NCBI RefSeq assembly: GCF_002931075.1
Contig: NZ_PSTQ01000013.1
Location: 1-64,000 of the forward strand
From: Pseudoclavibacter sp. AY1F1
GTDB lineage: Bacteria; Actinomycetota; Actinomycetes; Actinomycetales; Microbacteriaceae
Direction of reading: 5' to 3'
DNA: 64,000 nt
Shown here: piece after piece, positions 1-64,000 of the stretch
How the letters are laid out: every line of letters begins with the position of its first letter
Numbering within the stretch: the stretch's first letter is position 1
Notes under the pieces: generated by a model
The model's input: only the letters and a program-made list of their open reading frames with translations
Databases searched by the model: none
Told to the model about the DNA's origin: nothing
Translations under genes and position numbers: made by a program

Positions 1-101
1 TCCACACCCAACAACGTCTCTTCCACACCCAACAACGTCTCTTCCACACCCAACAACGTCTCTTCCACACCCAACAACGTCTCTTCCACACCCAACAACG
101 T
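1..101. repeat. 21-bp tandem repeat, 4.8 copies
   Basis: Four perfect 21-bp units start at 1, 22, 43 and 64, and a fifth matches for 17 bp (85-101). Each unit begins TCCACACCCAACAACG. The array is cut by the left window edge, so the copy number is a minimum. Plus-strand frame 1 is open from base 1 to a TGA at 235-237. It would encode a repeating Ser-Thr-Pro-Asn-Asn-Val-Ser heptapeptide and then an Ala/Pro/Glu-rich tail. This may be the C-terminus of a gene entering from the left, or non-coding DNA like the other arrays in this window. Confidence 0.9.
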
Positions 102-363
102 CCACTTCACACCCAGCGAGCAAGCCCGAGGAGCCGACGAGGTGGCCGCAGAACCGACGGCGGAACCGCCCTCGGCGACGGGCACCGCATCGTGCCACGG
201 CACCAATCCGCCTTCCTCCGACCCGGCCCCATTCTGATCCAAGAGAAACCGGGGGCCCGCGCTGGCCGCTGAACGACGTGGGGCTGACTCGGCGCGCGTT
301 GACTCGGCTCGGCTTGTCAAACGGAGTCGCACCGAACTAGGTAGGCGCAGCTCGGCCACCCGA

Positions 364-444
364 GAAGCCCAGCGAAGTCAGCCAAGTCAGCAAAGCCCAA
401 CGAAGCCAACGAAGCCAACGAAGCCAACGAAGCCAAGCAAAGCC
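364..444. repeat. 9-bp tandem repeat
   Basis: The unit CCAACGAAG is repeated perfectly four times at 397-432. Degenerate versions such as CAGCGAAGT and CCAAGCAAAG flank it on both sides. It lies 3' of the permease gene and appears non-coding. Confidence 0.85.
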
Positions 445-703
445 GGACCAGAGTTGGCCGGGTGAGACCGGGTCCGGGCGGCCGGGCGGGACCGGACCCG
501 GTCGGACCCGACCCGACCCGACCACCCTGCGCGCCTCTCGGCGTTCATGTCCAGGTCAAGGAGCCAGCCCAAAACGCACAGCATGGGCGTACCCCGATGC
601 TCTGCCTTCCGGCAGCGCCCTCGGGTCGGCACCGCAGCCCAAGCACCTCACGAGAGCTCAAGTCTGACAACAAGCTCCCGGCCCAGGACAATCCCAGACG
701 CCG

Positions 704-945
704 AGGTTCAGGGGTTCCGAAGCTCAGGGACTCAGAGACTCAGGGGCTCAGGGGCTCAGGGGCTCAGAGACTCAAAGACTCAAAGACTCAAAGACTCAAA
801 GACTCAAAGACTCAGAGGCTCAGGGACTCAGGGACTCCGAGACTCGAGGCTCAGGAACTCCGAGACTCGAGGCTCAGAGGCTCAGAGGCTCAGAGGCTCA
901 GACGTTCAGGGACTCAGAGACTCAAAGACTCAAAGCAGCAAAGTG
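704..945. repeat. Degenerate 8-bp tandem repeat, roughly 28 units
   Basis: An 8-bp period runs for about 240 bp. Runs of GACTCAAA, GGCTCAGG, GGCTCAGA and GGACTCAG form homogeneous blocks, which suggests local duplication of sub-variants. Because 8 is not a multiple of 3, all three frames stay open and give low-complexity proteins that should not be annotated as genes. Confidence 0.9.
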
Positions 946-1027
946 CTTCGGGTCACCAGAGTCTTGGCCAAGGAGGAGTCTGCGTCTCGTGTCGACCCCC
1001 GCCTGGGCCAGGGCCCCCGCCCGTCTT

Positions 1028-2491
1028 CTAGGAATGCTCCACGTGCTTCACGAGGTCGTCGAGTTCCTCCGCCTCGCGGCGGGCGACCCGCTTGCTGACG
1101 ACGAAGCGCCACATGAGTCCGAGGCCGATGAACCAGAACGGCAGGACGATGAGGCCAGCTCTGGTGTCCTCCCCCAGGAAGAGGGAGAAGAGGATGAAGG
1201 CGAAGAATGCCAGGATCACCCACGGCATGAAACGCCCGCCCGGCATCTTGAACTTCGAGGACTCGTGGAGTTCCGGGCGCTTCTTCCTGAACATGACGTA
1301 GCTCACGAGGATGATCGTCCAGGTCGCGATGAAGTTGAGGGAGCTCACCGACGTCACGACCGTGAAGGCCGCCATCACGTTGTCACCGAGAGCCAAGACG
1401 GGCAGCGCCGCGAAGAGGAACGCCGTCGTGAAGAACACGCCCTGCGTCGGCACGCCACTGGAATTGAGGAGGCCGAACCGCTTCGTGGCCTGACCGTCTT
1501 TCGCGAGCCCGTAAAGCATCCGCGTCGACGAATAGAAGCCAGAGTTGGCGCTCGACGCCGCAGAGGTCAGCACCACCAGGTTCACGACGATCGCGGCGGC
1601 TGGGAAGCCGATGAGCTCGAACATGGAAGTGAAGGGGCTCACACCGGGCCTGATCTGATCCCAGGGGGTCACGGACATGATGATGACCAGCGCGCCGACG
1701 TAGAAGACGAGGATGCGCACGACCACCGAGTTGATGGCCTTCGGCAGGTTCTTCTCCGGGTCCTCGGCCTCGGCGGACGCCGTGCCGACAAGCTCGATGC
1801 CGACAAACGCGAACACGCCCATCTGGAAGCCCAGGATGAACCCGCTGATCCCGAACGGGAACATTCCGCCGTGATCCCAGAGGTGCAAGACGGAAGCGGT
1901 GACGCCGTCAGCGCTCGTGAAGCCGGTGATGAGCAGGACGATGCCGACGGCGATGAGCGCGAGGATGGCGACGACCTTGATGATGGCGAACCAGAACTCG
2001 GTTTCGCCGAAGGCCTTGACGGGCTGCAAATTGAGCAGGAGTAAGCCGATGGCCGTGGCGATCGCCGGCGCCCAGGCGGGGATGTCGGCGTTGAAGAATG
2101 CCACGTAGCCGGTGATCGCGACGATGTCGGCGATGACCGTGATGACCCAGGCCAGCCAGTACGTCCACGCGACGACGTACCCGGCCGACGGGCCGATGAG
2201 ATCAGCCGCGACGTCCCCGAACGTCTTGTAGCTGAGGTTCGAGAGCAGGAGCTCTCCGAGCGCGCGCATGACGAAGAAGAGCGCAAATCCGACGATCGCG
2301 TAGACGAAGATGATGGAAGGCCCCGCGAGGCTGATCGTCGTGCCGGAGCCGAGGAAGAGCCCGGTGCCGATCGCCCCGCCGATGGCGAGCAGCTGAAGGT
2401 GGCGCGCTTTGAGTCCGCGACGTAGCCCGCCTCCGCCCGATCCCTCACCGTGAGGATGCTGCGCTTCAGTCTGCACTGCCCTGTTGGTCAC
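1028..2491 (-). CDS. cycA: CycA-type amino-acid:proton symporter (APC superfamily permease)
   Basis: A 487-residue, twelve-helix permease of the amino-acid transporter (AAT) family. The N-terminal segment LQLLAIGGAIGTGLFLGSG and the following SLAGPSIIFVY resemble Escherichia coli CycA, the D-serine/D-alanine/glycine importer. Substrate is therefore probably small neutral amino acids, although GABA- and proline-type relatives share the same signature. The start at 2491 lies 86 bp from the divergent kup start, so the two share a regulatory gap. The 3' end faces the repeat-rich region on the left. Family is certain; exact substrate is inference. Confidence 0.88.
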   Translation of the reverse strand: MTNRAVQTEAQHPHGEGSGGGGLRRGLKARHLQLLAIGGAIGTGLFLGSGTTISLAGPSIIFVYAIVGFALFFVMRALGELLLSNLSYKTFGDVAADLIGPSAGYVVAWTYWLAWVITVIADIVAITGYVAFFNADIPAWAPAIATAIGLLLLNLQPVKAFGETEFWFAIIKVVAILALIAVGIVLLITGFTSADGVTASVLHLWDHGGMFPFGISGFILGFQMGVFAFVGIELVGTASAEAEDPEKNLPKAINSVVVRILVFYVGALVIIMSVTPWDQIRPGVSPFTSMFELIGFPAAAIVVNLVVLTSAASSANSGFYSSTRMLYGLAKDGQATKRFGLLNSSGVPTQGVFFTTAFLFAALPVLALGDNVMAAFTVVTSVSSLNFIATWTIILVSYVMFRKKRPELHESSKFKMPGGRFMPWVILAFFAFILFSLFLGEDTRAGLIVLPFWFIGLGLMWRFVVSKRVARREAEELDDLVKHVEHS

Positions 2492-2565
2492 CGAAACCCC
2501 TCGATTCTGTTCGATGTCGAACCCCGGAATTCTAGTAGCCGGTCAGGACGCACGAGAACCGGGTC

Positions 2566-2577
2566 TACATTGGTCGC
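2566..2577 (+). promoter_or_regulatory. Putative leaderless promoter of kup
   Basis: The -10-like hexamer TACATT (2566-2571) is followed by six bases and then the ATG of kup at 2578. No Shine-Dalgarno sequence is visible. This spacing puts the transcription start at or next to the start codon. Confidence 0.5.
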
Positions 2578-4521
2578 ATGCACGATCTGCGCGCTGCGCG
2601 ACCCGAGGCTGCCGCCGCCTCACATCCCCGTACCAGCGGCGCCCTCCTCGCCCGGACGGCCGTCGGAGTCGCCGCCATCGGAATCGTCTTCGGCGACATC
2701 GGCACGAGCCCCCTCTACGCGCTCCGGGCTGTCTTCTCCGAGCACAACGGCATCGTGCAACCGAGCACAGCGCACGTCTACGGGTTGATCTCGCTCATCA
2801 TCTGGGCCGTCACGCTCCTCGTGACCGTCAAGTACGTTCTCTTCGTGCTCCGAGCTGATCACGAGGGCGAGGGCGGCATCCTGGCGCTCTCGACGCTCAT
2901 CGGGCGGCGACTGCGCGGCTCGAGACGCGCGATGGCAGCGACGACGCTCGTTGGCATCATCGGGGCTGCGCTTTTTTTTGGCGACAGCGTCATCACCCCG
3001 GCTGTCTCAGTGCTTTCCGCGGTGGAGGGGCTCGAGATCGCGCTACCTGGCACCGAGGCACTTGTCGTGCCGATCGCACTGGCCGTGCTCGTGGGGCTCT
3101 TCGCCCTGCAGCGGTTCGGCACCGCAGGCATCGGTCGACTCTTCGGCCCCATCATGCTGATCTGGTTCGTGACCCTCGCGTGCCTCGGAATCCCACACAT
3201 TGTCGCCCATCCCGAGATCCTGGCCGCGTTCTCCCCGCACCACGCCCTCGGCTTCATCATCGGTGAACCGCTCATCGCGGGGGTTGCTCTCGGCGCGGTT
3301 GTGCTGGCCGTCACCGGCGCCGAGGCGCTCTACGCCGACCTCGGCCATTTTGGGCGCTCCCCCATTTCCAAGGCCTGGCTGTTTGTCGTCTTCCCTGCGC
3401 TGACCATCTGCTACCTCGGCCAGGGAGCCCTCGTCATCGAGGATCCGACCGCCATCGACAACCCCTTCTTCCGGATGGCACCCGCTTGGGCCGTGTTCCC
3501 CCTCATCGGTCTGGCGACTCTCGCGACCGTCATCGCATCCCAGTCGGTGATCTCCGGCACCTTCTCCGTCGCGAGGCAGGCCATGCGGCTCGGCTTCCTG
3601 CCGAACCTCAGCGTCAAGCACACGTCGCGCGCCTCCATCGGCCAGATCTACATCCCCGTGGTCTCGACGCTGCTGCTCGTGCTCATCATCGGAGTGGTCC
3701 TCGGATTCCGGAACTCGGAGAACCTCGCCGCCGCTTACGGCCTCGCGGTGACCACCACCTTCCTCCTCACCTCGTCACTCTTCATCGTCTACCTGCGGCT
3801 CGTGTGGGAGTGGCCCTGGCACCGTATCCTCCTGGTGACGGTTCCCATCGTCGTGCTCGAACTCGCCTTCTTCGTCTCGGGTCTCGTGAAGTTCTTCGCC
3901 GGCGGCTGGCTGCCACTTGTGCTGGCCGGCGCACTCATCCTGACCATGCTCACGTGGCGTCGGGGCCGCGAGATCGTCACGGGCAGGCGCGAGCGCCTCG
4001 AGGGCACCCTGCAGGAGCTCATGAAGCGGCTCATCGCCGATCAGCCGACCCGCGTTCCGGGTTGGGCCGTCTACCCGCACGGCGGTGCTCGCACTGCTCC
4101 CCTGGCGCTGCGACTCAACACGCGGGTCAATCACGCGCTCCACGAGCACGTGCTGCTCGTGCGCGTCGCGACGGCCGATGTGCCGCACATCCCGGAACGA
4201 GGGCGTTGCAGGATCGACGACATCGGCCCGGCTCCTGAGGGGCTTGTCCACATCACCCTCACCTACGGGTTCCTCGACCGCCGCGACGTGCCCCTCTCAC
4301 TCCGGGATGCGAGGCTCGCTGGCACGGTCTCGCAGTTCGACAACGAGAGCGCGATCTTCTTCCTCTCCCGGATCGCCCTCCGTCCCGGACACGCAAGCGG
4401 CATGGCGACCTGGCGGGCCAAGTTCTTCGTGCTGTTGTCGCGCGGCGCCTCATCGCCGGCCACGCAGTTCGGGCTTCCGCCGGAGCAGACCGTGGAGATC
4501 TCTCCGCAGGTCCTGTTCTAG
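2578..4521 (+). CDS. kup: Low-affinity potassium uptake protein Kup
   Basis: A 647-residue K+:H+ symporter of the KUP/HAK/KT family. The N-terminal IGIVFGDIGTSPLYALR is the family hallmark. About twelve membrane helices follow, then a cytoplasmic C-terminal domain of roughly 190 residues. Length fits the family (620-660). The ATG at 2578 is supported by the -10 hexamer six bases upstream. The gene stands alone and ends ten bases from the convergent membrane-protein gene, which is the one convergent junction here too short to hold a repeat. Kup serves constitutive potassium uptake, often under acidic conditions. Confidence 0.93.
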   Translation: MHDLRAARPEAAAASHPRTSGALLARTAVGVAAIGIVFGDIGTSPLYALRAVFSEHNGIVQPSTAHVYGLISLIIWAVTLLVTVKYVLFVLRADHEGEGGILALSTLIGRRLRGSRRAMAATTLVGIIGAALFFGDSVITPAVSVLSAVEGLEIALPGTEALVVPIALAVLVGLFALQRFGTAGIGRLFGPIMLIWFVTLACLGIPHIVAHPEILAAFSPHHALGFIIGEPLIAGVALGAVVLAVTGAEALYADLGHFGRSPISKAWLFVVFPALTICYLGQGALVIEDPTAIDNPFFRMAPAWAVFPLIGLATLATVIASQSVISGTFSVARQAMRLGFLPNLSVKHTSRASIGQIYIPVVSTLLLVLIIGVVLGFRNSENLAAAYGLAVTTTFLLTSSLFIVYLRLVWEWPWHRILLVTVPIVVLELAFFVSGLVKFFAGGWLPLVLAGALILTMLTWRRGREIVTGRRERLEGTLQELMKRLIADQPTRVPGWAVYPHGGARTAPLALRLNTRVNHALHEHVLLVRVATADVPHIPERGRCRIDDIGPAPEGLVHITLTYGFLDRRDVPLSLRDARLAGTVSQFDNESAIFFLSRIALRPGHASGMATWRAKFFVLLSRGASSPATQFGLPPEQTVEISPQVLF

Positions 4522-4531
4522 GCGACTCGCC

Positions 4532-5023
4532 CTACGCCCGCTCGGCCTCGGCCCTCGCGAACCCGCTCAGGTAGGCCGGCACCAGTACCGAGGCCGTGAA
4601 GAGCAGCGTGAGCACGAAGGTGCAAGTCATGACCGTAAGCAGATCATAGGCTCCGCCGGAGATCCAGAAGCTGCAGAACGTGGCGCCCGCAGCGGCGAGG
4701 ATCGAGTGCCCGAGAGCAAGCGGCAGGACGCGACGCCGCGTGTACAGGCGCAGCCCGGTCGACACGCCGCGCTCCGCGGCAAGCGCGGCGACGGCCCCGA
4801 GGATGCACAGGCCCAGCATCGCGAGCCAACCGAGGAGCAGCTGCAGGAACCCCCGGCTGTCGAGCTGCACTCTGCCGTCGTCGGTGAGCAGCGCATAACC
4901 GAAAAACGCGACGATCCCGACGATGAGCAGCGTCGGCACGAGCCGACCGAGCAGCTCGCGCTGGTCTGGGCGGAACGCTGCGAGGGAAATCGAGGGGGCA
5001 TCATCTTCACGGGCGGCGCTCAC
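4532..5023 (-). CDS. Small four-helix membrane protein of unknown function
   Basis: A 163-residue integral membrane protein. After about 25 polar residues there are four hydrophobic helices, with charged loops such as LYTRRR, and a charged C-terminus (ARAEAERA). I do not recognise the family. The frame can be extended upstream to 5191, but that would run into the flotillin gene and add an Arg/Ser/Pro-rich segment typical of shadow translation. The GTG at 5023 is preferred because TACACT lies seven bases upstream. Position downstream of the flotillin operon hints at an envelope role, which is only contextual. Confidence 0.7.
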   Translation of the reverse strand: MSAAREDDAPSISLAAFRPDQRELLGRLVPTLLIVGIVAFFGYALLTDDGRVQLDSRGFLQLLLGWLAMLGLCILGAVAALAAERGVSTGLRLYTRRRVLPLALGHSILAAAGATFCSFWISGGAYDLLTVMTCTFVLTLLFTASVLVPAYLSGFARAEAERA

Positions 5024-5036
5024 GCCGGTCAGTGTA
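5024..5036 (-). promoter_or_regulatory. Putative leaderless promoter of the small membrane protein gene
   Basis: Read on the minus strand, TACACT (5036-5031) is followed by GACCGGC and then the GTG start at 5023. There is no ribosome-binding site between them. Confidence 0.45.
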
Positions 5037-5117
5037 GCCGCCTGAGACGATGAGGCGGGGCGACCCCAGTGGGGCCGCCCCGTCTCGGCGTGTGGTGCGG
5101 GTGAATCCGACCCTCGG

Positions 5118-6593
5118 CTACACGCCCGGAGTGGTGTCGCCCGTAGTGCCAGTCGGGTTGAGGCCGCCCTGCTTGGAGAACGAGCCAACAAGCTGCTGGA
5201 GGTCGATGCCCGTGAGCGTCTTCAGCACCTCCGTGCCCTCGCCAAGCACGGACCCGACCGTCTTCGTGACGGCGCTCGCGCCATCCGTCGAGATGACAGT
5301 GAGCTTCTCGATGTTGCTGATCGGGTCGGCCGCTGCGCGGACGATCTCCGGCAAACGCGAGATGATCTCCTGCGCGATCGCAGCCTCGCCATACTTCTGC
5401 AGCGCCTGGGCCTTCGCATCCGTCGCCGCTGCCTCTGCGAGACCTTCGGCCTGGATGGCTGCTGCGCGTGCGTCACCCTCGGCGCGGATACCGGCGGCCA
5501 GTGCGATCTGTCGGTCGCGGTCTGCCTCACCGGAGTAGCGAACAGCGGCGGCTGCCGCCTCGGCGTCCTGCACTGCCGCGACCTTGTTGGCTTCTGCCGT
5601 GCGGGTGCGCTTGTACACCTCGGCGTCCGTGGACGCGTTGTCGGTGTCGCGGATGGCGTTTGCCTGCTGGACCTTCGCGTAGGCATCTGCTTCAGCGGGC
5701 TTGCGGATCTCGATGTCGAGTCGTTCCTGCGTAACGAGCGCCTGCTCGATGAGCGCCTCGCGCTCCTGCTGGGCGACAAGGCGGTCCTGCTCGGCCCTCG
5801 CGAACTGACCGGCGGCCTCTGCTTCGGCGTTCGCGCGGTCCGTCTCCGCCTTGATCGAGGCCTGGCGCAGTCGCAATTCCTTCTCACGCTCGGCGATGCG
5901 CTCGGAAGCCTCGATCTTGGCGAACTCGGAGACACGTGCGGCCTCGGCTTCGCTGACCTCGGCGACTTGGCGTGCACGGGCAGACTCGGAACGGCCGAGG
6001 TTCTGCAGGTAGTCGCTGCCTGGTGTCGAGATGTCGGAGATGTTGAGGAGGTCGACCTGCAGGCCCTGCTCGATGAGGTCGGCCTTCGTCTCTGAGACGA
6101 CCCTGTCGGAGAGGCTCTTGCGGTCGGAGATGATCTGCTCGATCGTCATGTCACCGACGATCGAACGGAGCGAGCCCTCGAGCGACTCACGGATGATGTC
6201 GGTGAGCGCTTCCTGCTGATCGAGGAATCGCTGGGCCGCGCGGCGCACGCCCTCCTCGGTGCCGGACACCTTGAAGTTAATGGACGCCTTGATCGCGATC
6301 TTGATGCGATTCTTGTCGACACCCTCGACCTGGATGCCGATCTGACGCTGCTCGAGCGAGAGCGCGAAGCCCTGCTGCAGGATGGGCCAGACGAAGGTGC
6401 GGCCGCCGATGACGACGCGCTGCCCCGTCATGTCGCTCTGCGCCTTCTGTCCGGCGCCGCGTCCGACGATGATGAGCGCCTCGTTCGGAGGGACGCGTCG
6501 GATGCGCGACGCGATGAATACTCCGAGGGCGAGCAGCGCGATGATGATCGCGATGACGCCGATCACGGAGACGTTGGCAGTTATCAAGTCCAT
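5118..6593 (-). CDS. Flotillin-like SPFH/band 7 membrane scaffold protein
   Basis: A 491-residue flotillin homologue. One N-terminal transmembrane helix (about residues 8-28) is followed by an SPFH/PHB domain to about residue 200. A long Ala/Glu/Lys/Arg-rich coiled coil then runs to about 400, with the EA-repeats typical of flotillins, and a flexible Gly/Thr-rich tail closes the protein. Bacterial flotillins (FloT/YuaG type) organise ordered membrane microdomains and help assemble signalling and secretion complexes. An NfeD-like gene lies 90 bp upstream on the same strand, the usual flotillin operon partner, which supports the call. Confidence 0.9.
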   Translation of the reverse strand: MDLITANVSVIGVIAIIIALLALGVFIASRIRRVPPNEALIIVGRGAGQKAQSDMTGQRVVIGGRTFVWPILQQGFALSLEQRQIGIQVEGVDKNRIKIAIKASINFKVSGTEEGVRRAAQRFLDQQEALTDIIRESLEGSLRSIVGDMTIEQIISDRKSLSDRVVSETKADLIEQGLQVDLLNISDISTPGSDYLQNLGRSESARARQVAEVSEAEAARVSEFAKIEASERIAEREKELRLRQASIKAETDRANAEAEAAGQFARAEQDRLVAQQEREALIEQALVTQERLDIEIRKPAEADAYAKVQQANAIRDTDNASTDAEVYKRTRTAEANKVAAVQDAEAAAAAVRYSGEADRDRQIALAAGIRAEGDARAAAIQAEGLAEAAATDAKAQALQKYGEAAIAQEIISRLPEIVRAAADPISNIEKLTVISTDGASAVTKTVGSVLGEGTEVLKTLTGIDLQQLVGSFSKQGGLNPTGTTGDTTPGV

Positions 6594-6683
6594 ATGGGCT
6601 ATTTCCTGTCCTGGAGGTCGTGGATGATCATGCTGTGGTTGTACCGCGCCTGCCGCCTCGTGGAGTCAGCCCGCCGCAGGAAG

Positions 6684-7151
6684 TCAGTTCGATTCGCGCT
6701 CGACCTTGACGCGCGATCCAAGGTGCTGCACCACACGGATGCGGGCGCCCTGCTCGATCTCCCCTTCGGCGAACGCGAGCCTGCGCTCGATCTCGTGCGA
6801 GCCGTCGAGCGCTACTTCACCGCTGGAGTTCGTGATTCGCGACATTGCCGTCCCCGTGTCGCCGGTCACGTCCCGCGGGACGCCGTCGCTGCTTCGCGAG
6901 AGGTTGCGGACAAGGAGCGCAGAGCCGACGTAGGCGATGAGGCCGATGACGATCGCGACGATGTACGCCCAGAACTGCGGAAGCCCCATGCTGTCGGTGA
7001 TGGCGCCGGAAGCGCCGAACACGACGAGAGCAACGGCGAGGCCGGGAACCGAGAGCAGCCCGCCCGCATCCACGTCGAGGATCTCCCCGAAGAAGAGTGA
7101 GAAGACCAGGAGCCCAAGGCCGATCGCTCCGATGATGATGAAGACGGTCAT
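6684..7151 (-). CDS. NfeD-like membrane protein, flotillin partner
   Basis: A 155-residue protein. Three hydrophobic helices fill the first 85 residues and include the acidic loop FFGEILDVDAGG between helices 1 and 2. A soluble C-terminal region follows, with the Gly-Thr-Ala and Gly-Ala-Arg-Ile-Arg-Val pattern of the NfeD OB-fold. This is the short, protease-less NfeD1b/YuaF class, whose genes normally sit beside flotillin genes. It probably acts in the membrane with the flotillin encoded 90 bp downstream. Sequence divergence is high, so the family call rests partly on context. Confidence 0.78.
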   Translation of the reverse strand: MTVFIIIGAIGLGLLVFSLFFGEILDVDAGGLLSVPGLAVALVVFGASGAITDSMGLPQFWAYIVAIVIGLIAYVGSALLVRNLSRSSDGVPRDVTGDTGTAMSRITNSSGEVALDGSHEIERRLAFAEGEIEQGARIRVVQHLGSRVKVERESN

Positions 7152-7290
7152 GTCTGTGAGAGCTCCCTGGTGGCGCTGCGTACGGCAACGTCTGCCGCCG
7201 CCTGGCTTTCGAGTCTACCGATAGCCCAGGCGCCGCCGCGCGGGAACTTCTCCCCTCACGACGGCGCCTGGTTGCACGCGCGAGCTCCGA

Positions 7291-7986
7291 TCAGTCTTCG
7301 CCGAAGCCGGAGCTGATGAGCGCGGAGAGTTCGCTGACGGCCTGGTCGGCATCGGTGCCCGTCGCAGCGACCTCGATCTCCTGCCCCTTCGACGCCCCGA
7401 GGGAGATGATGCGCAGGAGGCTCTTGGCGTCCGCGCCGCCGATTGTGATCTGCGCTTCGAAACGTCCGGCCGCCGACACCAGCTGAGCCGCTGGCCTCGC
7501 GTGAAGCCCCTGCTCGTTGATGATCTCGACCCTCGCACTTGCCGACGGACCTGGCGTCTCGGCACCCTCTGGAACCACGGGAGCGGGCTCGACTTGCTCG
7601 CCGTCGCCGCGGGCCCAAGCCGATTTCCCGGCAGCCACGACATCGGCGAGCGAGGCACCGCCAGCCGCGGCGACCGCCGCCGCGACGGTTCCCTCCACGA
7701 GCGGCGCATCCACGAGGCGCACCTCGCCCGCGTCCTCGTCACGCATTTCGAGCACGGTCTCGGCCGTCAGCACCGCTGACCCGAGGTCCGCGAACACCGC
7801 CACGCCAGTCCCAGACTGCGCTTTGTCGATCGCGCTTTCGATGAGCTCGAAGCTCGTGCCGATGCGGCCGTCGTCGGTGCCGCCCGCGGGGACGATCGTC
7901 ACGTCCTCGGCCATCTGTGCCGCCAGCTCGACGAGTCCCTCAGCGATTCGCGACGAGTGCGAGACGACGACAATGCCGACCGTCAC
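7291..7986 (-). CDS. dhaM: DhaM phosphoryl donor subunit: EIIA-mannose and HPr domains fused
   Basis: A 231-residue two-domain protein. Residues 1-125 form a mannose-type EIIA (PTS IIA) domain with the phosphorylated His at residue 10 in VVSHSSRIAEG. Residues about 150-231 form an HPr domain with active His162 in GLHARPAAQL. DhaM passes phosphate from enzyme I/HPr to ADP bound in DhaL, making dihydroxyacetone phosphorylation PEP-dependent. The enzyme-I-like third domain of E. coli DhaM is absent, so the cell's general enzyme I must supply phosphate. The ATG overlaps the dhaL stop by four bases. Confidence 0.93.
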   Translation of the reverse strand: MTVGIVVVSHSSRIAEGLVELAAQMAEDVTIVPAGGTDDGRIGTSFELIESAIDKAQSGTGVAVFADLGSAVLTAETVLEMRDEDAGEVRLVDAPLVEGTVAAAVAAAGGASLADVVAAGKSAWARGDGEQVEPAPVVPEGAETPGPSASARVEIINEQGLHARPAAQLVSAAGRFEAQITIGGADAKSLLRIISLGASKGQEIEVAATGTDADQAVSELSALISSGFGED

Positions 7987-8615
7987 GAGGCCGCCTCGAC
8001 GGCGGCACCGAGCAGGTAGGCCGTCGACTGCGCGCCTGGGTCCCGGTGTCCCGCGCTGCGTTCACCCAGGTAGCTTGCCCGGCCCTTCCTCGCCACGAGG
8101 GGTTCGGTGGCAGCAGCGCCCTCGACAGCGGCGAATGCCGCAGCCCGAAGCACCGCGACTGCGTCATCGCCGGCTTCCGCCGCCTTGCTGGCAGCGGCGG
8201 CAGCTGGAGCCCACGCGTCGACCATCGTCTTATCCCCTGGCTGGGCCTTGCCGCGCTGCTGAAGCCCGGCGGACGCCGCCTCCACGAAGGCCGCAACGTC
8301 TCCAGGCTCCAGCTCTGGCTTGCCCTTGAGGGCGACGGCTCCCTTGAGGAAGGCTGATCCGTACAGCGGGCCAGCCGCTCCGCCAACCGTCGAGATGAGC
8401 GTCGTCGCCAGCAGCTTCAGGACGTCTGCCGGCGTCGCCTCGGCGTCGAGCGTCGGCAGCTTGCCGAGCGCCGCCTGGAAGCCACGATCCATGTTCTCGC
8501 CGTGGTCACCATCGCCGATGTTCCGATCGAGGTGAATGAGTTCGGTGCGGTTCTCCGACATGGAGGCAGCAGCGAGCTCCACCCATCTCCGAGCCCAGTT
8601 TCCATCGAGTGCCAT
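7983..8615 (-). CDS. dhaL: Dihydroxyacetone kinase ADP-binding subunit DhaL
   Basis: A 210-residue all-helical nucleotide-binding subunit. Asp30, Asp35 and Asp37 in HLDRNIGDGDHGENM are the Mg2+-nucleotide ligands of the family. It keeps a tightly bound ADP that is rephosphorylated by DhaM and transfers phosphate to the dihydroxyacetone held by DhaK. Length is standard. It is translated three bases after dhaK and overlaps dhaM, so the three subunits come from one transcript. Confidence 0.95.
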   Translation of the reverse strand: MALDGNWARRWVELAAASMSENRTELIHLDRNIGDGDHGENMDRGFQAALGKLPTLDAEATPADVLKLLATTLISTVGGAAGPLYGSAFLKGAVALKGKPELEPGDVAAFVEAASAGLQQRGKAQPGDKTMVDAWAPAAAAASKAAEAGDDAVAVLRAAAFAAVEGAAATEPLVARKGRASYLGERSAGHRDPGAQSTAYLLGAAVEAAS

Positions 8616-8618
8616 GTT

Positions 8619-9620
8619 CTACCTTCCCCACCGAAGCGCAGCGGTGTGCACGGGGGCATCCCACAATGCGGTGAGTTCGTCGTCGAGTTTCAGAACGGTG
8701 ATCGAGCATCCTTGCATCTCAAGCGATGTCGTGAAGTTTCCGACGAGGTGTCTCGTCACGGTGATTCCGTGTTCCTTGAGCACCTCGGCTGCTCGTCGGA
8801 AGACGATGTAAAGCTCGATTTCTGGCGTACCTCCCATTCCATTGACAAAGAGGAGAACATTGTCGCCGGATGAGAATGGCAGGTCTTCGAGAATTGGTGC
8901 GAGCAACCGGTCCACAATCGCGTCGGCTGGCTCGATCCCGATTCGCGCCCGGCCGGGCTCTCCGTGAATGCCGATCCCGATCTCGATCTCGTCTTCCGCC
9001 AGATCGAAGCTCGGCTCCCCCGCGTGCGGGACCGTGCAGGCCGACAGAGCGACTCCCATCGACCGCGTGTTGGCGTTGACGCGCTCGGCGAGGCCAGCCA
9101 CGGTATCCAGGTCGTCTCCCCGCTCTGCTGAGGCCCCCGCGATCTTCTCCACGAGGACCGTGCCGGCAACCCCTCGGCGTCCGGCCGTGTACAGGGAATC
9201 CTTGACCGCGACATCGTCATCGACGAGCACGGTGCGCACCTCGATGTCCTCTGCGAGCGCAAGGTCTGAGGCCGTCTCGAAGTTCAGTACGTCGCCCGTG
9301 TAGTTCTTCACGATGTGGAGGACTCCACGACCAGCGTCGACCGCCTTCGTCGCCTCGAGGATGGGGTCGGGCGTCGGTGAGGTGAACACGGGGCCGGGTA
9401 CTGCAGCGTCCAGCATCCCGAAGCCGACCAATCCCCCGTGCATCGGCTCATGTCCAGAGCCACCGCCAGAGACGATTCCGACCTTGCCTTCGACCGGCGC
9501 GTCATTCCGCACGAGAAAAGCGGGATCCGGAGCTACCCGGAGAATATCCGCGTGGGCTAGCGCCATGCCCTCAAGTGCTTCTTTGACAACGTCCTTCGGA
9601 TCGTTGATCAGCTTCTTCAC
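8619..9620 (-). CDS. dhaK: Dihydroxyacetone kinase substrate-binding subunit DhaK
   Basis: A 333-residue subunit that binds dihydroxyacetone covalently as a hemiaminal. Visible motifs are [12 protein letters not shown] (residues 52-63) and His219 in GIHGEPGR, the substrate-binding His. The GTG at 9620 is chosen because it gives the usual MKKLIND start and lies six bases after GAGAGG. The ATG at 9626 directly abuts that ribosome site and is less likely, and further upstream extension gives residues foreign to the family. It heads the dhaKLM operon and faces glpF across a 217-bp gap. Confidence 0.95.
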
Positions 9621-9711
9621 GATCATCCTCTCGACGAGATTTTGGCGGCAGCATTGCAACCAGGCTCAGCCTAGTGCCGCGAACGTGTCACGATTCGGGG
9701 AAATTCCCACG

Positions 9712-9727
9712 TAACACGCGCGTGTTA
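9712..9727. promoter_or_regulatory. Perfect 16-bp palindrome between dhaK and glpF
   Basis: TAACACGCGCGTGTTA is a perfect palindrome in the divergent gap, 92 bp upstream of dhaK and 110 bp upstream of glpF. Flanking CAC and GTG nearly extend the symmetry. It looks like the site of a dimeric repressor that could co-regulate the dha operon and glycerol uptake. No regulator gene is present nearby. Confidence 0.55.
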
Positions 9728-9837
9728 GTGCTGCCTGTGCCTAGGGTGAGGAACCGCTCAATCGCGGCGCGGGCTCGCCCCGTATCGAACTTCCCAGCGG
9801 GCTTGTCCCGTATGCAACAACCCAGAAAGGCAATCCC

Positions 9838-10623
9838 GTGGATCTTGGATCGATCTTCTTGGCCGAGCTGGTGGGCACAGCAGTGCTCGTCCTCCTCGGT
9901 TGCGGTGTCGTCGCCAACGTCGTCCTGAAAGGCACCAAGGGCAACGGCGGCGGCTGGCTTCTCATCAACTTCGGCTGGGGCTTCGCCGTCTTCATCGGCG
10001 TGCTCTCGGCAGCAGCCTCAGGTGGCCAGCTCAACCCAGCAGTGACGCTGGGCCTTGCGGCCAACAATCTCGTCAACGGCGACCCGATCGACGGCGGCGA
10101 AATCGGCCTCCGCATCCTCGCCCAGCTCATCGGTGCCATCCTCGGTGCTGTCGTGACCTGGCTCGCTTACAAGCTGCACTTCGATGACGAACCGGACCCC
10201 GCATCGAAACTCGCCGTCTTCGCGACCGGGCCAGCGAAGCGCAGTCTCGGCTGGAACACGGTGACCGAGATCATCGCAACGTTTGTCCTCGTTCTCGCAG
10301 TCATCGCGTTCTCGAACTTCCCCGGAATCCTGGGAAGCGACCTCGGTTCGACAGCCCCCGACTCGACAAGCCTCGGCAACCTCGCGCCGCTTGCCGTCGC
10401 GATCGTCGTTGTCGCGATCGGCGCCAGCCTCGGTGGGCCGACCGGCTACGCCATCAACCCTGCCCGTGACCTCGGGCCGCGCCTCGCACACGCCTTCCTG
10501 CCCATCAAGGGCAAGGGCGGAAGCGACTGGGGCTATGCGTGGGTTCCGATCGTCGGCCCGATCATCGGCGGTGTCCTCGCGGGGCTCGTCGGCACCGCGA
10601 TCCTGCCTGGCGTCACCGCCTAG
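9838..10623 (+). CDS. glpF: Glycerol uptake facilitator (aquaglyceroporin)
   Basis: A 261-residue MIP-family channel with six helices and two pore loops carrying the NPA boxes, LNPAVTLG and INPARDLGPR. The Asp after the second NPAR is typical of glycerol facilitators rather than strict water channels. The GTG at 9838 follows AGAAAGG at a good distance. It is followed 154 bp later by glycerol kinase, which traps imported glycerol as glycerol-3-phosphate. The gap between the two holds a strong hairpin that may adjust their expression ratio. Confidence 0.93.
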   Translation: MDLGSIFLAELVGTAVLVLLGCGVVANVVLKGTKGNGGGWLLINFGWGFAVFIGVLSAAASGGQLNPAVTLGLAANNLVNGDPIDGGEIGLRILAQLIGAILGAVVTWLAYKLHFDDEPDPASKLAVFATGPAKRSLGWNTVTEIIATFVLVLAVIAFSNFPGILGSDLGSTAPDSTSLGNLAPLAVAIVVVAIGASLGGPTGYAINPARDLGPRLAHAFLPIKGKGGSDWGYAWVPIVGPIIGGVLAGLVGTAILPGVTA

Positions 10624-10646
10624 CACTCGCGAGCACAACGTGACGC

Positions 10647-10683
10647 TTTCGGGGCCGGACTCTTCACAGTTCCGGCCCCGAAA
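10647..10683 (+). terminator. Strong hairpin between glpF and glpK
   Basis: A 13-bp perfect stem, TTTCGGGGCCGGA pairing with TCCGGCCCCGAAA, encloses an 11-base loop. No T-run follows. It could be a factor-independent terminator or an mRNA stabiliser. Downstream, TGCGATGC (10703-10710) and GCATCGCA (10724-10731) form an inverted repeat that may be an operator in front of glpK. Confidence 0.6.
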
Positions 10684-10777
10684 CTGTCTGCATGACACCA
10701 CATGCGATGCTCGCGCCAGGCGTGCATCGCAGCACCACCCGCTGGCACAACATCATCTCTGACAAGGGAGTCATTCC

Positions 10778-12292
10778 GTGAGCAAGTACGTCATCGCCAT
10801 CGACCAGGGCACGACCTCATCGCGAGCCATCGTCTTCGACCACTCCGGGTCGATCGTGTCAACGGGTCAGCTCGAGCACGAGCAGATCTTCCCGCAGGCA
10901 GGCTGGGTCGAGCACGACCCGAAGGAGATCTGGAACAACACGCGTGAGGTCATCGGGCAGGCGCTCTCGAAGGCGAACATCACCAGGCACGACATCGCGA
11001 CCATCGGCATCACGAACCAACGCGAGACCGCGGTCGTCTGGGACAAAACCACAGGTGAACCCGTCTACAACGCCATCGTTTGGCAGGACACCCGCACCCA
11101 GGCCATCGTCGACCGTCTCGCTGCAGAGGGCGGCGTCGAGCGCTTCAAGGACACCGTCGGCCTACCGCTCGCCACGTACTTCTCCGGCACGAAGATCGTC
11201 TGGATCCTCGAGAACGTCGAGGGTGCGCGCGAACGTGCAGAGGCAGGCGACCTCATCTTCGGCACAACCGACAGCTGGGTCCTGTGGAACCTGACGGGTG
11301 GTGTCGATGGCGGCGTGCACGTCACGGACGTCACGAACGCCTCCCGCACGCTCTTCATGGACCTCAAGACGCTCGCCTGGGACCAGTCGATTCTCGACGC
11401 GTTCGGCGTCCCGGCGTCCATGCTCCCCGAAATCAAGTCGTCCTCCGAAGTCTACGGGCACGCGAGCTCGCAGTCGCTGCTCCGTGAGGTCCCCATCTCC
11501 GGCATCCTGGGTGACCAGCAGGCGGCGACCTTCGGCCAGACCGCGTTCTCGTCTGGCGAGGCGAAGAACACGTACGGCACCGGTTCCTTCCTCATCTACA
11601 ACACGGGCGAGAAGATCGTGAAGTCCGAGAACGGACTCCTGACGACGCTCTGCTACAAGCTGGGCGATGCCGCGCCGGTCTACGCGCTCGAGGGATCCAT
11701 CGCGGTCACCGGCTCGCTCGTGCAGTGGCTGCGCGACAACCTCGGGCTCATCAACTCCGCCCCGGAGATCGAGGAGCTCGCGAGCAAGGTCGAGGACAAC
11801 GGAGGCACGTACATCGTTCCCGCGTTCTCCGGGCTCTTCGCACCGTACTGGCGACCGGATGCACGCGGCGCCATCGTCGGTCTGACGCGCTTCGTGAACA
11901 AGAACCACATCGCACGCGCGGCTCTGGAGTCGACGGCGTACCAGACACGCGACGTGCTCGAGGCGTCGAACGCCGACTCGGGTGTGCCGCTTGCTGAGCT
12001 GAAGGTAGACGGTGGCATGGTCGCCAACGACACCCTCATGCAGTTCCAGGCCGACATCTTGAACACAGACGTCGTGCGACCTGTCGTCACGGAGACGACC
12101 GCCCTTGGTGCCGCGTATGCTGCCGGTCTCGCTGTCGGCTTCTGGAAGGACCTCGACGAGGTGGCCGCGAACTGGCAGGAGGACAAGCGCTGGACTCCCC
12201 AGATGCCGGAAGAGGAGCGCGATCGCCTCTACCGCAACTGGAAGAAGGCCGTCTCGAAGACGCTCGACTGGGTCGACGAAGACGTCCAGTAG
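10778..12292 (+). CDS. glpK: Glycerol kinase
   Basis: A 504-residue FGGY-family kinase that phosphorylates glycerol to sn-glycerol-3-phosphate with ATP. The N-terminal phosphate-binding loop [10 protein letters not shown] is present, as are the C-terminal motifs [13 protein letters not shown] and [11 protein letters not shown]. Length equals that of E. coli GlpK. The GTG start at 10778 follows ACAAGGGAG. With glpF upstream and dhaKLM divergent, the locus covers two routes of C3-polyol entry into glycolysis. No glpD is present in the window. Confidence 0.97.
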
Positions 12293-12337
12293 TCGCCGGA
12301 CCCTCACGTAGGCGTCTGCACGCAGACGCATGAAGTC

Positions 12338-12369
12338 GAGGCCCTCAGCAGATTCCTGCTGGGGGCCTC
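12338..12369 (+). terminator. Terminator hairpin after glpK
   Basis: GAGGCCCTCAGCAG pairs with CTGCTGGGGGCCTC around an ATTC loop, 45 bp after the glpK stop. A smaller hairpin, GCGTCTG/CAGACGC, lies just before it at 12312-12329. The stem could also end trpD transcription from the opposite strand. Confidence 0.75.
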
Positions 12370-12379
12370 AACTCTGTCG

Positions 12380-12451
12380 GCGCGGAGTGCCAGCGCAGCG
12401 CGGAGTGCCAGCGCAGCGCGGAGTGCCAGCGCAGCGCGGAGTGCCAGCGCA
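12380..12451. repeat. 18-bp tandem repeat, four perfect copies
   Basis: The unit GCGCGGAGTGCCAGCGCA occurs four times without a mismatch. It fills the gap between the glpK terminator and the trpD stop codon (12463), so it lies in the 3' region of both convergent genes. Confidence 0.95.
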
Positions 12452-12462
12452 GCGCGCCGGCG

Positions 12463-13521
12463 TCAGGCTGCGCGGGTCGCCGCCACCCAGGCGTCAAGCG
12501 TCTCGATGGCGCGGCCGCTGTCGATGCTCTCTGCCGCATCCACGATCCTCGCCGAGAGGCGCTCACGGAGGGGGCGCTCCGCCGCTTCCGGGTTCTGCGC
12601 GAGGTCGTAGGCCACGAGGCCAGCGGCTGCGTTGAGCAGCACGATGTCACGGACCGCGCCGTGGCGCTTCCCGGAGAGAACGTCGCGAGCGATCGCGGCG
12701 TTCTCCTCGGGCAGGCCGCCGAGGAGCTCCTGCATGTCATAGGTGCCGAGGCCAACGTCGCGAGGGTGCAGGTCGTGCTCCGTGATGGCCCCGTTCGAGA
12801 CCTCCCAGATGTGGCTGTACCCGGTGACGCTCAGCTCATCGAGGCCGTCGTCCCCCCGGAAGACGAGGGCCGTCGCGCCGCGCGTGCGGAACACTCCCGT
12901 GATGAGCGGAATCGCGGCCTGGCGCGCCACTCCTACCGCGGATGCCTCCGGTCTCGCTGGATTGGTGAGCGGGCCGAGCAGGTTGAACACGGTCGGCACG
13001 CCGAGCTCGCCGCGGACTTTCCTGGCGTGGCCGAAGCCGGGGTGGAACTGCGCAGCGTAGACGAAGGTGAGACCGACCTCCTCGAAGATCCGCCTCACGC
13101 GAACGGGATCGGCCGTGTGCACGGCTCCAAGCGCCGAGAGCACGTCGCTGGAGCCCGACTTGGCACTGGATGCGCCTCCCCCGTGCTTCACGACCGGGAT
13201 GCCAGCGCCGGCACAGACCATCGAGGCCATCGTGGAGACATTGACTGTGCCCACCATGTCGCCCCCCGTTCCGACGATGTCGAGAGCCATGGGCGGCACG
13301 TCGAGCGGCACGGCGTGCTCAAGGATGGCGTCCCGAAAACCGACAACCTCCTCGACCGTCTCACCCTTGGCGCGCAGGGCGACGAGGAAAGCCGCGAGCC
13401 TCGCCTCGCTCACCTCGCCACTCATGACCTGGCGCATAGCCCACGTCGCCTGCGCGACGCTGAGGTCTTCACCGCCAAGCAGCTTTTCGAGCAGTCCGGG
13501 CCAGGTCTCGGTCGAAGTCAT
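12463..13521 (-). CDS. trpD: Anthranilate phosphoribosyltransferase
   Basis: A 352-residue enzyme of tryptophan synthesis, transferring phosphoribose from PRPP to anthranilate. The PRPP loop GTGGDMVGTVNVST and the conserved KHGGGASSAKSGSSD segment are visible. The ATG at 13521 is chosen because TATCGT lies seven bases upstream. An upstream in-frame start at 13554 would add residues that do not fit. No other trp gene is near, so this is an orphan trpD. It is divergent from ctaE across 106 bp, the same trpD-ctaE neighbourhood I recall in M. tuberculosis (Rv2192c-Rv2193). Confidence 0.94.
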   Translation of the reverse strand: MTSTETWPGLLEKLLGGEDLSVAQATWAMRQVMSGEVSEARLAAFLVALRAKGETVEEVVGFRDAILEHAVPLDVPPMALDIVGTGGDMVGTVNVSTMASMVCAGAGIPVVKHGGGASSAKSGSSDVLSALGAVHTADPVRVRRIFEEVGLTFVYAAQFHPGFGHARKVRGELGVPTVFNLLGPLTNPARPEASAVGVARQAAIPLITGVFRTRGATALVFRGDDGLDELSVTGYSHIWEVSNGAITEHDLHPRDVGLGTYDMQELLGGLPEENAAIARDVLSGKRHGAVRDIVLLNAAAGLVAYDLAQNPEAAERPLRERLSARIVDAAESIDSGRAIETLDAWVAATRAA

Positions 13522-13534
13522 GCAGGAAACGATA
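13522..13534 (-). promoter_or_regulatory. Putative leaderless promoter of trpD
   Basis: On the minus strand TATCGT (13534-13529) is followed by TTCCTGC and the ATG at 13521, without a ribosome-binding site. Confidence 0.45.
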
Positions 13535-13615
13535 GCCGTCCACCACCCAGGCACACCTAATCGATCGCGACCCGCCGAGCGAGCCCGCGTTGTCTCGGGA
13601 ACCTGGGAAATCGGT

Positions 13616-13627
13616 CATAATGGTCAG
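13616..13627 (+). promoter_or_regulatory. Putative leaderless promoter of ctaE-qcrCAB
   Basis: CATAAT (13616-13621) is followed by six bases and the GTG start of ctaE at 13628. This fits a leaderless transcript for the respiratory operon. It is inferred from spacing only. Confidence 0.5.
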
Positions 13628-14260
13628 GTGACTGCTGCAACTTCCGCTCAGGCCGTGCACACGGTCCATCGCCCCAATACGACTGCCATCGGCGTCATCG
13701 TTTGGCTCGGTAGCGAAGTGATGTTCTTCGCAGGGCTCTTCGCGATCTTCTTCACGCTGCGCTCAATGGCGCCGGAGCAGTTCGCCGAAGGCCACAGCGT
13801 GCTGAACGTGCCCTTCGCGACCGTCAACACGCTCATCCTCGTGAGCTCGTCCTTCACGTGCCAGTTCGGCACGTTCGCGGCCGAGCGCGAGCAGGCGCGC
13901 GCCACTGGCAAGAGCCCCAAGAACTGGGGTGCCATCGAGTGGTTCTACCTCACGGTCCTCCTCGGCGGCATCTTCGTCGCTGGCCAGGTCTGGGAGTACG
14001 CGACCCTCGTGAGCGAGGGCTACGTGCTCAACCTCAACGCGTACACGAGTGCCTTCTACATGACGACCGGCTTCCACGGCTTGCACGTGACGGGCGGACT
14101 CGTCACGTTCCTCCTCGTCATCGGCCGCATGTACTCGGCACGACGGATGGGCACGCGTGAAGTCAGCAGCGCACTCGGCATCTCCTACTACTGGCACTTC
14201 GTCGACGTGGTCTGGGTTGCACTCTTCTTCGTCATCTACCTGCTGCCCTACTTCTCGTAG
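13628..14260 (+). CDS. ctaE: Cytochrome c oxidase subunit III (aa3 type)
   Basis: A 210-residue, five-helix subunit III of the cytochrome aa3 oxidase, of the short actinobacterial kind. Residues such as LGSEVMFFAGLFAIFF and the C-terminal YYWHFVDVVWVALFFVIYLLPY are typical. The frame is open far upstream over trpD, but the GTG at 13628 is the credible start, six bases after a CATAAT box. It leads the ctaE-qcrC-qcrA-qcrB operon, so one oxidase subunit is co-expressed with the bcc complex it joins. Confidence 0.95.
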   Translation: MTAATSAQAVHTVHRPNTTAIGVIVWLGSEVMFFAGLFAIFFTLRSMAPEQFAEGHSVLNVPFATVNTLILVSSSFTCQFGTFAAEREQARATGKSPKNWGAIEWFYLTVLLGGIFVAGQVWEYATLVSEGYVLNLNAYTSAFYMTTGFHGLHVTGGLVTFLLVIGRMYSARRMGTREVSSALGISYYWHFVDVVWVALFFVIYLLPYFS

Positions 14261-14282
14261 CCCGATCCTGGAGAACACACAA

Positions 14283-15116
14283 ATGTTCCGAACGACCAAA
14301 CCACGGACTGCGAAGACGGCGACCCGCAAGACGGCGCGCCGCCGCACCCCCCTCGCGACCGCGGCCCTCCTCGGAGCCGGGCTCCTCCTCACGGGCGGCG
14401 CATACACAGCGATCGACTCGGCGACCACGGCCGCAGCGGCAGAGGAAGCAGCGCCCGCTTCAGCCGCCGAGATCGAGAACGGCGCAGCACTCTTCGGCGC
14501 CAACTGCGCCACCTGCCACGGCATGAACGCAGCAGGCACGGAAAACGGACCGAGCCTCATCGGAGTCGGAGCGGCAGCCGTCGACTTCCAGGTCGGAACC
14601 GGCCGCATGCCGATGCAGGCAAACGCAGCACAGGCGCCGGCCAAGCCCGTCCAGTTCGACGAGCAGGGAATCAACGACCTCGGCGAGTACGTCGCGTCAC
14701 TGGCCCCCGGCCCGGCAGTTCCAGACGAGCGCTACCTCCAGGCTGACGGCGACGCCGCGCGAGGTGCAGAGCTCTTCCGCATCAACTGCGCAATGTGCCA
14801 CAACGTGGCCGGCGCGGGTGGCGCGCTGACCGAGGGTAAGTTCGCCCCCGAGCTCATGACCGTCGAGCCCGTGCACCTCTACGAGGCCATGATCACCGGA
14901 CCGCAGAACATGCCGGTGTTCAACGACGCGAACCTCACCCCGCAGGACAAGGCCGACATCATCACGGCCATCCGCTGGCAGACCGAGGTCACCGGCACCA
15001 TCGGCGGCAACAGCCTCGGCTCGCTCGGACCCGTCTCCGAAGGCCTCTTCATCTGGATCTTCGGGATCGGCGCCGGCGTCGCGATGGCTGTCTGGATCGC
15101 CACTCGACCGAACTAG
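14283..15116 (+). CDS. qcrC: Di-haem cytochrome c subunit of the bcc complex (QcrC)
   Basis: A 277-residue membrane-bound dihaem cytochrome c. A basic N-terminus and signal/anchor helix (about 24-42) precede two haem-binding motifs, CATCH (75-79) and CAMCH (169-173), and a C-terminal transmembrane helix (about 252-272). It takes electrons from the Rieske centre directly to CuA of the oxidase, replacing a soluble cytochrome c as in other actinobacteria. The ATG at 14283 follows GGAG. It lies 22 bp after ctaE. Confidence 0.96.
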   Translation: MFRTTKPRTAKTATRKTARRRTPLATAALLGAGLLLTGGAYTAIDSATTAAAAEEAAPASAAEIENGAALFGANCATCHGMNAAGTENGPSLIGVGAAAVDFQVGTGRMPMQANAAQAPAKPVQFDEQGINDLGEYVASLAPGPAVPDERYLQADGDAARGAELFRINCAMCHNVAGAGGALTEGKFAPELMTVEPVHLYEAMITGPQNMPVFNDANLTPQDKADIITAIRWQTEVTGTIGGNSLGSLGPVSEGLFIWIFGIGAGVAMAVWIATRPN

Positions 15117-15185
15117 TGGCTGAAGACTGCCTCAGGCACCAAAGACATACTGCAGCTGAACAGACACACCCAGAAAGGGATCACC

Positions 15186-16265
15186 ATGGCTGATGGCGAA
15201 CACGGCGGAGAGCTTCGCACTGCTCCTTCGTCGGAGCGGGCGCCTCACATCGGGACCGCGATCCTTCCCAAGGACGGCTTCGAGAACCCCGGAATGCCGG
15301 CGCATCGCGACCGGATCACCGACGCGGACCCAGCACAGGCGAAGCGCACTGAGCGCATCCTTGTCGCACTGTTCGTGTTCTCGGCGCTCGCCAGCATCTT
15401 CGCTGTCGTCGCGTACTTCGTGTGGCCCATCAGCCGCGAGGACATCTCGACCGTTCGTGCCAACAACATGTTCCTCGGCATCGGCATCGCACTCGCGATG
15501 CTGGCCATAGGCATCGGCACGGTCGCCTGGTCCAAGTACCTCATGGCCGACCACGAGATGGCAGAAGCACGCCACCCGGGCAAGGGCTCCCCTGCGACCC
15601 GCTCGCGTGCTGTCGAGGTGTTCGCGCAGGCCAACGAAGAGTCCGGCTTCAGCCGCCGCAAGCTGTTCCGCAACTCGCTGATCGGCGCGCTCGTGGCCAT
15701 GCCGCTTCCCGGCATCGTGCTGTTCCGCGACCTCTACAACGGCAACAACCCGGACCCGGTCCAGGCACTCTCCCACACCATGTGGGAGGAAGGTACCCGC
15801 CTGGTCCGCGACCCTACGGGCACCCCGATCCGCGCAGCTGACGTCACCTACGGCTCCGCGTTCCACGTCATCCCGGACGGCCTCATCGATCTCGAGCACC
15901 ACATGCTCGAGGAGAAGGCCAAGGCCGTTGTTCTCCTCATGCGTCTGCCCGCAGACCAGCTCAACGAGCGCGAGGACCGTGCCGGCTGGTCGTATGACGG
16001 CATCGTCGCCTACTCCAAGGTCTGCACGCACGTTGGCTGCCCCGTTGCTCTCTACGAGCAGCAGACGCACCACCTGCTCTGCCCGTGCCACCAGTCGCAG
16101 TTCGACGTCAAGAACCACTGCGAGGTCATCTTCGGACCGGCCGGTCGACCGCTCCCGCAGCTGCCTATCGCCGTCGACGACGAGGGCTACCTGATCGCGC
16201 AGAGCGACTTCACTGAACCTGTCGGACCGAGCTTCTGGGAGCGACGCCATGACTACAACGTATAA
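15186..16265 (+). CDS. qcrA: Rieske iron-sulphur subunit of the bcc complex (QcrA)
   Basis: A 359-residue actinobacterial Rieske protein with three N-terminal transmembrane helices. The 2Fe-2S ligands are Cys280 and His282 in CTHVGCP, and Cys299 and His302 in CPCH. Cys285 and Cys301 are placed for the stabilising disulphide. It oxidises menaquinol and passes an electron to QcrC. A good ribosome site, GAAAGGGATCACC, precedes the ATG. Its 3' end overlaps qcrB by 17 bp, implying translational coupling. Confidence 0.96.
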   Translation: MADGEHGGELRTAPSSERAPHIGTAILPKDGFENPGMPAHRDRITDADPAQAKRTERILVALFVFSALASIFAVVAYFVWPISREDISTVRANNMFLGIGIALAMLAIGIGTVAWSKYLMADHEMAEARHPGKGSPATRSRAVEVFAQANEESGFSRRKLFRNSLIGALVAMPLPGIVLFRDLYNGNNPDPVQALSHTMWEEGTRLVRDPTGTPIRAADVTYGSAFHVIPDGLIDLEHHMLEEKAKAVVLLMRLPADQLNEREDRAGWSYDGIVAYSKVCTHVGCPVALYEQQTHHLLCPCHQSQFDVKNHCEVIFGPAGRPLPQLPIAVDDEGYLIAQSDFTEPVGPSFWERRHDYNV

Positions 16266-17853
16266 AGCTCCGGTACGCGAAGGCGGCTTCATCGCAGGCG
16301 CCGCCAACTACCTCGACGAGCGCACCACCATCTCCGGTGCGGTCAAGGAGTTCGGTCGCAAGATCTTCCCGGACCACTGGTCCTTCATGCTCGGCGAGAT
16401 CGCGCTCTACAGCTTCGTCGTCATCCTGCTCTCCGGCACCTTCCTGACGTTCTTCTTCGACCCGTCGATGGCGCACGTCGAATACGAGGGTTCCTACCTC
16501 CCGCTGAAGGGCATGGGCATGTCGGCCGCTATGGCGTCGACGCTCGACATCTCCTTCGACATCCGCGGTGGCCTCCTCATGCGCCAGGTGCACCACTGGG
16601 CAGCCCTGCTGTTCGTGGCATCGATCGGCCTGCACATGCTGCGCGTCTTCTTCACGGGAGCGTTCCGCAAGCCACGTGAGCTCAACTGGGTCGTCGGCTT
16701 CGTTCTCTTCATCCTCGCGATGGCAGAGGGCTTCACCGGCTACTCGCTTCCCGATGATCTGCTGTCCGGCAACGGCCTCCGCATCATCGACGGCATCATG
16801 AAGGGCATCCCGCTCGTCGGCACCTGGGTCTCATTCCTCTTCTTCGGTGGAGAGTTCCCTGGCACGGAGATCGTGGGGCGCCTCTACTCGCTGCACATCA
16901 TGATCCTGCCCGCGATGGTCATCCTCTTCATCGCGTTGCACCTGGCGCTCATGGTGATCAACAAGCACACGCAGTGGCCTGGCCCCGGCCGCACCAACGG
17001 CAACGTCGTCGGAAACCCGGTTCTCCCGGTCTTCGCCGGCAAGGCAGGCGGATTCTTCTTCCTGATCTTCGGACTCATCTTCCTCATCGCGTCGTTCTTC
17101 TCGATCAACCCGGTCTGGAACTACGGCCCGTACGACCCGTCTCCCGTTTCCGCTGGAACCCAGCCAGACTGGTACATCGGCTTCGCCGACGGCATGCTCC
17201 GTCTCATCCCGCCGGGCTGGGAAGTGTACTGGTTCGACCACACCTGGTCGTTCGCGATCCTCACGCCGCTGATCCTCATCGGAATCTTCATCGTGCTGGT
17301 TGTCGTGTACCCGTTCATCGAGGCCTGGATCACCGGTGACAAGCGCGAGCACCACCTGCTCGACCGTCCGCGCAATGCGCCGACCCGCACCGCCATCGGC
17401 GCTGCCGGCGTTACGTTCTACGCGGTCATGTGGGCAGCGGCGAGCTCGGACCTCATGGCAACGCACTTCCACCTCGCCATGGAACACGTCATCCACTTCC
17501 TGCAGGTGATGCTGTTCCTCGGGCCAGTCATCGCGTACTTCGCTACGAAGCGGATCTGCCTCGGCCTGCAGAAGCGCGACCGGTCGCTTGCACTCCACGG
17601 AGTCGAGTCAGGGCGAGTGCTGCGACTCCCCCACGGCGAGTTCGTCGAGGTCGAGGTTCCGCTCGACAAGTACGACCGCTGGGAGCTCGTCTCCTACAAC
17701 GAGCAGGCACCGATCATGCTGCGCCCGAACGCGGACGGCAAGATCACGGCCCCGATGCGACTGCGCGCGGCCCTGTCCCGCTGGTTCTTCGAGGACCGGG
17801 TCGAGCCCGTCACGAAGACGGAGATTGAGCAAGCACACCACGGCCACCACTAG
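16249..17853 (+). CDS. qcrB: Cytochrome b subunit of the bcc complex (QcrB)
   Basis: A 534-residue cytochrome b carrying the two b haems and the menaquinol sites. Haem-ligand His pairs are visible in the VHHWAALLFVASIGLH and SLHIMILPAMVILFIALH regions. The C-terminal extension of about 120 residues beyond the helices is typical of actinobacterial QcrB. The start lies inside qcrA. It is the last gene of the operon and is followed by a strong hairpin at 17911 and then by the large repeat-filled gap. Confidence 0.96.
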   Translation: MTTTYKAPVREGGFIAGAANYLDERTTISGAVKEFGRKIFPDHWSFMLGEIALYSFVVILLSGTFLTFFFDPSMAHVEYEGSYLPLKGMGMSAAMASTLDISFDIRGGLLMRQVHHWAALLFVASIGLHMLRVFFTGAFRKPRELNWVVGFVLFILAMAEGFTGYSLPDDLLSGNGLRIIDGIMKGIPLVGTWVSFLFFGGEFPGTEIVGRLYSLHIMILPAMVILFIALHLALMVINKHTQWPGPGRTNGNVVGNPVLPVFAGKAGGFFFLIFGLIFLIASFFSINPVWNYGPYDPSPVSAGTQPDWYIGFADGMLRLIPPGWEVYWFDHTWSFAILTPLILIGIFIVLVVVYPFIEAWITGDKREHHLLDRPRNAPTRTAIGAAGVTFYAVMWAAASSDLMATHFHLAMEHVIHFLQVMLFLGPVIAYFATKRICLGLQKRDRSLALHGVESGRVLRLPHGEFVEVEVPLDKYDRWELVSYNEQAPIMLRPNADGKITAPMRLRAALSRWFFEDRVEPVTKTEIEQAHHGHH

Positions 17854-17910
17854 GCCGCAGTAACTCCCGGCCCTCCTGGGCTGACCCACCCGCCCTCCTG
17901 GGCTGAGAAC

Positions 17911-17947
17911 GGGGCTGTCAGATTCGCGCAAGCGGTCTGGCAGCCCC
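17911..17947 (+). terminator. Rho-independent terminator of ctaE-qcrCAB
   Basis: GGGGCTGTCAGA pairs with TCTGGCAGCCCC (one G-T pair) around a 13-base loop and is followed by TTTCTTGTC. It lies 57 bp after the qcrB stop. Confidence 0.85.
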
Positions 17948-17982
17948 TTTCTTGTCTCCGGAGGACACGTCTCCCTTCTCCA

Positions 17983-18160
17983 CGCTGCGCGCGCCTGCGT
18001 CCTCCTCCGCTCCCCACTGCGCGCGCCTGCGTCCTCCTCCGCTCCCCGCTGCGCACGCCTGCTTCCTCCCCTGCTCCCCGCTGCGCACGCCTGCTTCCTC
18101 CCCTGCTCAACGCTGCGCACGCCTGCTTCCTCCCCTGCTCAACGCTGCGCGCTCCTGCCC
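17983..18160. repeat. 32-bp tandem repeat, about 5.5 copies
   Basis: Units start at 17983, 18015, 18047, 18079 and 18111, with a partial unit at 18143. Each begins CGCTGCGC (CACTGCGC in unit 2). The first two units share the CTGCGTCCTCCTCCGCTCC variant and the next three share CTGCTTCCTCCCCTGCTC, so neighbours are most alike, which indicates growth by local duplication. Confidence 0.92.
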
Positions 18161-18202
18161 GTGACCGGTTGCGCCCCGCTCTCGGCTACTCATCGCTGCA
18201 AA

Positions 18203-18252
18203 GTTGTGGCTCAATGCGGTCAGAAGCCACGCCAACGACGACCAGCCACAAC
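18203..18252. repeat. 50-bp element with 9-bp inverted ends, copy 1
   Basis: It begins GTTGTGGCT and ends AGCCACAAC, a perfect 9-bp inverted repeat. It shares 20 of its first 21 bases with the copy at 18914, including CAATGCGGTCAG, and its last 9 bases exactly. The 20-base interior differs. Both copies are exactly 50 bp. Confidence 0.75.
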
Positions 18253-18302
18253 GCTGTGCGAGTCAGTCCGCAAGCCGGTCGCTCCTTGACCGCGCGGCTC
18301 CG

Positions 18303-18318
18303 TTGACCGCGCGGTCAA
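18303..18318. promoter_or_regulatory. 16-bp perfect palindrome in the island
   Basis: TTGACCGCGCGGTCAA is a perfect palindrome, and 12 of its bases (TTGACCGCGCGG) also occur just upstream at 18286-18297. It is operator-like, but no gene start is near, so it may simply be part of the repeat landscape. Confidence 0.4.
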
Positions 18319-18475
18319 CGGCCGAAGGAATGCACGTCGAGCTCTGTGGCGACAGTTCTGCCCCATCATCGCCTCAACCAGGTCCGGATTCAGGCCTGCC
18401 AGAATCGTCAATCGACCGTCCGGCGGTCTCAGAGGCTTCTTGCAAACCCTCAGCGCAGAACAACGAACGGGACGG

Positions 18476-18607
18476 CTGGCGGGTAGACCGGTCTGGCGGG
18501 TAGACCGGTCTGGCGGGTCGACACCGCCCTGGAGTCTCGACCGGCCCGAAGTCTCGACCGGCCCGAAGTCTCGACCGGCCCGAAGTCTCGACCGGCCTGG
18601 AGTCTCG
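18476..18607. repeat. 17-bp tandem repeat, two sub-families
   Basis: A 17-bp period covers 132 bp. Two units of CTGGCGGGTAGACCGGT (18476, 18493) and a diverged third are followed by CTGGAGTCTCGACCGGC, three identical units of CCGAAGTCTCGACCGGC (18546, 18563, 18580) and a final partial CTGGAGTCTCG unit. Both sub-families contain the core GACCGG. Confidence 0.9.
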
Positions 18608-18913
18608 CACAGACGGCGGCATTCGCTCAGATCATGGACGTGCTGAGCGTCGCGGCGATATCAGCAGTCGTCTGGGTCAGATGGCTCGCACGTAGCTGGC
18701 CCACCTTCGATGCCGCGCACCGTGTCCGCACGCTCCGAACCTACGAGCTTCATCAGCACTTCGGATAGCTAGAGATTGCGATGCCCATCCGAAGCCGCCC
18801 TGGTGGGGAGCACAACCCGCCGCAATCCTGTGCGGGCGTGACCGAGCCGTGCCAGACAGGTGAACCAGGGACAGCCCCGAACCAGCACAGACGCGAACCA
18901 GGTCAGGGGCATC

Positions 18914-18963
18914 GTTGTGGCGCAATGCGGTCAGCTACTGCAGGAACGACAGCTAGCCACAAC
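18914..18963. repeat. 50-bp element with inverted ends, copy 2
   Basis: It begins GTTGTGGCG and ends AGCCACAAC. It is the second copy of the element at 18203, with conserved outer parts and a different interior of the same length. The inverted ends pair for 8 bp here. Confidence 0.75.
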
Positions 18964-19018
18964 TCTCGGCGCATCTGGCATTCAGGTCGCCCGGCGGCGA
19001 GTGTACGGAGCACACCGG

Positions 19019-19132
19019 GCTTCAGTAGCTGGTCCGGGCTTCAGTAGCTGGTCCGTGCTTCAGTAGCTGGTCCGTGCTTCAGTAGCTGGTCCGTGCTTCA
19101 GTAGCTGGTCCGGGCTTCGGTAGCTGGTCCGG
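19019..19132. repeat. 19-bp tandem repeat, six copies
   Basis: Six 19-bp units of GCTTCAGTAGCTGGTCCGT start at 19019, 19038, 19057, 19076, 19095 and 19114. Differences are limited to the last base (G or T), the next-to-last block in unit 6, and one A-to-G change in unit 6. Confidence 0.95.
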
Positions 19133-19369
19133 GGCCTGGGATCTGGGCTACGGACTTGCGCTCCGAGCCCCGCCATGAGCTTGGCGGTCGATCTGTGGCC
19201 GGGCGTCGTGCGTGGGACTGCAGCAGTGCGTAGAAGGCTCGGGCTCGGCTGGCGGCCACGCGAGAAGTGCCAGCCGCCGCCACTCACGCGCGGTATCGGT
19301 GCCGAGACAGGGATCCCGCACGCTTGCGGGGCCCCTGATAGCCGCTGCGTGGCTGCGGGCACAGCAAAA

Positions 19370-19396
19370 GGCCCGCCCCTCGGAAGAGGGACGGGC
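19370..19396 (-). terminator. Rho-independent terminator of ctaC-ctaD-ctaF
   Basis: On the minus strand a GC-rich stem, GGCCCGTCCCTC pairing with GAGGGGCGGGCC, with a TTCC loop, is followed by TTTTGCTG. It lies 20 bp after the ctaF stop. Confidence 0.85.
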
Positions 19397-19416
19397 CAGA
19401 AGTCTGCAGACGGCGC

Positions 19417-19839
19417 CTAGTGGGCGTAGCGCCCGCGGTAGTACTCGAACACCCAGCCGACGATCGCGATGATGAACAGCGGCGCGGAGAAGTACGCGAA
19501 CCACCAGCCTCCGATCGACAGACCAAGGAAGATCAGCCCGACAGCGAGGGCCAGGACAAACGGCCACCAGCTCTGCGGCGGGAAGAACCCGAGCTCGGGG
19601 TCGGCGTCCGCGATCTCACCGTCGAGGCGGTCCTCCGGGAGGACGTGGATGCGGAACGGCTTGGCCGAGCTGCTGAGGTAGAACGCGACGAAGGCGACGA
19701 AGATGCCAGACAGCGCCAAAGCGACGATGCCGACCCACTCGTAGTGCCCGAGTGCAGCGTGCGTCCAGAGGGTGTAGACGACGGTCACAACCGCGTAGAA
19801 GACGGCGAGGACCCAGAGGAGGCGGGCTGAGGTCTTCAC
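19417..19839 (-). CDS. ctaF: Cytochrome c oxidase subunit IV (actinobacterial CtaF)
   Basis: A 140-residue, four-helix protein of the actinobacterial cytochrome c oxidase subunit IV family. Two helices lie in residues 7-55, then a hydrophilic segment ([26 protein letters not shown]), then two more helices and a short basic tail. It is a structural subunit of the aa3 oxidase in the bcc-aa3 supercomplex. Its ATG overlaps the ctaD stop by four bases, so the subunits are translationally coupled. Confidence 0.93.
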
Positions 19840-21557
19840 TCTCGTTCTCCGATCTTGTCGTTGACTGGCGTCAGGTCACGGTATCCGTGTGGCGCGACCT
19901 CGGGGTGGTTGAGGTCGAATGCCGGGCGCTCCGAGCGGATGCGCGGGATGGACGTGAAGTTGTGTCGCGGAGGCGGGCAGCTTGTTGCCCACTCGAGCGA
20001 GGAGCCATAGCCCCACGGGTCGTCAACCGTGACCTTGGGAGCGTTGCGCGCCGTGATGAACACGTTGAAGAAGAACGGCAGCAGCGAGATGGCGAGCACA
20101 AACGCGCCGATCGTCGACAGCTGGTTCATCCAGGTGAAGTTGTCCTCGGGCTGGTACGTCGCGTAACGACGCGGCATGCCCATGACGCCGAGCCAGTGCT
20201 GGATCAGGAACGTCATGTGGAACCCGATGAACAGCAGCCAGAACTGGATCTTGCCGAGACGCTCGTTGAGCATCTTGCCCGTCCACTTCGGCCACCAGAA
20301 GTAGAAGCCTGCGAACATCGCGAACACGATCGTTCCGAAGATCACGTAGTGGAAGTGGGCGACGACGAAGTACGTGTCAGATACGTGGAAGTCGAGCATC
20401 GGCGATGCCAGGATGACACCCGTCAGGCCACCGAACACGAACGTCACGAGGAAGCCGAGGGAGAACAGCATCGGCGTCTCGAACGTCACCGAGCCTCGCC
20501 AGAGCGTTCCGAGCCAGTTGAAGATCTTCACGCCCGTCGGGACCGCGATCAGCATCGTCATGAGCGCGAAGAACGGCAGCAGGACCGTGCCGGTCACGTA
20601 CATGTGGTGAGCCCACACGGACGCAGAGAGAGCAGCGATCGCGATCGTCGCGTAGACGAGAGTCTTGTAGCCGAAGATCGGTTTCCTGCTGAAGGCAGGG
20701 AAGATCTCGGAGACGATACCGAAGAACGGCAGCGCGAGCACGTAAACCTCTGGGTGACCGAAGAACCAGAACAAGTGCTGGTAGAGGATTGCTCCGCCGG
20801 CCTCGACGTCGTAGATGTGCGTCAGGAAGACGCGGTCCATGAGGAGACCGAACCAGGCGGCCGCGAGCACCGGGAACGCGAACAGCACGAGGATCGACGT
20901 GATCATCGCGTTCCAGGTGAAGATCGGCATGCGCCACATCGTCATACCTGGAGCACGCATCGTGATGATGGTCGTGATGAAGTTCACGGCACCGAAGATC
21001 GTCGCGAAGCCTGTCGCCGCGAGCCCGGCGACCCACAAGTTGCCTCCGACTCCCGGTGAATAGGTCATCGTCGACAAGGGGACGTAGGCCGTCCAGCCGA
21101 AGGATGCCGCACCGCCCGGCGTGAGGAAGCCGCCGACCGCGATGAGCGCGCCGAAAGTGAAGAGCCAGAACGCGAAGGCGTTGAGTCGCGGGAAGGCGAC
21201 GTCGGCCGTGCCGATCTGCAGGGGAACGAGCACGTTCGCGAAGCCGGAGAACAGCGGCGTCCCGAACATGAGGAGCATGATCGTGCCGTGCATGGTGAAG
21301 AGCTGGTTGTACTGCTCCTTCGTGTCGATGATCTCCATACCCGGCTCGAAGAGCTGGGTACGGATGACCAGTGCCATGACACCACCGATGCAGAACCAGA
21401 CGAAGCTGGAGATCAGGTACATGTACCCGATTGTCTTGTGGTCCGTCGAGGTGATCCAGGTTACGAGGACGTTGCCCTTGCGCTCAGCAGAGCGGCTCGG
21501 AGCCGTGGTCGCCTCAGAGACCGGGGTGATGCCTGGACGGTTCAGCGTTGACGTCAT
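19836..21557 (-). CDS. ctaD: Cytochrome c oxidase subunit I (aa3)
   Basis: A 573-residue catalytic subunit holding haem a, haem a3 and CuB. Visible landmarks are His90 in [10 protein letters not shown] (haem a ligand), [11 protein letters not shown] (CuB His and cross-linked Tyr), WAHHMYVTG (CuB His pair) and [11 protein letters not shown] (haem ligands). Menaquinol-derived electrons arrive through QcrC and CuA and reduce O2 with proton pumping. The ATG at 21557 is preferred to an in-frame extension to 21761, which would overlap ctaC and is Arg-rich shadow sequence. ctaC ends 11 bp upstream. Confidence 0.97.
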
Positions 21558-21568
21558 TTTCGTCGCCC

Positions 21569-22522
21569 CTATTCCGACTCGTGGTTGAACTCGGGAACTT
21601 CGGTGCCCGGAAGGTTCTGGTTGCGGTTGTAGTCGTCGCCGTGTGCGCCGACGTTGCCCGCCGCGCGAAGCTCGGCGATGTAGGCGTTGTATTCGGCCTG
21701 CGAGACGACCTCGACTTGGAACAGCATCATCGAGTGGTACTCGCCGCAGAGCTCGGCGCACTTACCCATGTAGGTGCCTTCACGCTCTGGCACGAACGAC
21801 ATGGTGTTGGTGTGACCGGGGATGTTGTCGATCTTGTAGTGGAAGTCGACAATCCAGAAGGAGTGGATGACGTCACGCGACTTGATGTCGAGCGTCACGT
21901 TCGCGCCGACCGGGAGCACGAGCTTCGGCAGCGCCGCTTCGTCGATCTCACCGGTGGCTGCGCCGCGCTCGCCGTCTTCCGACGGCTCGCGGACTTCCTG
22001 CGCCTGGATGCCCTCGTAGTAGACACCGGAGTCGTACTCGGAGTTGCTCGTGGGTAGGTAGTTGAAGTCCCAAGCCCACTGCTTGCCGTAGACCTCGATC
22101 TTGACGTCTTGCTCTTCTTCAGCGAAGTTCGCGACGACGGGTGCCTCTTCGCGCACGGTGAAGGCGAAGAAGCCTGCAACGAGGATGATCGGGACCACGG
22201 TGAAGAGGATCTCGATGGGCATGTGGTACCGCAGCTGCGCCGGCAGGCCCTTCTCGCCCTTGCGGCGGCGGTACATGACGGACGCCCAGATGATGAGTCC
22301 CCAAGTGATCCCGCCCACGACGAGCAGGATGATCCAGGAGTTCACCCAGAAGTTGGTGAAGGCGTCGGAATGGTTGGTGACGCCGGGGTCACCGGGCATG
22401 TAGCCCCGTAGTTCTTGCGACGTGCAGCCAGCCAGAATCAGAATCAGGGCTGCTGCAATCGGAGCGGCGAACCACTTCACGCGGCGGGTGTCTCGCACGG
22501 CAAACCTTTCGAGGTGACGCAT
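21569..22522 (-). CDS. ctaC: Cytochrome c oxidase subunit II (lipoprotein-type)
   Basis: A 317-residue CuA subunit. A signal peptide ends in the lipobox LAGC (Cys33), so the mature protein is probably lipid-anchored, and two transmembrane helices follow (about 58-82 and 105-123). The CuA site is visible as His220 in DVIHSFW and Cys255, Glu257, Cys259, His263 and Met266 in [12 protein letters not shown]. It accepts electrons from QcrC. An acidic loop at about 160-198 is an insertion relative to short homologues. First gene of ctaC-ctaD-ctaF. Confidence 0.96.
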
Positions 22523-22584
22523 ACAGGTTGCTGTCAGTCTAGTGGGAATCTCGGCGGCGAATGACTCGGGGCGCGCGGAGACGA

Positions 22585-22617
22585 CGAAACGGCGCGGTCA
22601 AAGACCACGCCGTTTCG
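22585..22617 (-). terminator. Hairpin after erpA
   Basis: A stem of CGAAACGGCG plus GGTC pairs with GACC plus CGCCGTTTCG around an AAA loop, with one bulged base on each side. It lies 33 bp after the erpA stop and upstream of ctaC. No T-run follows, so termination is inferred from the stem alone. Confidence 0.6.
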
Positions 22618-22650
22618 GGTGTGTCGCGGGGTACTCCCCCGCGTGTCGAC

Positions 22651-23016
22651 TCAGTGGAAGGAGTCGCCACACGCACAGGAACCCTGCGCACTTGGGTTGT
22701 CGATCGTGAAGCCCTGCTTCTGGATCGTGTCCTCGAAGTCGATCTTCGCGCTGTCAAGGTAGGGGACGCTCATCGGATCGACGATGACTTCCACGCCGTC
22801 GAAGTCGACCGTTGCGTCGCCGTCGAGGATGCGCTCGTCGAAGAACAACTGGTAGATCAGGCCAGAGCAGCCACCTGGCTGTACGGCGATGCGCAGGCGA
22901 AGGCCACCCTCGCTTTCCTGACCGATGAGGTTCTTGATCTTGTCGAGTGCCGCCTGCGTGAGGGTCACGGAGTGCGTGGCCTCGCTCACGGTGATGCCTT
23001 CAAGAACTGCGCTCAT
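22651..23016 (-). CDS. erpA: A-type iron-sulphur carrier (ErpA/HesB/IscA family)
   Basis: A 121-residue A-type Fe-S carrier. The three conserved cysteines are present in GGCSG and the C-terminal GSCACGD. Such proteins pass Fe-S clusters to apo-enzymes, here plausibly including the Rieske protein encoded nearby. The ATG at 23016 gives the normal length. From memory, M. tuberculosis Rv2204c sits in the same position relative to ctaC. It is 100 bp downstream of the dipeptidase gene and 128 bp upstream of ctaC. Confidence 0.93.
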   Translation of the reverse strand: MSAVLEGITVSEATHSVTLTQAALDKIKNLIGQESEGGLRLRIAVQPGGCSGLIYQLFFDERILDGDATVDFDGVEVIVDPMSVPYLDSAKIDFEDTIQKQGFTIDNPSAQGSCACGDSFH

Positions 23017-23116
23017 AGATTCTCCTCGTGCTGCTGGGCGGGACGAACTGCTCCCGCGCTCTTCACGTCGATAACGGCGTGTTCGTCCAGGATATTCCTC
23101 CCGCGCTGGAAACGCA

Positions 23117-24535
23117 TCAGTTGATCGCTGCATCCGGTCGGGCGAAGCGGAGGAGGAAGAGCGCCTCGGCTGAGATCGCGCGTCGGAGCACACCGAGGTC
23201 CTGTGACTCGTTGGGGCTGTGCGCCATCGTGGCCGGGTCCTCGACGCCCGTCACGAGGATCTCGGCGTCCGGGTAGACCTCGGCGAGGGCCGCGATGAAC
23301 GGGATCGAGCCGCCAATGCCTGTTTCCGCCGGCTCCGCCCCCCAGCCATCGCGCATGGCGGATTTCATGAGCCCCACGGCCGGTCCTGCGGTGTCCACGA
23401 GGAACGGCTGCCCGAGGTCGGGTTGGGTGATCTCGATGTGGGCGCCGAACGGCGCGTGCTCGAGGAGATGCCGCTCGATGGCCGCGTAGGCCTCGGACGC
23501 GTCGTCACCGGGAGCGATGCGGGCAGAGAGCCGAACTGACACGACCGGCAGGAGCGTGTTCGAGGCCTCCGCGACGCTCGGTGCGTCGATACCCGTGATG
23601 GTGATGGCTGGCTGATTCCAGAGTCGGTCGTGAATGCTCCCCGTTCCGATCGTGGACACCCCGTCGAGAAGTTCGGCGTCACGCCGAACGTCAGACTCGT
23701 CACCGCCCGCGAGCCCATCGCTGCGCGAGCCGAGTCCGGCAACCGCAACGGAACCCTGCTCATCCCAGAGAGTGTCGAGCAGGCGGACGGCTGCGAGCAT
23801 CGCGTCAGGGACCGCGCCCCCGAGCATCCCGGAGTGCGAGGCGTGTCCGAGCGTGCGCACGGTGATCTTCATCGTCACGTTGCCCCGGAGAGAGACGGTG
23901 AGGCCAGGGGTCGTGGTCGACGGGTTGTCGCTGTCCGCAACGATGATGGCGTCTGCGCCGAGCTCGGTCCGGTGCTTGTCGAGGAAGTCGGAGAAACTGC
24001 GTGAGCCGTTCTCCTCCTCGCCTTCAATGAAGACCGAGAGGCCGATCCTCGGCCTGCCGTTCGTCGCGACGCTGAGTGCCTCAAGCGCCGCAACGTGGGT
24101 CATGACACCCGCCTTGTCGTCGCTCGCGCCGCGACCGTAGAGGCGACCGTCGCGCAACGTCGGCTCGAACGGCGGGGTACGCCAGTCGTCACCACTCCCC
24201 TGCGGCTGCACGTCGTGGTGCGCGTAGAGCAGGACGGTGGGCTGGCCGGGCTCGGCGGCTCGGGTCGCGATGACAGCGGGCTGGCCCGCGTAGCCGTCGG
24301 GCGTCTCGACCCCGTCGATCTCTACGGAATCGAACAGAGCGAGTTCACGCAGGAGCTCGGCCGTCCGCTCGGCGCTTCGCTGCACGTGCACTCGATCGAA
24401 GGCATCCCAGGAGACCGACGGGATACGGACAAGGCCGGATAGTCGGGCGATCGTGGTGGAAAAACGGTCATCGACCGCTCCGAGGAGACGCTGTTCCTGA
24501 TCGTGTGCATCGAGTGGGGCTTCGGGGAGAGTCAT
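23117..24535 (-). CDS. M20-family dipeptidase
   Basis: A 472-residue di-zinc peptidase of the M20 family, closest in pattern to CNDP/DapE-like dipeptidases. Metal-site motifs are YAHHDVQPQG (His and Asp), GRGASDDKAG (bridging Asp), EGEEENGS (catalytic and ligand Glu) and a later DSDNPS. It probably cleaves dipeptides in the cytoplasm; exact specificity cannot be read. The ATG at 24535 has TAGCCT seven bases upstream, again a leaderless arrangement. It is divergent from the DUF3043 gene. Confidence 0.88.
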   Translation of the reverse strand: MTLPEAPLDAHDQEQRLLGAVDDRFSTTIARLSGLVRIPSVSWDAFDRVHVQRSAERTAELLRELALFDSVEIDGVETPDGYAGQPAVIATRAAEPGQPTVLLYAHHDVQPQGSGDDWRTPPFEPTLRDGRLYGRGASDDKAGVMTHVAALEALSVATNGRPRIGLSVFIEGEEENGSRSFSDFLDKHRTELGADAIIVADSDNPSTTTPGLTVSLRGNVTMKITVRTLGHASHSGMLGGAVPDAMLAAVRLLDTLWDEQGSVAVAGLGSRSDGLAGGDESDVRRDAELLDGVSTIGTGSIHDRLWNQPAITITGIDAPSVAEASNTLLPVVSVRLSARIAPGDDASEAYAAIERHLLEHAPFGAHIEITQPDLGQPFLVDTAGPAVGLMKSAMRDGWGAEPAETGIGGSIPFIAALAEVYPDAEILVTGVEDPATMAHSPNESQDLGVLRRAISAEALFLLRFARPDAAIN

Positions 24536-24548
24536 AGCGGTTAGGCTA
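24536..24548 (-). promoter_or_regulatory. Putative leaderless promoter of the M20 dipeptidase
   Basis: On the minus strand TAGCCT (24548-24543) is followed by AACCGCT and the ATG at 24535, with no ribosome-binding site. The same few bases also carry TAGGCT on the plus strand, which may serve the divergent DUF3043 gene. Confidence 0.45.
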
Positions 24549-24576
24549 AATCACACCAGAGTTCTTGAGAGGCATC

Positions 24577-25161
24577 ATGTCGAAGCACGAGTCCAAGAGC
24601 GCCGAGACAGCATCGCTTCCCGCGAAGAGTCCGGCGAAGAAGCAGAACCCGACCCCCACGAGGCGCGAGCGCGAGGCGCAGAACCTGCGTCCCCTCGTCC
24701 CCGAGGACCGCAAGCAGGCCAAGCGCGAGATGCAGGCAAAGGTGCGCATCGAACAAGCCAAGGCACGTGAGGGGCTCGCCAAGGGCGATGACCGCTACCT
24801 CCGTCCGACTGAGCGCGGCCCACAGAAGCGCTTCATGCGCAACTACATCGACGCGAGGTACTCGATCGGTGAGCTCCTGCTCCCGATGATGTTCCTCGTG
24901 ATCTTCGCGACGTTCATCCCGAGCCAGTCGGTCGGCATCTGGGCGATGAGCTTCATCTGGGCGTTCCTCGCCGTGTGCGTGCTCGAGGCCGTGATGATCG
25001 CCAACATCATCAAGCGCCGCATTGCCGCCGTCGTGGGCAAGGACAAGGTCGAGAAGGGCATCATGATCGGCACGATCGCCCGCAGCCTGCAGCTGCGCGT
25101 CATGCGCATGCCCAAGTCTCAGGTCAAGCGCGGCGCGAAGATCGAGTTCACGGGCAAGTAG
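24577..25161 (+). CDS. DUF3043 membrane protein
   Basis: A 194-residue protein of the actinobacterial DUF3043 family. A Lys/Arg/Glu-rich cytoplasmic N-terminus with TPTRREREAQNLRPLVP precedes a conserved RYLRPTERGPQKRFMRNYIDAR-like core and two hydrophobic helices (about 100-145). A basic C-terminus closes it. The ATG at 24577 follows GAGAGG at five bases and is preferred to a TTG four codons upstream. Function is unknown. It is divergent from the dipeptidase and convergent with pyrD. Confidence 0.85.
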   Translation: MSKHESKSAETASLPAKSPAKKQNPTPTRREREAQNLRPLVPEDRKQAKREMQAKVRIEQAKAREGLAKGDDRYLRPTERGPQKRFMRNYIDARYSIGELLLPMMFLVIFATFIPSQSVGIWAMSFIWAFLAVCVLEAVMIANIIKRRIAAVVGKDKVEKGIMIGTIARSLQLRVMRMPKSQVKRGAKIEFTGK

Positions 25162-25206
25162 CCCACGAACGCGCGGACTCACTCGGGAGCCAGCAGTGCT
25201 TGACGG

Positions 25207-25263
25207 CCGGCAGCGCCCGACACTCGGCGCCACACCCGATACCCGGCAGCGCCCGACACCCGG
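25207..25263. repeat. 21-bp direct repeat pair in a convergent gap
   Basis: Two copies starting CCGGCAGCGCCCGACAC, at 25207-25227 and 25243-25263, differ by one base. Between them a diverged CCACACCCGATACCCGG suggests a decayed middle unit. They lie just before the shared terminator of the DUF3043 gene and pyrD. Confidence 0.8.
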
Positions 25264-25272
25264 CAACAAACT

Positions 25273-25306
25273 CGAAGGCCCGAACGGTATTCCGCTCGGG
25301 CCTTCG
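25273..25306. terminator. Bidirectional terminator between DUF3043 gene and pyrD
   Basis: CGAAGGCCCGA pairs with TCGGGCCTTCG around a 12-base loop. AACAAA lies just before it and TTTGTT just after, so either strand gives a stem followed by a T-rich tract. Confidence 0.85.
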
Positions 25307-25420
25307 CTTTGTTCAATGTAGACCGGCGGCGTGAACTGAAGGTGTCAGCTGCCTGAGAATCAGGGAAAGAACACGAACTGTGACCTTTGAATGGCAGCGC
25401 ACCTCAACCCCTGCGGCGCG

Positions 25421-26452
25421 TCAGCCCCTGAGGCGCGCCAGGCCGCGGTTGATGCTCGCTGCCCAGCCGGGACCGGCGTAGAGGAACTCCGTGTAGCCCT
25501 GCACGAGCGTCGCCCCTGCGTCGAGCCTCCGGCGCACCTCCGTGGCGTCCGCGACACCCCCGACGGAGATGATGCAGAGACGCTCCCCCGCAGTCGACTT
25601 CACGACGCGAAGCACGTCGAGCGAGCGCTCGGTGAGCGGGCGACCAGAGAGGCCGCCCGCGCCGAAGGCTTCGACGATCCGCGGCGAAGTCCGGAGACCC
25701 GACCTGGAGATGGTCGTATTGGCGGCGATGATGCCGGCGAGCCCCTCGTCGATGGCCAGTTGCGTGACCTCGCGGATCTCGTCGTCCGTGAGGTCCGGAG
25801 CGATCTTGACCAGCAGCGGCACCCCGGGGGCCGCGTCGCGGGCGGCGCGCAGGATGGGCGTCAGCGACTCCAAGGACTGCAGGCTCCGCAAACCTGGCGT
25901 GTTGGGCGAGGAGACGTTGACCACGAGGTAATCGGCCACGTTTCGCACCGCTGCCGCGGCCACGGCGTAGTCGAGGTGGGCGTCTTCCGCTTCCGTCGTC
26001 TTGTTCTTCCCGATGTTCACACCGACGATGACCGAGGTGTTCCGACGGGCCGCGATATTCGCGGCCGCGAGCTCGGCCCCCCGGTTGTTGAAGCCCATCC
26101 TGTTGATCAGCGCACCGTCGGCGACGAGCCTGAAGAGTCTGGGTCCTGGGTTTCCCGGCTGCGGGCGCGGCGTGACCGTGCCGACCTCCACGTGCCCGAA
26201 CCCGAGGGCCGCGAGCCCGTCGATATCTTCGGCATCCTTATCGAAGCCTGCCGCGAGACCGAATGGGGAGGCGAACCGGAGCCCCATGGTCTCGACGGCG
26301 AGCGACTCTGCCGGGGCCGTGAGCGGCGCGACAAGCGCCGCCGGCCCACGTCGGCCGAGCACGCGGATCACACAGGAGGCAAGCCCGTGCGCGCGCTCCG
26401 GGTCCATCTTCGACAGCACGTGTGTGAAGAGCAGGCGATAGGCGGCGTTCAT
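25421..26452 (-). CDS. pyrD: Dihydroorotate dehydrogenase (quinone), class 2
   Basis: A 343-residue FMN enzyme that oxidises dihydroorotate to orotate in pyrimidine synthesis and passes electrons to menaquinone. The N-terminal amphipathic extension ([18 protein letters not shown]) marks the membrane-associated class 2. The segment [14 protein letters not shown] contains the catalytic Ser. The ATG at 26452 overlaps the nrdR stop by four bases. An in-frame upstream extension would fall inside nrdR and is rejected. Last gene of the 26-kb minus-strand run. Confidence 0.95.
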
Positions 26453-26958
26453 CGGGTCTCCCCCTCGAAGCTGGACTCGCCGTCGGCTGATTCCGTGGCG
26501 TACTGGGCTCTGATGCCGTCTTCGTGCATCCGGTCGATGGCCGCTCTGAAGTCGTCGAGGCACGCGAAGCCCTGGTAGACGCTCGCGAACCGGAGGTAGG
26601 CGACGTCATCGAGCTCGCGCAGCGGGGGCAGGATGGCGAGGCCGATGTCGTTCGCCTCGATCTGCGAGACGCCGGTCGAGCGGATGCTCTCCTCCACCCG
26701 CTGGGCGAGGAGCGCGAGGTCGGTATCGGTCACTGGCCGCCCCTGGCAGGCCTTGCGGACGCCTGCCACGACCTTGTCCCGCGAGAACGACTCGACGACC
26801 CCGTTGCGCTTGATGACCGTGAGGCTCGCGGTCTCGGTCGTCGAGAAGCGACGCCCGCATTCGGGGCATTGTCTCCTCCGCCTGATGGCGAAGCCGTCGT
26901 CGCTTGTGCGCGAGTCGATGACGCGCGAGTCAGGGTGCCGGCAAAACGGGCAGTGCAT
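26449..26958 (-). CDS. nrdR: Transcriptional repressor NrdR
   Basis: A 169-residue regulator of ribonucleotide reductase genes. The zinc ribbon has Cys3, Cys6, Cys31 and Cys34 (HCPFC and QCPECG), and residues about 49-139 form an ATP-cone that senses ATP/dATP. Length is slightly over the family's usual 150-160, with an acidic C-terminal tail. Its start overlaps the hisD stop by one base (TGATG) and its end overlaps pyrD. No ribonucleotide reductase gene is present here. Confidence 0.95.
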
Positions 26959-28262
26959 CAGCTGAACCTCGCCGTCACTGCTTCGCCGTGTGCTGGAAGG
27001 TCTTCCGCGTCGGCGAGCGCCACGACGTGGTCGCTCACGCTGCGCAGGGCTTCCCTGTCGTAGCGGATGATCTGCTGCGGTCGCAGGAACGTGTGGGCCC
27101 CGAGGCCCGGCGTGTGCGCAGACTGTCCTCCGGTGGGAAGCACGTGGTTGGACCCGGCGAGGTAGTCGCCGAGACTCACGGGAGAGTTCGCACCCATGAA
27201 GATGGCTCCCGCGTTGTGGAGCGTCTTGAGCACGGCATCCGGCTCCCGCGTCTGCACCTCGAGGTGCTCTGGCGCGTACGCGTTGGACACCCTGGCCCCC
27301 GCCGCGAGGTCATCGACGAGGATGACCGCTGACTGTCGGCCACCGAGCGAGACGCGCACGCGTTCGGCGTGCTTGGTCGCTGCCGCCCGCTCTTCCACTC
27401 GTGCGAGCACCAGCTCTGCCCAGGCAGCGTCGGGAGTGACCAGGAGGGCGGACGCGAGCTCATCGTGCTCGGCCTGGCTCACGAGGTCTGCGGCGACGTG
27501 GTCGGGGTCAGCGGAGTCGTCGGCAAGCACGAGGATCTCGGTGGGGCCGGCCTCTGCGTCGATGCCGACAAACGACTGCACGATGCGCTTCGCGGCGGCC
27601 ACGTAGACGTTCCCGGGCCCCGTGATGACCTCGACTGGCTCGAGGCCGATGTCGGCGACGCCGTGGGCCATGGCACCGATCGCTCCGGCACCGCCCATGG
27701 CGTAGACCTCCGTCACCCCGAGCAGGCCAGCGGCGCCCAGGATCGTGGGGTGCACGCCCCCGCCGAACTCCCGCTGGGGAGGCGAGGCGATGGCGATCGA
27801 GGAGACGCCAGCTGCCAGGGCAGCGCACACGTTCATGACGACGCTCGATGGGTAGACGGCCTTGCCGCCTGGCACGTAGAGCCCGACGCGGGAGACAGGG
27901 TGCCAGCGGAGCTCCACAACGGCTCCGTCTCCGAGGGTCGTGAGCCGCGGGGAGGGGACCTGCGCCGCGGACCCGGCCCGTACACGCTCGATCATGGCCT
28001 CGAGCCCAGCCCGGACCTGAGGCTGCAGTCCGGCCGTGGCCTCGTCGATGGCCGCCTGCGGCACCCTGAGGTGCGGCGGCTCGACGCCGTCGAGGCGGAC
28101 TGCCTGCTCACGGAGCGCGACTGCCCCCTCGTCGCGAACCGCCGAGATGAGCTCGGCTGCCGTGCCGAGCGCGCGCCCGACGTCGAGCTCGGCGCGAGGG
28201 AGGATGTTCCGGAGCTCGGATGCGCTGAGCGCAGAACCACGCAGATCGATGAGTTGCATCAT
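26958..28262 (-). CDS. hisD: Histidinol dehydrogenase
   Basis: A 434-residue zinc enzyme performing the last two oxidations of histidine synthesis. Motifs [12 protein letters not shown], the [13 protein letters not shown] segment and [14 protein letters not shown] with the catalytic Glu/His are present. Two adjacent ATG codons (28262 and 28259) follow GGAG, and either may be used. It lies 67 bp after dnaE. No other his gene is visible within the window. Confidence 0.95.
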
Positions 28263-28329
28263 GGTGTCTCCATCGTAGTCAAGCGGGGGAAGTGGGCCTT
28301 GCGGCGGAGGGGGGCAGCGCAGTCGATGA

Positions 28330-31300
28330 CTACTCGAGGCAGCTCGGACCAAGCAGCGCCTTCAGTTCCCCGTAGAGGTCCTGCGTGATGCGCACGCGAT
28401 GCGGGAGCTCGAATCGGCGGATGACGCCGGGAGTCCGGAGCCGCAACCGCACCTCGCTCTCGCCGGCGTGGCGACGGAGCACCTTGCCGAGCGCGTCCAC
28501 GACCGGCTCGGTCGCTCGCGTGTCCGGGATCGTGAGCGTGAGCGTTCCGGCGTCTTCGGCGGCCGAGACCTTCGGCAGCGTCAGCCCCTGCGCGTGCAGG
28601 TTCATGCCGTCGTCGCGCTTGGAGACGCGACCCTTGACAGCGACGATCACGTCGCCCTGCAGCTGGGTCTGGAACTCCTGGTACGTCTTGCCCATGAACA
28701 TGACCGTCATGGAGCCGCCGAAGTCCTCGACCTCGATCATCCCGTAGGGATTCCCGGAGTTCCGGGCCACTCGGTGCTGGACGCTCGTGATGAGGCCCGC
28801 GATCGTGACCTGCGAACCGTCCTCGAGGTTCTCGGCCTGCGTGAGGTCCAGGATGCTCGTGGTGGCGAGCTTCGCGAGGTCGCGCTCGAGACCCGCGAGC
28901 GGGTGGTCGGAAACGTAGAGGCCAAGCATGTCCCGCTCAAAGGCGAGCTTGTCGCGGCGGTTGAACTCGGGCCGGACGGGCACGTCGTCTTCTTCGGCCT
29001 CGAACTCGTCGAGCCCCGCGAACAGGTCGACCTGCCCGTGCGCCTCGTTCCGCTTCCGTGACACGGCGACGTCGATGGCGTTCTCGTGCACCTCGACGAG
29101 AGCTCGGCGCGTGTTGCCGAGGCTGTCGAACGCACCGGCTTTGATGAGCGACTCGACGGTGCGCTTGTTGGCGACCGTCGTCGGCACCTTCTTCAGGAAA
29201 TCGTGGAACGACGTGAAGGGGGTCTTCGACTCCCTCGACTTCTGGATCTCCTCGACGACGTTCGCGCCGACGTTGCGCACGGCCCCGAGTCCGAAGCGGA
29301 TGTCCTCGCCGACGGCCGAGAAGTTCACGAACGACTCGTTGACGTCTGGCGCGAGGACCGTGATGCCCATGCGGCGGCACTCGTTGAGGTACAGGGCGAG
29401 CTTGTCGCGCGAGTCTCCGACGCTCGTGAGCAGAGCGGCCATGTACTCGGCCGGGTAGTGCGCCTTCAGGTAGGCGGTCCAGTAGGAAACGACGCCGTAG
29501 GCCGCCGAGTGCGCCTTGTTGAAGGCATAGTCGGAGAAGGGCAGCAGGATGTCCCAGAGCATCTTCACGGCCTCATCGGAGAAGCCGTTGGCGTGCATGC
29601 CGCCCTGGAAGCCCGCGAACTGCTTGTCCAGTTCCGACTTCTTCTTCTTGCCCATCGCGCGGCGCAGGATGTCGGCCTGTCCGAGCGAGAAGCCGGCCAC
29701 CTTCTGCGCGATGGCCATGACCTGCTCCTGATAGATGATCAGGCCGTAGCTCGTCGAGAGGATCTCCTTGAGCGGCTCCTCCAGCTGCGGGTGGATCGGC
29801 GTGATCTCCTGCTCGCCGTTCTTGCGCAGCGCGTAGTTGATGTGCGAATTCGCGCCCATCGGGCCCGGACGATAGAGGGCGATGACGGCCGAGATGTCTT
29901 CGAAATTGTCGGGCTTGAGGAGTCGCAGCAGTGAGCGCATCGGCCCGCCGTCGAGCTGGAACACGCCAAGCGTGTCACCTCGGGTCAGCAGCTCGTACGC
30001 GCCGACGTCGTCGAGCTCGAGATCCTCGAGCACGAGGTCGATGTTGCGGTTCGCCTTGATGTTGACCAGCGCGTCGCTCACGATCGTGAGGTTGCGCAGC
30101 CCGAGGAAGTCCATCTTGATGAGGCCGAGGGACTCGCTCGCCGGGTAGTCGAACTGCGTGACGATCTGGCCGTCCTGCTCCCGCTTCATGATCGGGATGA
30201 TGTCGATGAGCGGATCGCTCGACATGATGACGCCGGCCGCGTGCACGCCCCACTGACGCTTCAGGTTCTCGAGGCCGCTCGCCGTGTCGAAGACCTTCTT
30301 CGCGTCCGGGTTGCTCTCGATGAAGGCGCGCATCTCGGAAGCCTCCGAGTAGCGCTTGTGCTCCTTGTCGAAGATGCCGCTGAGCGGGATGTCTTTGCCC
30401 ATGACGGCCGGCGGCATGGCCTTGGTGAGCTGGTCGCCCATCGAGAATGGGTAGCCGAGCACGCGCGAGGCGTCCTTCAGAGCCTGCTTCGCCTTGATCG
30501 TGCCGTAGGTGACGATCTGGGCGACTCGCTCCGAGCCGTACTTCTCCGTGACGTAGCGGATGACCTCGGACCTGCGGCGATCGTCGAAGTCGACGTCGAA
30601 GTCGGGCATCGAGACGCGGTCAGGGTTGAGGAAGCGCTCGAAGATGAGGCCGTGACGCAGGGGGTCGAGGTCGGTGATGCCCATGGCGTAGGCGGCCATC
30701 GATCCGGCGCCGGATCCGCGACCGGGCCCGACGCGGATGCCGTTGTCCTTGGCCCAGTTGATGAAGTCGGCGACGACCAGGAAGTAGCCGGGGAAGCCCA
30801 TCTGGTTGATGACGCCGATCTCGTAGTCGGCCTGCTTGCGCACGTCGCTCGGGATGCCTGCCGGGTACCGCTTCCCGAGGCCAGTGTCGACCTCCTTGAC
30901 GAACCAGCTGCTCTCCGTCTCCCCTTCTGGCACGGGGAAGCGCGGCATGTAGTTGGCGCTCTCGTCGAACTCGGCCGAGCAGCGCTCAGCGATGAGGAGC
31001 GTGTTGTCGCAGGCCTCCGGGTTGTCGCGGAAGATCGAACGCATCTCGGCGGCGGACTTCAGGTAGTACCCGGTGCCGGAGAACTGGAAGCGGTTCGGGT
31101 CGTCCATCGTCGACCCCGACTGCACGCACAGGAGCGCGGAGTGACTGTCCGCGTCGTGCGAGTGCGTGTAGTGGAGGTCGTTGGTCGCAACCAGTGGGAG
31201 CCCGAGGTCCTTCGCGAGCTTGAGGAGGTCGGGCATGACGCGGCGCTCGATGTCGATGCCGTGGTCCATGATCTCGCAGAAGTAGTTCTCTGCTCCGAAG

Positions 31301-31839
31301 ATGTCGCGGAACTCGGCGGCCGCGGCCCTCGCCTCGTCGTACTGCCCGAGCCGGAGCCTGGTCTGCACCTCACCTGAGGGGCATCCAGTCGTCGCGATGA
31401 GCCCCTTCGAGTACGTGTTCAGCAGCTCGCGGTCCATGCGGGGCTTGAAGTAGTAGCCCTCCATGGATGCGCGGCTCGAGAGCCGGAAGAGGTTGTGCAT
31501 GCCCTGCGTGGTCTCGCTGAGCATTGTGATGTGCGTGTAGGCGCCGGAGCCGGAGACGTCGTCGCCTCCACCGTTGCCCCACTTGATTCTGGTGCGGTCG
31601 CCGCGGTGGGTTCCCGGCGTCAGGTAGGCCTCTGTGCCGATGATCGGCTTGATGCCGTGCTCTTTCGCGGCCTTCGCGAACTCGTAGGCGCCGAACACGT
31701 TGCCGTGGTCCGTCATCGCGACGGCGGGCATGCCCTGCTCGACCGCCGCCTTCATGAGTTCGCCGATCCGGGCGGCCCCGTCGAGCATCGAGTACTCGCT
31801 GTGGACGTGGAGGTGGGCGAACGAGTCTGCTGAAGGCAA
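28330..31839 (-). CDS. dnaE: DNA polymerase III alpha subunit (DnaE1)
   Basis: A 1169-residue replicative polymerase. It opens with a PHP domain (AHLHVHSEYSMLDG), carries the palm acidic motif PDFDVDFDDRRR, and continues through thumb, fingers, a tandem HhH region and an OB-fold (TIAGLITSVQHR). Length is typical. The TTG at 31839 is chosen because GGAGAG lies just upstream and it gives a family-like start. A GTG at 31872 is possible but overlaps a TAAGAT -10-like box, so transcription probably begins downstream of it. It follows the pseudouridine synthase by 76 bp. Confidence 0.95.
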   Translation of the reverse strand: MPSADSFAHLHVHSEYSMLDGAARIGELMKAAVEQGMPAVAMTDHGNVFGAYEFAKAAKEHGIKPIIGTEAYLTPGTHRGDRTRIKWGNGGGDDVSGSGAYTHITMLSETTQGMHNLFRLSSRASMEGYYFKPRMDRELLNTYSKGLIATTGCPSGEVQTRLRLGQYDEARAAAAEFRDIFGAENYFCEIMDHGIDIERRVMPDLLKLAKDLGLPLVATNDLHYTHSHDADSHSALLCVQSGSTMDDPNRFQFSGTGYYLKSAAEMRSIFRDNPEACDNTLLIAERCSAEFDESANYMPRFPVPEGETESSWFVKEVDTGLGKRYPAGIPSDVRKQADYEIGVINQMGFPGYFLVVADFINWAKDNGIRVGPGRGSGAGSMAAYAMGITDLDPLRHGLIFERFLNPDRVSMPDFDVDFDDRRRSEVIRYVTEKYGSERVAQIVTYGTIKAKQALKDASRVLGYPFSMGDQLTKAMPPAVMGKDIPLSGIFDKEHKRYSEASEMRAFIESNPDAKKVFDTASGLENLKRQWGVHAAGVIMSSDPLIDIIPIMKREQDGQIVTQFDYPASESLGLIKMDFLGLRNLTIVSDALVNIKANRNIDLVLEDLELDDVGAYELLTRGDTLGVFQLDGGPMRSLLRLLKPDNFEDISAVIALYRPGPMGANSHINYALRKNGEQEITPIHPQLEEPLKEILSTSYGLIIYQEQVMAIAQKVAGFSLGQADILRRAMGKKKKSELDKQFAGFQGGMHANGFSDEAVKMLWDILLPFSDYAFNKAHSAAYGVVSYWTAYLKAHYPAEYMAALLTSVGDSRDKLALYLNECRRMGITVLAPDVNESFVNFSAVGEDIRFGLGAVRNVGANVVEEIQKSRESKTPFTSFHDFLKKVPTTVANKRTVESLIKAGAFDSLGNTRRALVEVHENAIDVAVSRKRNEAHGQVDLFAGLDEFEAEEDDVPVRPEFNRRDKLAFERDMLGLYVSDHPLAGLERDLAKLATTSILDLTQAENLEDGSQVTIAGLITSVQHRVARNSGNPYGMIEVEDFGGSMTVMFMGKTYQEFQTQLQGDVIVAVKGRVSKRDDGMNLHAQGLTLPKVSAAEDAGTLTLTIPDTRATEPVVDALGKVLRRHAGESEVRLRLRTPGVIRRFELPHRVRITQDLYGELKALLGPSCLE

Positions 31840-31915
31840 TGTCTCTCCGGGAAGAAGGGTGGATCGGCGCACCCATCTTAGATCGCCCCGAGGTGTCCGC
31901 GAGCGAGCGCGTTCG

Positions 31916-32842
31916 CTACAGGTTGCCCTCGCGGAGGAGCTCGAGCGAATGCGCCAGGTCGTCCGGGTACTCGGTCGTGAAGCGCACGGCCTCGCCCGTT
32001 CGGGGGTGCGCGAAGCCGAGCTCCTTGGCGTGCAGCCACTGGCGCTTCAGGCCGAGCTTGGCTGCGACCACCGGGTCGGAACCGTACAAGGGATCCCCGA
32101 TGCACGGGTGCCGCTGGGCAGCCATATGCACTCGGATCTGGTGCGTGCGGCCGGTTTCGAGGTGGACCTCGAGCAGCGCGCCGCGACGGAACGCTTCGAC
32201 GGTCTCGTAGTGCGTGATCGACGGCTTGCCGTCGCTCGTCACGGCGAACTTCCACGACGAGCCGGGGTGACGGCCGATGGGGGCATCGATCGTGCCGGAG
32301 AGCGGATCTGGATGGCCCTGCACGACGGCGTGGTAAACCTTCTCGACCTGGCGGTCGTGGAAGGCCTTCTTGAGCTGCGCGTATGCCAGCTCGCTCTTGG
32401 CGACCACCATGAGTCCGCTCGTTCCAGCGTCAAGGCGATGGACGATGCCCTGGCGCTCCGACTGACCGGATGTCGCGATCGTGAAGCCGGCCGCGGCGAG
32501 GGCGCCGAGCACTGTCGGGCCGTCCCAGCCGATGGACGGGTGCGCTGCGACACCCACAGGCTTGTCGATGACCACGAAGTCATCCTCGTCGTGCACGATC
32601 TTGAGGTCGGGGACCGCGATGGGGACGACCTCGACGGGGCCGGCTTGCTCCCATTCGACGAAGATGATGGCACCGGCGGTCATCCGGTCGGACTTGCCGA
32701 CCTGCTTTCCGTCGATCGTGATCCCGCCCGCCGCTGCGATGTCTGCGACCTGGGTCCTGCTGAGCCCGAGGAGCTTGGAGACTCCGGCGTCGACTCGGGT
32801 TCCCTCGAGACCGTCAGGGATCGGGATCGTCCTGGATTGCAT
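31916..32842 (-). CDS. rluD: RluD-family 23S rRNA pseudouridine synthase
   Basis: A 308-residue enzyme with an N-terminal S4 RNA-binding domain (residues about 14-60, with SRTQVADIAAAGGITIDGKQV) and an RluA-type catalytic domain. The catalytic Asp lies in VHRLDAGTSGLMVVAK. It is next to lspA, the common rluD-lspA arrangement. The ATG at 32842 shares one base with the lspA stop (TGATG). Exact uridine targets are inferred from family (RluD: helix 69 of 23S rRNA). Confidence 0.92.
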   Translation of the reverse strand: MQSRTIPIPDGLEGTRVDAGVSKLLGLSRTQVADIAAAGGITIDGKQVGKSDRMTAGAIIFVEWEQAGPVEVVPIAVPDLKIVHDEDDFVVIDKPVGVAAHPSIGWDGPTVLGALAAAGFTIATSGQSERQGIVHRLDAGTSGLMVVAKSELAYAQLKKAFHDRQVEKVYHAVVQGHPDPLSGTIDAPIGRHPGSSWKFAVTSDGKPSITHYETVEAFRRGALLEVHLETGRTHQIRVHMAAQRHPCIGDPLYGSDPVVAAKLGLKRQWLHAKELGFAHPRTGEAVRFTTEYPDDLAHSLELLREGNL

Positions 32843-33393
32843 CACGCGTCCTTCTTCGCCTTTGGTCGGCGTTTGCCGTCGAATCCGATGTCGAACAGGG
32901 TGAGCAGCACAAACGCCGACATTCCCACGACAATGCACATATCGGCGACGTTGTAGATAGCCGGGAGCATCCACGGCGTGTAGATGAAGTCGATGACGTG
33001 GCCTGTGCCGAAGCCAGGCTCCCGGAAGAGACGATCGAAGAGGTTGCCGAGCGCGCCGCCGAGCACGAGCCCGAAGACGGCGGCCCAGAGTTTCGAGCCG
33101 AGCTTCCGGGCCACGACGATGATCACGATCACCATGAGGGTCGAGACGCCGGTGAAAATCCAGGTGGAGCCGGCCGCGAATGAGAACGCCGCCCCGGGGT
33201 TCCGGACGAAGTGCCACTGCAGGAAGCCGCCGAGGACTTCGATGGTCTGCCCCTCCGTCATCGATGAGACGACGGCTGCCTTGGTGATCTGGTCGAGCGC
33301 AAACGCGCCGACGGCGACCGCGGCGAGCATCGCAAGAATGCGGATGCTCGGGCGCGATCGCCGTTCGGTGGTCTGCAGAGGTGTGTCCTCCAC
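32842..33393 (-). CDS. lspA: Lipoprotein signal peptidase II
   Basis: A 183-residue, four-helix aspartic peptidase that removes the signal peptide from diacylglyceryl-prolipoproteins. The catalytic aspartates lie in GGALGNLFDR and YNVADMCIV. A 20-residue hydrophilic N-terminus and a basic C-terminal tail (KRRPKAKK) flank the core. CtaC in this window, with its LAGC lipobox, is a likely substrate. It lies ten bases after divIVA. Confidence 0.96.
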   Translation of the reverse strand: MEDTPLQTTERRSRPSIRILAMLAAVAVGAFALDQITKAAVVSSMTEGQTIEVLGGFLQWHFVRNPGAAFSFAAGSTWIFTGVSTLMVIVIIVVARKLGSKLWAAVFGLVLGGALGNLFDRLFREPGFGTGHVIDFIYTPWMLPAIYNVADMCIVVGMSAFVLLTLFDIGFDGKRRPKAKKDA

Positions 33394-33403
33394 GTTCCGA
33401 GTT

Positions 33404-34150
33404 CTACTGGCCCGCTGGTGCGGAGCCCTCGAGGACGTCGCTGGCCTGACGGTTCAGGTCGTTGAGCTGGCCTTCGATGTAGGAGCGGAGGTTGTTGCGG
33501 TACTCGCGCTCGAAGATGCGGAGTTCCTCGATACGAGCCTCGAGCTTCGTCTTGGTCTCCTCGAGGCGACCGATGGTCTCGCGCTCCTTGGCCTCGGCCT
33601 CGGTGACGATCGTGCGTGCACGACCCTCGGACTCGACCGTGATCTCGCGGGCGCGCTTCTCGCTGTCGCCCTCGATCTGACGAGCGCGACCCTCGGACTC
33701 GGCGATGATCTCGCGAGCACGGGTCTCACCCGTTGCGATGATCTCGTCGCGCTTGCGCGTTCCCTCTTCGACGTGCTCGTCGTGGAGGCGGCGGGCGAGA
33801 GCGATGAGCGAGCTGCTCGTCTCTGCCTCGTCTGCACCCTGAGCGACGACCGGAGCGGGGGCTGCGGGCTGAGCGAGCGGCGCGATGGGCTCCGGCTCGG
33901 GCTCTGGAGCTGCCTCGACCTCGACGATGGGCTCCTCGACCGGAGCGGGAGCTGCAGCCGCTGGAGCACTGTCCGCGCGGGCCTCTGCCTCCTCGAGCTG
34001 CTGACGAAGCTGCTCGTTCTCCCCGACGAGGCGGCGCATTTCTGCAACGACCTCATCGAGGAAGTCGTCGACCTCATCTTGGTCGTACCCCTCGCGGAAC
34101 TTGGTCTGCTGGAAGCGTTTGTTGATGACGTCCTCAGGAGTGAGTGCCAT
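33404..34150 (-). CDS. divIVA: DivIVA/Wag31 polar growth protein
   Basis: A 248-residue coiled-coil protein that binds curved membrane at poles and septa and directs polar cell-wall growth in actinobacteria. The N-terminal domain has TPEDVINKRFQQTKF and DQDEVDDFLDEVV. A Pro/Ala/Glu-rich linker (about 70-125) precedes a second coiled coil with repeated SEGRAR/EITVESEGRAR segments. The ATG at 34150 follows AAAGGTGG; a GTG nine bases upstream overlaps that site. In mycobacteria Wag31 is a Ser/Thr kinase substrate, relevant to the PASTA kinase at 54181. Confidence 0.96.
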   Translation of the reverse strand: MALTPEDVINKRFQQTKFREGYDQDEVDDFLDEVVAEMRRLVGENEQLRQQLEEAEARADSAPAAAAPAPVEEPIVEVEAAPEPEPEPIAPLAQPAAPAPVVAQGADEAETSSSLIALARRLHDEHVEEGTRKRDEIIATGETRAREIIAESEGRARQIEGDSEKRAREITVESEGRARTIVTEAEAKERETIGRLEETKTKLEARIEELRIFEREYRNNLRSYIEGQLNDLNRQASDVLEGSAPAGQ

Positions 34151-34159
34151 GTCGGCCAC

Positions 34160-34260
34160 CTTTCGACTCTCTCTGCGATTGGTCTGTATCTGGTATAGAC
34201 ATTCGGTCTTGAGTCAAGACACTGGACTTGATTCAGGACTCTGGGTCTGAGTTGACAACA
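34160..34260 (-). promoter_or_regulatory. Upstream region of divIVA with palindromic TTGA/TCAA motifs
   Basis: On the minus strand this segment holds CTTGACTCAAG, an 11-bp palindrome that also contains a TTGACT -35-like hexamer, followed by TATACC and GATACA as -10 candidates. Related half-sites, such as CTGAATCAAG and TTGTCAACTCAG, lie just upstream. It probably carries the divIVA promoter; the exact hexamers are uncertain. Confidence 0.45.
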
Positions 34261-34383
34261 CTAGCGTTGCCCAGATGTGCGCGCAGAACGTTGCTGTGCT
34301 GCGCGGCACATAGGTCACATTACGGCACTTGGGTCCCGTGCGTCACATTCTGTCGGGAAAGTCGATATTCACCTAATGCAATC

Positions 34384-34411
34384 CGGCGCCGTCTCTCCAG
34401 TGGGAGACGCC
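34384..34411 (-). terminator. Possible terminator after yggT
   Basis: On the minus strand GGCGTCTC pairs with GAGACGGCGCC (one bulge) around a short loop, 28 bp after the yggT stop. There is no T-run. The 288-bp gap between yggT and divIVA holds this hairpin and the divIVA promoter region, and no gene. Confidence 0.4.
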
Positions 34412-34438
34412 GGGAGCCCTCGGGGCGCGTGATCACAC

Positions 34439-34723
34439 TCAGAGAAGACGAACGAGATTCGACGTTATGACGAGGGCGAACATGACGATGATCCAGGCGA
34501 GATCAAGGGCGATGTTGCCGATGCGCAGCGGCGGAACGACCTTGCGCACGGCGCGCAGCGGCGGGTCCGTCAGCGAGTACACGCCTTCGCAGAGGACCAG
34601 CACGAAGCCCTTCGGCTTCCAGCGGGGAGCGAACATGCGCGCGTAGTCGAGGATCAGCCGGCCCCACATGACCATGATGTAGAGGCCGATGAGGAAGACG
34701 AGGATCGCGCCGAGGATATTCAT
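34439..34723 (-). CDS. YggT-family membrane protein
   Basis: A 94-residue protein with two hydrophobic helices (about 4-22 and 70-90) and the YggT signature RLILDYARMF and DPPLRAVRKVVPPLRIG between them. The family is widely found between sepF and divIVA in Gram-positives, and a role in membrane or osmotic homeostasis or division has been proposed. The ATG at 34723 gives normal length. The M. tuberculosis counterpart, from memory, is Rv2146c. Confidence 0.9.
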   Translation of the reverse strand: MNILGAILVFLIGLYIMVMWGRLILDYARMFAPRWKPKGFVLVLCEGVYSLTDPPLRAVRKVVPPLRIGNIALDLAWIIVMFALVITSNLVRLL

Positions 34724-34756
34724 TCGTTTCCTGAGATGTTGTCGCACACACACGGC

Positions 34757-34783
34757 GACGGTGCATCCTCAGGATGCACCGTC
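34757..34783 (-). terminator. Perfect hairpin between sepF and yggT
   Basis: GACGGTGCATCC and GGATGCACCGTC form a 12-bp stem with a three-base loop, 57 bp after the sepF stop. It lacks a T-run and may attenuate read-through into yggT. Confidence 0.6.
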
Positions 34784-34839
34784 TCACCGTTCGCGCGGAA
34801 GCGGGCCGGCCTACCTCACGGCAGGGGCTGGGTGGGGGT

Positions 34840-35346
34840 CTACTGGAAGAACGAGGCTTCCTTCTCCGCCTCGACCTTGCTCGACTCACCGTGAACGGCG
34901 ATGTGCTGAGGCGAGAGCAGGAACACCCGGCTCGTCACGCGCTCGATCTTGCCATAGAGGCCCTGTGAGAGACCGCTCGCGAAGTCGATGAGGCGACGCG
35001 CCTCGGCTTCGTCCATCTCGGAGAGGTTCATGATGACGGGGACACCATCGCGGAAGTTCTCCGCGATGACCTGCGCGTCTTTGTTGTAGGCCTTCGGGTG
35101 GACCGTGAGGATCTCGTTCATTTCCGCCATCGCCGGGGTAGAAGTGTGCTTGGGAGCTTTGGTGATCGGGGTCACTGGCGCCGGCTTGGGGCGCTCGGTG
35201 ACCACAGGGGAGAGCTGCGGCGCGGGTGCCGCCGCAGGCGACTGCCTCTGCTGCTGCTGCGCCTGGGGCGTCTCGTCGTGCAGATTCTGCTCGTCTTCGT
35301 CAGCAAGGCCCAGGTAGACCATGGCATTGCGCAGCGGGTTGGCCAT
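34840..35346 (-). CDS. sepF: Cell division protein SepF
   Basis: A 168-residue Z-ring membrane tether. An amphipathic N-terminal helix ([12 protein letters not shown]) anchors it to the membrane. A Gln/Pro-rich linker (about 27-65) precedes the SepF core, with [20 protein letters not shown]-type sequence and [12 protein letters not shown]. It binds the FtsZ C-terminal tail and is the main FtsZ anchor in actinobacteria, which lack FtsA. It lies 33 bp after yggS. Confidence 0.95.
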
Positions 35347-35379
35347 TGTGCTCCTCCGTGTGTTCGGCGTGCGTCCACG

Positions 35380-36096
35380 CTACGTCCGGTCGGGGCGCTT
35401 TCCCGTGATTGCCGCGCCGATCCTTAGGTGTGTCGCACCGTTTTCGATGGCTTCCCTGAAGTCGTTCGACATGCCCATCGAGAGCGCCCTGGCCGACGTG
35501 GCTGTGGACTGGATGCGCGAACTGAGCTCTCGCAGCTCTGCGAAAGATGCCCGAGGCTCGGCCCCCAGCGGGGCGACGCACATGAGCCCCTTGAGCTCAA
35601 GGGCAGGCGTGCTCAGCACATGCTCGACGAGTGCGTCGAGCTCGTCAGGCTGGACCCCACCCCTGGCAGGATCCGGGGTCATGTTGACCTGCACGAAGAC
35701 GGGGAGTGGCAGCTCTCGCTCGATCGTCGAGAGCGCGTCGACGAGGCCCGGCCGGTCGATCGAATGCACGGCATCCACGTACTGCGCGATCTGACGCGCC
35801 TTCTTGGTCTGGATCTGACCGACGAAGTGCCACTCGAGGCCCTCGCGCTCCGCGAGCGACTCGATCTTATCCCTGGCCTCCGGATGACGGCTCTCCGCGA
35901 AGCGGCGCACACCGAGGTCCGCGAGGGCAGCGACGAGTTCGGGGCCGTGGAACTTCGTGACGGGAATGAGGTCGACCCCTGACGGGTCGCGACCCGCAGC
36001 GCGGCACGCATCCTCAACCGCCGCCTGGACCGCCGAGAGGCGCTCGGCCAGCGTCGAATGACCCTGGCCGAGCGCCTCTCCTGCATGCTCTGGCAT
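35380..36096 (-). CDS. yggS: YggS-family PLP homeostasis protein
   Basis: A 238-residue PLP-binding protein with an alanine-racemase-type TIM barrel. The PLP lysine lies in LIPVTKFHGPE; GQIQTKKARQIAQYVDAVHS and LSMGMSNDFREAIENGATHLRIG are family motifs. YggS proteins balance free pyridoxal phosphate; they lack racemase activity. The ATG at 36096 is seven bases after ftsZ. A long in-frame upstream extension through ftsZ is shadow sequence. Location between ftsZ and sepF is standard. Confidence 0.93.
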   Translation of the reverse strand: MPEHAGEALGQGHSTLAERLSAVQAAVEDACRAAGRDPSGVDLIPVTKFHGPELVAALADLGVRRFAESRHPEARDKIESLAEREGLEWHFVGQIQTKKARQIAQYVDAVHSIDRPGLVDALSTIERELPLPVFVQVNMTPDPARGGVQPDELDALVEHVLSTPALELKGLMCVAPLGAEPRASFAELRELSSRIQSTATSARALSMGMSNDFREAIENGATHLRIGAAITGKRPDRT

Positions 36097-36103
36097 GTGC
36101 GCC

Positions 36104-37330
36104 CTACTTGAGGAAGTCCGGCACGTCGAGGATGTCCTCGGCGTCGTCGTACGCAGCTTCCGGCTCGCGGCGGGGAGCGATCGTGGGAGCTTCAGCCGTT
36201 GACCAGGCAGGAGCCTGCGCGACGGGAGCTGGCGCCTGGACCGGCTCGCGCTCGACGGGCACAGAAGGAGCCGAGGCGACCGCGGCGGCAGCGGCGCCGA
36301 GACCGATGGCACCGGTGTTCGCCTGCTGGACGGGAGCCGCCGCGACGGCTGGTGCAGCCTGCTGCTCCTGGATCGTCTTGGGCTCGCCTCCCGCGAAGCC
36401 GGCAGCGATGACCGTGACGCGGACCTCATCGCCAAGGGTGTCGTCGATGACGGCACCGAAGATGATGTTGGCCTCCTGGTGAACGGCCTCCTGCACGAGC
36501 TTGGCGGCGTCGTTGATCTCGAAGATGCCGAGGTTCGATCCGCCCTGGATGGAGAGCAGCACACCGTGGGCGCCTTCGATGCTCGCCTCGAGGAGCGGGG
36601 AGGCGACTGCGAGCTCGGCGGCCTTGATGGCGCGGTCGGCGCCACGTGACGAGCCGATGCCCATGAGCGCGGAGCCGGCCCCCTGCATGACGGACTTGAC
36701 GTCGGCGAAGTCGAGGTTGATGAGGCCGGGGGTGGTGATCAGGTCGGTGATGCCCTGGACACCGGCGAGCAGCACCTGGTCGGCTGTCGAGAACGCCTCG
36801 ATCATGGAGATGCCGCGGTCGCTGATCTCCAGGAGTCGATCGTTGGGGACGACGATGAGGGTGTCGACCTCTTCCTTCAGCGTCGCGACGCCCTGCTCGG
36901 CCTGCTGCATGCGACGGCGACCCTCGAAGCTGAACGGCTTCGTGACGACACCGATGGTGAGCGCGCCGATCGACTTCGCGATCCGTGCGACGACGGGCGC
37001 GCCGCCAGTTCCCGTGCCACCGCCTTCACCGGCTGTGACGAAGACCATGTCGGCTCCAGCGAGGGCCTGCTCGATCTCTTCGGCGTGGTCCTCGGCCGCG
37101 CGACGGCCGACCTCGGGGTCTGCCCCGGCACCGAGGCCACGAGTCAGCTCGCGACCGACGTCGAGCTTCACGTCGGCGTCACTCATGAGCAGCGCCTGCG
37201 CGTCGGTGTTGATCGCGATGAACTCGACGCCGCGGAGGCCGAGCTCGATCATGCGGTTGACTGCATTGACGCCGCCGCCGCCGATGCCGACGACCTTGAT
37301 GACGGCGAGGTAGTTATTGGTGTTCGACAC
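36104..37330 (-). CDS. ftsZ: Cell division GTPase FtsZ
   Basis: A 408-residue tubulin homologue that forms the Z-ring. The GTP-binding signature GGGTGTG is at residues 103-109, the T7 loop [11 protein letters not shown] is present, and the C-terminal tail ends DVPDFLK, the SepF-binding peptide. An Ala/Pro/Val-rich linker of about 75 residues joins core and tail. The GTG at 37330 follows GAGGGG. An upstream ATG at 37420 would add 30 residues absent from FtsZ proteins. The 267-bp leader holds two matched palindromes. Confidence 0.97.
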
Positions 37331-37411
37331 GTGTCCGGCCCCTCGTTGGCGTGTGGTGTGGTGGAAGAACGGAGTGCACACCTCGGCGACTTGCCACTGG
37401 CGAATCCGCAC

Positions 37412-37436
37412 GAGCTTCAACCTCTACTTGAAGCTC
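37412..37436. promoter_or_regulatory. Palindrome 1 upstream of ftsZ
   Basis: GAGCTTCAA and TTGAAGCTC form a perfect 9-bp inverted repeat around the 7-base spacer CCTCTAC. It lies 82 bp upstream of the ftsZ start. A related palindrome with the same spacer length occurs at 37547. Confidence 0.6.
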
Positions 37437-37546
37437 AGAGATATGCTGTTTCCTGATTGCTTGCTTCGACGCTAGGTCGCGAACGGCGCGCGATCCGGTC
37501 AGTCCGCAGGTGTGTTGCGTTTTGCGCGCCGAATGAACGCGAGTCG

Positions 37547-37565
37547 CTTCAACCCCCACTTGAAG
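37547..37565. promoter_or_regulatory. Palindrome 2 upstream of ftsZ
   Basis: CTTCAA and TTGAAG flank the 7-base spacer CCCCCAC. It matches palindrome 1 at 17 of 19 core positions and lies 32 bp upstream of the 3' end of ftsQ, at the far end of the ftsQ-ftsZ gap. Paired sites suggest cooperative binding of one regulator. Confidence 0.55.
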
Positions 37566-37597
37566 GTTGGGACTTCAGCCTCGCGAGGGCTCGCCGG

Positions 37598-38320
37598 TCA
37601 GCGGGTGACGGGAGTCTCGGGACTCGAAACGTCGTAGCTCGAGATGGACCGGTCGCTCGTAGCAGCGACAAGCGCCGCGAGCACCTCCGCTTTGCGGTCG
37701 GAGTCTTCCGCACTCCCCCACACGACCTCTGCGCCTGTGCGCATCGTGAGGCGAACGTCATCGATGCTCTTGGCGGTCACCGTGGCAACACCGGAGCGGA
37801 AGGCGACGGGAAGGGCGAGCGAGACGGCCGCTGCAGAGGCGAAGGCCTCAGAGCCCACTCCCTGGCCACCAAGGTCGAGGGTCGGGATGTCGGCGGCGGG
37901 CTCAGGCTGGTTCCAAAGGACAACGCCTGCGGCATCCATGACGTCGTAGCCGTTCGGCACCTGCACGGTGCCGATGGGCGAGCGCTCGACGATCGTCACG
38001 ACAAGGCGACTCGGCGGCTCCACGCGGATCGAGTAGCTCTGGACGAGAACGTACGACTGCAGCCGACTCTCGACGTCATCGTTCGTGACGAGCGCAAGAG
38101 GCTGGCCGTGCAGGTCCGCGAGGGATGCATCCACCTGCGCCTTGTCAACCCGCTCGGCTCCGGTCACCACGATCTCGCGCACTGACATGATCGGGCTGTA
38201 CACGGCGATCGCGACGAAGGCCACGAGCACGGCGACCACCGACGCGACCCAAGTCAGGATGCGGCGGCGGCGCCTGGCACGCCAGGTGAATCGGCGCGCG
38301 TCGTCGCCGAGCACGCTCAC
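37598..38320 (-). CDS. ftsQ: Cell division protein FtsQ
   Basis: A 240-residue bitopic divisome protein. A basic cytoplasmic segment ([12 protein letters not shown]) precedes one transmembrane helix (about 25-45), a POTRA domain ([18 protein letters not shown]...) and the beta domain. It links FtsZ-ring proteins to the septal synthases FtsW and FtsI. The GTG at 38320 overlaps the murC stop in a GTGA, so the start is well defined. Confidence 0.93.
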
Positions 38321-39726
38321 GGCTGACCTGGCTCCTTGGTGCCGAGCGCCGCGAGGAGCTGGGGCACGATGAGGTTGACGTCCCCGCATCCGAAGGTGAT
38401 CACGAAGTCGCCCTCCCTCGAGATGTCGGCGACCGTGTCGGCGGCGTCCTGCCAGTCAGGCCGGTAGGCGACCTTGCTGCGGTCGACAAACGCCTCCTCG
38501 ACGAGGGCACCCGTGACGCCGGGGATCGGGTCCTCACGCGCGCCGCACACGTCGAGCACAACCGTCTCGTCGGCGAGGCGCTCGTAGACCTCGGCGAACA
38601 CGTCGCTCATCGCCTGCGTGCGCGAGTAGAGGTGTGGCTGGTGGACGGCGATGAGGCGACCTGTGCCGACGACGGTGCGTGCCGCCGAAAGCGCCGCCTC
38701 GACCTCAGCAGGGTGATGCGCGTAGTCGTCGTACACGCTGACCCCGCTGACGGTTCCGTGGAGCTCGAAGCGGCGCTTCGTTCCGCCGAACTTCGAGAGC
38801 GCCTCGAGCGCGGCTGCTGGCTCGAAGCCGAGCTGCACGAGGACAACGAACGCGCCTGTCGCGTTGAGCGCGTTGTGGACGCCTGGCACGTGCAGGAAAG
38901 CCGGGTAGTCGACCCCCCGCCACGTGACGGTGAACCGTGCCTCGCCGCCGAGCGAGTTGATGTCCGATACGCGTGCGTCCGCCGAATCGGCTTGGCCGAA
39001 CGTCAGCACGCGGTCGTGCGAGAGCTTGGCCGTCAGCTCGACGGCGATCGGGTCGTCGCTCGAGATGACCACCGCTTCGCTTGCTGCGTCCGCGAACTGC
39101 ACAAACGCAGCCTCGAACGCCTCGACGGTGCCATAGTGGTCGAGGTGGTCGTTGTCGACGTTCGTGATGAGCGCGATGGCCGTGTCGTAGAAGAGGAAGG
39201 ACCCGTCAGACTCGTCCGCCTCGACGACAAACGCCTCGCCAGCGCCGACCGCAGAGCTCGTGCCGAGGGCCGAGATGATGCCGCCGTTCACGAAGCTCGG
39301 AGCCGCCTCAAGCGCGTCCAGGGCCGTCACGACCATGCCGGTCGATGTGGTCTTCCCGTGTGCGCCCGCGACCGAGACGAGTCGGCTGCCGCGCGTGAGC
39401 CAGACGAGGGCCTGTGAGCGGTGCAGGACGGTGAGGCCACGCTCCTTCGCCAGGACCAGCTCGGGGTTGTCCGGCCAGAGGGCGCTCGTCACGACGATCG
39501 TGTCCGCGTCGCCGAGGTGCTCCGCGGCGTGCCCGATCTCCACGCGCGCACCGCGGTCACGCAGCTCCCGCGTCGCGTAGTTCTCGGTGCGGTCGCTGCC
39601 GGAGATCGTGAGGCCGCGGTCGAGCATCATGCGCGCGATGCCGCTCATGCCCGAGCCGCCGATGCCGATGAAGTGCACCTTCCCGATCTCGTCGGGAATC
39701 TGCGCGGTGGCGTCTGGATTGATCAT
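38317..39726 (-). CDS. murC: UDP-N-acetylmuramate--L-alanine ligase
   Basis: A 469-residue Mur ligase that adds the first amino acid of the stem peptide to UDP-MurNAc. The N-terminal Rossmann motif [15 protein letters not shown] and the ATP loop [12 protein letters not shown] are clear, as is the C-terminal [10 protein letters not shown]. The start lies 89 bp after murG and its end overlaps ftsQ by four bases. Confidence 0.97.
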
Positions 39727-39815
39727 CTCTGCTCCTGGGTTCGCTCGGTCTGCGAGCTGCGCGGCCTGTGCCGCGTCGATGGTCGAGGGTACTCCGCCTG
39801 CGCGGCCTGCTGGCC

Positions 39816-40901
39816 CTATCCGGTCTGGGAGTCCTGCAGCGCCTGGTCGAGGAGGGCGACGACGCGCGAAGCCCCGTCACGCTGCGCGGACGCGAGCGTC
39901 GCCTGCTCCATGCGTGCGCGGCGTTCCTCATCCCGCGCGAGGGAGACCAGCTCCCTCGACGCCCACTCCGGCGAGAAGTCGGCGTCGGTCACCCGGAGCG
40001 CACCGCCAGCCTCGAGCACGGAGCGGATATTGGTCGTCTGGTGGTCCCCCGTCGCCGCGGGGTACGGGATGTACACGGCCGGAAGGCCGACGACGCCGAG
40101 CTCGCTGACGGTGGATGCGCCCGCTCGGGCGACAACCAGGTCGGCGGCTGCGAAGGCGAGGTCCATACGGTCGCAGTACTCGAGCACGTGATAGCCATCG
40201 GTCGGCTCGTGCTCGAACTTGGAGAGCCCGCCGACGAGATGCAGGACCTGCCATCCCTCGGCGATCAACTCGGGGACTACAGCCCGGACCGTCTCGTTCA
40301 CACGCCTCGCGCCGAGCGAGCCGCCCGTCACGAGGAGCGTGCGCCGAGCCGGGTCAAGCCCGAAGAACGAGTTCGCCTCGTCGCGCTTCGCGGCACGGTC
40401 GAGGTTCTCGATCTCGGCGCGCAGCGGCATCCCGACCGTCACGGCGCCACGCAGCGGAGTTCCTTCGAAGGCCACGCCCACGCGCTTCGCCCAGCGCGCG
40501 CCGAGCTTGTTCGCCATTCCTGGCAGCGCGTTGGCCTCGTGCACGACGATCGGTACGCGCCCTCTCGCGGCGAGATAGGCGGGCGCGGCAGCGTAGCCGC
40601 CGAAGCCCGCGACCGCGTCGACGCTGTGCTCGTCGAGCATCCGGCGCACGGACGCGACGCTGTCCCGGAGCCGTGGCAGGAAGGTCAGCACCTGCGAGTT
40701 CGGACGGCGCGGGAACGGCAGCTTCGGGATCGTGAGCAGCTCGTAGCCGCGGGCAGGCACGAGCCTCGCCTCGAGGCCTTCTTTCGTGCCAAGGACGAGG
40801 ATCTTCGAATCCGGGTCGCGGTCGCGCAGGGCGTCTGCGACCGCGAGCAGCGGGTTGACGTGGCCGGCCGTGCCGCCTCCGGCGAGCAGGTAGTTGGTCA
40901 C
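39816..40901 (-). CDS. murG: UDP-GlcNAc:lipid I GlcNAc transferase MurG
   Basis: A 361-residue GT28 glycosyltransferase forming lipid II at the cytoplasmic membrane face. The glycine-rich loop [24 protein letters not shown] and the C-terminal [25 protein letters not shown] with ATGDHQTTN are hallmarks. The GTG at 40901 overlaps the ftsW stop (GTGA). Longer in-frame extensions upstream are shadow sequence. Confidence 0.97.
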
Positions 40902-42139
40902 GTGCGGGACTCCGATCGCTTGGGGTTTCGGGCGATCGACAAGACTATGCCAATTGCGAAGAGCGTCGTGATGAGAGCGGAGCCGCCCGAGGAGACGAGC
41001 GGCAGCGGCACCCCGAGCACGGGGAGGAATCCGATGACGACGGCGATGTTGACGAAGGCCTGAAAGATGAGCCAGGTCGTGACGGCACCGACGATGGTCT
41101 TCGCCGTCCAGTCCTCGGCCTCGTGATAGATCCGAACCAGGACAACCGCGAGGAGCACGAAGACCCCGATGATGATGATCGCGCCGACGAGCCCCAGCTC
41201 CTCGCCGATGATCGCGAAGATGAAATCGTTGTCGGCCTCTGGCAGCCACGACCACTTGGCCTTCGAGTTGCCGAGCCCTGCACCGAACAGGCCACCGGCG
41301 GCGAGCGCGTAGAGCCCGTGCGCGCTCTGCCATCCCCACGACTCGTAGTCGACCTCACCACTGAAGAAATTGGTGATGCGAGCCATCCGGTTGTCGCTGA
41401 AGATGGAGAGCAGGAGCGCGGCCGCAACCGCCACAGCTCCAGCCAGCCAGAGGAACTTCGAGGCGACTCCGCCGAAGTACAGTGCGCCGAGCACCAGCGC
41501 GCCCACCACGATCATCGTGCCAAGGTCCTTGCTCAGCGCCATGACTCCGAAGCTCAGCCCGAGGACGGGGAGGATAGGCACCGCGACCTCCTTGCCGATG
41601 TGCAGCTTCCCCTGCTTCCGTCCGAGGATGAGACCGAGCCAGAGCACGAGGGCGACTTTGAGGGCCTCCGCTGGCTGCATCGTCGTGAAGCCGAGGTCGA
41701 TCCAGGCCCTGTTGCCGTTGACTTCCACGCCGAGGGGCGTGAACACGAGCCCTTGGAGGACCACGGCACCGAAGAGGGCCGGCCACGCGATGCGCTTCCA
41801 GAACCGCAACGGCACCCTCGAGGCGAAGAGCATCAGCGGGATACCGAGGGCGGCGAAGGTCGCCTGGCTCACGAAGCGGCCCGAGACGGAGTTTCCGCCC
41901 GCGAACTCCTCGACCGAGGAGCTCGAGAGCACCATGACGATGCCAAACGCGACGAGGAAGAGCGTGATCGAGAGCAGCAGCACGAAGTTCCGGTTGACAC
42001 CCCGGATGCGCTTGCCGAGCGAGACGACGACGGCCGTCGACGAGTTCTTCCGGGCCGAGCCGCCGCTGGCGGCGGTGGTGGGTGCCCTCCCCGCCGCGCT
42101 AGCTGGCGCTGGAGTCCGGGGAGCCTTCTGTCTCGGCAT
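40898..42139 (-). CDS. ftsW: SEDS glycosyltransferase FtsW
   Basis: A 413-residue SEDS-family septal peptidoglycan polymerase that works with FtsI. A 45-residue basic/Ala-rich cytoplasmic N-terminus precedes about ten helices. Conserved segments include NGNRAWIDLG, LSKDLGTM and the C-terminal LPLVSSGGSALI. The ATG at 42139 follows GGGGG, and the gene overlaps the end of murD by 41 bp. A TTG at 42154 is an alternative. Confidence 0.94.
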   Translation of the reverse strand: MPRQKAPRTPAPASAAGRAPTTAASGGSARKNSSTAVVVSLGKRIRGVNRNFVLLLSITLFLVAFGIVMVLSSSSVEEFAGGNSVSGRFVSQATFAALGIPLMLFASRVPLRFWKRIAWPALFGAVVLQGLVFTPLGVEVNGNRAWIDLGFTTMQPAEALKVALVLWLGLILGRKQGKLHIGKEVAVPILPVLGLSFGVMALSKDLGTMIVVGALVLGALYFGGVASKFLWLAGAVAVAAALLLSIFSDNRMARITNFFSGEVDYESWGWQSAHGLYALAAGGLFGAGLGNSKAKWSWLPEADNDFIFAIIGEELGLVGAIIIIGVFVLLAVVLVRIYHEAEDWTAKTIVGAVTTWLIFQAFVNIAVVIGFLPVLGVPLPLVSSGGSALITTLFAIGIVLSIARNPKRSESRT

Positions 42140-43610
42140 GCTGGCCCCCTTCAAGGTGCGACACGACGGCCAGCGCGAATCGCTGACCCCGGTCGCTGTA
42201 ACTCACGAACTGATCCATGGAAGCTGCCGCCGGCGCGAGCAGGACGGTGTCGCCGTCCTGCGCAAGCCGAGCGGCCTCCGCCACGGCACGTCCCATGATG
42301 GAGTCAGTTTCGCTCACGTCGATCTCGATGAAGGTGACCTCGGGCGCGTGTTGCGCGAACGCGTCGGCCAGCTCGGACCGGGAGACCCCGAGCGCCACCG
42401 CACCCCGCAATCTCCCCGCGTGCTTGGCGACGAGCGGCGCGATGTCGACTCCCTTGAGGAGCCCGCCGACGAGCCAGACCACACTGCGGTGGGCTGCGAG
42501 GGAGGCATCGGCGGCGTGCACATTGGTGGCCTTCGAGTCGTCGACCCAGAGCACTCCGGCGCGCTCGGCGACGACCTCGTGGCGGTGACGATCGACTGAG
42601 AAGGTCGAGAGCGCCTCAGAGATCGCCGAGACGGGGACACCGACGGCGCGGACGAGGGCGGCCGCCGCGAGCACGTCCTCGACGAGGTGCTTCGAGGACA
42701 GCCCTCGCAAGCGCAGCTCGTCGAGGGTTGTCAGCTCGAGCGCCGTTCGTGCACGGTCGTCCAGGAACGCTCGGTCGACGAGGATGCCATCGACGACGCC
42801 AAAGTCGCTTGGCCCCGGGACGTCCGTCCCGAAGCCGATTGCGCGGCACCCCACGACGACGTCGGCGGCCTCAACCAGGTCGAGCGTCGCCTCGTCACTC
42901 TTGTTGTAGACGCAGGCGATCCGGGCTCGCTCGTAGACTCGCCCCTTGGCGGCGCGGTAGGCGTCCGCTCCGCCGTGCCAGTCGAGGTGGTCGTCGGCGA
43001 TGTTGAGCACCACGGCGGCGTGGGCTGACATGGAGTGCAGCGAGTGCAGCTGGAAACTCGAGAGCTCCACCACCAGGAGCTGGAACTCGGCCGGGTCTCT
43101 GAGCACGTCGAGAACCGGCACTCCGATGTTGCCGCATGGGGCCGTGCGAATGCCCGCGGCGAGTCCCATGTGCGCGGCCAGCTGGGTCGTGGTCGTCTTG
43201 CCGTTCGTTCCGGTGACCGCGAGCCAGGGCGCCGGCTCGCCGAACTTGTCGCGGAGGCGCCAGGCGAGCTCGACGTCGCCCCAGACGGGCGCGTCCAGTG
43301 CGTCAGACGCCACGATGAGCGGATGACTCGGGGCGAACCCGGGCGACGCGACGATGAGGTCGGCACCGAGCGCCTGGAGAGCTGAGACCGCCTGCGCATC
43401 GTTCTCTGCGATCGTGACGGGGACGTCGAGGACCTCGAGGATACGCTCGCGCTCCTCATCGTGTGCCTGCGCGATGACGTGCGGCTTGGCGCCGAGATCA
43501 ACCAGCGTGTCGGCGACGGAGAACCCCGTCTTCCCGAGTCCGAGGACCGCGACCGTGAGCCCGTTCCAGTCGTCGTGCCAGCTTCGGAGTGATTCGACCT
43601 CACGGGTCAC
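42099..43610 (-). CDS. murD: UDP-N-acetylmuramoyl-L-alanine--D-glutamate ligase
   Basis: A 503-residue Mur ligase adding D-glutamate. Motifs [27 protein letters not shown] and the C-terminal [11 protein letters not shown] are present. The GTG at 43610 overlaps the mraY stop (GTGA). The C-terminus runs about 20 residues past the usual end ([14 protein letters not shown]), in the part that overlaps ftsW. Confidence 0.96.
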
Positions 43611-44704
43611 GTCGTGACTCCCCACTCGGCGTAGAAGAGCCCGATACCGAGCGCTGCGCAGAGTCCCGCGATGATCCAGAACCTGACGACGACCGTCGTC
43701 TCGGCCCACCCCTTGAGCTCGAAGTGGTGGTGGATGGGGCTCATGAGGAAGATGCGCTTGCCCTTGGTGAGCTTGAAGTAGATCCGCTGCACGATGACGG
43801 AGCCCGTCGTCATGACAAACAGGCCGCCGATGAGCACGAGAAGGAGCTCGGTGCGCGTGATGATGGCGAACGCGGCAATGGCCCCGCCCAGGCCGAGTGA
43901 GCCCGTATCGCCCATGAAGATCTGCGCCGGGGAGGTGTTCCACCAGAGGAATCCGATGAGGGCGCCGGCGATGCCCGCGGCGACGATGGCCACGTCGAGC
44001 GGCGCGTAGGCCGTGTAGCAGGCAGATTCGAGCGACTCGGCGAGGCGCTCGGTGCCGCAGGCCTGGTTGAACTGCCAGTAGGCGATGATGCCGTACGAGC
44101 CGATCGAGATGATCGAGGCTCCCGTGGCGAGCCCGTCGAGGCCATCTGTCACGTTGACCGCGTTCGACGTCGCCGTCGTGATGACGACGATCCAGATGAT
44201 CAGCGCGATGGTCCCCGCGATGGCGCCGAGGGCCATGAAGTCGATCGGCAGGTCGCGGATGAACGAGATGTGGGTTGAGAGGACCGGAACTCCGTCGTCG
44301 TTGCGATATTGAAGGCCGACGACGGCGAAGAGCCCGGCGACGACAACCTGGCCGACGATCTTGGACCAGCCCCCGAGTCCGAGGGATTGCTGCTTGCGGA
44401 CCTTGAGGAAGTCATCGATGAAGCCGATCACTCCGAGTCCGAGCATCATGCCGAGGATGAGCAGCCCGGCGGCCGTGACCTGGTCTCCCGTCGCGAGCGT
44501 CGCGACGAAGTAGGCGATGACCGAGCCGACGATGAAGACGATGCCACCCATCGTGGCGGTCCCCCGCTTGGAATGGTGAGCCTGGGGCCCGTCCTCGCGG
44601 ATGAACTGTCCCCACTCGAGCTTGTGGAACAGGCGGATGAAGAGCGGCGTCATGAACAGCGTGAACGCCAGACCGACACCTCCGGCAATAAGGATCGCAA
44701 TCAC
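43607..44704 (-). CDS. mraY: Phospho-N-acetylmuramoyl-pentapeptide transferase
   Basis: A 365-residue, ten-helix transferase that attaches phospho-MurNAc-pentapeptide to undecaprenyl phosphate, making lipid I. Catalytic-loop motifs [20 protein letters not shown] and [12 protein letters not shown], and the [11 protein letters not shown] segment, are all present. The GTG at 44704 overlaps the murF stop by four bases. Confidence 0.97.
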
Positions 44705-46119
44705 GCGAAGTGCCCCCTGAGGTGCTCGGCGAAACGGTCCCCGAGGTGTCGGAGGCCCGCGGAGTTCGAAGACTTGACGAGCACGAGATCGCCCTGGCGT
44801 GTCTCACGCACGAGCAGCTCGTATGCCTCGTCCATCGACTCGACGAAGATGGACTCGCCATCCCACGAACCCTGGGCGATGGCTCCGAGGTGCAGCGCAC
44901 GCGCATCACGGCCGACGACAACAAGCTGGTCGATGCCCAGGCGCACGGCGAGGAGGCCGAGCCTGTCGTGCTCCTCGATGGACGCATCGCCGAGCTCGCT
45001 CATGGCCCCGAGCACCGCGACTGTGCGCGAACCGCTCGGTGCGATCTGGGCGATGGTCTTGAGCGCCGCCGCCATGGAGTCCGGGCTCGCGTTGTAGGCG
45101 TCGTTGATCAGGTTGACGGAGCCGGCGTGCTGCAGCTCCATTCGCCACTGCTCGGCGCGCGTCACTCGCTGCAGCGCATCGCGGATCTCGGTAGCCGGCA
45201 GGCCCTGCGTGTGCGCCGCTGCGGCCGCGGCGAGCGCGTTCGTGACGTGGTGCTCGCCGATGACGCCGAAGCGCACGACGACCGCTTGCTGCCCTGGCAG
45301 GTGGAGGGTGAACTCGGTGCCAGCGAGGCTCGTGGAGACGTCGCTCGCGCGAACATCCGCCCGCCCGCTCCTGCCGAACCAGAGTACGTTCGCCTCGGTC
45401 TTGTCGGACATGGATGCGACCCTGGCGTCGTCGGCGTTGAGCACGGCGGTGTCCCCCGCGACGAGCCCCTGGACCATCTCGGTCTTCGAGGTCAGCGTGA
45501 CCTCGATCCCACCGAACTCCCCGGCGTGGGCCAAGCCGACGGTGAGCACGATGCCGACGTCGGGTTTCGCCATGGCGATGAGCCTGCTGATCTCACCCGG
45601 CGCGCTCGCCCCCATCTCCGCAATGAGCGTCTGCGTCTCCTCGGTGAGCTTGAGGAAGGTGAGCGGTGCGCCCACTTCGTTGTTGAAGCTCGCGACGGGG
45701 GCGACGGTCTCACCTCGTGCCGAGAAGATCTCGCGCAGGAGGTTCTTGGTCGTGGTCTTGCCGTTGGATCCGGTCACGGCGATGGTCACGAGCTCGCCGC
45801 GGGATTTGACGCGTGTCACGACCTCCGTAGCCAGGCGGCCGAGGGCGAGCACGGCGTCGTCGACGACAACCTGCGTGACGGGGAGGTCGAGGGCGCGTTC
45901 GACGAGCAACAGCGACGCGCCGTTCTCGACGGCCTTGGGCGCGAAGAGGTGTCCGTCGGTGACCTCGCCAGGCTTTGCGACGAAGATGTCACCCGGACGG
46001 ATGAGCCTGGAGTCGGTGTCGACGGTGCCGGAGAACGTGGTCTCGAGCGTGTCATCGCCCGCCGGGCGAGCCTCTCCCCCGGTGATCTCAGCGATCTCGC
46101 GAAGTCGGAGTTCGATCAT
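44701..46119 (-). CDS. murF: UDP-MurNAc-tripeptide--D-Ala-D-Ala ligase
   Basis: A 472-residue Mur ligase completing the pentapeptide precursor with D-alanyl-D-alanine. The ATP loop [12 protein letters not shown] and the segment [16 protein letters not shown] are diagnostic. The ATG at 46119 lies four bases after the murE stop. An upstream extension to 46287 would lie within murE and is rejected. Confidence 0.96.
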
Positions 46120-46123
46120 CCGC

Positions 46124-47656
46124 TCACCACCCTGCTTCCCTGAGCGCCGCTCTGGCCTCGTCTCGTGCCGAATACTGGATCTTGCTGCCCGCGACCTCGG
46201 TGTAGCTCTCGTGGCCAGGACCGGCAATGAGGATAGTGTCATCGGCCCCCGCGAGCGAAACCGCCTTGCGGAGCCCAAGGCTCGCATCCGCGATCTCGTA
46301 GAGCTCCCGGTCAGGGTGGCTCGCCCTCGCGCTTTCGACCAGGACCCGCCTGATCTCGTCCGGGTCTTCCGTGCGCGGGTTGTAGTCGGTGATGATGACG
46401 ACGTCGCTGCCAGCCGCCGCGACCCGTGCCATCTCGGGACGCTTCGTGCGGTCGCGGTCTCCGTCGGCGCCGAAAACCATGAAGAGGCGGCCCGTGGTCA
46501 TCTCTCGGAGCGCACCGAGCGTCTGCTCAAAGGCGTCAGGCGTGTGCCCGTAGTCGACATAGAGGCGCGGCCCCTTGTCGCCGGAGACGAGCTCGAGGCG
46601 ACCGGGCACGAAGGCGTCGATGCCGCCGTCTCGCTCGAGCACCTCAGCGATCTCGCCGAGGTCGTAGCCGGACTCGACGAGCATCGCGATCGCGAGCCCG
46701 GCGTTCGCGGCCGAGAACCACCCTGGCATCGGGATGCTCGAGTGCAGCACGCGGTCGTCAGGGCTCGTGAGCGTGAAGCTCGTGCTGCCGCCTTCGGCGC
46801 CGGTGACGACAAGGTTCCAGTCGGCCTCGACGCCTGGCTTGGAGGAGATCGTCGTGACCGGGATACGGGAGTCCTCGACGACGCGTGCGCCCCAGTCAGA
46901 GTCGAGGGAGACGACGCCCCGGCGTGCACGCTCGGGCGTGAAGAGCTTGAGCTTCTCGCCGAAGTACGCCTCGAAGTCGACGTAGTCGTCGAGGTGGTCG
47001 TGCGAGAGGTTGATGAAGCCGACGACGTCGAACTCGATTCCGTCGACGCGGTGTCGCGTGACGGCCTGCGCCGAGACCTCGATGCTCGCCGCGTGCACAC
47101 CAACCTCGCGCATGCGCGCGAGCAGGGCGTGGAGTTCGCTCGCTTCGGGGGTCGTGAGGCTCGCCTCGATACGCTCTTCGCCGATGCGGCGCTCGACCGT
47201 CGTGGTGAGGCCCGTCACCACCCCGAGCTGCAGCAGGAGGCCGTCGAGAATGTACACGACGGACGTCTTGCCGTTGGTGCCTGTGACGCCGAAGAGCTTC
47301 GGCTGGTCAGGGTCGGTGCGGTAGATCCACGCGGAGACATCGCCGAGGGCCAGGCGAGGCTCCTCCGTCACGAGCACGGGGACGCCGAGCTCGCCGGCGA
47401 GCTCGGCACCGGCAGCGTCGGTGAGGATCGCGACGGCGCCCGCCTCCTCTGCGTTCGCCGCGTAGCTGGCACCGTGCACTCGCGCACCCGGCAGCCCCAC
47501 GTAGAGGTCGCCGGCTTCGACGTCCAGCGATGAGATGGAGACGCCGGTCACCTCGACCTGGTCGACACCTTCTGGGGCGTCGAGTCCGAAGTGCGCGCAC
47601 AGCTCAGAGAGCGAGCGCGGCACTGGATGGGATGGACGGATGCTTGCTGCGGGCAT
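46124..47656 (-). CDS. murE: UDP-MurNAc-dipeptide--diamino-acid ligase MurE, atypical DNPR motif
   Basis: A 510-residue Mur ligase adding the third stem residue. The ATP loop GTNGKT is at 126-131 and LSHDHLDDY follows. The substrate-specificity motif, DNPR in meso-diaminopimelate enzymes, reads Tyr425-Asn-Pro-Arg428 (ITDYNPRTEDP), with Tyr replacing the first Asp. Since many Microbacteriaceae carry ornithine, diaminobutyrate or lysine instead of meso-diaminopimelate, this MurE may use another residue. That is inference. The ATG at 47656 lies 23 bases after ftsI. Confidence 0.94.
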   Translation of the reverse strand: MPAASIRPSHPVPRSLSELCAHFGLDAPEGVDQVEVTGVSISSLDVEAGDLYVGLPGARVHGASYAANAEEAGAVAILTDAAGAELAGELGVPVLVTEEPRLALGDVSAWIYRTDPDQPKLFGVTGTNGKTSVVYILDGLLLQLGVVTGLTTTVERRIGEERIEASLTTPEASELHALLARMREVGVHAASIEVSAQAVTRHRVDGIEFDVVGFINLSHDHLDDYVDFEAYFGEKLKLFTPERARRGVVSLDSDWGARVVEDSRIPVTTISSKPGVEADWNLVVTGAEGGSTSFTLTSPDDRVLHSSIPMPGWFSAANAGLAIAMLVESGYDLGEIAEVLERDGGIDAFVPGRLELVSGDKGPRLYVDYGHTPDAFEQTLGALREMTTGRLFMVFGADGDRDRTKRPEMARVAAAGSDVVIITDYNPRTEDPDEIRRVLVESARASHPDRELYEIADASLGLRKAVSLAGADDTILIAGPGHESYTEVAGSKIQYSARDEARAALREAGW

Positions 47657-47679
47657 GACTTCCTGTGCAGTAGTGCGGA

Positions 47680-49449
47680 TCAGAACGTGGTCGGGATGGT
47701 CGGCCACGGACTCGGCGATGGCGCCACCCGGTTTGATTGGAGAACGTACGCCATGACATCGTGCCACGCTGGCGCGGTGGCGGCGCTGCCCCTCATCGTA
47801 GTTGGCTTCATGATCGAGACCGTCACGACGTACTTGGGGTCGTCGATCGGGGCGACGCCGGCCATCGACGTCATGAAGCTGCCCTCCACGTACTGGCCCT
47901 GGCCGTCGGAGACCTCCGCGGTACCCGTCTTGATGCCGACACGGTAACCAGGGATCGCCACCTCGTTCGCGAGGCTCCCGCTCTGTGCAGTGGCCTCGAG
48001 CAGCGTGAGCGTGTCTGCCGCGGCCTGCGCGGACACGACCTGTCGGGCGTCGCCCGGCTCGGTCGCCACGAAGCCGTCCTCCGTCTCACAGCCTTCGACG
48101 AGCTGGACCGGGAGCCGCTGCCCGCCGTTGGCGATCGTCTGGTACGCGCTCGCCATTTGAGGAGCGGTGACCTCGAGGCCCTGGCCGAACATCGTTGCGT
48201 AGTTGGTCTGCGGGTCCCACTCGTCATATGGGCGAACCGTGCCGGACTCCTCACCGAGGAAGTCGGCCTCGGTGTCGGCGTTCAGGCCGAAGTCGAGCAT
48301 GTAGTCGTAGCGTTCGGCGGCGCTGAGGCGCTGCCCCATCATGGCGATGCCGATGTTGGAGGAGCGCGTCATGATGCCGGCGGCGGTCCAGCGCTCATCG
48401 CCGTGCGCCCAGTCGTCGCCGAAGCTGACATCCGTCTGCTCGAAGCGGCCGGGAACCGTGATCTGCTCGCTCGGCGTGGAGAGCCCCTTGTCGAAGACCA
48501 TGGCTGCGGTGAGGGCCTTCATGGTCGAGCCCGGCTCGAAGGGCGCGGTGAAGGCGCGGGAGCCGCGGGCCTCGGTCGCGGTGGCGCCTGGGTCGTTGGG
48601 GTCGACGGACGGCCAGTCCACGGCGGCGCGGATCTTGCCGGAGTCGACCTCGGTCACGACGATGTGCCCCCACTCGCCGCCCATCGCCGTAACCTGCTGT
48701 GCGAGCACCTGGAGTGCGTAGTACTGGAGGTCGGCGTCGACCGTGAGCTGGAGCTTGCCACCCTGCTTGGCCTCGGTGAGGGTGACCTCGGTGCCTGGGA
48801 TGCGCACGTTGTCCGCGCTGCGCTCGTACGTCTCCTCGCCGTCGACGCCCGCGAGGCATTTGTTCTGCGAGAGCTCGAGCCCGGCGAGGGGCTCTCCGTC
48901 CGCGCCGAGGAAGCCCGTGAGGTTTCCTGCCACCTGCCCATTCGGGTAGACGCGGGCGGCCTCGCGCTTCGGGTAGATCCAGGGAATCTCGAGCGCGCGG
49001 ATCTTCTCGTATGCCGCGAGCTCGAGACCGCGGCTGAGGTACGCGAAGTTGCTGTTGGGGTCGATCGCGAGAGCCGCATCCACGACGCCCACGAGCTCGG
49101 CCTGCTGCTGCCCGGTAACGGCAGCGATCTCGCCGAGCGCCTGATCCCTCGAGACCGTGGCGACCTTGCCGTCGTCACCCTTGCGATCGAACTCGTCGAC
49201 ATTGACGGGGGCGACCGTGAGATCGAAGCGGTCGGCCGAGTCGGCGAGGATCTCGCCGTTCATGTCGACGATCGAGCCACGCTCGCTGAAGATCGTGCTG
49301 GAGACGCCGCGTTTCGATTCGGCGTCGGCGTTGATGGTCGACGCCGAGACGAGCTGCACGTCGATCAGGCGCACGCCGAAGGCGACCAGGACCGCGGTCA
49401 CCAGGATGATGACGAGGCCAGCCCTGCGCCTGGACACTTTCGGTGACAC
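47680..49449 (-). CDS. ftsI: Septal class B penicillin-binding protein FtsI (PBP3)
   Basis: A 589-residue transpeptidase with one N-terminal transmembrane helix (about 10-29), a PBP dimerisation domain and a transpeptidase domain. Active-site motifs are S308-T-M-K311, S363-S-N365 and K507-T-G509. It cross-links septal peptidoglycan together with FtsW. The GTG at 49449 follows GGAGGA. It lies 36 bp after the ftsL-like gene. Confidence 0.96.
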   Translation of the reverse strand: MSPKVSRRRAGLVIILVTAVLVAFGVRLIDVQLVSASTINADAESKRGVSSTIFSERGSIVDMNGEILADSADRFDLTVAPVNVDEFDRKGDDGKVATVSRDQALGEIAAVTGQQQAELVGVVDAALAIDPNSNFAYLSRGLELAAYEKIRALEIPWIYPKREAARVYPNGQVAGNLTGFLGADGEPLAGLELSQNKCLAGVDGEETYERSADNVRIPGTEVTLTEAKQGGKLQLTVDADLQYYALQVLAQQVTAMGGEWGHIVVTEVDSGKIRAAVDWPSVDPNDPGATATEARGSRAFTAPFEPGSTMKALTAAMVFDKGLSTPSEQITVPGRFEQTDVSFGDDWAHGDERWTAAGIMTRSSNIGIAMMGQRLSAAERYDYMLDFGLNADTEADFLGEESGTVRPYDEWDPQTNYATMFGQGLEVTAPQMASAYQTIANGGQRLPVQLVEGCETEDGFVATEPGDARQVVSAQAAADTLTLLEATAQSGSLANEVAIPGYRVGIKTGTAEVSDGQGQYVEGSFMTSMAGVAPIDDPKYVVTVSIMKPTTMRGSAATAPAWHDVMAYVLQSNRVAPSPSPWPTIPTTF

Positions 49450-49485
49450 GGTGGTCCTCCCCCTTCGGCCCTGCTCTGTGTGGAT

Positions 49486-50043
49486 CTACCTCGTGGAGGG
49501 AGAGCGCAGCTCGGTGACCGACGGTACTTCAGGCGCTGCCGCCGACTGCGGTGAAACTCCGTCGGCGCCGGTTGCCGGTGCCGCGGGCTGGGTGACCTCG
49601 TTGGTGACGAGCCCCGTGTTGATGGGTGCCGAAGTGCCAGTCGAGCTCGTGTCGGTTGCGAGCGAGCCGCTGCAGACCTGCAGGAACGCCTGCGAATCGG
49701 TCGGGACCATGCCGAGCTTCGTCGCCTCGACCGCGAGGTTCTGCGCGGATGACATCGCGCTCAGCTCCTCGAGCGCCGCCGACTCCGCGCGCTGCAGCTC
49801 GGTCTGGCTCTGTTCGAGGCCGCTGACCTCGTACGCGCCCTGCGAGATGGCGATGCTCAGCGCGAGCTGCGTGACGAAGACGCCGGCGAGGATGCCGAGC
49901 GAGATCATGACCGAGCGGAAGCTCCACAGGCTGCGGATGCGCGGGGCCTCGACGAGTCGCAGCCGCGGGGTCTGCTTCTCTGGAGCAGCCTTCTGGCGAC
50001 GGGGGGACGTTGATCCTCGGAGGATGCTCGTTGCTGCCGTCAT
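49486..50043 (-). CDS. ftsL: FtsL-like divisome protein
   Basis: A 185-residue bitopic protein. A basic cytoplasmic segment of about 42 residues precedes one transmembrane helix (about 45-67), then a short heptad-rich coiled coil (about 72-112, SGLEQSQTELQRAESAALEEL). A Thr/Ala/Pro/Ser-rich extracytoplasmic tail of about 60 residues closes it. Sequence alone is not diagnostic, but this topology between rsmH and ftsI is that of FtsL. The ATG overlaps the rsmH stop (ATGA). The Rv2164c gene of M. tuberculosis, from memory, holds the same place. Confidence 0.75.
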   Translation of the reverse strand: MTAATSILRGSTSPRRQKAAPEKQTPRLRLVEAPRIRSLWSFRSVMISLGILAGVFVTQLALSIAISQGAYEVSGLEQSQTELQRAESAALEELSAMSSAQNLAVEATKLGMVPTDSQAFLQVCSGSLATDTSSTGTSAPINTGLVTNEVTQPAAPATGADGVSPQSAAAPEVPSVTELRSPSTR

Positions 50044-51050
50044 GCCCGTGGGCTCCTCACTCTGGCCACCGCGCGCAGGCGCACGGGAAGTGCTCTTGGG
50101 TTGATCTCGCCCTCGTCGACTCCGGCGCGCTCGGCTCCGCGCACGAGGCGCTCGAACTCGGGCTTGTGCTCGGGAAGCTCGACCGGCAACCCGCTCGGGG
50201 CGGTCGATGTGGTCTTGGTCTCGAAGAGGCGCTTCACGAAGCGGTCCTCGAGCGACTGGTAGGCCTCGACGACAACGCGGCCGCCGACGGCGACCCGGTT
50301 GAGCGCCTGGGGAAGCGCACGCTCGAGTGCGCCGAGCTCGGCGTTGACCTCGATGCGAAGCGCCTGAAAGACGCGCTTCGCCGGGTGGCCCGCGTCACGC
50401 TTGGCCGCCGGCGTCGCGCGCTGGAGGACGTCGACGAGCTGGCCCGTCGTCTCGATGGGGGCCTGGGCGCGCTCTCGCACGATCCAGCTCGCGTAGCGCG
50501 GCGCCAGCTTCTCGTCGCCGTAGCGATAGAAGAGCTGCTTGAGCTCCTCCTCGCCATAGCTCGCAACGATCTCCGCTGCTGTGACACCCTTCGTGGCGTC
50601 CATGCGCATGTCGAGCGGCGCATCCTGGATGTAGGAGAAGCCGCGGCTGGCCTCGTCGAGCTGGAGCGATGACACTCCGAGATCGAAAAGGACGGCGTCG
50701 ACGGTGTCGATTCCGAGTTCGTCCAGCGAGGAGTCGAACTCGTCGTAGACGGCGTGCACGAGCGTGACACGGTCGCCGAAGCGCGCAAGCCGACGGCCGG
50801 CCAGGCCGAGGGCCTCCGAGTCGCGGTCGAAACCGATGAGGCGGGCGTTGGGGCAGCGGTCGAGGACCGCCTCGCTGTGCCCGCCCATACCGAGCGTGGC
50901 ATCGACGTAGACGCTGCCTGCGGCCTGGAGCGCTGGGGCGAGGAGCTCGACGCAGCGCTCGAGGAGCACCGGCGTGTGCAGCGACGCCGGGTCGCGCTCA
51001 CTGTCGCCGGTGGACTGCGTGTTCTGGCTGTTCTGGCTGTTCTCTGTCAT
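50040..51050 (-). CDS. rsmH: 16S rRNA (cytosine-1402-N4)-methyltransferase RsmH
   Basis: A 336-residue SAM methyltransferase. Motifs are HTPVLLERCVELL, DATLGMGGHSEAVL and FDLGVSSLQLDEASRGFSY. The extreme N-terminus is a Ser/Gln/Asn repeat (NSQNSQNTQ) encoded by a 9-bp tandem repeat at 51015-51041 and is not part of the fold. The ATG at 51050 is taken as start; an ATG at 51086 is in frame. It is 194 bp after mraZ. Confidence 0.94.
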   Translation of the reverse strand: MTENSQNSQNTQSTGDSERDPASLHTPVLLERCVELLAPALQAAGSVYVDATLGMGGHSEAVLDRCPNARLIGFDRDSEALGLAGRRLARFGDRVTLVHAVYDEFDSSLDELGIDTVDAVLFDLGVSSLQLDEASRGFSYIQDAPLDMRMDATKGVTAAEIVASYGEEELKQLFYRYGDEKLAPRYASWIVRERAQAPIETTGQLVDVLQRATPAAKRDAGHPAKRVFQALRIEVNAELGALERALPQALNRVAVGGRVVVEAYQSLEDRFVKRLFETKTTSTAPSGLPVELPEHKPEFERLVRGAERAGVDEGEINPRALPVRLRAVARVRSPRA

Positions 51051-51244
51051 GACGGTCCGGGTTCCTCCCTGATCACTGATTCCCATCCGTTCTCTCTCCT
51101 CGTCTGGATTTCACGAGGGGAGCGAAGTGGAGGTTCCTTCTGCCGCCGGGGAAGTGGCGTCAGACGGGGCTCCTGCTGTGCTGCTGTGCTCTGCTGCGAG
51201 GGAAGGCGCTTCAGAGCGGAACGGCTGAGAATCGGCGGTCAGGG

Positions 51245-51676
51245 TCAGAAGAGTCCCGGGATCACCTCCTCAGCGGTCTCGGAGAAGGCGGCCTCGTTGG
51301 CCTCGACGTAGGTGTTCCAAGCCTCGGCATCCCAGATCTCTGCGCGAGTGCCGGCCCCGATGACCGCCAGCTCGCGGTCGAGCCCCGCGTACTGCCGGAG
51401 CTGCTGCGGGATCGTGACGCGGTTCTGGCGATCCGGGGTCTCGGCGTGCGCACCGGAGAGCAGGAGGCGCAGGTAGTCGCGCGCCTGCTTGCTCGTGACC
51501 GGTGCCTGGCGAATGCGGTTGTGCAGTTCCTCGAACTCGCTTGTCGAGAACACGTAGACGCAGCGGTCCTGACCTCGGGTCAGCACGACGCCCTCCGCGA
51601 GATCGTCCCGGAACTTGGCCGGAAGGATGAGCCGCCCCTTTTCGTCGAGCTTGGGCGAGTACGTGCCAAGGAACAT
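51245..51676 (-). CDS. mraZ: MraZ, dcw-cluster regulator
   Basis: A 143-residue AbrB-like DNA-binding protein with two tandem MraZ domains. Each has the DxxGR-type motif: [14 protein letters not shown] near residue 10 and [14 protein letters not shown] near residue 80. It represses its own promoter by binding direct repeats upstream, and a matching set is visible at 51703-51737. GGGAGG precedes the ATG at 51676. It heads the division and wall cluster. Confidence 0.96.
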
Positions 51677-51702
51677 GCACGCCTCCCTCCCAGTCGTTGA
51701 AT

Positions 51703-51737
51703 CCCCACATGCTCCACTTTACTCCACAACCACCCAC
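51703..51737 (-). promoter_or_regulatory. Putative MraZ operator: four GTGG boxes at about 10-bp spacing
   Basis: On the minus strand GTGGGT, GTGGAG, GTGGAG and GTGGGG follow each other at 10-, 10- and 9-bp steps, from 27 bp upstream of the mraZ ATG. Same-face direct repeats just upstream of mraZ are the known form of MraZ operators. TAGATG just upstream could be the -10 element. Confidence 0.65.
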
Positions 51738-51779
51738 ACATCTACGCAAACGCGAGCTTTGTCGCCTGTGAATGCAGAA

Positions 51780-51804
51780 TGAGGCCAGTAATTTACTGGC
51801 CTCA
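51780..51804. promoter_or_regulatory. Perfect palindrome upstream of the mraZ promoter
   Basis: TGAGGCCAGTA and TACTGGCCTCA form a perfect 11-bp inverted repeat around ATT, about 105 bp upstream of mraZ. It has no T-run on either strand and could be an operator or an mRNA hairpin. The rest of the 373-bp gap between mraZ and the DUF3040 gene holds the MraZ boxes, a terminator and a minisatellite. Confidence 0.5.
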
Positions 51805-51855
51805 CGGTGGTGGAGGGAAGTGGAGCACATCCACGTACTTTCGGGTACAAAAAAC

Positions 51856-51879
51856 GGGACCGGCCAGGTGGCCGGTCCC
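51856..51879 (-). terminator. Rho-independent terminator of the DUF3040 gene
   Basis: GGGACCGGCC and GGCCGGTCCC form a perfect 10-bp stem with a four-base loop. On the minus strand it is followed by GTTTTTTG, the classic form. It lies 170 bp after the DUF3040 stop, beyond the minisatellite. Confidence 0.9.
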
Positions 51880-51882
51880 GAA

Positions 51883-52001
51883 GTGGTGCTGCGTGGTGCT
51901 GCGTGGTGCGGAGTGGGGTGGTGCTTGGTGCGGAGTGGGGTGGTGCTTGGTGCGGAGTGGGGTGGTGCTTGGTGGTGCTTGGTGGTGACTTGGCGGTGGT
52001 G
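51883..52001. repeat. GTGGTGCT-based minisatellite (10-bp and 22-bp periods)
   Basis: Three 10-bp units of the GTGGTGCTGC type are followed by 22-bp units containing GGTGCGGAGTGGGGTGGTGC and then by shorter GGTGGTGCTT units. The array lies between the DUF3040 stop and its terminator. It would therefore be in the 3' untranslated part of that transcript. Confidence 0.88.
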
Positions 52002-52049
52002 AGCTCGCGCCGGAGCTAGGCCAGGTCTGGCCTTACTCCCGCTCGGGCA

Positions 52050-52433
52050 CTACTCACCCTGCTGCCGCTTGTCCCAACGGTTGCCGAGCTTGTCCATGAA
52101 CGAGCCGTCCGACGAATCGCCGCTCTTCGGTGAGGGGCGACCTGTTGGGAGCGGGTCAGATTGGGACGCGGCGCCCTTGGGTGCCGCGAAGGCGTACACG
52201 ACGCCAGCGAGCATCAGGACGAACCCGACGACGCCGAGGACGGGAATGTTGGTGGCGACGCCAGCGACGACAACGCCGATGCCGACAGCGACGGAAAGAA
52301 ACGCGACGACGACTGCTCGCGTGGTGACCGCAGCACCGCTTCTCGGCGATGTGGACACCACGTCCGCATCGTTCTGGTAGAAGCTGCGCTCCATCTCGTC
52401 AAGCAACCGCTGCTCTTGCTCAGATAGTGCCAT
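52050..52433 (-). CDS. DUF3040 membrane protein
   Basis: A 127-residue actinobacterial DUF3040 protein. The N-terminal motif MALSEQEQRLLDEMERSFYQND is typical (only part quoted). Two adjacent hydrophobic helices (about 40-62 and 67-85) and a hydrophilic, positively charged C-terminus follow. Function is unknown; homologues lie upstream of mraZ in many actinobacteria. It is divergent from the polyprenyl synthase across 87 bp. Confidence 0.88.
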   Translation of the reverse strand: MALSEQEQRLLDEMERSFYQNDADVVSTSPRSGAAVTTRAVVVAFLSVAVGIGVVVAGVATNIPVLGVVGFVLMLAGVVYAFAAPKGAASQSDPLPTGRPSPKSGDSSDGSFMDKLGNRWDKRQQGE

Positions 52434-52508
52434 GTTGACCTCGTGCTCAAGGGGCGATCGGAGCCCCGCTCCGAAGTATTGCGCCCATTGTAGGCGCGTG
52501 CACCTGGG

Positions 52509-52520
52509 TAGAGTGGTGTC
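52509..52520 (+). promoter_or_regulatory. Putative leaderless promoter of the polyprenyl synthase gene
   Basis: TAGAGT (52509-52514) is followed by six bases and the GTG start at 52521. No ribosome-binding site is present. Confidence 0.5.
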
Positions 52521-53603
52521 GTGTCTGAGAGTTCTGCGCTGTCCTCCAAAGTCCAGCGTCGTCTGGACGCCACAATTGCCGAGAACCTGCGAGTCCTGGG
52601 GCCTATCGGGGTCGATGTTCCCGCCTTCCTCGAGCAGGCGGCGGCATTCACGACCGGCGGCAAGCGACTGCGAGCCTCGTTCTGCGCCGCGGGCTTCAGC
52701 AGCGCAAGCGGCTCGTCAGAGCACAGCGATGCCGTCGAGCTGGCCGCAGCATCGATTGAGCTCTTCCACGCCGCCGCGCTTGTCCACGACGACATCATCG
52801 ACCGATCGGATACGCGCCGCGGCTCCCCCTCCACGCACCGCGCCTTCGCCAAGCATCACAGGGCCTCAGCGTGGGCTGGCGACGAAGAGCACTTCGGGCT
52901 GAGCGCCGCCATCCTGCTCGGCGACCTCCTCCTCGTGTGGAGCGACCAGCTGTTCGTGGAGGCTTGCGCCCTGGTCTCCCCCGAGAACGCCGTCCGAGCG
53001 CGAGCGGAGTTCAGCAAGATGCGCGGCGAGGTGACCATCGGCCAGTACCTCGACCTCGTGGAGGAAGTGGCCTGGCCCGTTGTGCCGATCGATGCCCGCG
53101 CCGCAAGGGCGAAGACCATCGCGATCTCGAAGTCGGCGAGGTACAGCGTCGAAGAGCCCCTCGTGCTCGGCGCGCTCCTCGGCGGAGCATCTAACTCGCT
53201 CGTCGAGCAGATCCGCGCGTTCGGGCTGCCTCTGGGACTCGCGTTCCAGCTCAGAGACGACGTCCTCGGCGTCTTCGGCGACGAGGCCGTCACGGGCAAG
53301 CCAAGCGGAGACGACCTCCGCGAGGGGAAGCGCACACTCATGATCGCCGCCGCGCAGGAGTTGGTGACGGCAGAAGACTCGGCACGCCTCGACGAACTGC
53401 TCGGCGACCAGGGCCTCACCGACGCCGACATCGAGTGGATGCAGGCGCTCATCACGAACTCCGGCGGCCTTCAGCGCACGGAGGAACTCATCAGTTCCTC
53501 GCTGAGGGAGGCACTCGCGGGCCTCAGAAGCATCGAACTCGACGAGTCGTCCCGACGTCTGCTCGAAGAGCTCGCGGAACGCACGGCGCACCGAGAGCAC
53601 TGA
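52521..53603 (+). CDS. Polyprenyl (geranylgeranyl-type) diphosphate synthase
   Basis: A 360-residue trans-prenyltransferase. The first aspartate-rich motif reads DDIID and the second DDVLG, with GGKRLRASF in the N-terminal part. It elongates allylic diphosphates with isopentenyl diphosphate for menaquinone, carotenoid or other isoprenoids; chain length cannot be fixed by eye. From memory it corresponds to IdsA2 (Rv2173) of M. tuberculosis, which lies near pknL. The 3' end faces the Rv2175c-like gene across a 19-bp repeat. Confidence 0.9.
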   Translation: MSESSALSSKVQRRLDATIAENLRVLGPIGVDVPAFLEQAAAFTTGGKRLRASFCAAGFSSASGSSEHSDAVELAAASIELFHAAALVHDDIIDRSDTRRGSPSTHRAFAKHHRASAWAGDEEHFGLSAAILLGDLLLVWSDQLFVEACALVSPENAVRARAEFSKMRGEVTIGQYLDLVEEVAWPVVPIDARAARAKTIAISKSARYSVEEPLVLGALLGGASNSLVEQIRAFGLPLGLAFQLRDDVLGVFGDEAVTGKPSGDDLREGKRTLMIAAAQELVTAEDSARLDELLGDQGLTDADIEWMQALITNSGGLQRTEELISSSLREALAGLRSIELDESSRRLLEELAERTAHREH

Positions 53604-53668
53604 TGCCGCATCGAGACCACAGACACCGCGCCTAGGTACTGAATTTTCGCCGAGACCCTATTGCCACG

Positions 53669-53731
53669 CCGAGAGCAAAGTTCTGTGCCGAGAGCCAAAT
53701 TTTGTGCCTAGAGCAAAGTTTTGTGCCTAGA
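53669..53731. repeat. 19-bp tandem repeat, 3.3 copies, containing a stop codon
   Basis: Units at 53669, 53688 and 53707 begin CCGAGAGC, CCGAGAGC and CCTAGAGC; a fourth starts at 53726 (CCTAGATC). The TAG stop of the minus-strand Rv2175c-like gene (53729-53727) lies in the first bases of unit 4. The repeat is AT-rich compared with its surroundings. Confidence 0.88.
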
Positions 53732-54071
53732 TCGCGAGCAGCTGGACGGCGTGGCGCACCTGGGTCTTGCGCCCCTGCACCAGAGCGTCAAGCGGGGCGA
53801 CGCCGAGGGTCTCGTCCACGCTCAGGAGCCACACCATCTGGTCGTGCGCGCTCAATCCGGCGTCGCCGAGGAGGAACAGCGTGCCGCGGAGGCCAGCAAG
53901 TGGCTCACCATCCTTGATGAACTCCTGAGGGATGCGCGGCTCGCGTTCAATGCGGAACGACAGCAGCTGCTTGTCCTCGATCAGGGTCGACACTCGACCC
54001 GTCGAGACGCCGAGCTCTGCTGCGGCCTGGGGAATCGTGTACCACTCGCGGGTACTGAAGACGTCACTCAC
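53727..54071 (-). CDS. Rv2175c-like helix-turn-helix DNA-binding protein
   Basis: A 114-residue protein with an N-terminal winged helix-turn-helix (WYTIPQAAAELGVSTGRVST...) and the C-terminal domain of the Rv2175c family (DAGLSAHDQMVWLLSVDETLG). The M. tuberculosis homologue binds DNA and is phosphorylated by the kinase PknL next to it. Here a PASTA kinase gene is likewise adjacent and divergent, 109 bp away. The GTG at 54071 is used. Ser6 and Thr7 in the short N-terminus are candidate phosphosites (inference). Confidence 0.88.
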   Translation of the reverse strand: MSDVFSTREWYTIPQAAAELGVSTGRVSTLIEDKQLLSFRIEREPRIPQEFIKDGEPLAGLRGTLFLLGDAGLSAHDQMVWLLSVDETLGVAPLDALVQGRKTQVRHAVQLLAI

Positions 54072-54167
54072 GTCTCACATGGTCGCAGACGCGGCCCCCG
54101 GATGCGAGCTGATGCGATTCCTGGGCCCCTGCGGTGTTTCATCCGGAAGGCGCAGGCATCGTCGGGC

Positions 54168-54180
54168 TATCCTGCACGAC
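54168..54180 (+). promoter_or_regulatory. Putative leaderless promoter of the PASTA kinase gene
   Basis: TATCCT (54168-54173) is followed by seven bases and the GTG start at 54181, with no ribosome-binding site. Confidence 0.5.
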
Positions 54181-56217
<2,037 letters not shown>

Positions 56218-56220
<3 letters not shown>

Positions 56221-56286
56221 CTCTAGCTCTAGCTCTAGCTCTAGCTCTAGCTCTAGCTCTAGCTGTAGCTCTAGCTGTAGCTGTAG
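56218..56286. repeat. CTCTAG hexamer repeat with twelve in-frame TAG codons
   Basis: After the kinase stop TAG (56218-56220), eleven hexamers follow without a break (eight CTCTAG and three CTGTAG). The period is two codons, so every unit repeats TAG in the kinase reading frame. The run ends at CTCGAC. It lies directly before a bidirectional terminator. Confidence 0.97.
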
Positions 56287-56300
56287 CTCGACCTGCTGAA

Positions 56301-56351
56301 CGACAAAAGAAGAGGCGCACCCCGTTTCCGGGGTGCGCCTCTTCTGTCGTT
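56301..56351. terminator. Bidirectional terminator between pknL and the DAHP synthase gene
   Basis: AGAAGAGGCGCACCCCG pairs perfectly with CGGGGTGCGCCTCTTCT (17 bp) around TTTC, with ACGACA and TGTCGT extending it. It serves both convergent genes; the DAHP synthase stop is 9 bp away. Confidence 0.9.
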
Positions 56352-56359
56352 CAGCTGAC

Positions 56360-57745
56360 TCAGCGCTTTCCGGCGCGGAGCTCCTCCGCCACGAGGAACG
56401 CGAGCTCCAGCGACTGCATGTGGTTGAGGCGTGGGTCGCAGAGCGACTCGTAGCGCGTCTCGAGCGTCTTCTCATCGATCTGCTCGGATCCTCCGAGGCA
56501 CTCGGTCACGTCGTCGCCCGTCAGCTCCACGTGGATGCCACCCGGGTGCGTTCCTGCGGCGCGGTGCGCCTCGAAGAAGCCCTTGACCTCATCCACGACG
56601 TCGTCGAAGCGACGCGTCTTGTAGCCGTTCGGCGTCGTGATGCCGTTGCCGTGCATGGGGTCGGTGATCCACAGCGGCTGCGCGTCGCTGCTCTTGATGG
56701 CCTCAAGCAGGGGCGGGAGGGCGTCGCGGATCTTGCCAGCACCCATGCGCGTGATGAACGTCAGGCGTCCAGGCTCACGGTTCGGGTCGATCTTGTCGAT
56801 GAGTCGCATCATCGTCTCGGGAGTCGTCGACGGCCCAAGCTTCACACCGATCGGGTTCTTCACTCGGCTGAAGAAGTCCACGTGCGCCTCGTCGAGGTCG
56901 CGTGTCCGCTCTCCGATCCAGATGAAGTGACCAGAGGTGTCGTACGGCTGTCCCGTGCGCGAGTCGATGCGGGTCATGGGGCGCTCGTAGTCCATGAGGA
57001 GCCCCTCGTGGCCGACGAAGAACTCCACATCGCGCAGCGCGTAGAAGTCCGCGCCAGCAGCGGCCATGAATCGCACCGCGCGGTCGATCTCCGCGGCGAG
57101 CTGCTCGTAGCGCGCGTTCGCCGGGTTCGCCGCGAAGCCCTGGTTCCAGGAGTGCACTTCACGGAGATCGGCGAAGCCGCCCGTCGTGAACGCGCGCACG
57201 AGGTTCAGCGTGGAAGCGGCCGTGTGGTAGCCGCGGAGCATCCGCTCGGGGTCGGGGGTGCGCCCCTCAGCCGTGAAGTCGAAGTCGTTGACGATGTCGC
57301 CACGGTAGGCCGGCAGGGTCACGTCGCCGCGCGTCTCGTTGTCGCTCGAACGGGGCTTGGCGAACTGGCCCGCCATGCGGCCCATCTTGACGACGGGCAT
57401 CGAGGCGCCGTACGTCAGGACAACCGCCATCTGGAGGATCGTGCGCACACGGGCACGGATCTTGTCGGCGGTCGCCCCAGCGAAGGTCTCGGCGCAGTCA
57501 CCACCCTGGAGGACAAAGGACTGCCCCGCCGCGGCCGTCGCGATGCGATCGCGAAGACGGTCGACCTCGCCTGCGAAGACCAGCGGCGGCAGCGACGCGA
57601 GCTCACCGGAGACGCTCGCGACCTTGGTCGGATCGCCCCACTGCGGCTGCTGCCTGATCGGCAGATCGCGCCAGGCGTCGAGGCCCTCGAGCACGCCAGG
57701 GGGCGTCGGGATCGACTCGGTGCGGGTGGAAGTGAATTCGTTCAT
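56360..57745 (-). CDS. aroG: Class II 3-deoxy-7-phosphoheptulonate (DAHP) synthase
   Basis: A 461-residue type II DAHP synthase, the first enzyme of the shikimate pathway, condensing PEP and erythrose-4-phosphate. QGGDCAETFAG, KMGRMAGQFAKPRSS, GVKLGPSTTPE and TDPMHGNGI are conserved active-site and metal-site segments. From memory it matches AroG (Rv2178c), near pknL in M. tuberculosis. AGAGAAGCGAG precedes the ATG. A five-codon frame (ATGAGATCAGAGACATGA) lies just upstream and might act as a leader peptide, though it has no aromatic codons. Confidence 0.95.
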   Translation of the reverse strand: MNEFTSTRTESIPTPPGVLEGLDAWRDLPIRQQPQWGDPTKVASVSGELASLPPLVFAGEVDRLRDRIATAAAGQSFVLQGGDCAETFAGATADKIRARVRTILQMAVVLTYGASMPVVKMGRMAGQFAKPRSSDNETRGDVTLPAYRGDIVNDFDFTAEGRTPDPERMLRGYHTAASTLNLVRAFTTGGFADLREVHSWNQGFAANPANARYEQLAAEIDRAVRFMAAAGADFYALRDVEFFVGHEGLLMDYERPMTRIDSRTGQPYDTSGHFIWIGERTRDLDEAHVDFFSRVKNPIGVKLGPSTTPETMMRLIDKIDPNREPGRLTFITRMGAGKIRDALPPLLEAIKSSDAQPLWITDPMHGNGITTPNGYKTRRFDDVVDEVKGFFEAHRAAGTHPGGIHVELTGDDVTECLGGSEQIDEKTLETRYESLCDPRLNHMQSLELAFLVAEELRAGKR

Positions 57746-57877
57746 GCTCGCTTCTCTGATCTCATGTCTCTGATCTCATACCGACAGCTCGTTGGCTGCA
57801 GCACTGGTGGTTCTGAATCTCACGCTGAACGGCCCCGACGATACTCGGGGCAGCTCGCTCGGCGCTCGGCTGATCGC

Positions 57878-58597
57878 TCAGGGCTTCTGGGCGGCGGCGA
57901 GAGCCTTGGAGTCTGCGTCCATCTTGTTCCGGATGGACGAGGCATAGATGTCGCGATAGTCCTGGTTGCTGAGGGCGTGCAGCTCGCTCATGATCTCGTC
58001 GGTGATCGAGCGGAGCACGAAGCGGTCGGCCGCCATGCCCTCGTAGCGGGTGAACGTGAGGGGCTCGCCGAACACCATGCCGACCTTGCGGAGGCGGGGC
58101 ACCTTCGCGCCGATCGGCAGCACCCGCTCGGTGTCGACCATGACAACCGGCACAACCGTGACCGGCTTGTCCGCCTGCATGATCATGCGGGCGATGCCTG
58201 TCCGGCCCCGGAACATGCGGGCGTCTGGGCTGCGTGTCCCCTCGGGATAGATGCCGAGCACCTTGCCTTCGCTCAGTACCCGGAGGCCAGTCTGCAGCGA
58301 AGCCTCGCTGGCAGCTCCGCCACCACGATCGATGGGGAGCATCCCAGTGCTCTTGAAGAACTGCGCGGTCAGCCAGCCCTTGATTCCCGTACCCGTGAAG
58401 TACTCCTTCTTCGCGAGGAAGAAGACGCGGCGGTCGATCGAGAGCGGCATGAAGAAGGAGTCGATGACCGAGAGGTGATTCGACGCCAGAATGACCGGCC
58501 CTTTCGCCGGGATGTTCTCGACGCCGCGCACCCAGGGGCGGAAGGTTCCGCGCACCAAGGGACCTGCGAAGAGATGCTTGAGCACCCAATACAACAT
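57878..58597 (-). CDS. 1-acyl-sn-glycerol-3-phosphate acyltransferase (PlsC family)
   Basis: A 239-residue acyltransferase with the catalytic NHLSVID (HX4D type) and YPEGTRS glycerophosphate-binding motifs, and a hydrophobic N-terminal segment. It probably makes phosphatidic acid or acylates a related lipid. The ATG at 58597 follows GGGAGG; an in-frame ATG at 58771 adds unlikely sequence. It is divergent from fadD across 173 bp and lies 132 bp upstream of the DAHP synthase gene. Confidence 0.9.
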   Translation of the reverse strand: MLYWVLKHLFAGPLVRGTFRPWVRGVENIPAKGPVILASNHLSVIDSFFMPLSIDRRVFFLAKKEYFTGTGIKGWLTAQFFKSTGMLPIDRGGGAASEASLQTGLRVLSEGKVLGIYPEGTRSPDARMFRGRTGIARMIMQADKPVTVVPVVMVDTERVLPIGAKVPRLRKVGMVFGEPLTFTRYEGMAADRFVLRSITDEIMSELHALSNQDYRDIYASSIRNKMDADSKALAAAQKP

Positions 58598-58770
58598 GCG
58601 TGGCCTCCCGATAGGCGATGGCACATCAGTGTACTCGGGACATGCCCGCCCCGTTGCGCCGCTCGCCGTGTCCGAAACGGTAGGGTTGGGGACCACTGAA
58701 CCCGAACCTGGACAACCAGGCTCAGAGACGTTCAGGCGGCTCACGACCAGGACGATACTCAGGAGTTGCA

Positions 58771-60591
58771 ATGAAGCTATCCGAGACCCCCGCCGTAGTC
58801 AGCCCCGAGCCGAGCTGGAACACCACAGACATGCTCGAGTACCGGCTGCGTGACTCACCGGACCTCCCGCTCTTCGCCTTGCCGGAAGGCGAGACCTGGC
58901 GGGATGTCTCCGTTCGGGAGTTCCACGCCAAGGTTCTCGACCTCGCGAAGGGATTCGTTGCCGCCGGCATCGAGCCGGGCGAGCGCATCGCGTTCGTGGC
59001 GAAGACCAACTACGAATGGACGCTCGTCGATTTCGCCCTCTGGTACGCGGGTGCGGTCATGGTTCCCGTCTACGAGACGAGCTCGTCGGCGCAGATCGAG
59101 TGGATGCTCGAGGACTCCGACGCCGTCGGGATCATCTCTGAGCTCCCAGAGCACGACGACAAGCTCGACGAGATCGGCGACACCGTCTCCGCTCTTCGAA
59201 TTCGGTATGCCCTGCATGCGGGGGCCATCGAGGAGCTCATCCGTCTCGGCGTCGACGTCGACGTCGCGGAGATCGAGCGACGTCGGGGCATCGCCACCGG
59301 GGCGGACATGGCGACCCTCATCTACACCTCGGGGTCGACGGGCCGCCCGAAGGGCTGCGTCATCACGCACTCCAACTTCGTCGAGCTGTGCCGCAACGTG
59401 AAGGACCCCCTCGGCGCACTCATCTACCCCGGCGCGTCCACTGTGCTCTTCATCACGCTCGCGCACGTCTTCGCCCGCTTCATCTCGGTGCTGTGCATCT
59501 ACGGCGGGGTGAAAGTCGGCCACCAGCACGACACGTCGAAGCTCGTCGAGTCGCTCGGCACCTTCCACCCGACGTTCCTCCTCGCCGTGCCGCGCGTCTT
59601 CGAGAAGGTCTACAACTCCGCGGAGCAGAAGGCCGAAGCCGGCGGCCGCGGCAAGATCTTCCGCAAGGCGGCCGACGTCGCCGTGCGCTACTCGGAGTCG
59701 CAGGATGCAGGGCGGACGCCGCTTGTCCTCGGGCTCCAGTACAAGCTCTTCGACAAGCTCGTCTACTCGAAGCTCCGCGAAGTCATGGGTGGCCGAGTGA
59801 AGCACGCCGTGTCCGGCTCGGCTCCGCTCGGTTCCAGGCTCGGCCACTTCTACCGTGCCATCGGCGTCAACATCCTGGAGGGCTACGGCCTCACAGAAAC
59901 CACGGCGCCCGCTTCCGTGAACCTCGCCGAGAAGTCGAAAATCGGCACCGTCGGACCGGCACTACCAGGCGTCGCGGTCCGCACCGACGAGCATGGCGAG
60001 CTGCAGGTCAAGGGCATCAACGTCTTCCGGGAATACTGGAAGAACCCCGAAGCGACGGCCGCCGCGTTCGACGGCGACTGGTTCAAGACGGGCGACCTCG
60101 GGACAATCGACGACGATGGCTACATCACCGTCACCGGCCGCATCAAAGAGATCATCGTGACCTCCGGTGGGAAGAACGTCTCCCCCGCTGCGCTCGAGGA
60201 CCCGATCCGCGCCAACTCGCTGGTCGGCCAGATCGTGGTCGTCGGCGACCAACGGCCCTTCATCTCCGCGCTCGTCACCCTCGACCCCGAGATGCTCAAG
60301 ACCTGGCTGAGCAACAACGGCGAGGACCCGAACATCTCGGTTGCTCAGGCGGCAGAGCACCCCAAGGTGCTTGCTGAGATCCAGCACGCCGTCGACCGCG
60401 CGAACACGCGGGTCTCCCGCGCCGAGTCGATCCGCAAGTTCGTTGTGCTCGACGGAGAGTTCACAGAGGCCAACGGAATGCTGACACCCAAGTTGTCGAT
60501 CAAGCGCCACGTGATCCTCGAGAAGCACCGAGGGATCATCGAGGGCATCTACAACGCCGCCCCCGCCACGCAGGGCATCACGCTTAAGTAG
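58771..60591 (+). CDS. Long-chain fatty-acid--CoA ligase (FadD15-like)
   Basis: A 606-residue AMP-forming acyl-CoA synthetase. The P-loop-like motif YTSGSTGRPKGC, the A5 region EGYGLTETTAP and the A8 region TGDLG...GRIKEIIVTSGGKNVSP are present. The long form with about 600 residues matches mycobacterial FadD15. GGAG precedes the ATG. It sits divergent from an acyltransferase gene, suggesting a lipid-activation and acylation pair. Confidence 0.93.
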   Translation: MKLSETPAVVSPEPSWNTTDMLEYRLRDSPDLPLFALPEGETWRDVSVREFHAKVLDLAKGFVAAGIEPGERIAFVAKTNYEWTLVDFALWYAGAVMVPVYETSSSAQIEWMLEDSDAVGIISELPEHDDKLDEIGDTVSALRIRYALHAGAIEELIRLGVDVDVAEIERRRGIATGADMATLIYTSGSTGRPKGCVITHSNFVELCRNVKDPLGALIYPGASTVLFITLAHVFARFISVLCIYGGVKVGHQHDTSKLVESLGTFHPTFLLAVPRVFEKVYNSAEQKAEAGGRGKIFRKAADVAVRYSESQDAGRTPLVLGLQYKLFDKLVYSKLREVMGGRVKHAVSGSAPLGSRLGHFYRAIGVNILEGYGLTETTAPASVNLAEKSKIGTVGPALPGVAVRTDEHGELQVKGINVFREYWKNPEATAAAFDGDWFKTGDLGTIDDDGYITVTGRIKEIIVTSGGKNVSPAALEDPIRANSLVGQIVVVGDQRPFISALVTLDPEMLKTWLSNNGEDPNISVAQAAEHPKVLAEIQHAVDRANTRVSRAESIRKFVVLDGEFTEANGMLTPKLSIKRHVILEKHRGIIEGIYNAAPATQGITLK

Positions 60592-60614
60592 CAAGCAGTT
60601 CGCGGGCTCAAGCC

Positions 60615-60691
60615 AGCGCCTTCGGCCAACCTCGTCAGTGCTCGACAGTGCTCGTCAGCACTTGTCAGCGAGACGAACGGCCGAAGGCGCT
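60615..60691. terminator. Inverted repeat with 10-bp tandem repeat in its loop (fadD/def junction)
   Basis: AGCGCCTTCGGCC (60615-60627) and GGCCGAAGGCGCT (60679-60691) are perfect 13-bp inverted arms. Between them a degenerate 10-bp repeat of GTCAGTGCTC type runs from 60634 to 60670 and contains the def stop codon (60667-60665). The right arm lies in the def coding sequence. It may end both transcripts. Confidence 0.65.
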
Positions 60692-61216
60692 CGGCTTTGC
60701 TGCCCCGGCGGCGGCCGTCGCGGGCGCGAACCACTCGCTGCCGCGAATCTCGCGCATCGCGGCCTTCCGGTGCTCGGGGACAAGCGTGTCCACATAAACG
60801 ACGCCCCTGAGGTGATCCGTCTCGTGCTGCAGCATCTGCGCCATAAGACCAGAGCCCTCGAGCACGACGGGCTCGCCGTCCAGGTCGATGCCCGTGACCC
60901 GCGCGTGCTCGTACCGCGGCGTCAGGTTCCAGAGCCCTGGCACGGAGAGACAGCCCTCGTCGATCTCCCTGAGCTCGCCCCAGGTGCTCTCGAGCACGGG
61001 GTTGAGGACGTAGCCGGTCTCGCCGTCGATGTTGTAGGAGAAGGCCGCGACCCCGACGCCGATCTGCGGCGCCGCGACCCCTGCCCGACCCTCGATCGCC
61101 GTCGTGTCAAGCAGGTCGGTGACGAGGCTGCGGATGCGGTCGTCGACCACCATGATCTGCTCGACGGGCGTGCGGAGCACCGGGTCTCCGTAGTAGCGGA
61201 TTGGGCGAACGGTCAC
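60665..61216 (-). CDS. def: Peptide deformylase
   Basis: A 183-residue metalloprotease removing the formyl group from nascent proteins. Motif 1 GVAAPQIG, motif 2 EGCLSVP (metal Cys) and motif 3 QHETDHL (two metal His and catalytic Glu) are all present. The C-terminal tail is Ala/Ser-rich. The ATG at 61216 overlaps the mycothione reductase stop by four bases. Confidence 0.96.
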   Translation of the reverse strand: MTVRPIRYYGDPVLRTPVEQIMVVDDRIRSLVTDLLDTTAIEGRAGVAAPQIGVGVAAFSYNIDGETGYVLNPVLESTWGELREIDEGCLSVPGLWNLTPRYEHARVTGIDLDGEPVVLEGSGLMAQMLQHETDHLRGVVYVDTLVPEHRKAAMREIRGSEWFAPATAAAGAAKPSAFGRSSR

Positions 61217-62619
61217 AGTTCCTCCTCGGCGCGCAGCAGCGCGTTCTCGACCACCTCGCTAGCCGCGGGGTGTGGCCAGTACTGGCCGCGCGCGAGGCCC
61301 CTGATGGAGTGCCCGAAACTCGCCGCGAGGACGAGGGGCTGGAGCAGGACCGCCGCATCAGGGCCCACGATGTGCGCCCCGAGGATGGTCGCGCTCCCAC
61401 GCGCGATGACGAGTTTACAGAAGCTGCGCTTGTCTTCGAGCGCCCAGCCCCAGGCAGTCGAGCCGTACTCGTGGACAACCTCGAAGGCGTCGTAGCCGAG
61501 CTGCTCCGCACGTTCCAGTGTGACCCCGAAGCTCGCGATCTGCGGCTCTGTGAAGACGACGTCGGGCACGGGCCCAAGCGTGTTCTTCATGAGGCGGCGC
61601 CCGGGCTCGACGGAGATGTTGTGCGCGACGACCCGCGCCTCGTGGTTCGCGACGTGCTTGAGCTGGTGCTCCGAGTCGATGTCGCCGAGCGCGAAGACGC
61701 CGGGAATCTGGTGACCGTCACGGAGCACACGCTGGTAGGCGTCCACGCGCAGTCGCCCATCGTCGTGGTGGTCGAAGCCCACTTCGTAGGTGCCGAGTGT
61801 GTCGGTATTCGGGATGCGCCCGATCGCGACGAGCACGGCGTCGACCTCGATCTGCTCCCCCGCGTCCGTCGTGAGCGTCGCCACGCCACCCTCGTCGGAG
61901 AACCCGACGACGGTGGTGTTGGTCTCGACCCGCCAACGCTCGCGGGCGGCCTCCGTGAAGGTCGAAGCGACATCCGCGTCGAGGGAGGACAGCACCCGGC
62001 CGCGCACCAGCTGCGTGACCTCGGAGCCGAAGGCGTTGAACACGTGGGCGAACTCGGACGCTATCGAGCCGCCGCCGATGATCGCCAGGCGGCGAGGAGC
62101 ATCCTCGACGCGCATGATCGTGTCCGAGGTGTGCACCAACGCCGATTCGAGCGGAATGACGTCGTGCTGACGAGCCCGACTGCCAGCGGCGATCACCAGG
62201 GTGTCGGCGCTGAGGCGCCGCCCAGACGCGGTCAGCACCTCACGGTCGCCGAGCATCTCGACGCGCTCGCGCACAAGCGTCACGCGGGGGTTGCCGCTCT
62301 CGCGGTAGTGCTCCCCGCTCTCGCTGATGTGGTCGATACGACCGAAGACGCGGTCGCGCACCTCCGGCCACGACGGGCGCACGCGCACGTCGTGGACGCC
62401 GAGGCGCTCAGCATCCCGAGCGTTTCGAACCACGTCGGCGACGTGCACGAACATCTTCGTGGGAATGCACCCCACATTCAGGCAGGTCCCGCCGAAATGG
62501 GCGCCGTCGTCAACGATCGCGGTTGTCGGCCCGCTCTCGCCTCCTGGAGGGAGGGTGTTACCTGACCCGGCCCCGATGATGAGCAGGTCGAAGTGCTCGG
62601 TGTCCGGCAGCTCAGGCAT
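61213..62619 (-). CDS. mtr: Mycothione reductase
   Basis: A 468-residue flavoprotein disulphide reductase. An FAD-binding GAGSG motif near the N-terminus, the redox-active CLNVGC disulphide followed by IPTKMFVHVA, an NADPH-binding GGGSIASEFAH, and the C-terminal HPAASEVVENALL with the catalytic His are visible. The IPTKMF and HPA...VVENAL patterns point to mycothione reductase rather than lipoamide or glutathione reductase. It keeps mycothiol reduced. The ATG at 62619 overlaps the pyruvate carboxylase stop by 8 bases. Confidence 0.9.
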   Translation of the reverse strand: MPELPDTEHFDLLIIGAGSGNTLPPGGESGPTTAIVDDGAHFGGTCLNVGCIPTKMFVHVADVVRNARDAERLGVHDVRVRPSWPEVRDRVFGRIDHISESGEHYRESGNPRVTLVRERVEMLGDREVLTASGRRLSADTLVIAAGSRARQHDVIPLESALVHTSDTIMRVEDAPRRLAIIGGGSIASEFAHVFNAFGSEVTQLVRGRVLSSLDADVASTFTEAARERWRVETNTTVVGFSDEGGVATLTTDAGEQIEVDAVLVAIGRIPNTDTLGTYEVGFDHHDDGRLRVDAYQRVLRDGHQIPGVFALGDIDSEHQLKHVANHEARVVAHNISVEPGRRLMKNTLGPVPDVVFTEPQIASFGVTLERAEQLGYDAFEVVHEYGSTAWGWALEDKRSFCKLVIARGSATILGAHIVGPDAAVLLQPLVLAASFGHSIRGLARGQYWPHPAASEVVENALLRAEEEL

Positions 62620-64000
62620 CTGCACTCTCTGGTCCTGGGCGAACGACAACAAGCAGGTCTCCGTTGCCCACCTCGAGCGGCGACGAGATGGCGAGACGCT
62701 CCACGGTGCCGGCGACGGGCGCCGTGATACCCGCCTCCATCTTCATAGCCTCGATGGTCGCGACCGTCTGCCCCTGGGCGACGCGGTCGCCGACCTCGAC
62801 GCGAAGCGTCACGACACCGGAGAACGGGGCCGCGACGTGGCCTGGGTTGCCGCTGTCCGCCTTCTCCCGTTCGATGGTGTCGACCTTGATGCTCCGGTCA
62901 CGGACGAAGACTGGTCGCAGCTGCCCGTTGAGGGTGGCCATGACGGTGCGCATGCCGTCCGCGTCCGGCTCGCCGATGGCCTCGAGTCCGACGAAGAGCT
63001 GCACGCCCTTGCCGATGTGGATGACGTGCTCCTCGCCCGGCTCGAGCCCGTACAGGTAGTCGAGGGTGTCGAGCACCGACAGGTCGCCGAAGAGGCGGAC
63101 CGTGTCCTCGTAGCTCGCCGTGGGCTGCGGGAAGAGGAGCCGGTTGAGCGTGCGCCTGCGCTCGAGGCTGTCGCCCGCGAGGCCAGCCTCGTCGGCCGTG
63201 GAGAGCGGGGTGACCTCGATCTTCACGTCGCGCCCCTCGAGTACCTTGCTGCGGAACGGCTCAGGCCACCCGCCGGGCAGCTCTCCGAGCTCTCCCGCCA
63301 TGAAGCCGATGACGGAGTCCGGGATGTCGTACTTGCCGGGGTTCTCGGCGAAGTCGACCGGGTCGGCGCCAACAGCCACGAGGTGCAGCGCGAGATCGCC
63401 GACGACCTTCGACGACGGCGTCACCTTGGGGATGCGGCCGAGGATCTTGTCCGCTGCGTCGTACATGTCCTCGATGCGCTCGAACTGGTCGGCGAGCCCG
63501 AGAGCGATCGCCTGCTGGCGGAGGTTCGACAGCTGGCCGCCCGGGATCTCGTGCTTGTACACACGACCCGTCGGGCCGGGCAGGCCGGACTCGAAGGGGC
63601 GGTAGACCAGGCGGACAGCTTCCCAGTACGGCTCGAGGTCGGTGACGTTCGTGAGGCTTATGCCCGTGTCCCGCTCGGTGTGCTCGAGGGACGCGACAAG
63701 CGCCGAAAGACTGGCCTGGCTCGTCGTTCCCGACATGGGAGCGCTCGCCACGTCGACGGCGTCGACGCCCGCCTCGCTCGCGGCGAGGAGCGTGGCGAGC
63801 TGTCCGCCTGCCGTGTCGTGCGTGTGCAGGTGCACCGGCAGGTCGAAGCGGTCCCGCAGGGCCGTCACGAGCTTCGAGGCAGCCTGCGGGCGCAGGAGCC
63901 CCGCCATGTCCTTGATGGCGATGATGTGCGCGCCGGCGTCGACGATCTGCTCTGCCAGACGCAGGTAGTAGTCGAGCGTGTAGAAGGGTTCGTCCGGGTC
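62612..64000 (-). CDS. pyc: Pyruvate carboxylase, C-terminal part (cut by window edge)
   Basis: The reading frame is open to the right window edge; 462 codons plus stop are present of an expected 1130 or so. The visible part covers most of the carboxyltransferase domain (KDMAGLLRP, HTHDTAGG), the allosteric/PYC_OADA region and the C-terminal biotin carrier domain with the biotinyl Lys in EAMKMEAG. It makes oxaloacetate from pyruvate to refill the TCA cycle. It overlaps mtr at its end. Confidence 0.95.
   Translation of the reverse strand, partial: DPDEPFYTLDYYLRLAEQIVDAGAHIIAIKDMAGLLRPQAASKLVTALRDRFDLPVHLHTHDTAGGQLATLLAASEAGVDAVDVASAPMSGTTSQASLSALVASLEHTERDTGISLTNVTDLEPYWEAVRLVYRPFESGLPGPTGRVYKHEIPGGQLSNLRQQAIALGLADQFERIEDMYDAADKILGRIPKVTPSSKVVGDLALHLVAVGADPVDFAENPGKYDIPDSVIGFMAGELGELPGGWPEPFRSKVLEGRDVKIEVTPLSTADEAGLAGDSLERRRTLNRLLFPQPTASYEDTVRLFGDLSVLDTLDYLYGLEPGEEHVIHIGKGVQLFVGLEAIGEPDADGMRTVMATLNGQLRPVFVRDRSIKVDTIEREKADSGNPGHVAAPFSGVVTLRVEVGDRVAQGQTVATIEAMKMEAGITAPVAGTVERLAISSPLEVGNGDLLVVVRPGPESADA

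Follow-up and report, generated by a model that had tools for sequence, protein, structure and literature searches.

Tandem arrays in Pseudoclavibacter sp. AY1F1 are biased in their placement toward the gaps between convergent genes, and we consider it probable that these locus-specific minisatellites reflect broad duplication that is purged from genes and survives best behind stop codons. The window, meaning the whole stretch of 64,000 nucleotides analysed, was scanned with TRF at an array cut-off of score 50 or more, and genes were called with our own home-made gene caller, independently of a first-pass annotation of this DNA; the seven convergent junctions counted there were also obtained with our calls. 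When proteins flanking these junctions were scanned, 15 of 16 matched a family fitting the gene name in that annotation, with the idsA-like and fadD-like matches scoring under the curated cut-offs, and the small membrane protein at 4532-5023 gave no family match. We found an array at five of the seven convergent junctions and a weak one at the sixth (Table 1). The chance of at least five of seven at the genome rate is 0.003, before allowing for the window's selection. These arrays are ordinary bacterial minisatellites, with head-to-tail units of about 6-100 bp beyond what composition gives by chance.

Table 1. Intergenic gaps and repeats in the window.
Feature	Position	Repeat or remark	Detected by
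kup/small protein, convergent gap	4522..4531	10 bp; without array	
glpK/trpD, convergent gap	12293..12462	18 bp x4.3 array at 12380-12456	TRF
qcrB/cytochrome c oxidase subunit IV, convergent gap	17854..19416	1563 bp; six arrays	TRF
qcrB gap array	17973-18158	32 bp x5.8	
qcrB gap array	18281-18314	17 bp x2.1	
qcrB gap array	18476-18522	17 bp x2.8	
qcrB gap array	18533-18607	17 bp x4.4	
qcrB gap array	18862-18901	16 bp x2.4	
qcrB gap array	19015-19133	19 bp x6.3	
DUF3043/pyrD, convergent gap	25162..25420	degenerate direct repeat at 25207-25265	TRF and self-comparison
prenyl synthase (idsA-like)/Rv2175c-like, convergent gap	53604..53726	19 bp x3.4 array at 53668-53731	
pknL/aroG, convergent gap	56221..56359	6 bp x12 array, unit TAGCTC, at 56218-56289	
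fadD-like/def, convergent gap	60592..60664	degenerate 10 bp x2.8 at 60631-60658, score 49	TRF
DUF3040/mraZ, co-directional gap	51677..52049	22 bp x3.6 and 10 bp arrays, 3' of DUF3040	
Array-rich contig end	1..1027	21 bp x5.5, 28/9 bp, 16/8 bp	
Divergent gap with array	9627-9837	28 bp x2.0, score 72	
Co-directional gaps with weak arrays	34151-34438 and 57746-57877	scores 53 and 54	

Most repeats reported by the first-pass annotation were recovered in place, namely those at glpK/trpD (18 bp), idsA-like/Rv2175c-like (19 bp), pknL/aroG (6 bp), qcrB/ctaF (32, 17 and 19 bp, all within 17973-19133) and fadD/def (a degenerate 10-bp repeat), and the kup junction is indeed 10 bp long. A weak repeat is also present at DUF3043/pyrD, where it separates the DUF3043 stop from a conserved hairpin, but the claimed 21 bp period did not hold: TRF gives 17 bp x3.4 with 69% match and self-comparison a spacing of 36 bp, and the repeat is more a pair of direct copies than an array. 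The annotation had further held that divergent and co-directional gaps lack arrays save at DUF3040-mraZ, which is incorrect, as three more such gaps have arrays at score 50 or above. The array-rich contig end had escaped it; the arrays there (1-115, 364-444 and 703-932) lie left of the first gene, and the region is 3' of a minus-strand gene ending at 1028.

Several arrays sit on or next to gene ends. The glpK/trpD array is flanked by a terminator-like hairpin on one side and by the trpD stop on the other; by eye, this hairpin is common to four close relatives, and the fifth relative, G003, has a different one. The 19 bp array covers the Rv2175c-like stop codon, and a weak 20 bp x2.2 repeat at 53587-53629 covers the stop of the idsA-like prenyl synthase. 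The TAGCTC array starts on the pknL TAG, placing an in-frame TAG in every repeat, and is followed by a terminator-like hairpin. Read by eye, the units differ between loci, in agreement with the earlier statement that they share no sequence; on the array lists a shared repeat family was rejected, as was a REP or dispersed palindromic family with one conserved unit at many loci. The long qcrB gap offered a candidate for a dispersed palindrome, which was also discarded: its left 21 bases occur exactly twice, each time within this gap, and once elsewhere with 3 mismatches. An Rfam scan of the window gave no match at the gathering threshold, and a genome-wide search with the glpK/trpD junction and its array, the one junction searched in this way, matched only itself.

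We then compared array frequencies by gap orientation, with the window excluded from pooled rates unless stated. In 1.4 Mb of the AY1F1 genome outside the window, leaving out three short stretches reading N, arrays were present in 34/189 convergent, 42/577 co-directional and 11/216 divergent gaps; thus the claim of arrays at almost every convergent junction describes the window and fails for the genome. The same order was seen in P. terrae (6/56, 8/204 and 1/61, respectively) and P. helvolus (8/67, 8/205 and 1/68), and in related genera, where 68 loci gave 23/174, 17/535 and 2/196. These loci remained from 79 once seven Pseudoclavibacter loci (the four closest and three more) and four titled as other phyla or families had been removed; they include two same-species record pairs and some labelled merely Actinomycetota or Micrococcales, and all represent one gene neighbourhood around pknL, so that their gaps resample the same few junctions. 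Control of gap length, by which the first-pass annotation proposed to refute its own observation, left an odds ratio of 2.6, the orientation effect persisting in the own genome, two close relatives and the related-genera neighbourhood. Dinucleotide shuffles of the pooled gaps of at least 20 bp (three each, window excluded) yielded arrays in 5/1275 convergent, 10/3840 co-directional and 0/1566 divergent gaps, far below the 71/425, 75/1280 and 15/522 of the real gaps, indicating that the arrays are not a chance product of composition.

The arrays turn over between species. Among orthologous adjacent convergent junctions in five relatives, 7/27 carried an array at score 45 or above, and none of the 27 had one of the window's period there; at glpK/trpD none of the five relatives had an array at that score. 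Relatives thus mostly lack the window's arrays or carry other ones. A plausible single-copy ancestor was seen, by eye, just for the fadD/def unit, of which P. helvolus has one near-copy at the def stop. At the Rv2175c-like junction, arrays occurred in 8 of 51 loci and 7 of the 8 cross the Rv2175c-like stop, as in the window. Some units at this stop look alike by eye in Cryobacterium (L025, L033 and L038) and may share descent.

Conservation differs between gene ends. When 50-bp flanks were compared with four relatives, the median identity was 92% before starts (n=113) and 70% after stops (n=107), against a mean of 60% for random pairs. In three Pseudoclavibacter samples, frame-breaking arrays were rare in genes, at 0.010/kb in the CDS interior, 0.017/kb in the first 60 bp and 0.025/kb in the last 60 bp, and reached 0.18, 0.26 and 0.70/kb in divergent, co-directional and convergent gaps, respectively; the period was divisible by three in 200 of 219 arrays inside genes. 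We infer from these distributions that tandem duplications occur genome-wide, with frame-breaking ones lost and those at start codons thinned, and that arrays grow locally out of resident DNA through tandem duplication and slippage, probably neutrally and with turnover from species to species. A duplication over or just past a stop would keep the first stop and leave the protein unchanged, and so would survive. Convergent gaps have two 3' flanks and lack a start, co-directional gaps combine one 3' flank with one start, and divergent gaps have two starts, which would predict the order convergent > co-directional > divergent.

Arrays overlapping or abutting gene ends numbered 44 on 2493 stop ends and 8 on 2603 start ends; within co-directional gaps 17 overlapped stops and 7 starts, and by orientation 27 fell on 972 convergent and 17 on 1521 co-directional stops. 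The relative array rate within 10 bp of a stop was 9.0 (5.9-13.7). A hot spot peculiar to the stop codon was rejected, since arrays crossing the codon all map to that single point. For duplications supplied uniformly, a rough estimate, the mean unit length multiplied by the rate observed over the following 60 bp, gives 32 on stops and 17 on starts. Most of the stop-codon peak may therefore be due to geometry. Frame-related selection at stops was likewise discarded: a period divisible by three was seen in 12 of the 44 stop-overlapping arrays, which is no excess. The codon itself aside, co-directional gaps had 0.42/kb behind stops and 0.36/kb before starts, and with at least 200 bp array-free the comparison per end was 16/243 stops vs 8/243 starts in the pooled set (p 0.14) and 9/153 vs 7/153 in Pseudoclavibacter (p 0.80). 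These similar rates weaken the tolerance reading, because start flanks are well conserved.

A mutational process at transcription ends, in which positive supercoils, stalled polymerases or meetings of replication with transcription raise the duplication rate, worst at convergent junctions, would be the main competitor, though we regard it as unlikely. Work on E. coli and yeast describes positive supercoiling as accumulating at 3' ends and in the space separating convergent genes (PMC8360656), and the surplus of stop-codon arrays over the uniform estimate points the same way. Moreover, 1-60 bp from the stop the rate was 0.98/kb in convergent gaps vs the 0.42/kb of co-directional ones, and with at least 100 bp free convergent stops led (30/376 vs 24/636; OR 2.2, p 0.006). 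With distances to stop and start modelled, a convergent factor of 1.56 (0.99-2.45) remained for all arrays and 2.01 (1.07-3.75) for frame-breaking ones, but just 1.11 (0.61-2.01) for strong arrays (score 80 or above). Convergent and co-directional stops carried arrays at 14/182 and 18/284 with 150-400 bp free, and at least 200 bp free left no pooled convergent excess per stop (13/186 vs 16/243), an equality that hides opposite leanings, as Pseudoclavibacter gave 10/110 vs 9/153 (OR 1.6, p 0.34) and the other genera 3/76 vs 7/90 (OR 0.49, p 0.35). Together with the raised rate per site close to convergent stops, these leanings weaken the tolerance reading; weakly conserved 3' flanks alone, however, predict a good share of the pattern. 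It is doubtful that transcription or translation ends raise the rate of tandem duplication so that 3' ends, foremost convergent ones, act as minisatellite nurseries beyond being tolerant ground. The first-pass annotation had suggested a process acting on converging transcription; its placement bias is confirmed and its cause is not, given the equal pooled per-stop rates and the overlap of co-directional stops as well. Convergence is a possible source of arrays.

Selection of arrays as 3' spacers, extra stops or structures insulating converging transcripts is improbable. The repeated TAG of the pknL unit and the stop-crossing arrays at the Rv2175c-like junction would fit it; however, 155 of the 189 convergent gaps in the genome have no array, stop-overlapping periods show no preference for multiples of three, close relatives mostly lack the arrays, and in three convergent gaps the conserved piece is, by eye, a terminator-like hairpin beside the array. 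An artefact of assembly or gene calling is less probable still. The genome is a draft, the window's contig starts inside an array, and arrays occur at 7/23 contig starts vs 6.1% of random places; furthermore, periods divisible by three in 36 of 68 co-directional gap arrays hint at coding ends missed by our gene caller. Such misses would, however, enlarge the true contrast, most arrays are by their coordinates shorter than about 150 bp, a length that one read or a pair of reads can cross, and the orientation order recurs in other records of the genus and in related genera.

Overall, survival behind stop codons remains the reading we prefer, and the measured rule is that minisatellites of these bacteria live on or behind stops, hence most often in gaps with two 3' ends. 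This rule helps in choosing typing markers and in explaining where draft assemblies break, and it sets a baseline above which any case for repeat growth driven by transcription has to rise. Among the matches listed in a search of titles and abstract openings, which covers few subscription papers, none reported an enrichment of locus-specific tandem repeats at convergent junctions in bacteria. REP elements favour convergent and unidirectional gaps, chiefly downstream of coding regions, and some provide a TAG stop (PMC3733652); the AY1F1 arrays resemble them in gap preference, 3' placement and the supplied TAG, whereas REPs are palindromes in dispersed families and the AY1F1 units differ per locus. 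The TAACTGA direct repeats of Beggiatoaceae are likewise short and intergenic, and some overlap the end of the upstream gene, but they form a single genome-wide unit with most sets directly upstream of start codons (PMC4679880). In Xanthomonas and Nostoc, heptameric G-rich repeats are also intergenic and were classed by gene orientation; in contrast, they have one unit at many loci and are steadier between genomes than control gaps (PMC4692102). The VNTR arrays of Burkholderia pseudomallei are mostly intergenic and variable among isolates, with 36.3% having at least a partial duplicate at another genomic site, and the passages describing them say nothing on gene orientation (PMC1853098). The AY1F1 repeats resemble these VNTRs as tandem arrays placed mostly between genes, with variation seen there among isolates and here between species.

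The window opens the 115-kb contig C6, covering its first 64 kb, in a draft genome of 4.1 Mb and 29 contigs. The protein encoded by its pknL shares 92% identity with the Pseudoclavibacter terrae counterpart and 88-91% with those of three further Pseudoclavibacter records, which marks the source as a Pseudoclavibacter-like species within the Microbacteriaceae. Gene ends were script-called with a home-made caller based on codon usage, which gave 54 genes and seven convergent junctions, and 15 of 16 scanned proteins flanking these junctions had a family match fitting the name in the first-pass annotation. Arrays were called with Tandem Repeats Finder (TRF; score ≥50, period 5-200), and the array positions proposed earlier for the window were confirmed, some corrections aside.

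Across the sampled ~36% of the own genome, with the window left out, arrays were found in 34/189 convergent, 42/577 co-directional and 11/216 divergent gaps. After adjustment for log gap length, convergent gaps had an odds ratio of 2.62 and divergent gaps one of 0.49 relative to co-directional gaps, and none of 5000 length-stratified label shuffles matched the convergent count. Among relatives, partly non-independent as species, the respective counts were 6/56, 8/204 and 1/61 in P. terrae (convergent odds ratio 3.6; reached by 105/5000 shuffles), 8/67, 8/205 and 1/68 in P. helvolus (3.8; 18/5000), and 23/174, 17/535 and 2/196 (4.8; 0/5000) in 68 loci from related genera, which by title are mostly Microbacteriaceae and all come from the single neighbourhood around pknL. 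Moreover, very few arrays arose in dinucleotide-shuffled gaps. The effect was weaker at stricter scores in a first, smaller own-genome sample without the window (≥80: 11/139, 17/398 and 5/161, odds ratio 1.5, 283/5000 shuffles; ≥120: 6/139, 8/398 and 2/161, 1.6, 368/5000). Taken together, length-controlled models, label shuffles, relatives' counts and dinucleotide shuffles show that the orientation bias is real and not limited to the own genome. The earlier claim of arrays at almost every convergent junction does not hold beyond the window, which is an outlier; the majority of convergent junctions carry none. Periods of the 182 arrays in the pooled gaps peaked at 14-19 bp (89/182), which may be partly due to the score threshold, and 36 of 68 arrays in co-directional gaps had periods divisible by three, a sign that some of them sit inside missed coding ends.

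The first-pass annotation had proposed a process acting where transcription ends converge. In co-directional gaps of three Pseudoclavibacter samples, 20 arrays lay ≤10 bp from a stop and 6 ≤10 bp from a start at equal exposure (9216 sites). Once the codon itself was set apart, little difference was left between the two sides of co-directional gaps (30 arrays 1-60 bp behind stops, 0.42/kb, vs 26 before starts, 0.36/kb). Pooled rates per stop were 13/186 convergent and 16/243 co-directional with ≥200 bp array-free, and 14/182 and 18/284 with 150-400 bp; with ≥100 bp, where much of the co-directional gap is the start region of the next gene, they were 30/376 and 24/636 (p 0.006). At ≥200 bp, Pseudoclavibacter alone gave 10/110 vs 9/153 (p 0.34) and other genera 3/76 vs 7/90 (p 0.35). 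When distances to stop and start were entered into a Poisson model at site level, the remaining convergent factor was 1.56 (0.99-2.45) for all 182 arrays, 2.01 (1.07-3.75) for 110 frame-breaking arrays and 1.11 (0.61-2.01) for 89 arrays of score ≥80; the all-array fit gave a relative rate of 0.52, about half, 50-200 bp before a start and 0.81 (0.50-1.33) nearer than 50 bp. We read array placement as mostly a 3'-end effect, to which convergence itself may or may not add (residual factor 1.11-2.01 depending on the array set).

For these 3' ends we favour tolerance behind stop codons. In orthologous flanks of window genes from four relatives, median identity was 92% in the 50 bp before starts (n=113) and 70% in the 50 bp after stops (n=107), against a mean of 60% for random pairs. 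Frame-breaking arrays were nearly absent from genes and increased stepwise from divergent through co-directional to convergent gaps. Arrays overlapping or abutting a stop numbered 44 (2493 stop ends) and those at a start 8 (2603 start ends), where a uniform supply of duplications would give, by rough estimate, 32 and 17. An array across a stop codon would leave the protein the same, because the first stop stays in place.

The arrays turn over between relatives. At score ≥45, 7 of 27 adjacent orthologous gaps (seven junctions, five relatives; three are overlapping gene ends at kup) held an array, and none of the 27 had the window's period at the same junction. At pknL/aroG the window has 6 bp x12, P. 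terrae 7 bp x13.7 and P. helvolus 19 bp x2.2, and the RFBB5 gap has no array at this score. In the glpK/trpD, DUF3043/pyrD and pknL/aroG gaps, comparison by eye shows a terminator-like hairpin as the conserved part; the array sits between this hairpin and a stop, in spacer sequence that is not conserved. The fadD/def unit has a single near-copy in P. helvolus, plausibly the ancestor of the array judging from the sequence, and a looser copy in AY1H1. Among 75 loci compared, arrays occurred in 8 of 51 with both genes adjacent at the Rv2175c-like junction (7 of the 8 across the Rv2175c-like stop), in at least 10 of 45 at pknL/aroG, a lower bound that omits P. terrae's array, and in 1 of 35 at fadD/def.

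Other features of the window are collected below; it had 0 matches to Rfam families. The unit of the 14-bp repeat near aroG is retained in P. helvolus and AY1H1, unlike the other arrays, and may therefore be a regulatory site or leader element; TRF did not find the repeat in P. terrae or RFBB5. The P. helvolus qcrB gap has two genes called between the flanking genes. An array (score ≥40) lay in the first 150 bp of 7/23 contig starts of the own genome, against 6.1% at random positions. Assembly breaks thus tend to coincide with arrays, and the number of long arrays is probably an underestimate. Contigs C23 and C24 share identical first 60 bases, pointing to a repeat that was collapsed, or that both contigs share, where the assembly broke.

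Further repeat features of the window and their positions
Position	Feature	Observation
1-1027	Contig start	Begins within a nearly perfect 21-bp array; further array zones after
17854-19416	qcrB gap	1563 bp; also long in three relatives (811-1248 bp), with no gene called in it there
18203-18252; 18914-18963	~50-bp element present twice, its inverted ends matching	Both within the long qcrB gap; left 21 bases have one further genome match, 3 mismatches
51677-52049	Co-directional DUF3040/mraZ gap	Arrays in 11/44 loci, the most among the six co-directional gaps examined; once more 3' of DUF3040, in the window beyond a hairpin
57753-57779	Perfect 14-bp direct repeat, 1.9 copies	Close upstream of aroG start

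Among known systems, PMC8360656 describes positive supercoiling at the 3' ends of genes as well as between convergently oriented ones; this is the best physical basis we have seen for the alternative that transcription ends raise the rate of tandem duplication, most of all at convergent junctions. Repeats with a 3' preference have a precedent: REP elements reportedly favour convergent and unidirectional gaps, lie downstream of genes and even provide some stop codons (PMC3733652). The arrays likewise favour the 3' side of genes but, unlike REP elements as described there, have locus-specific units and turn over between species.
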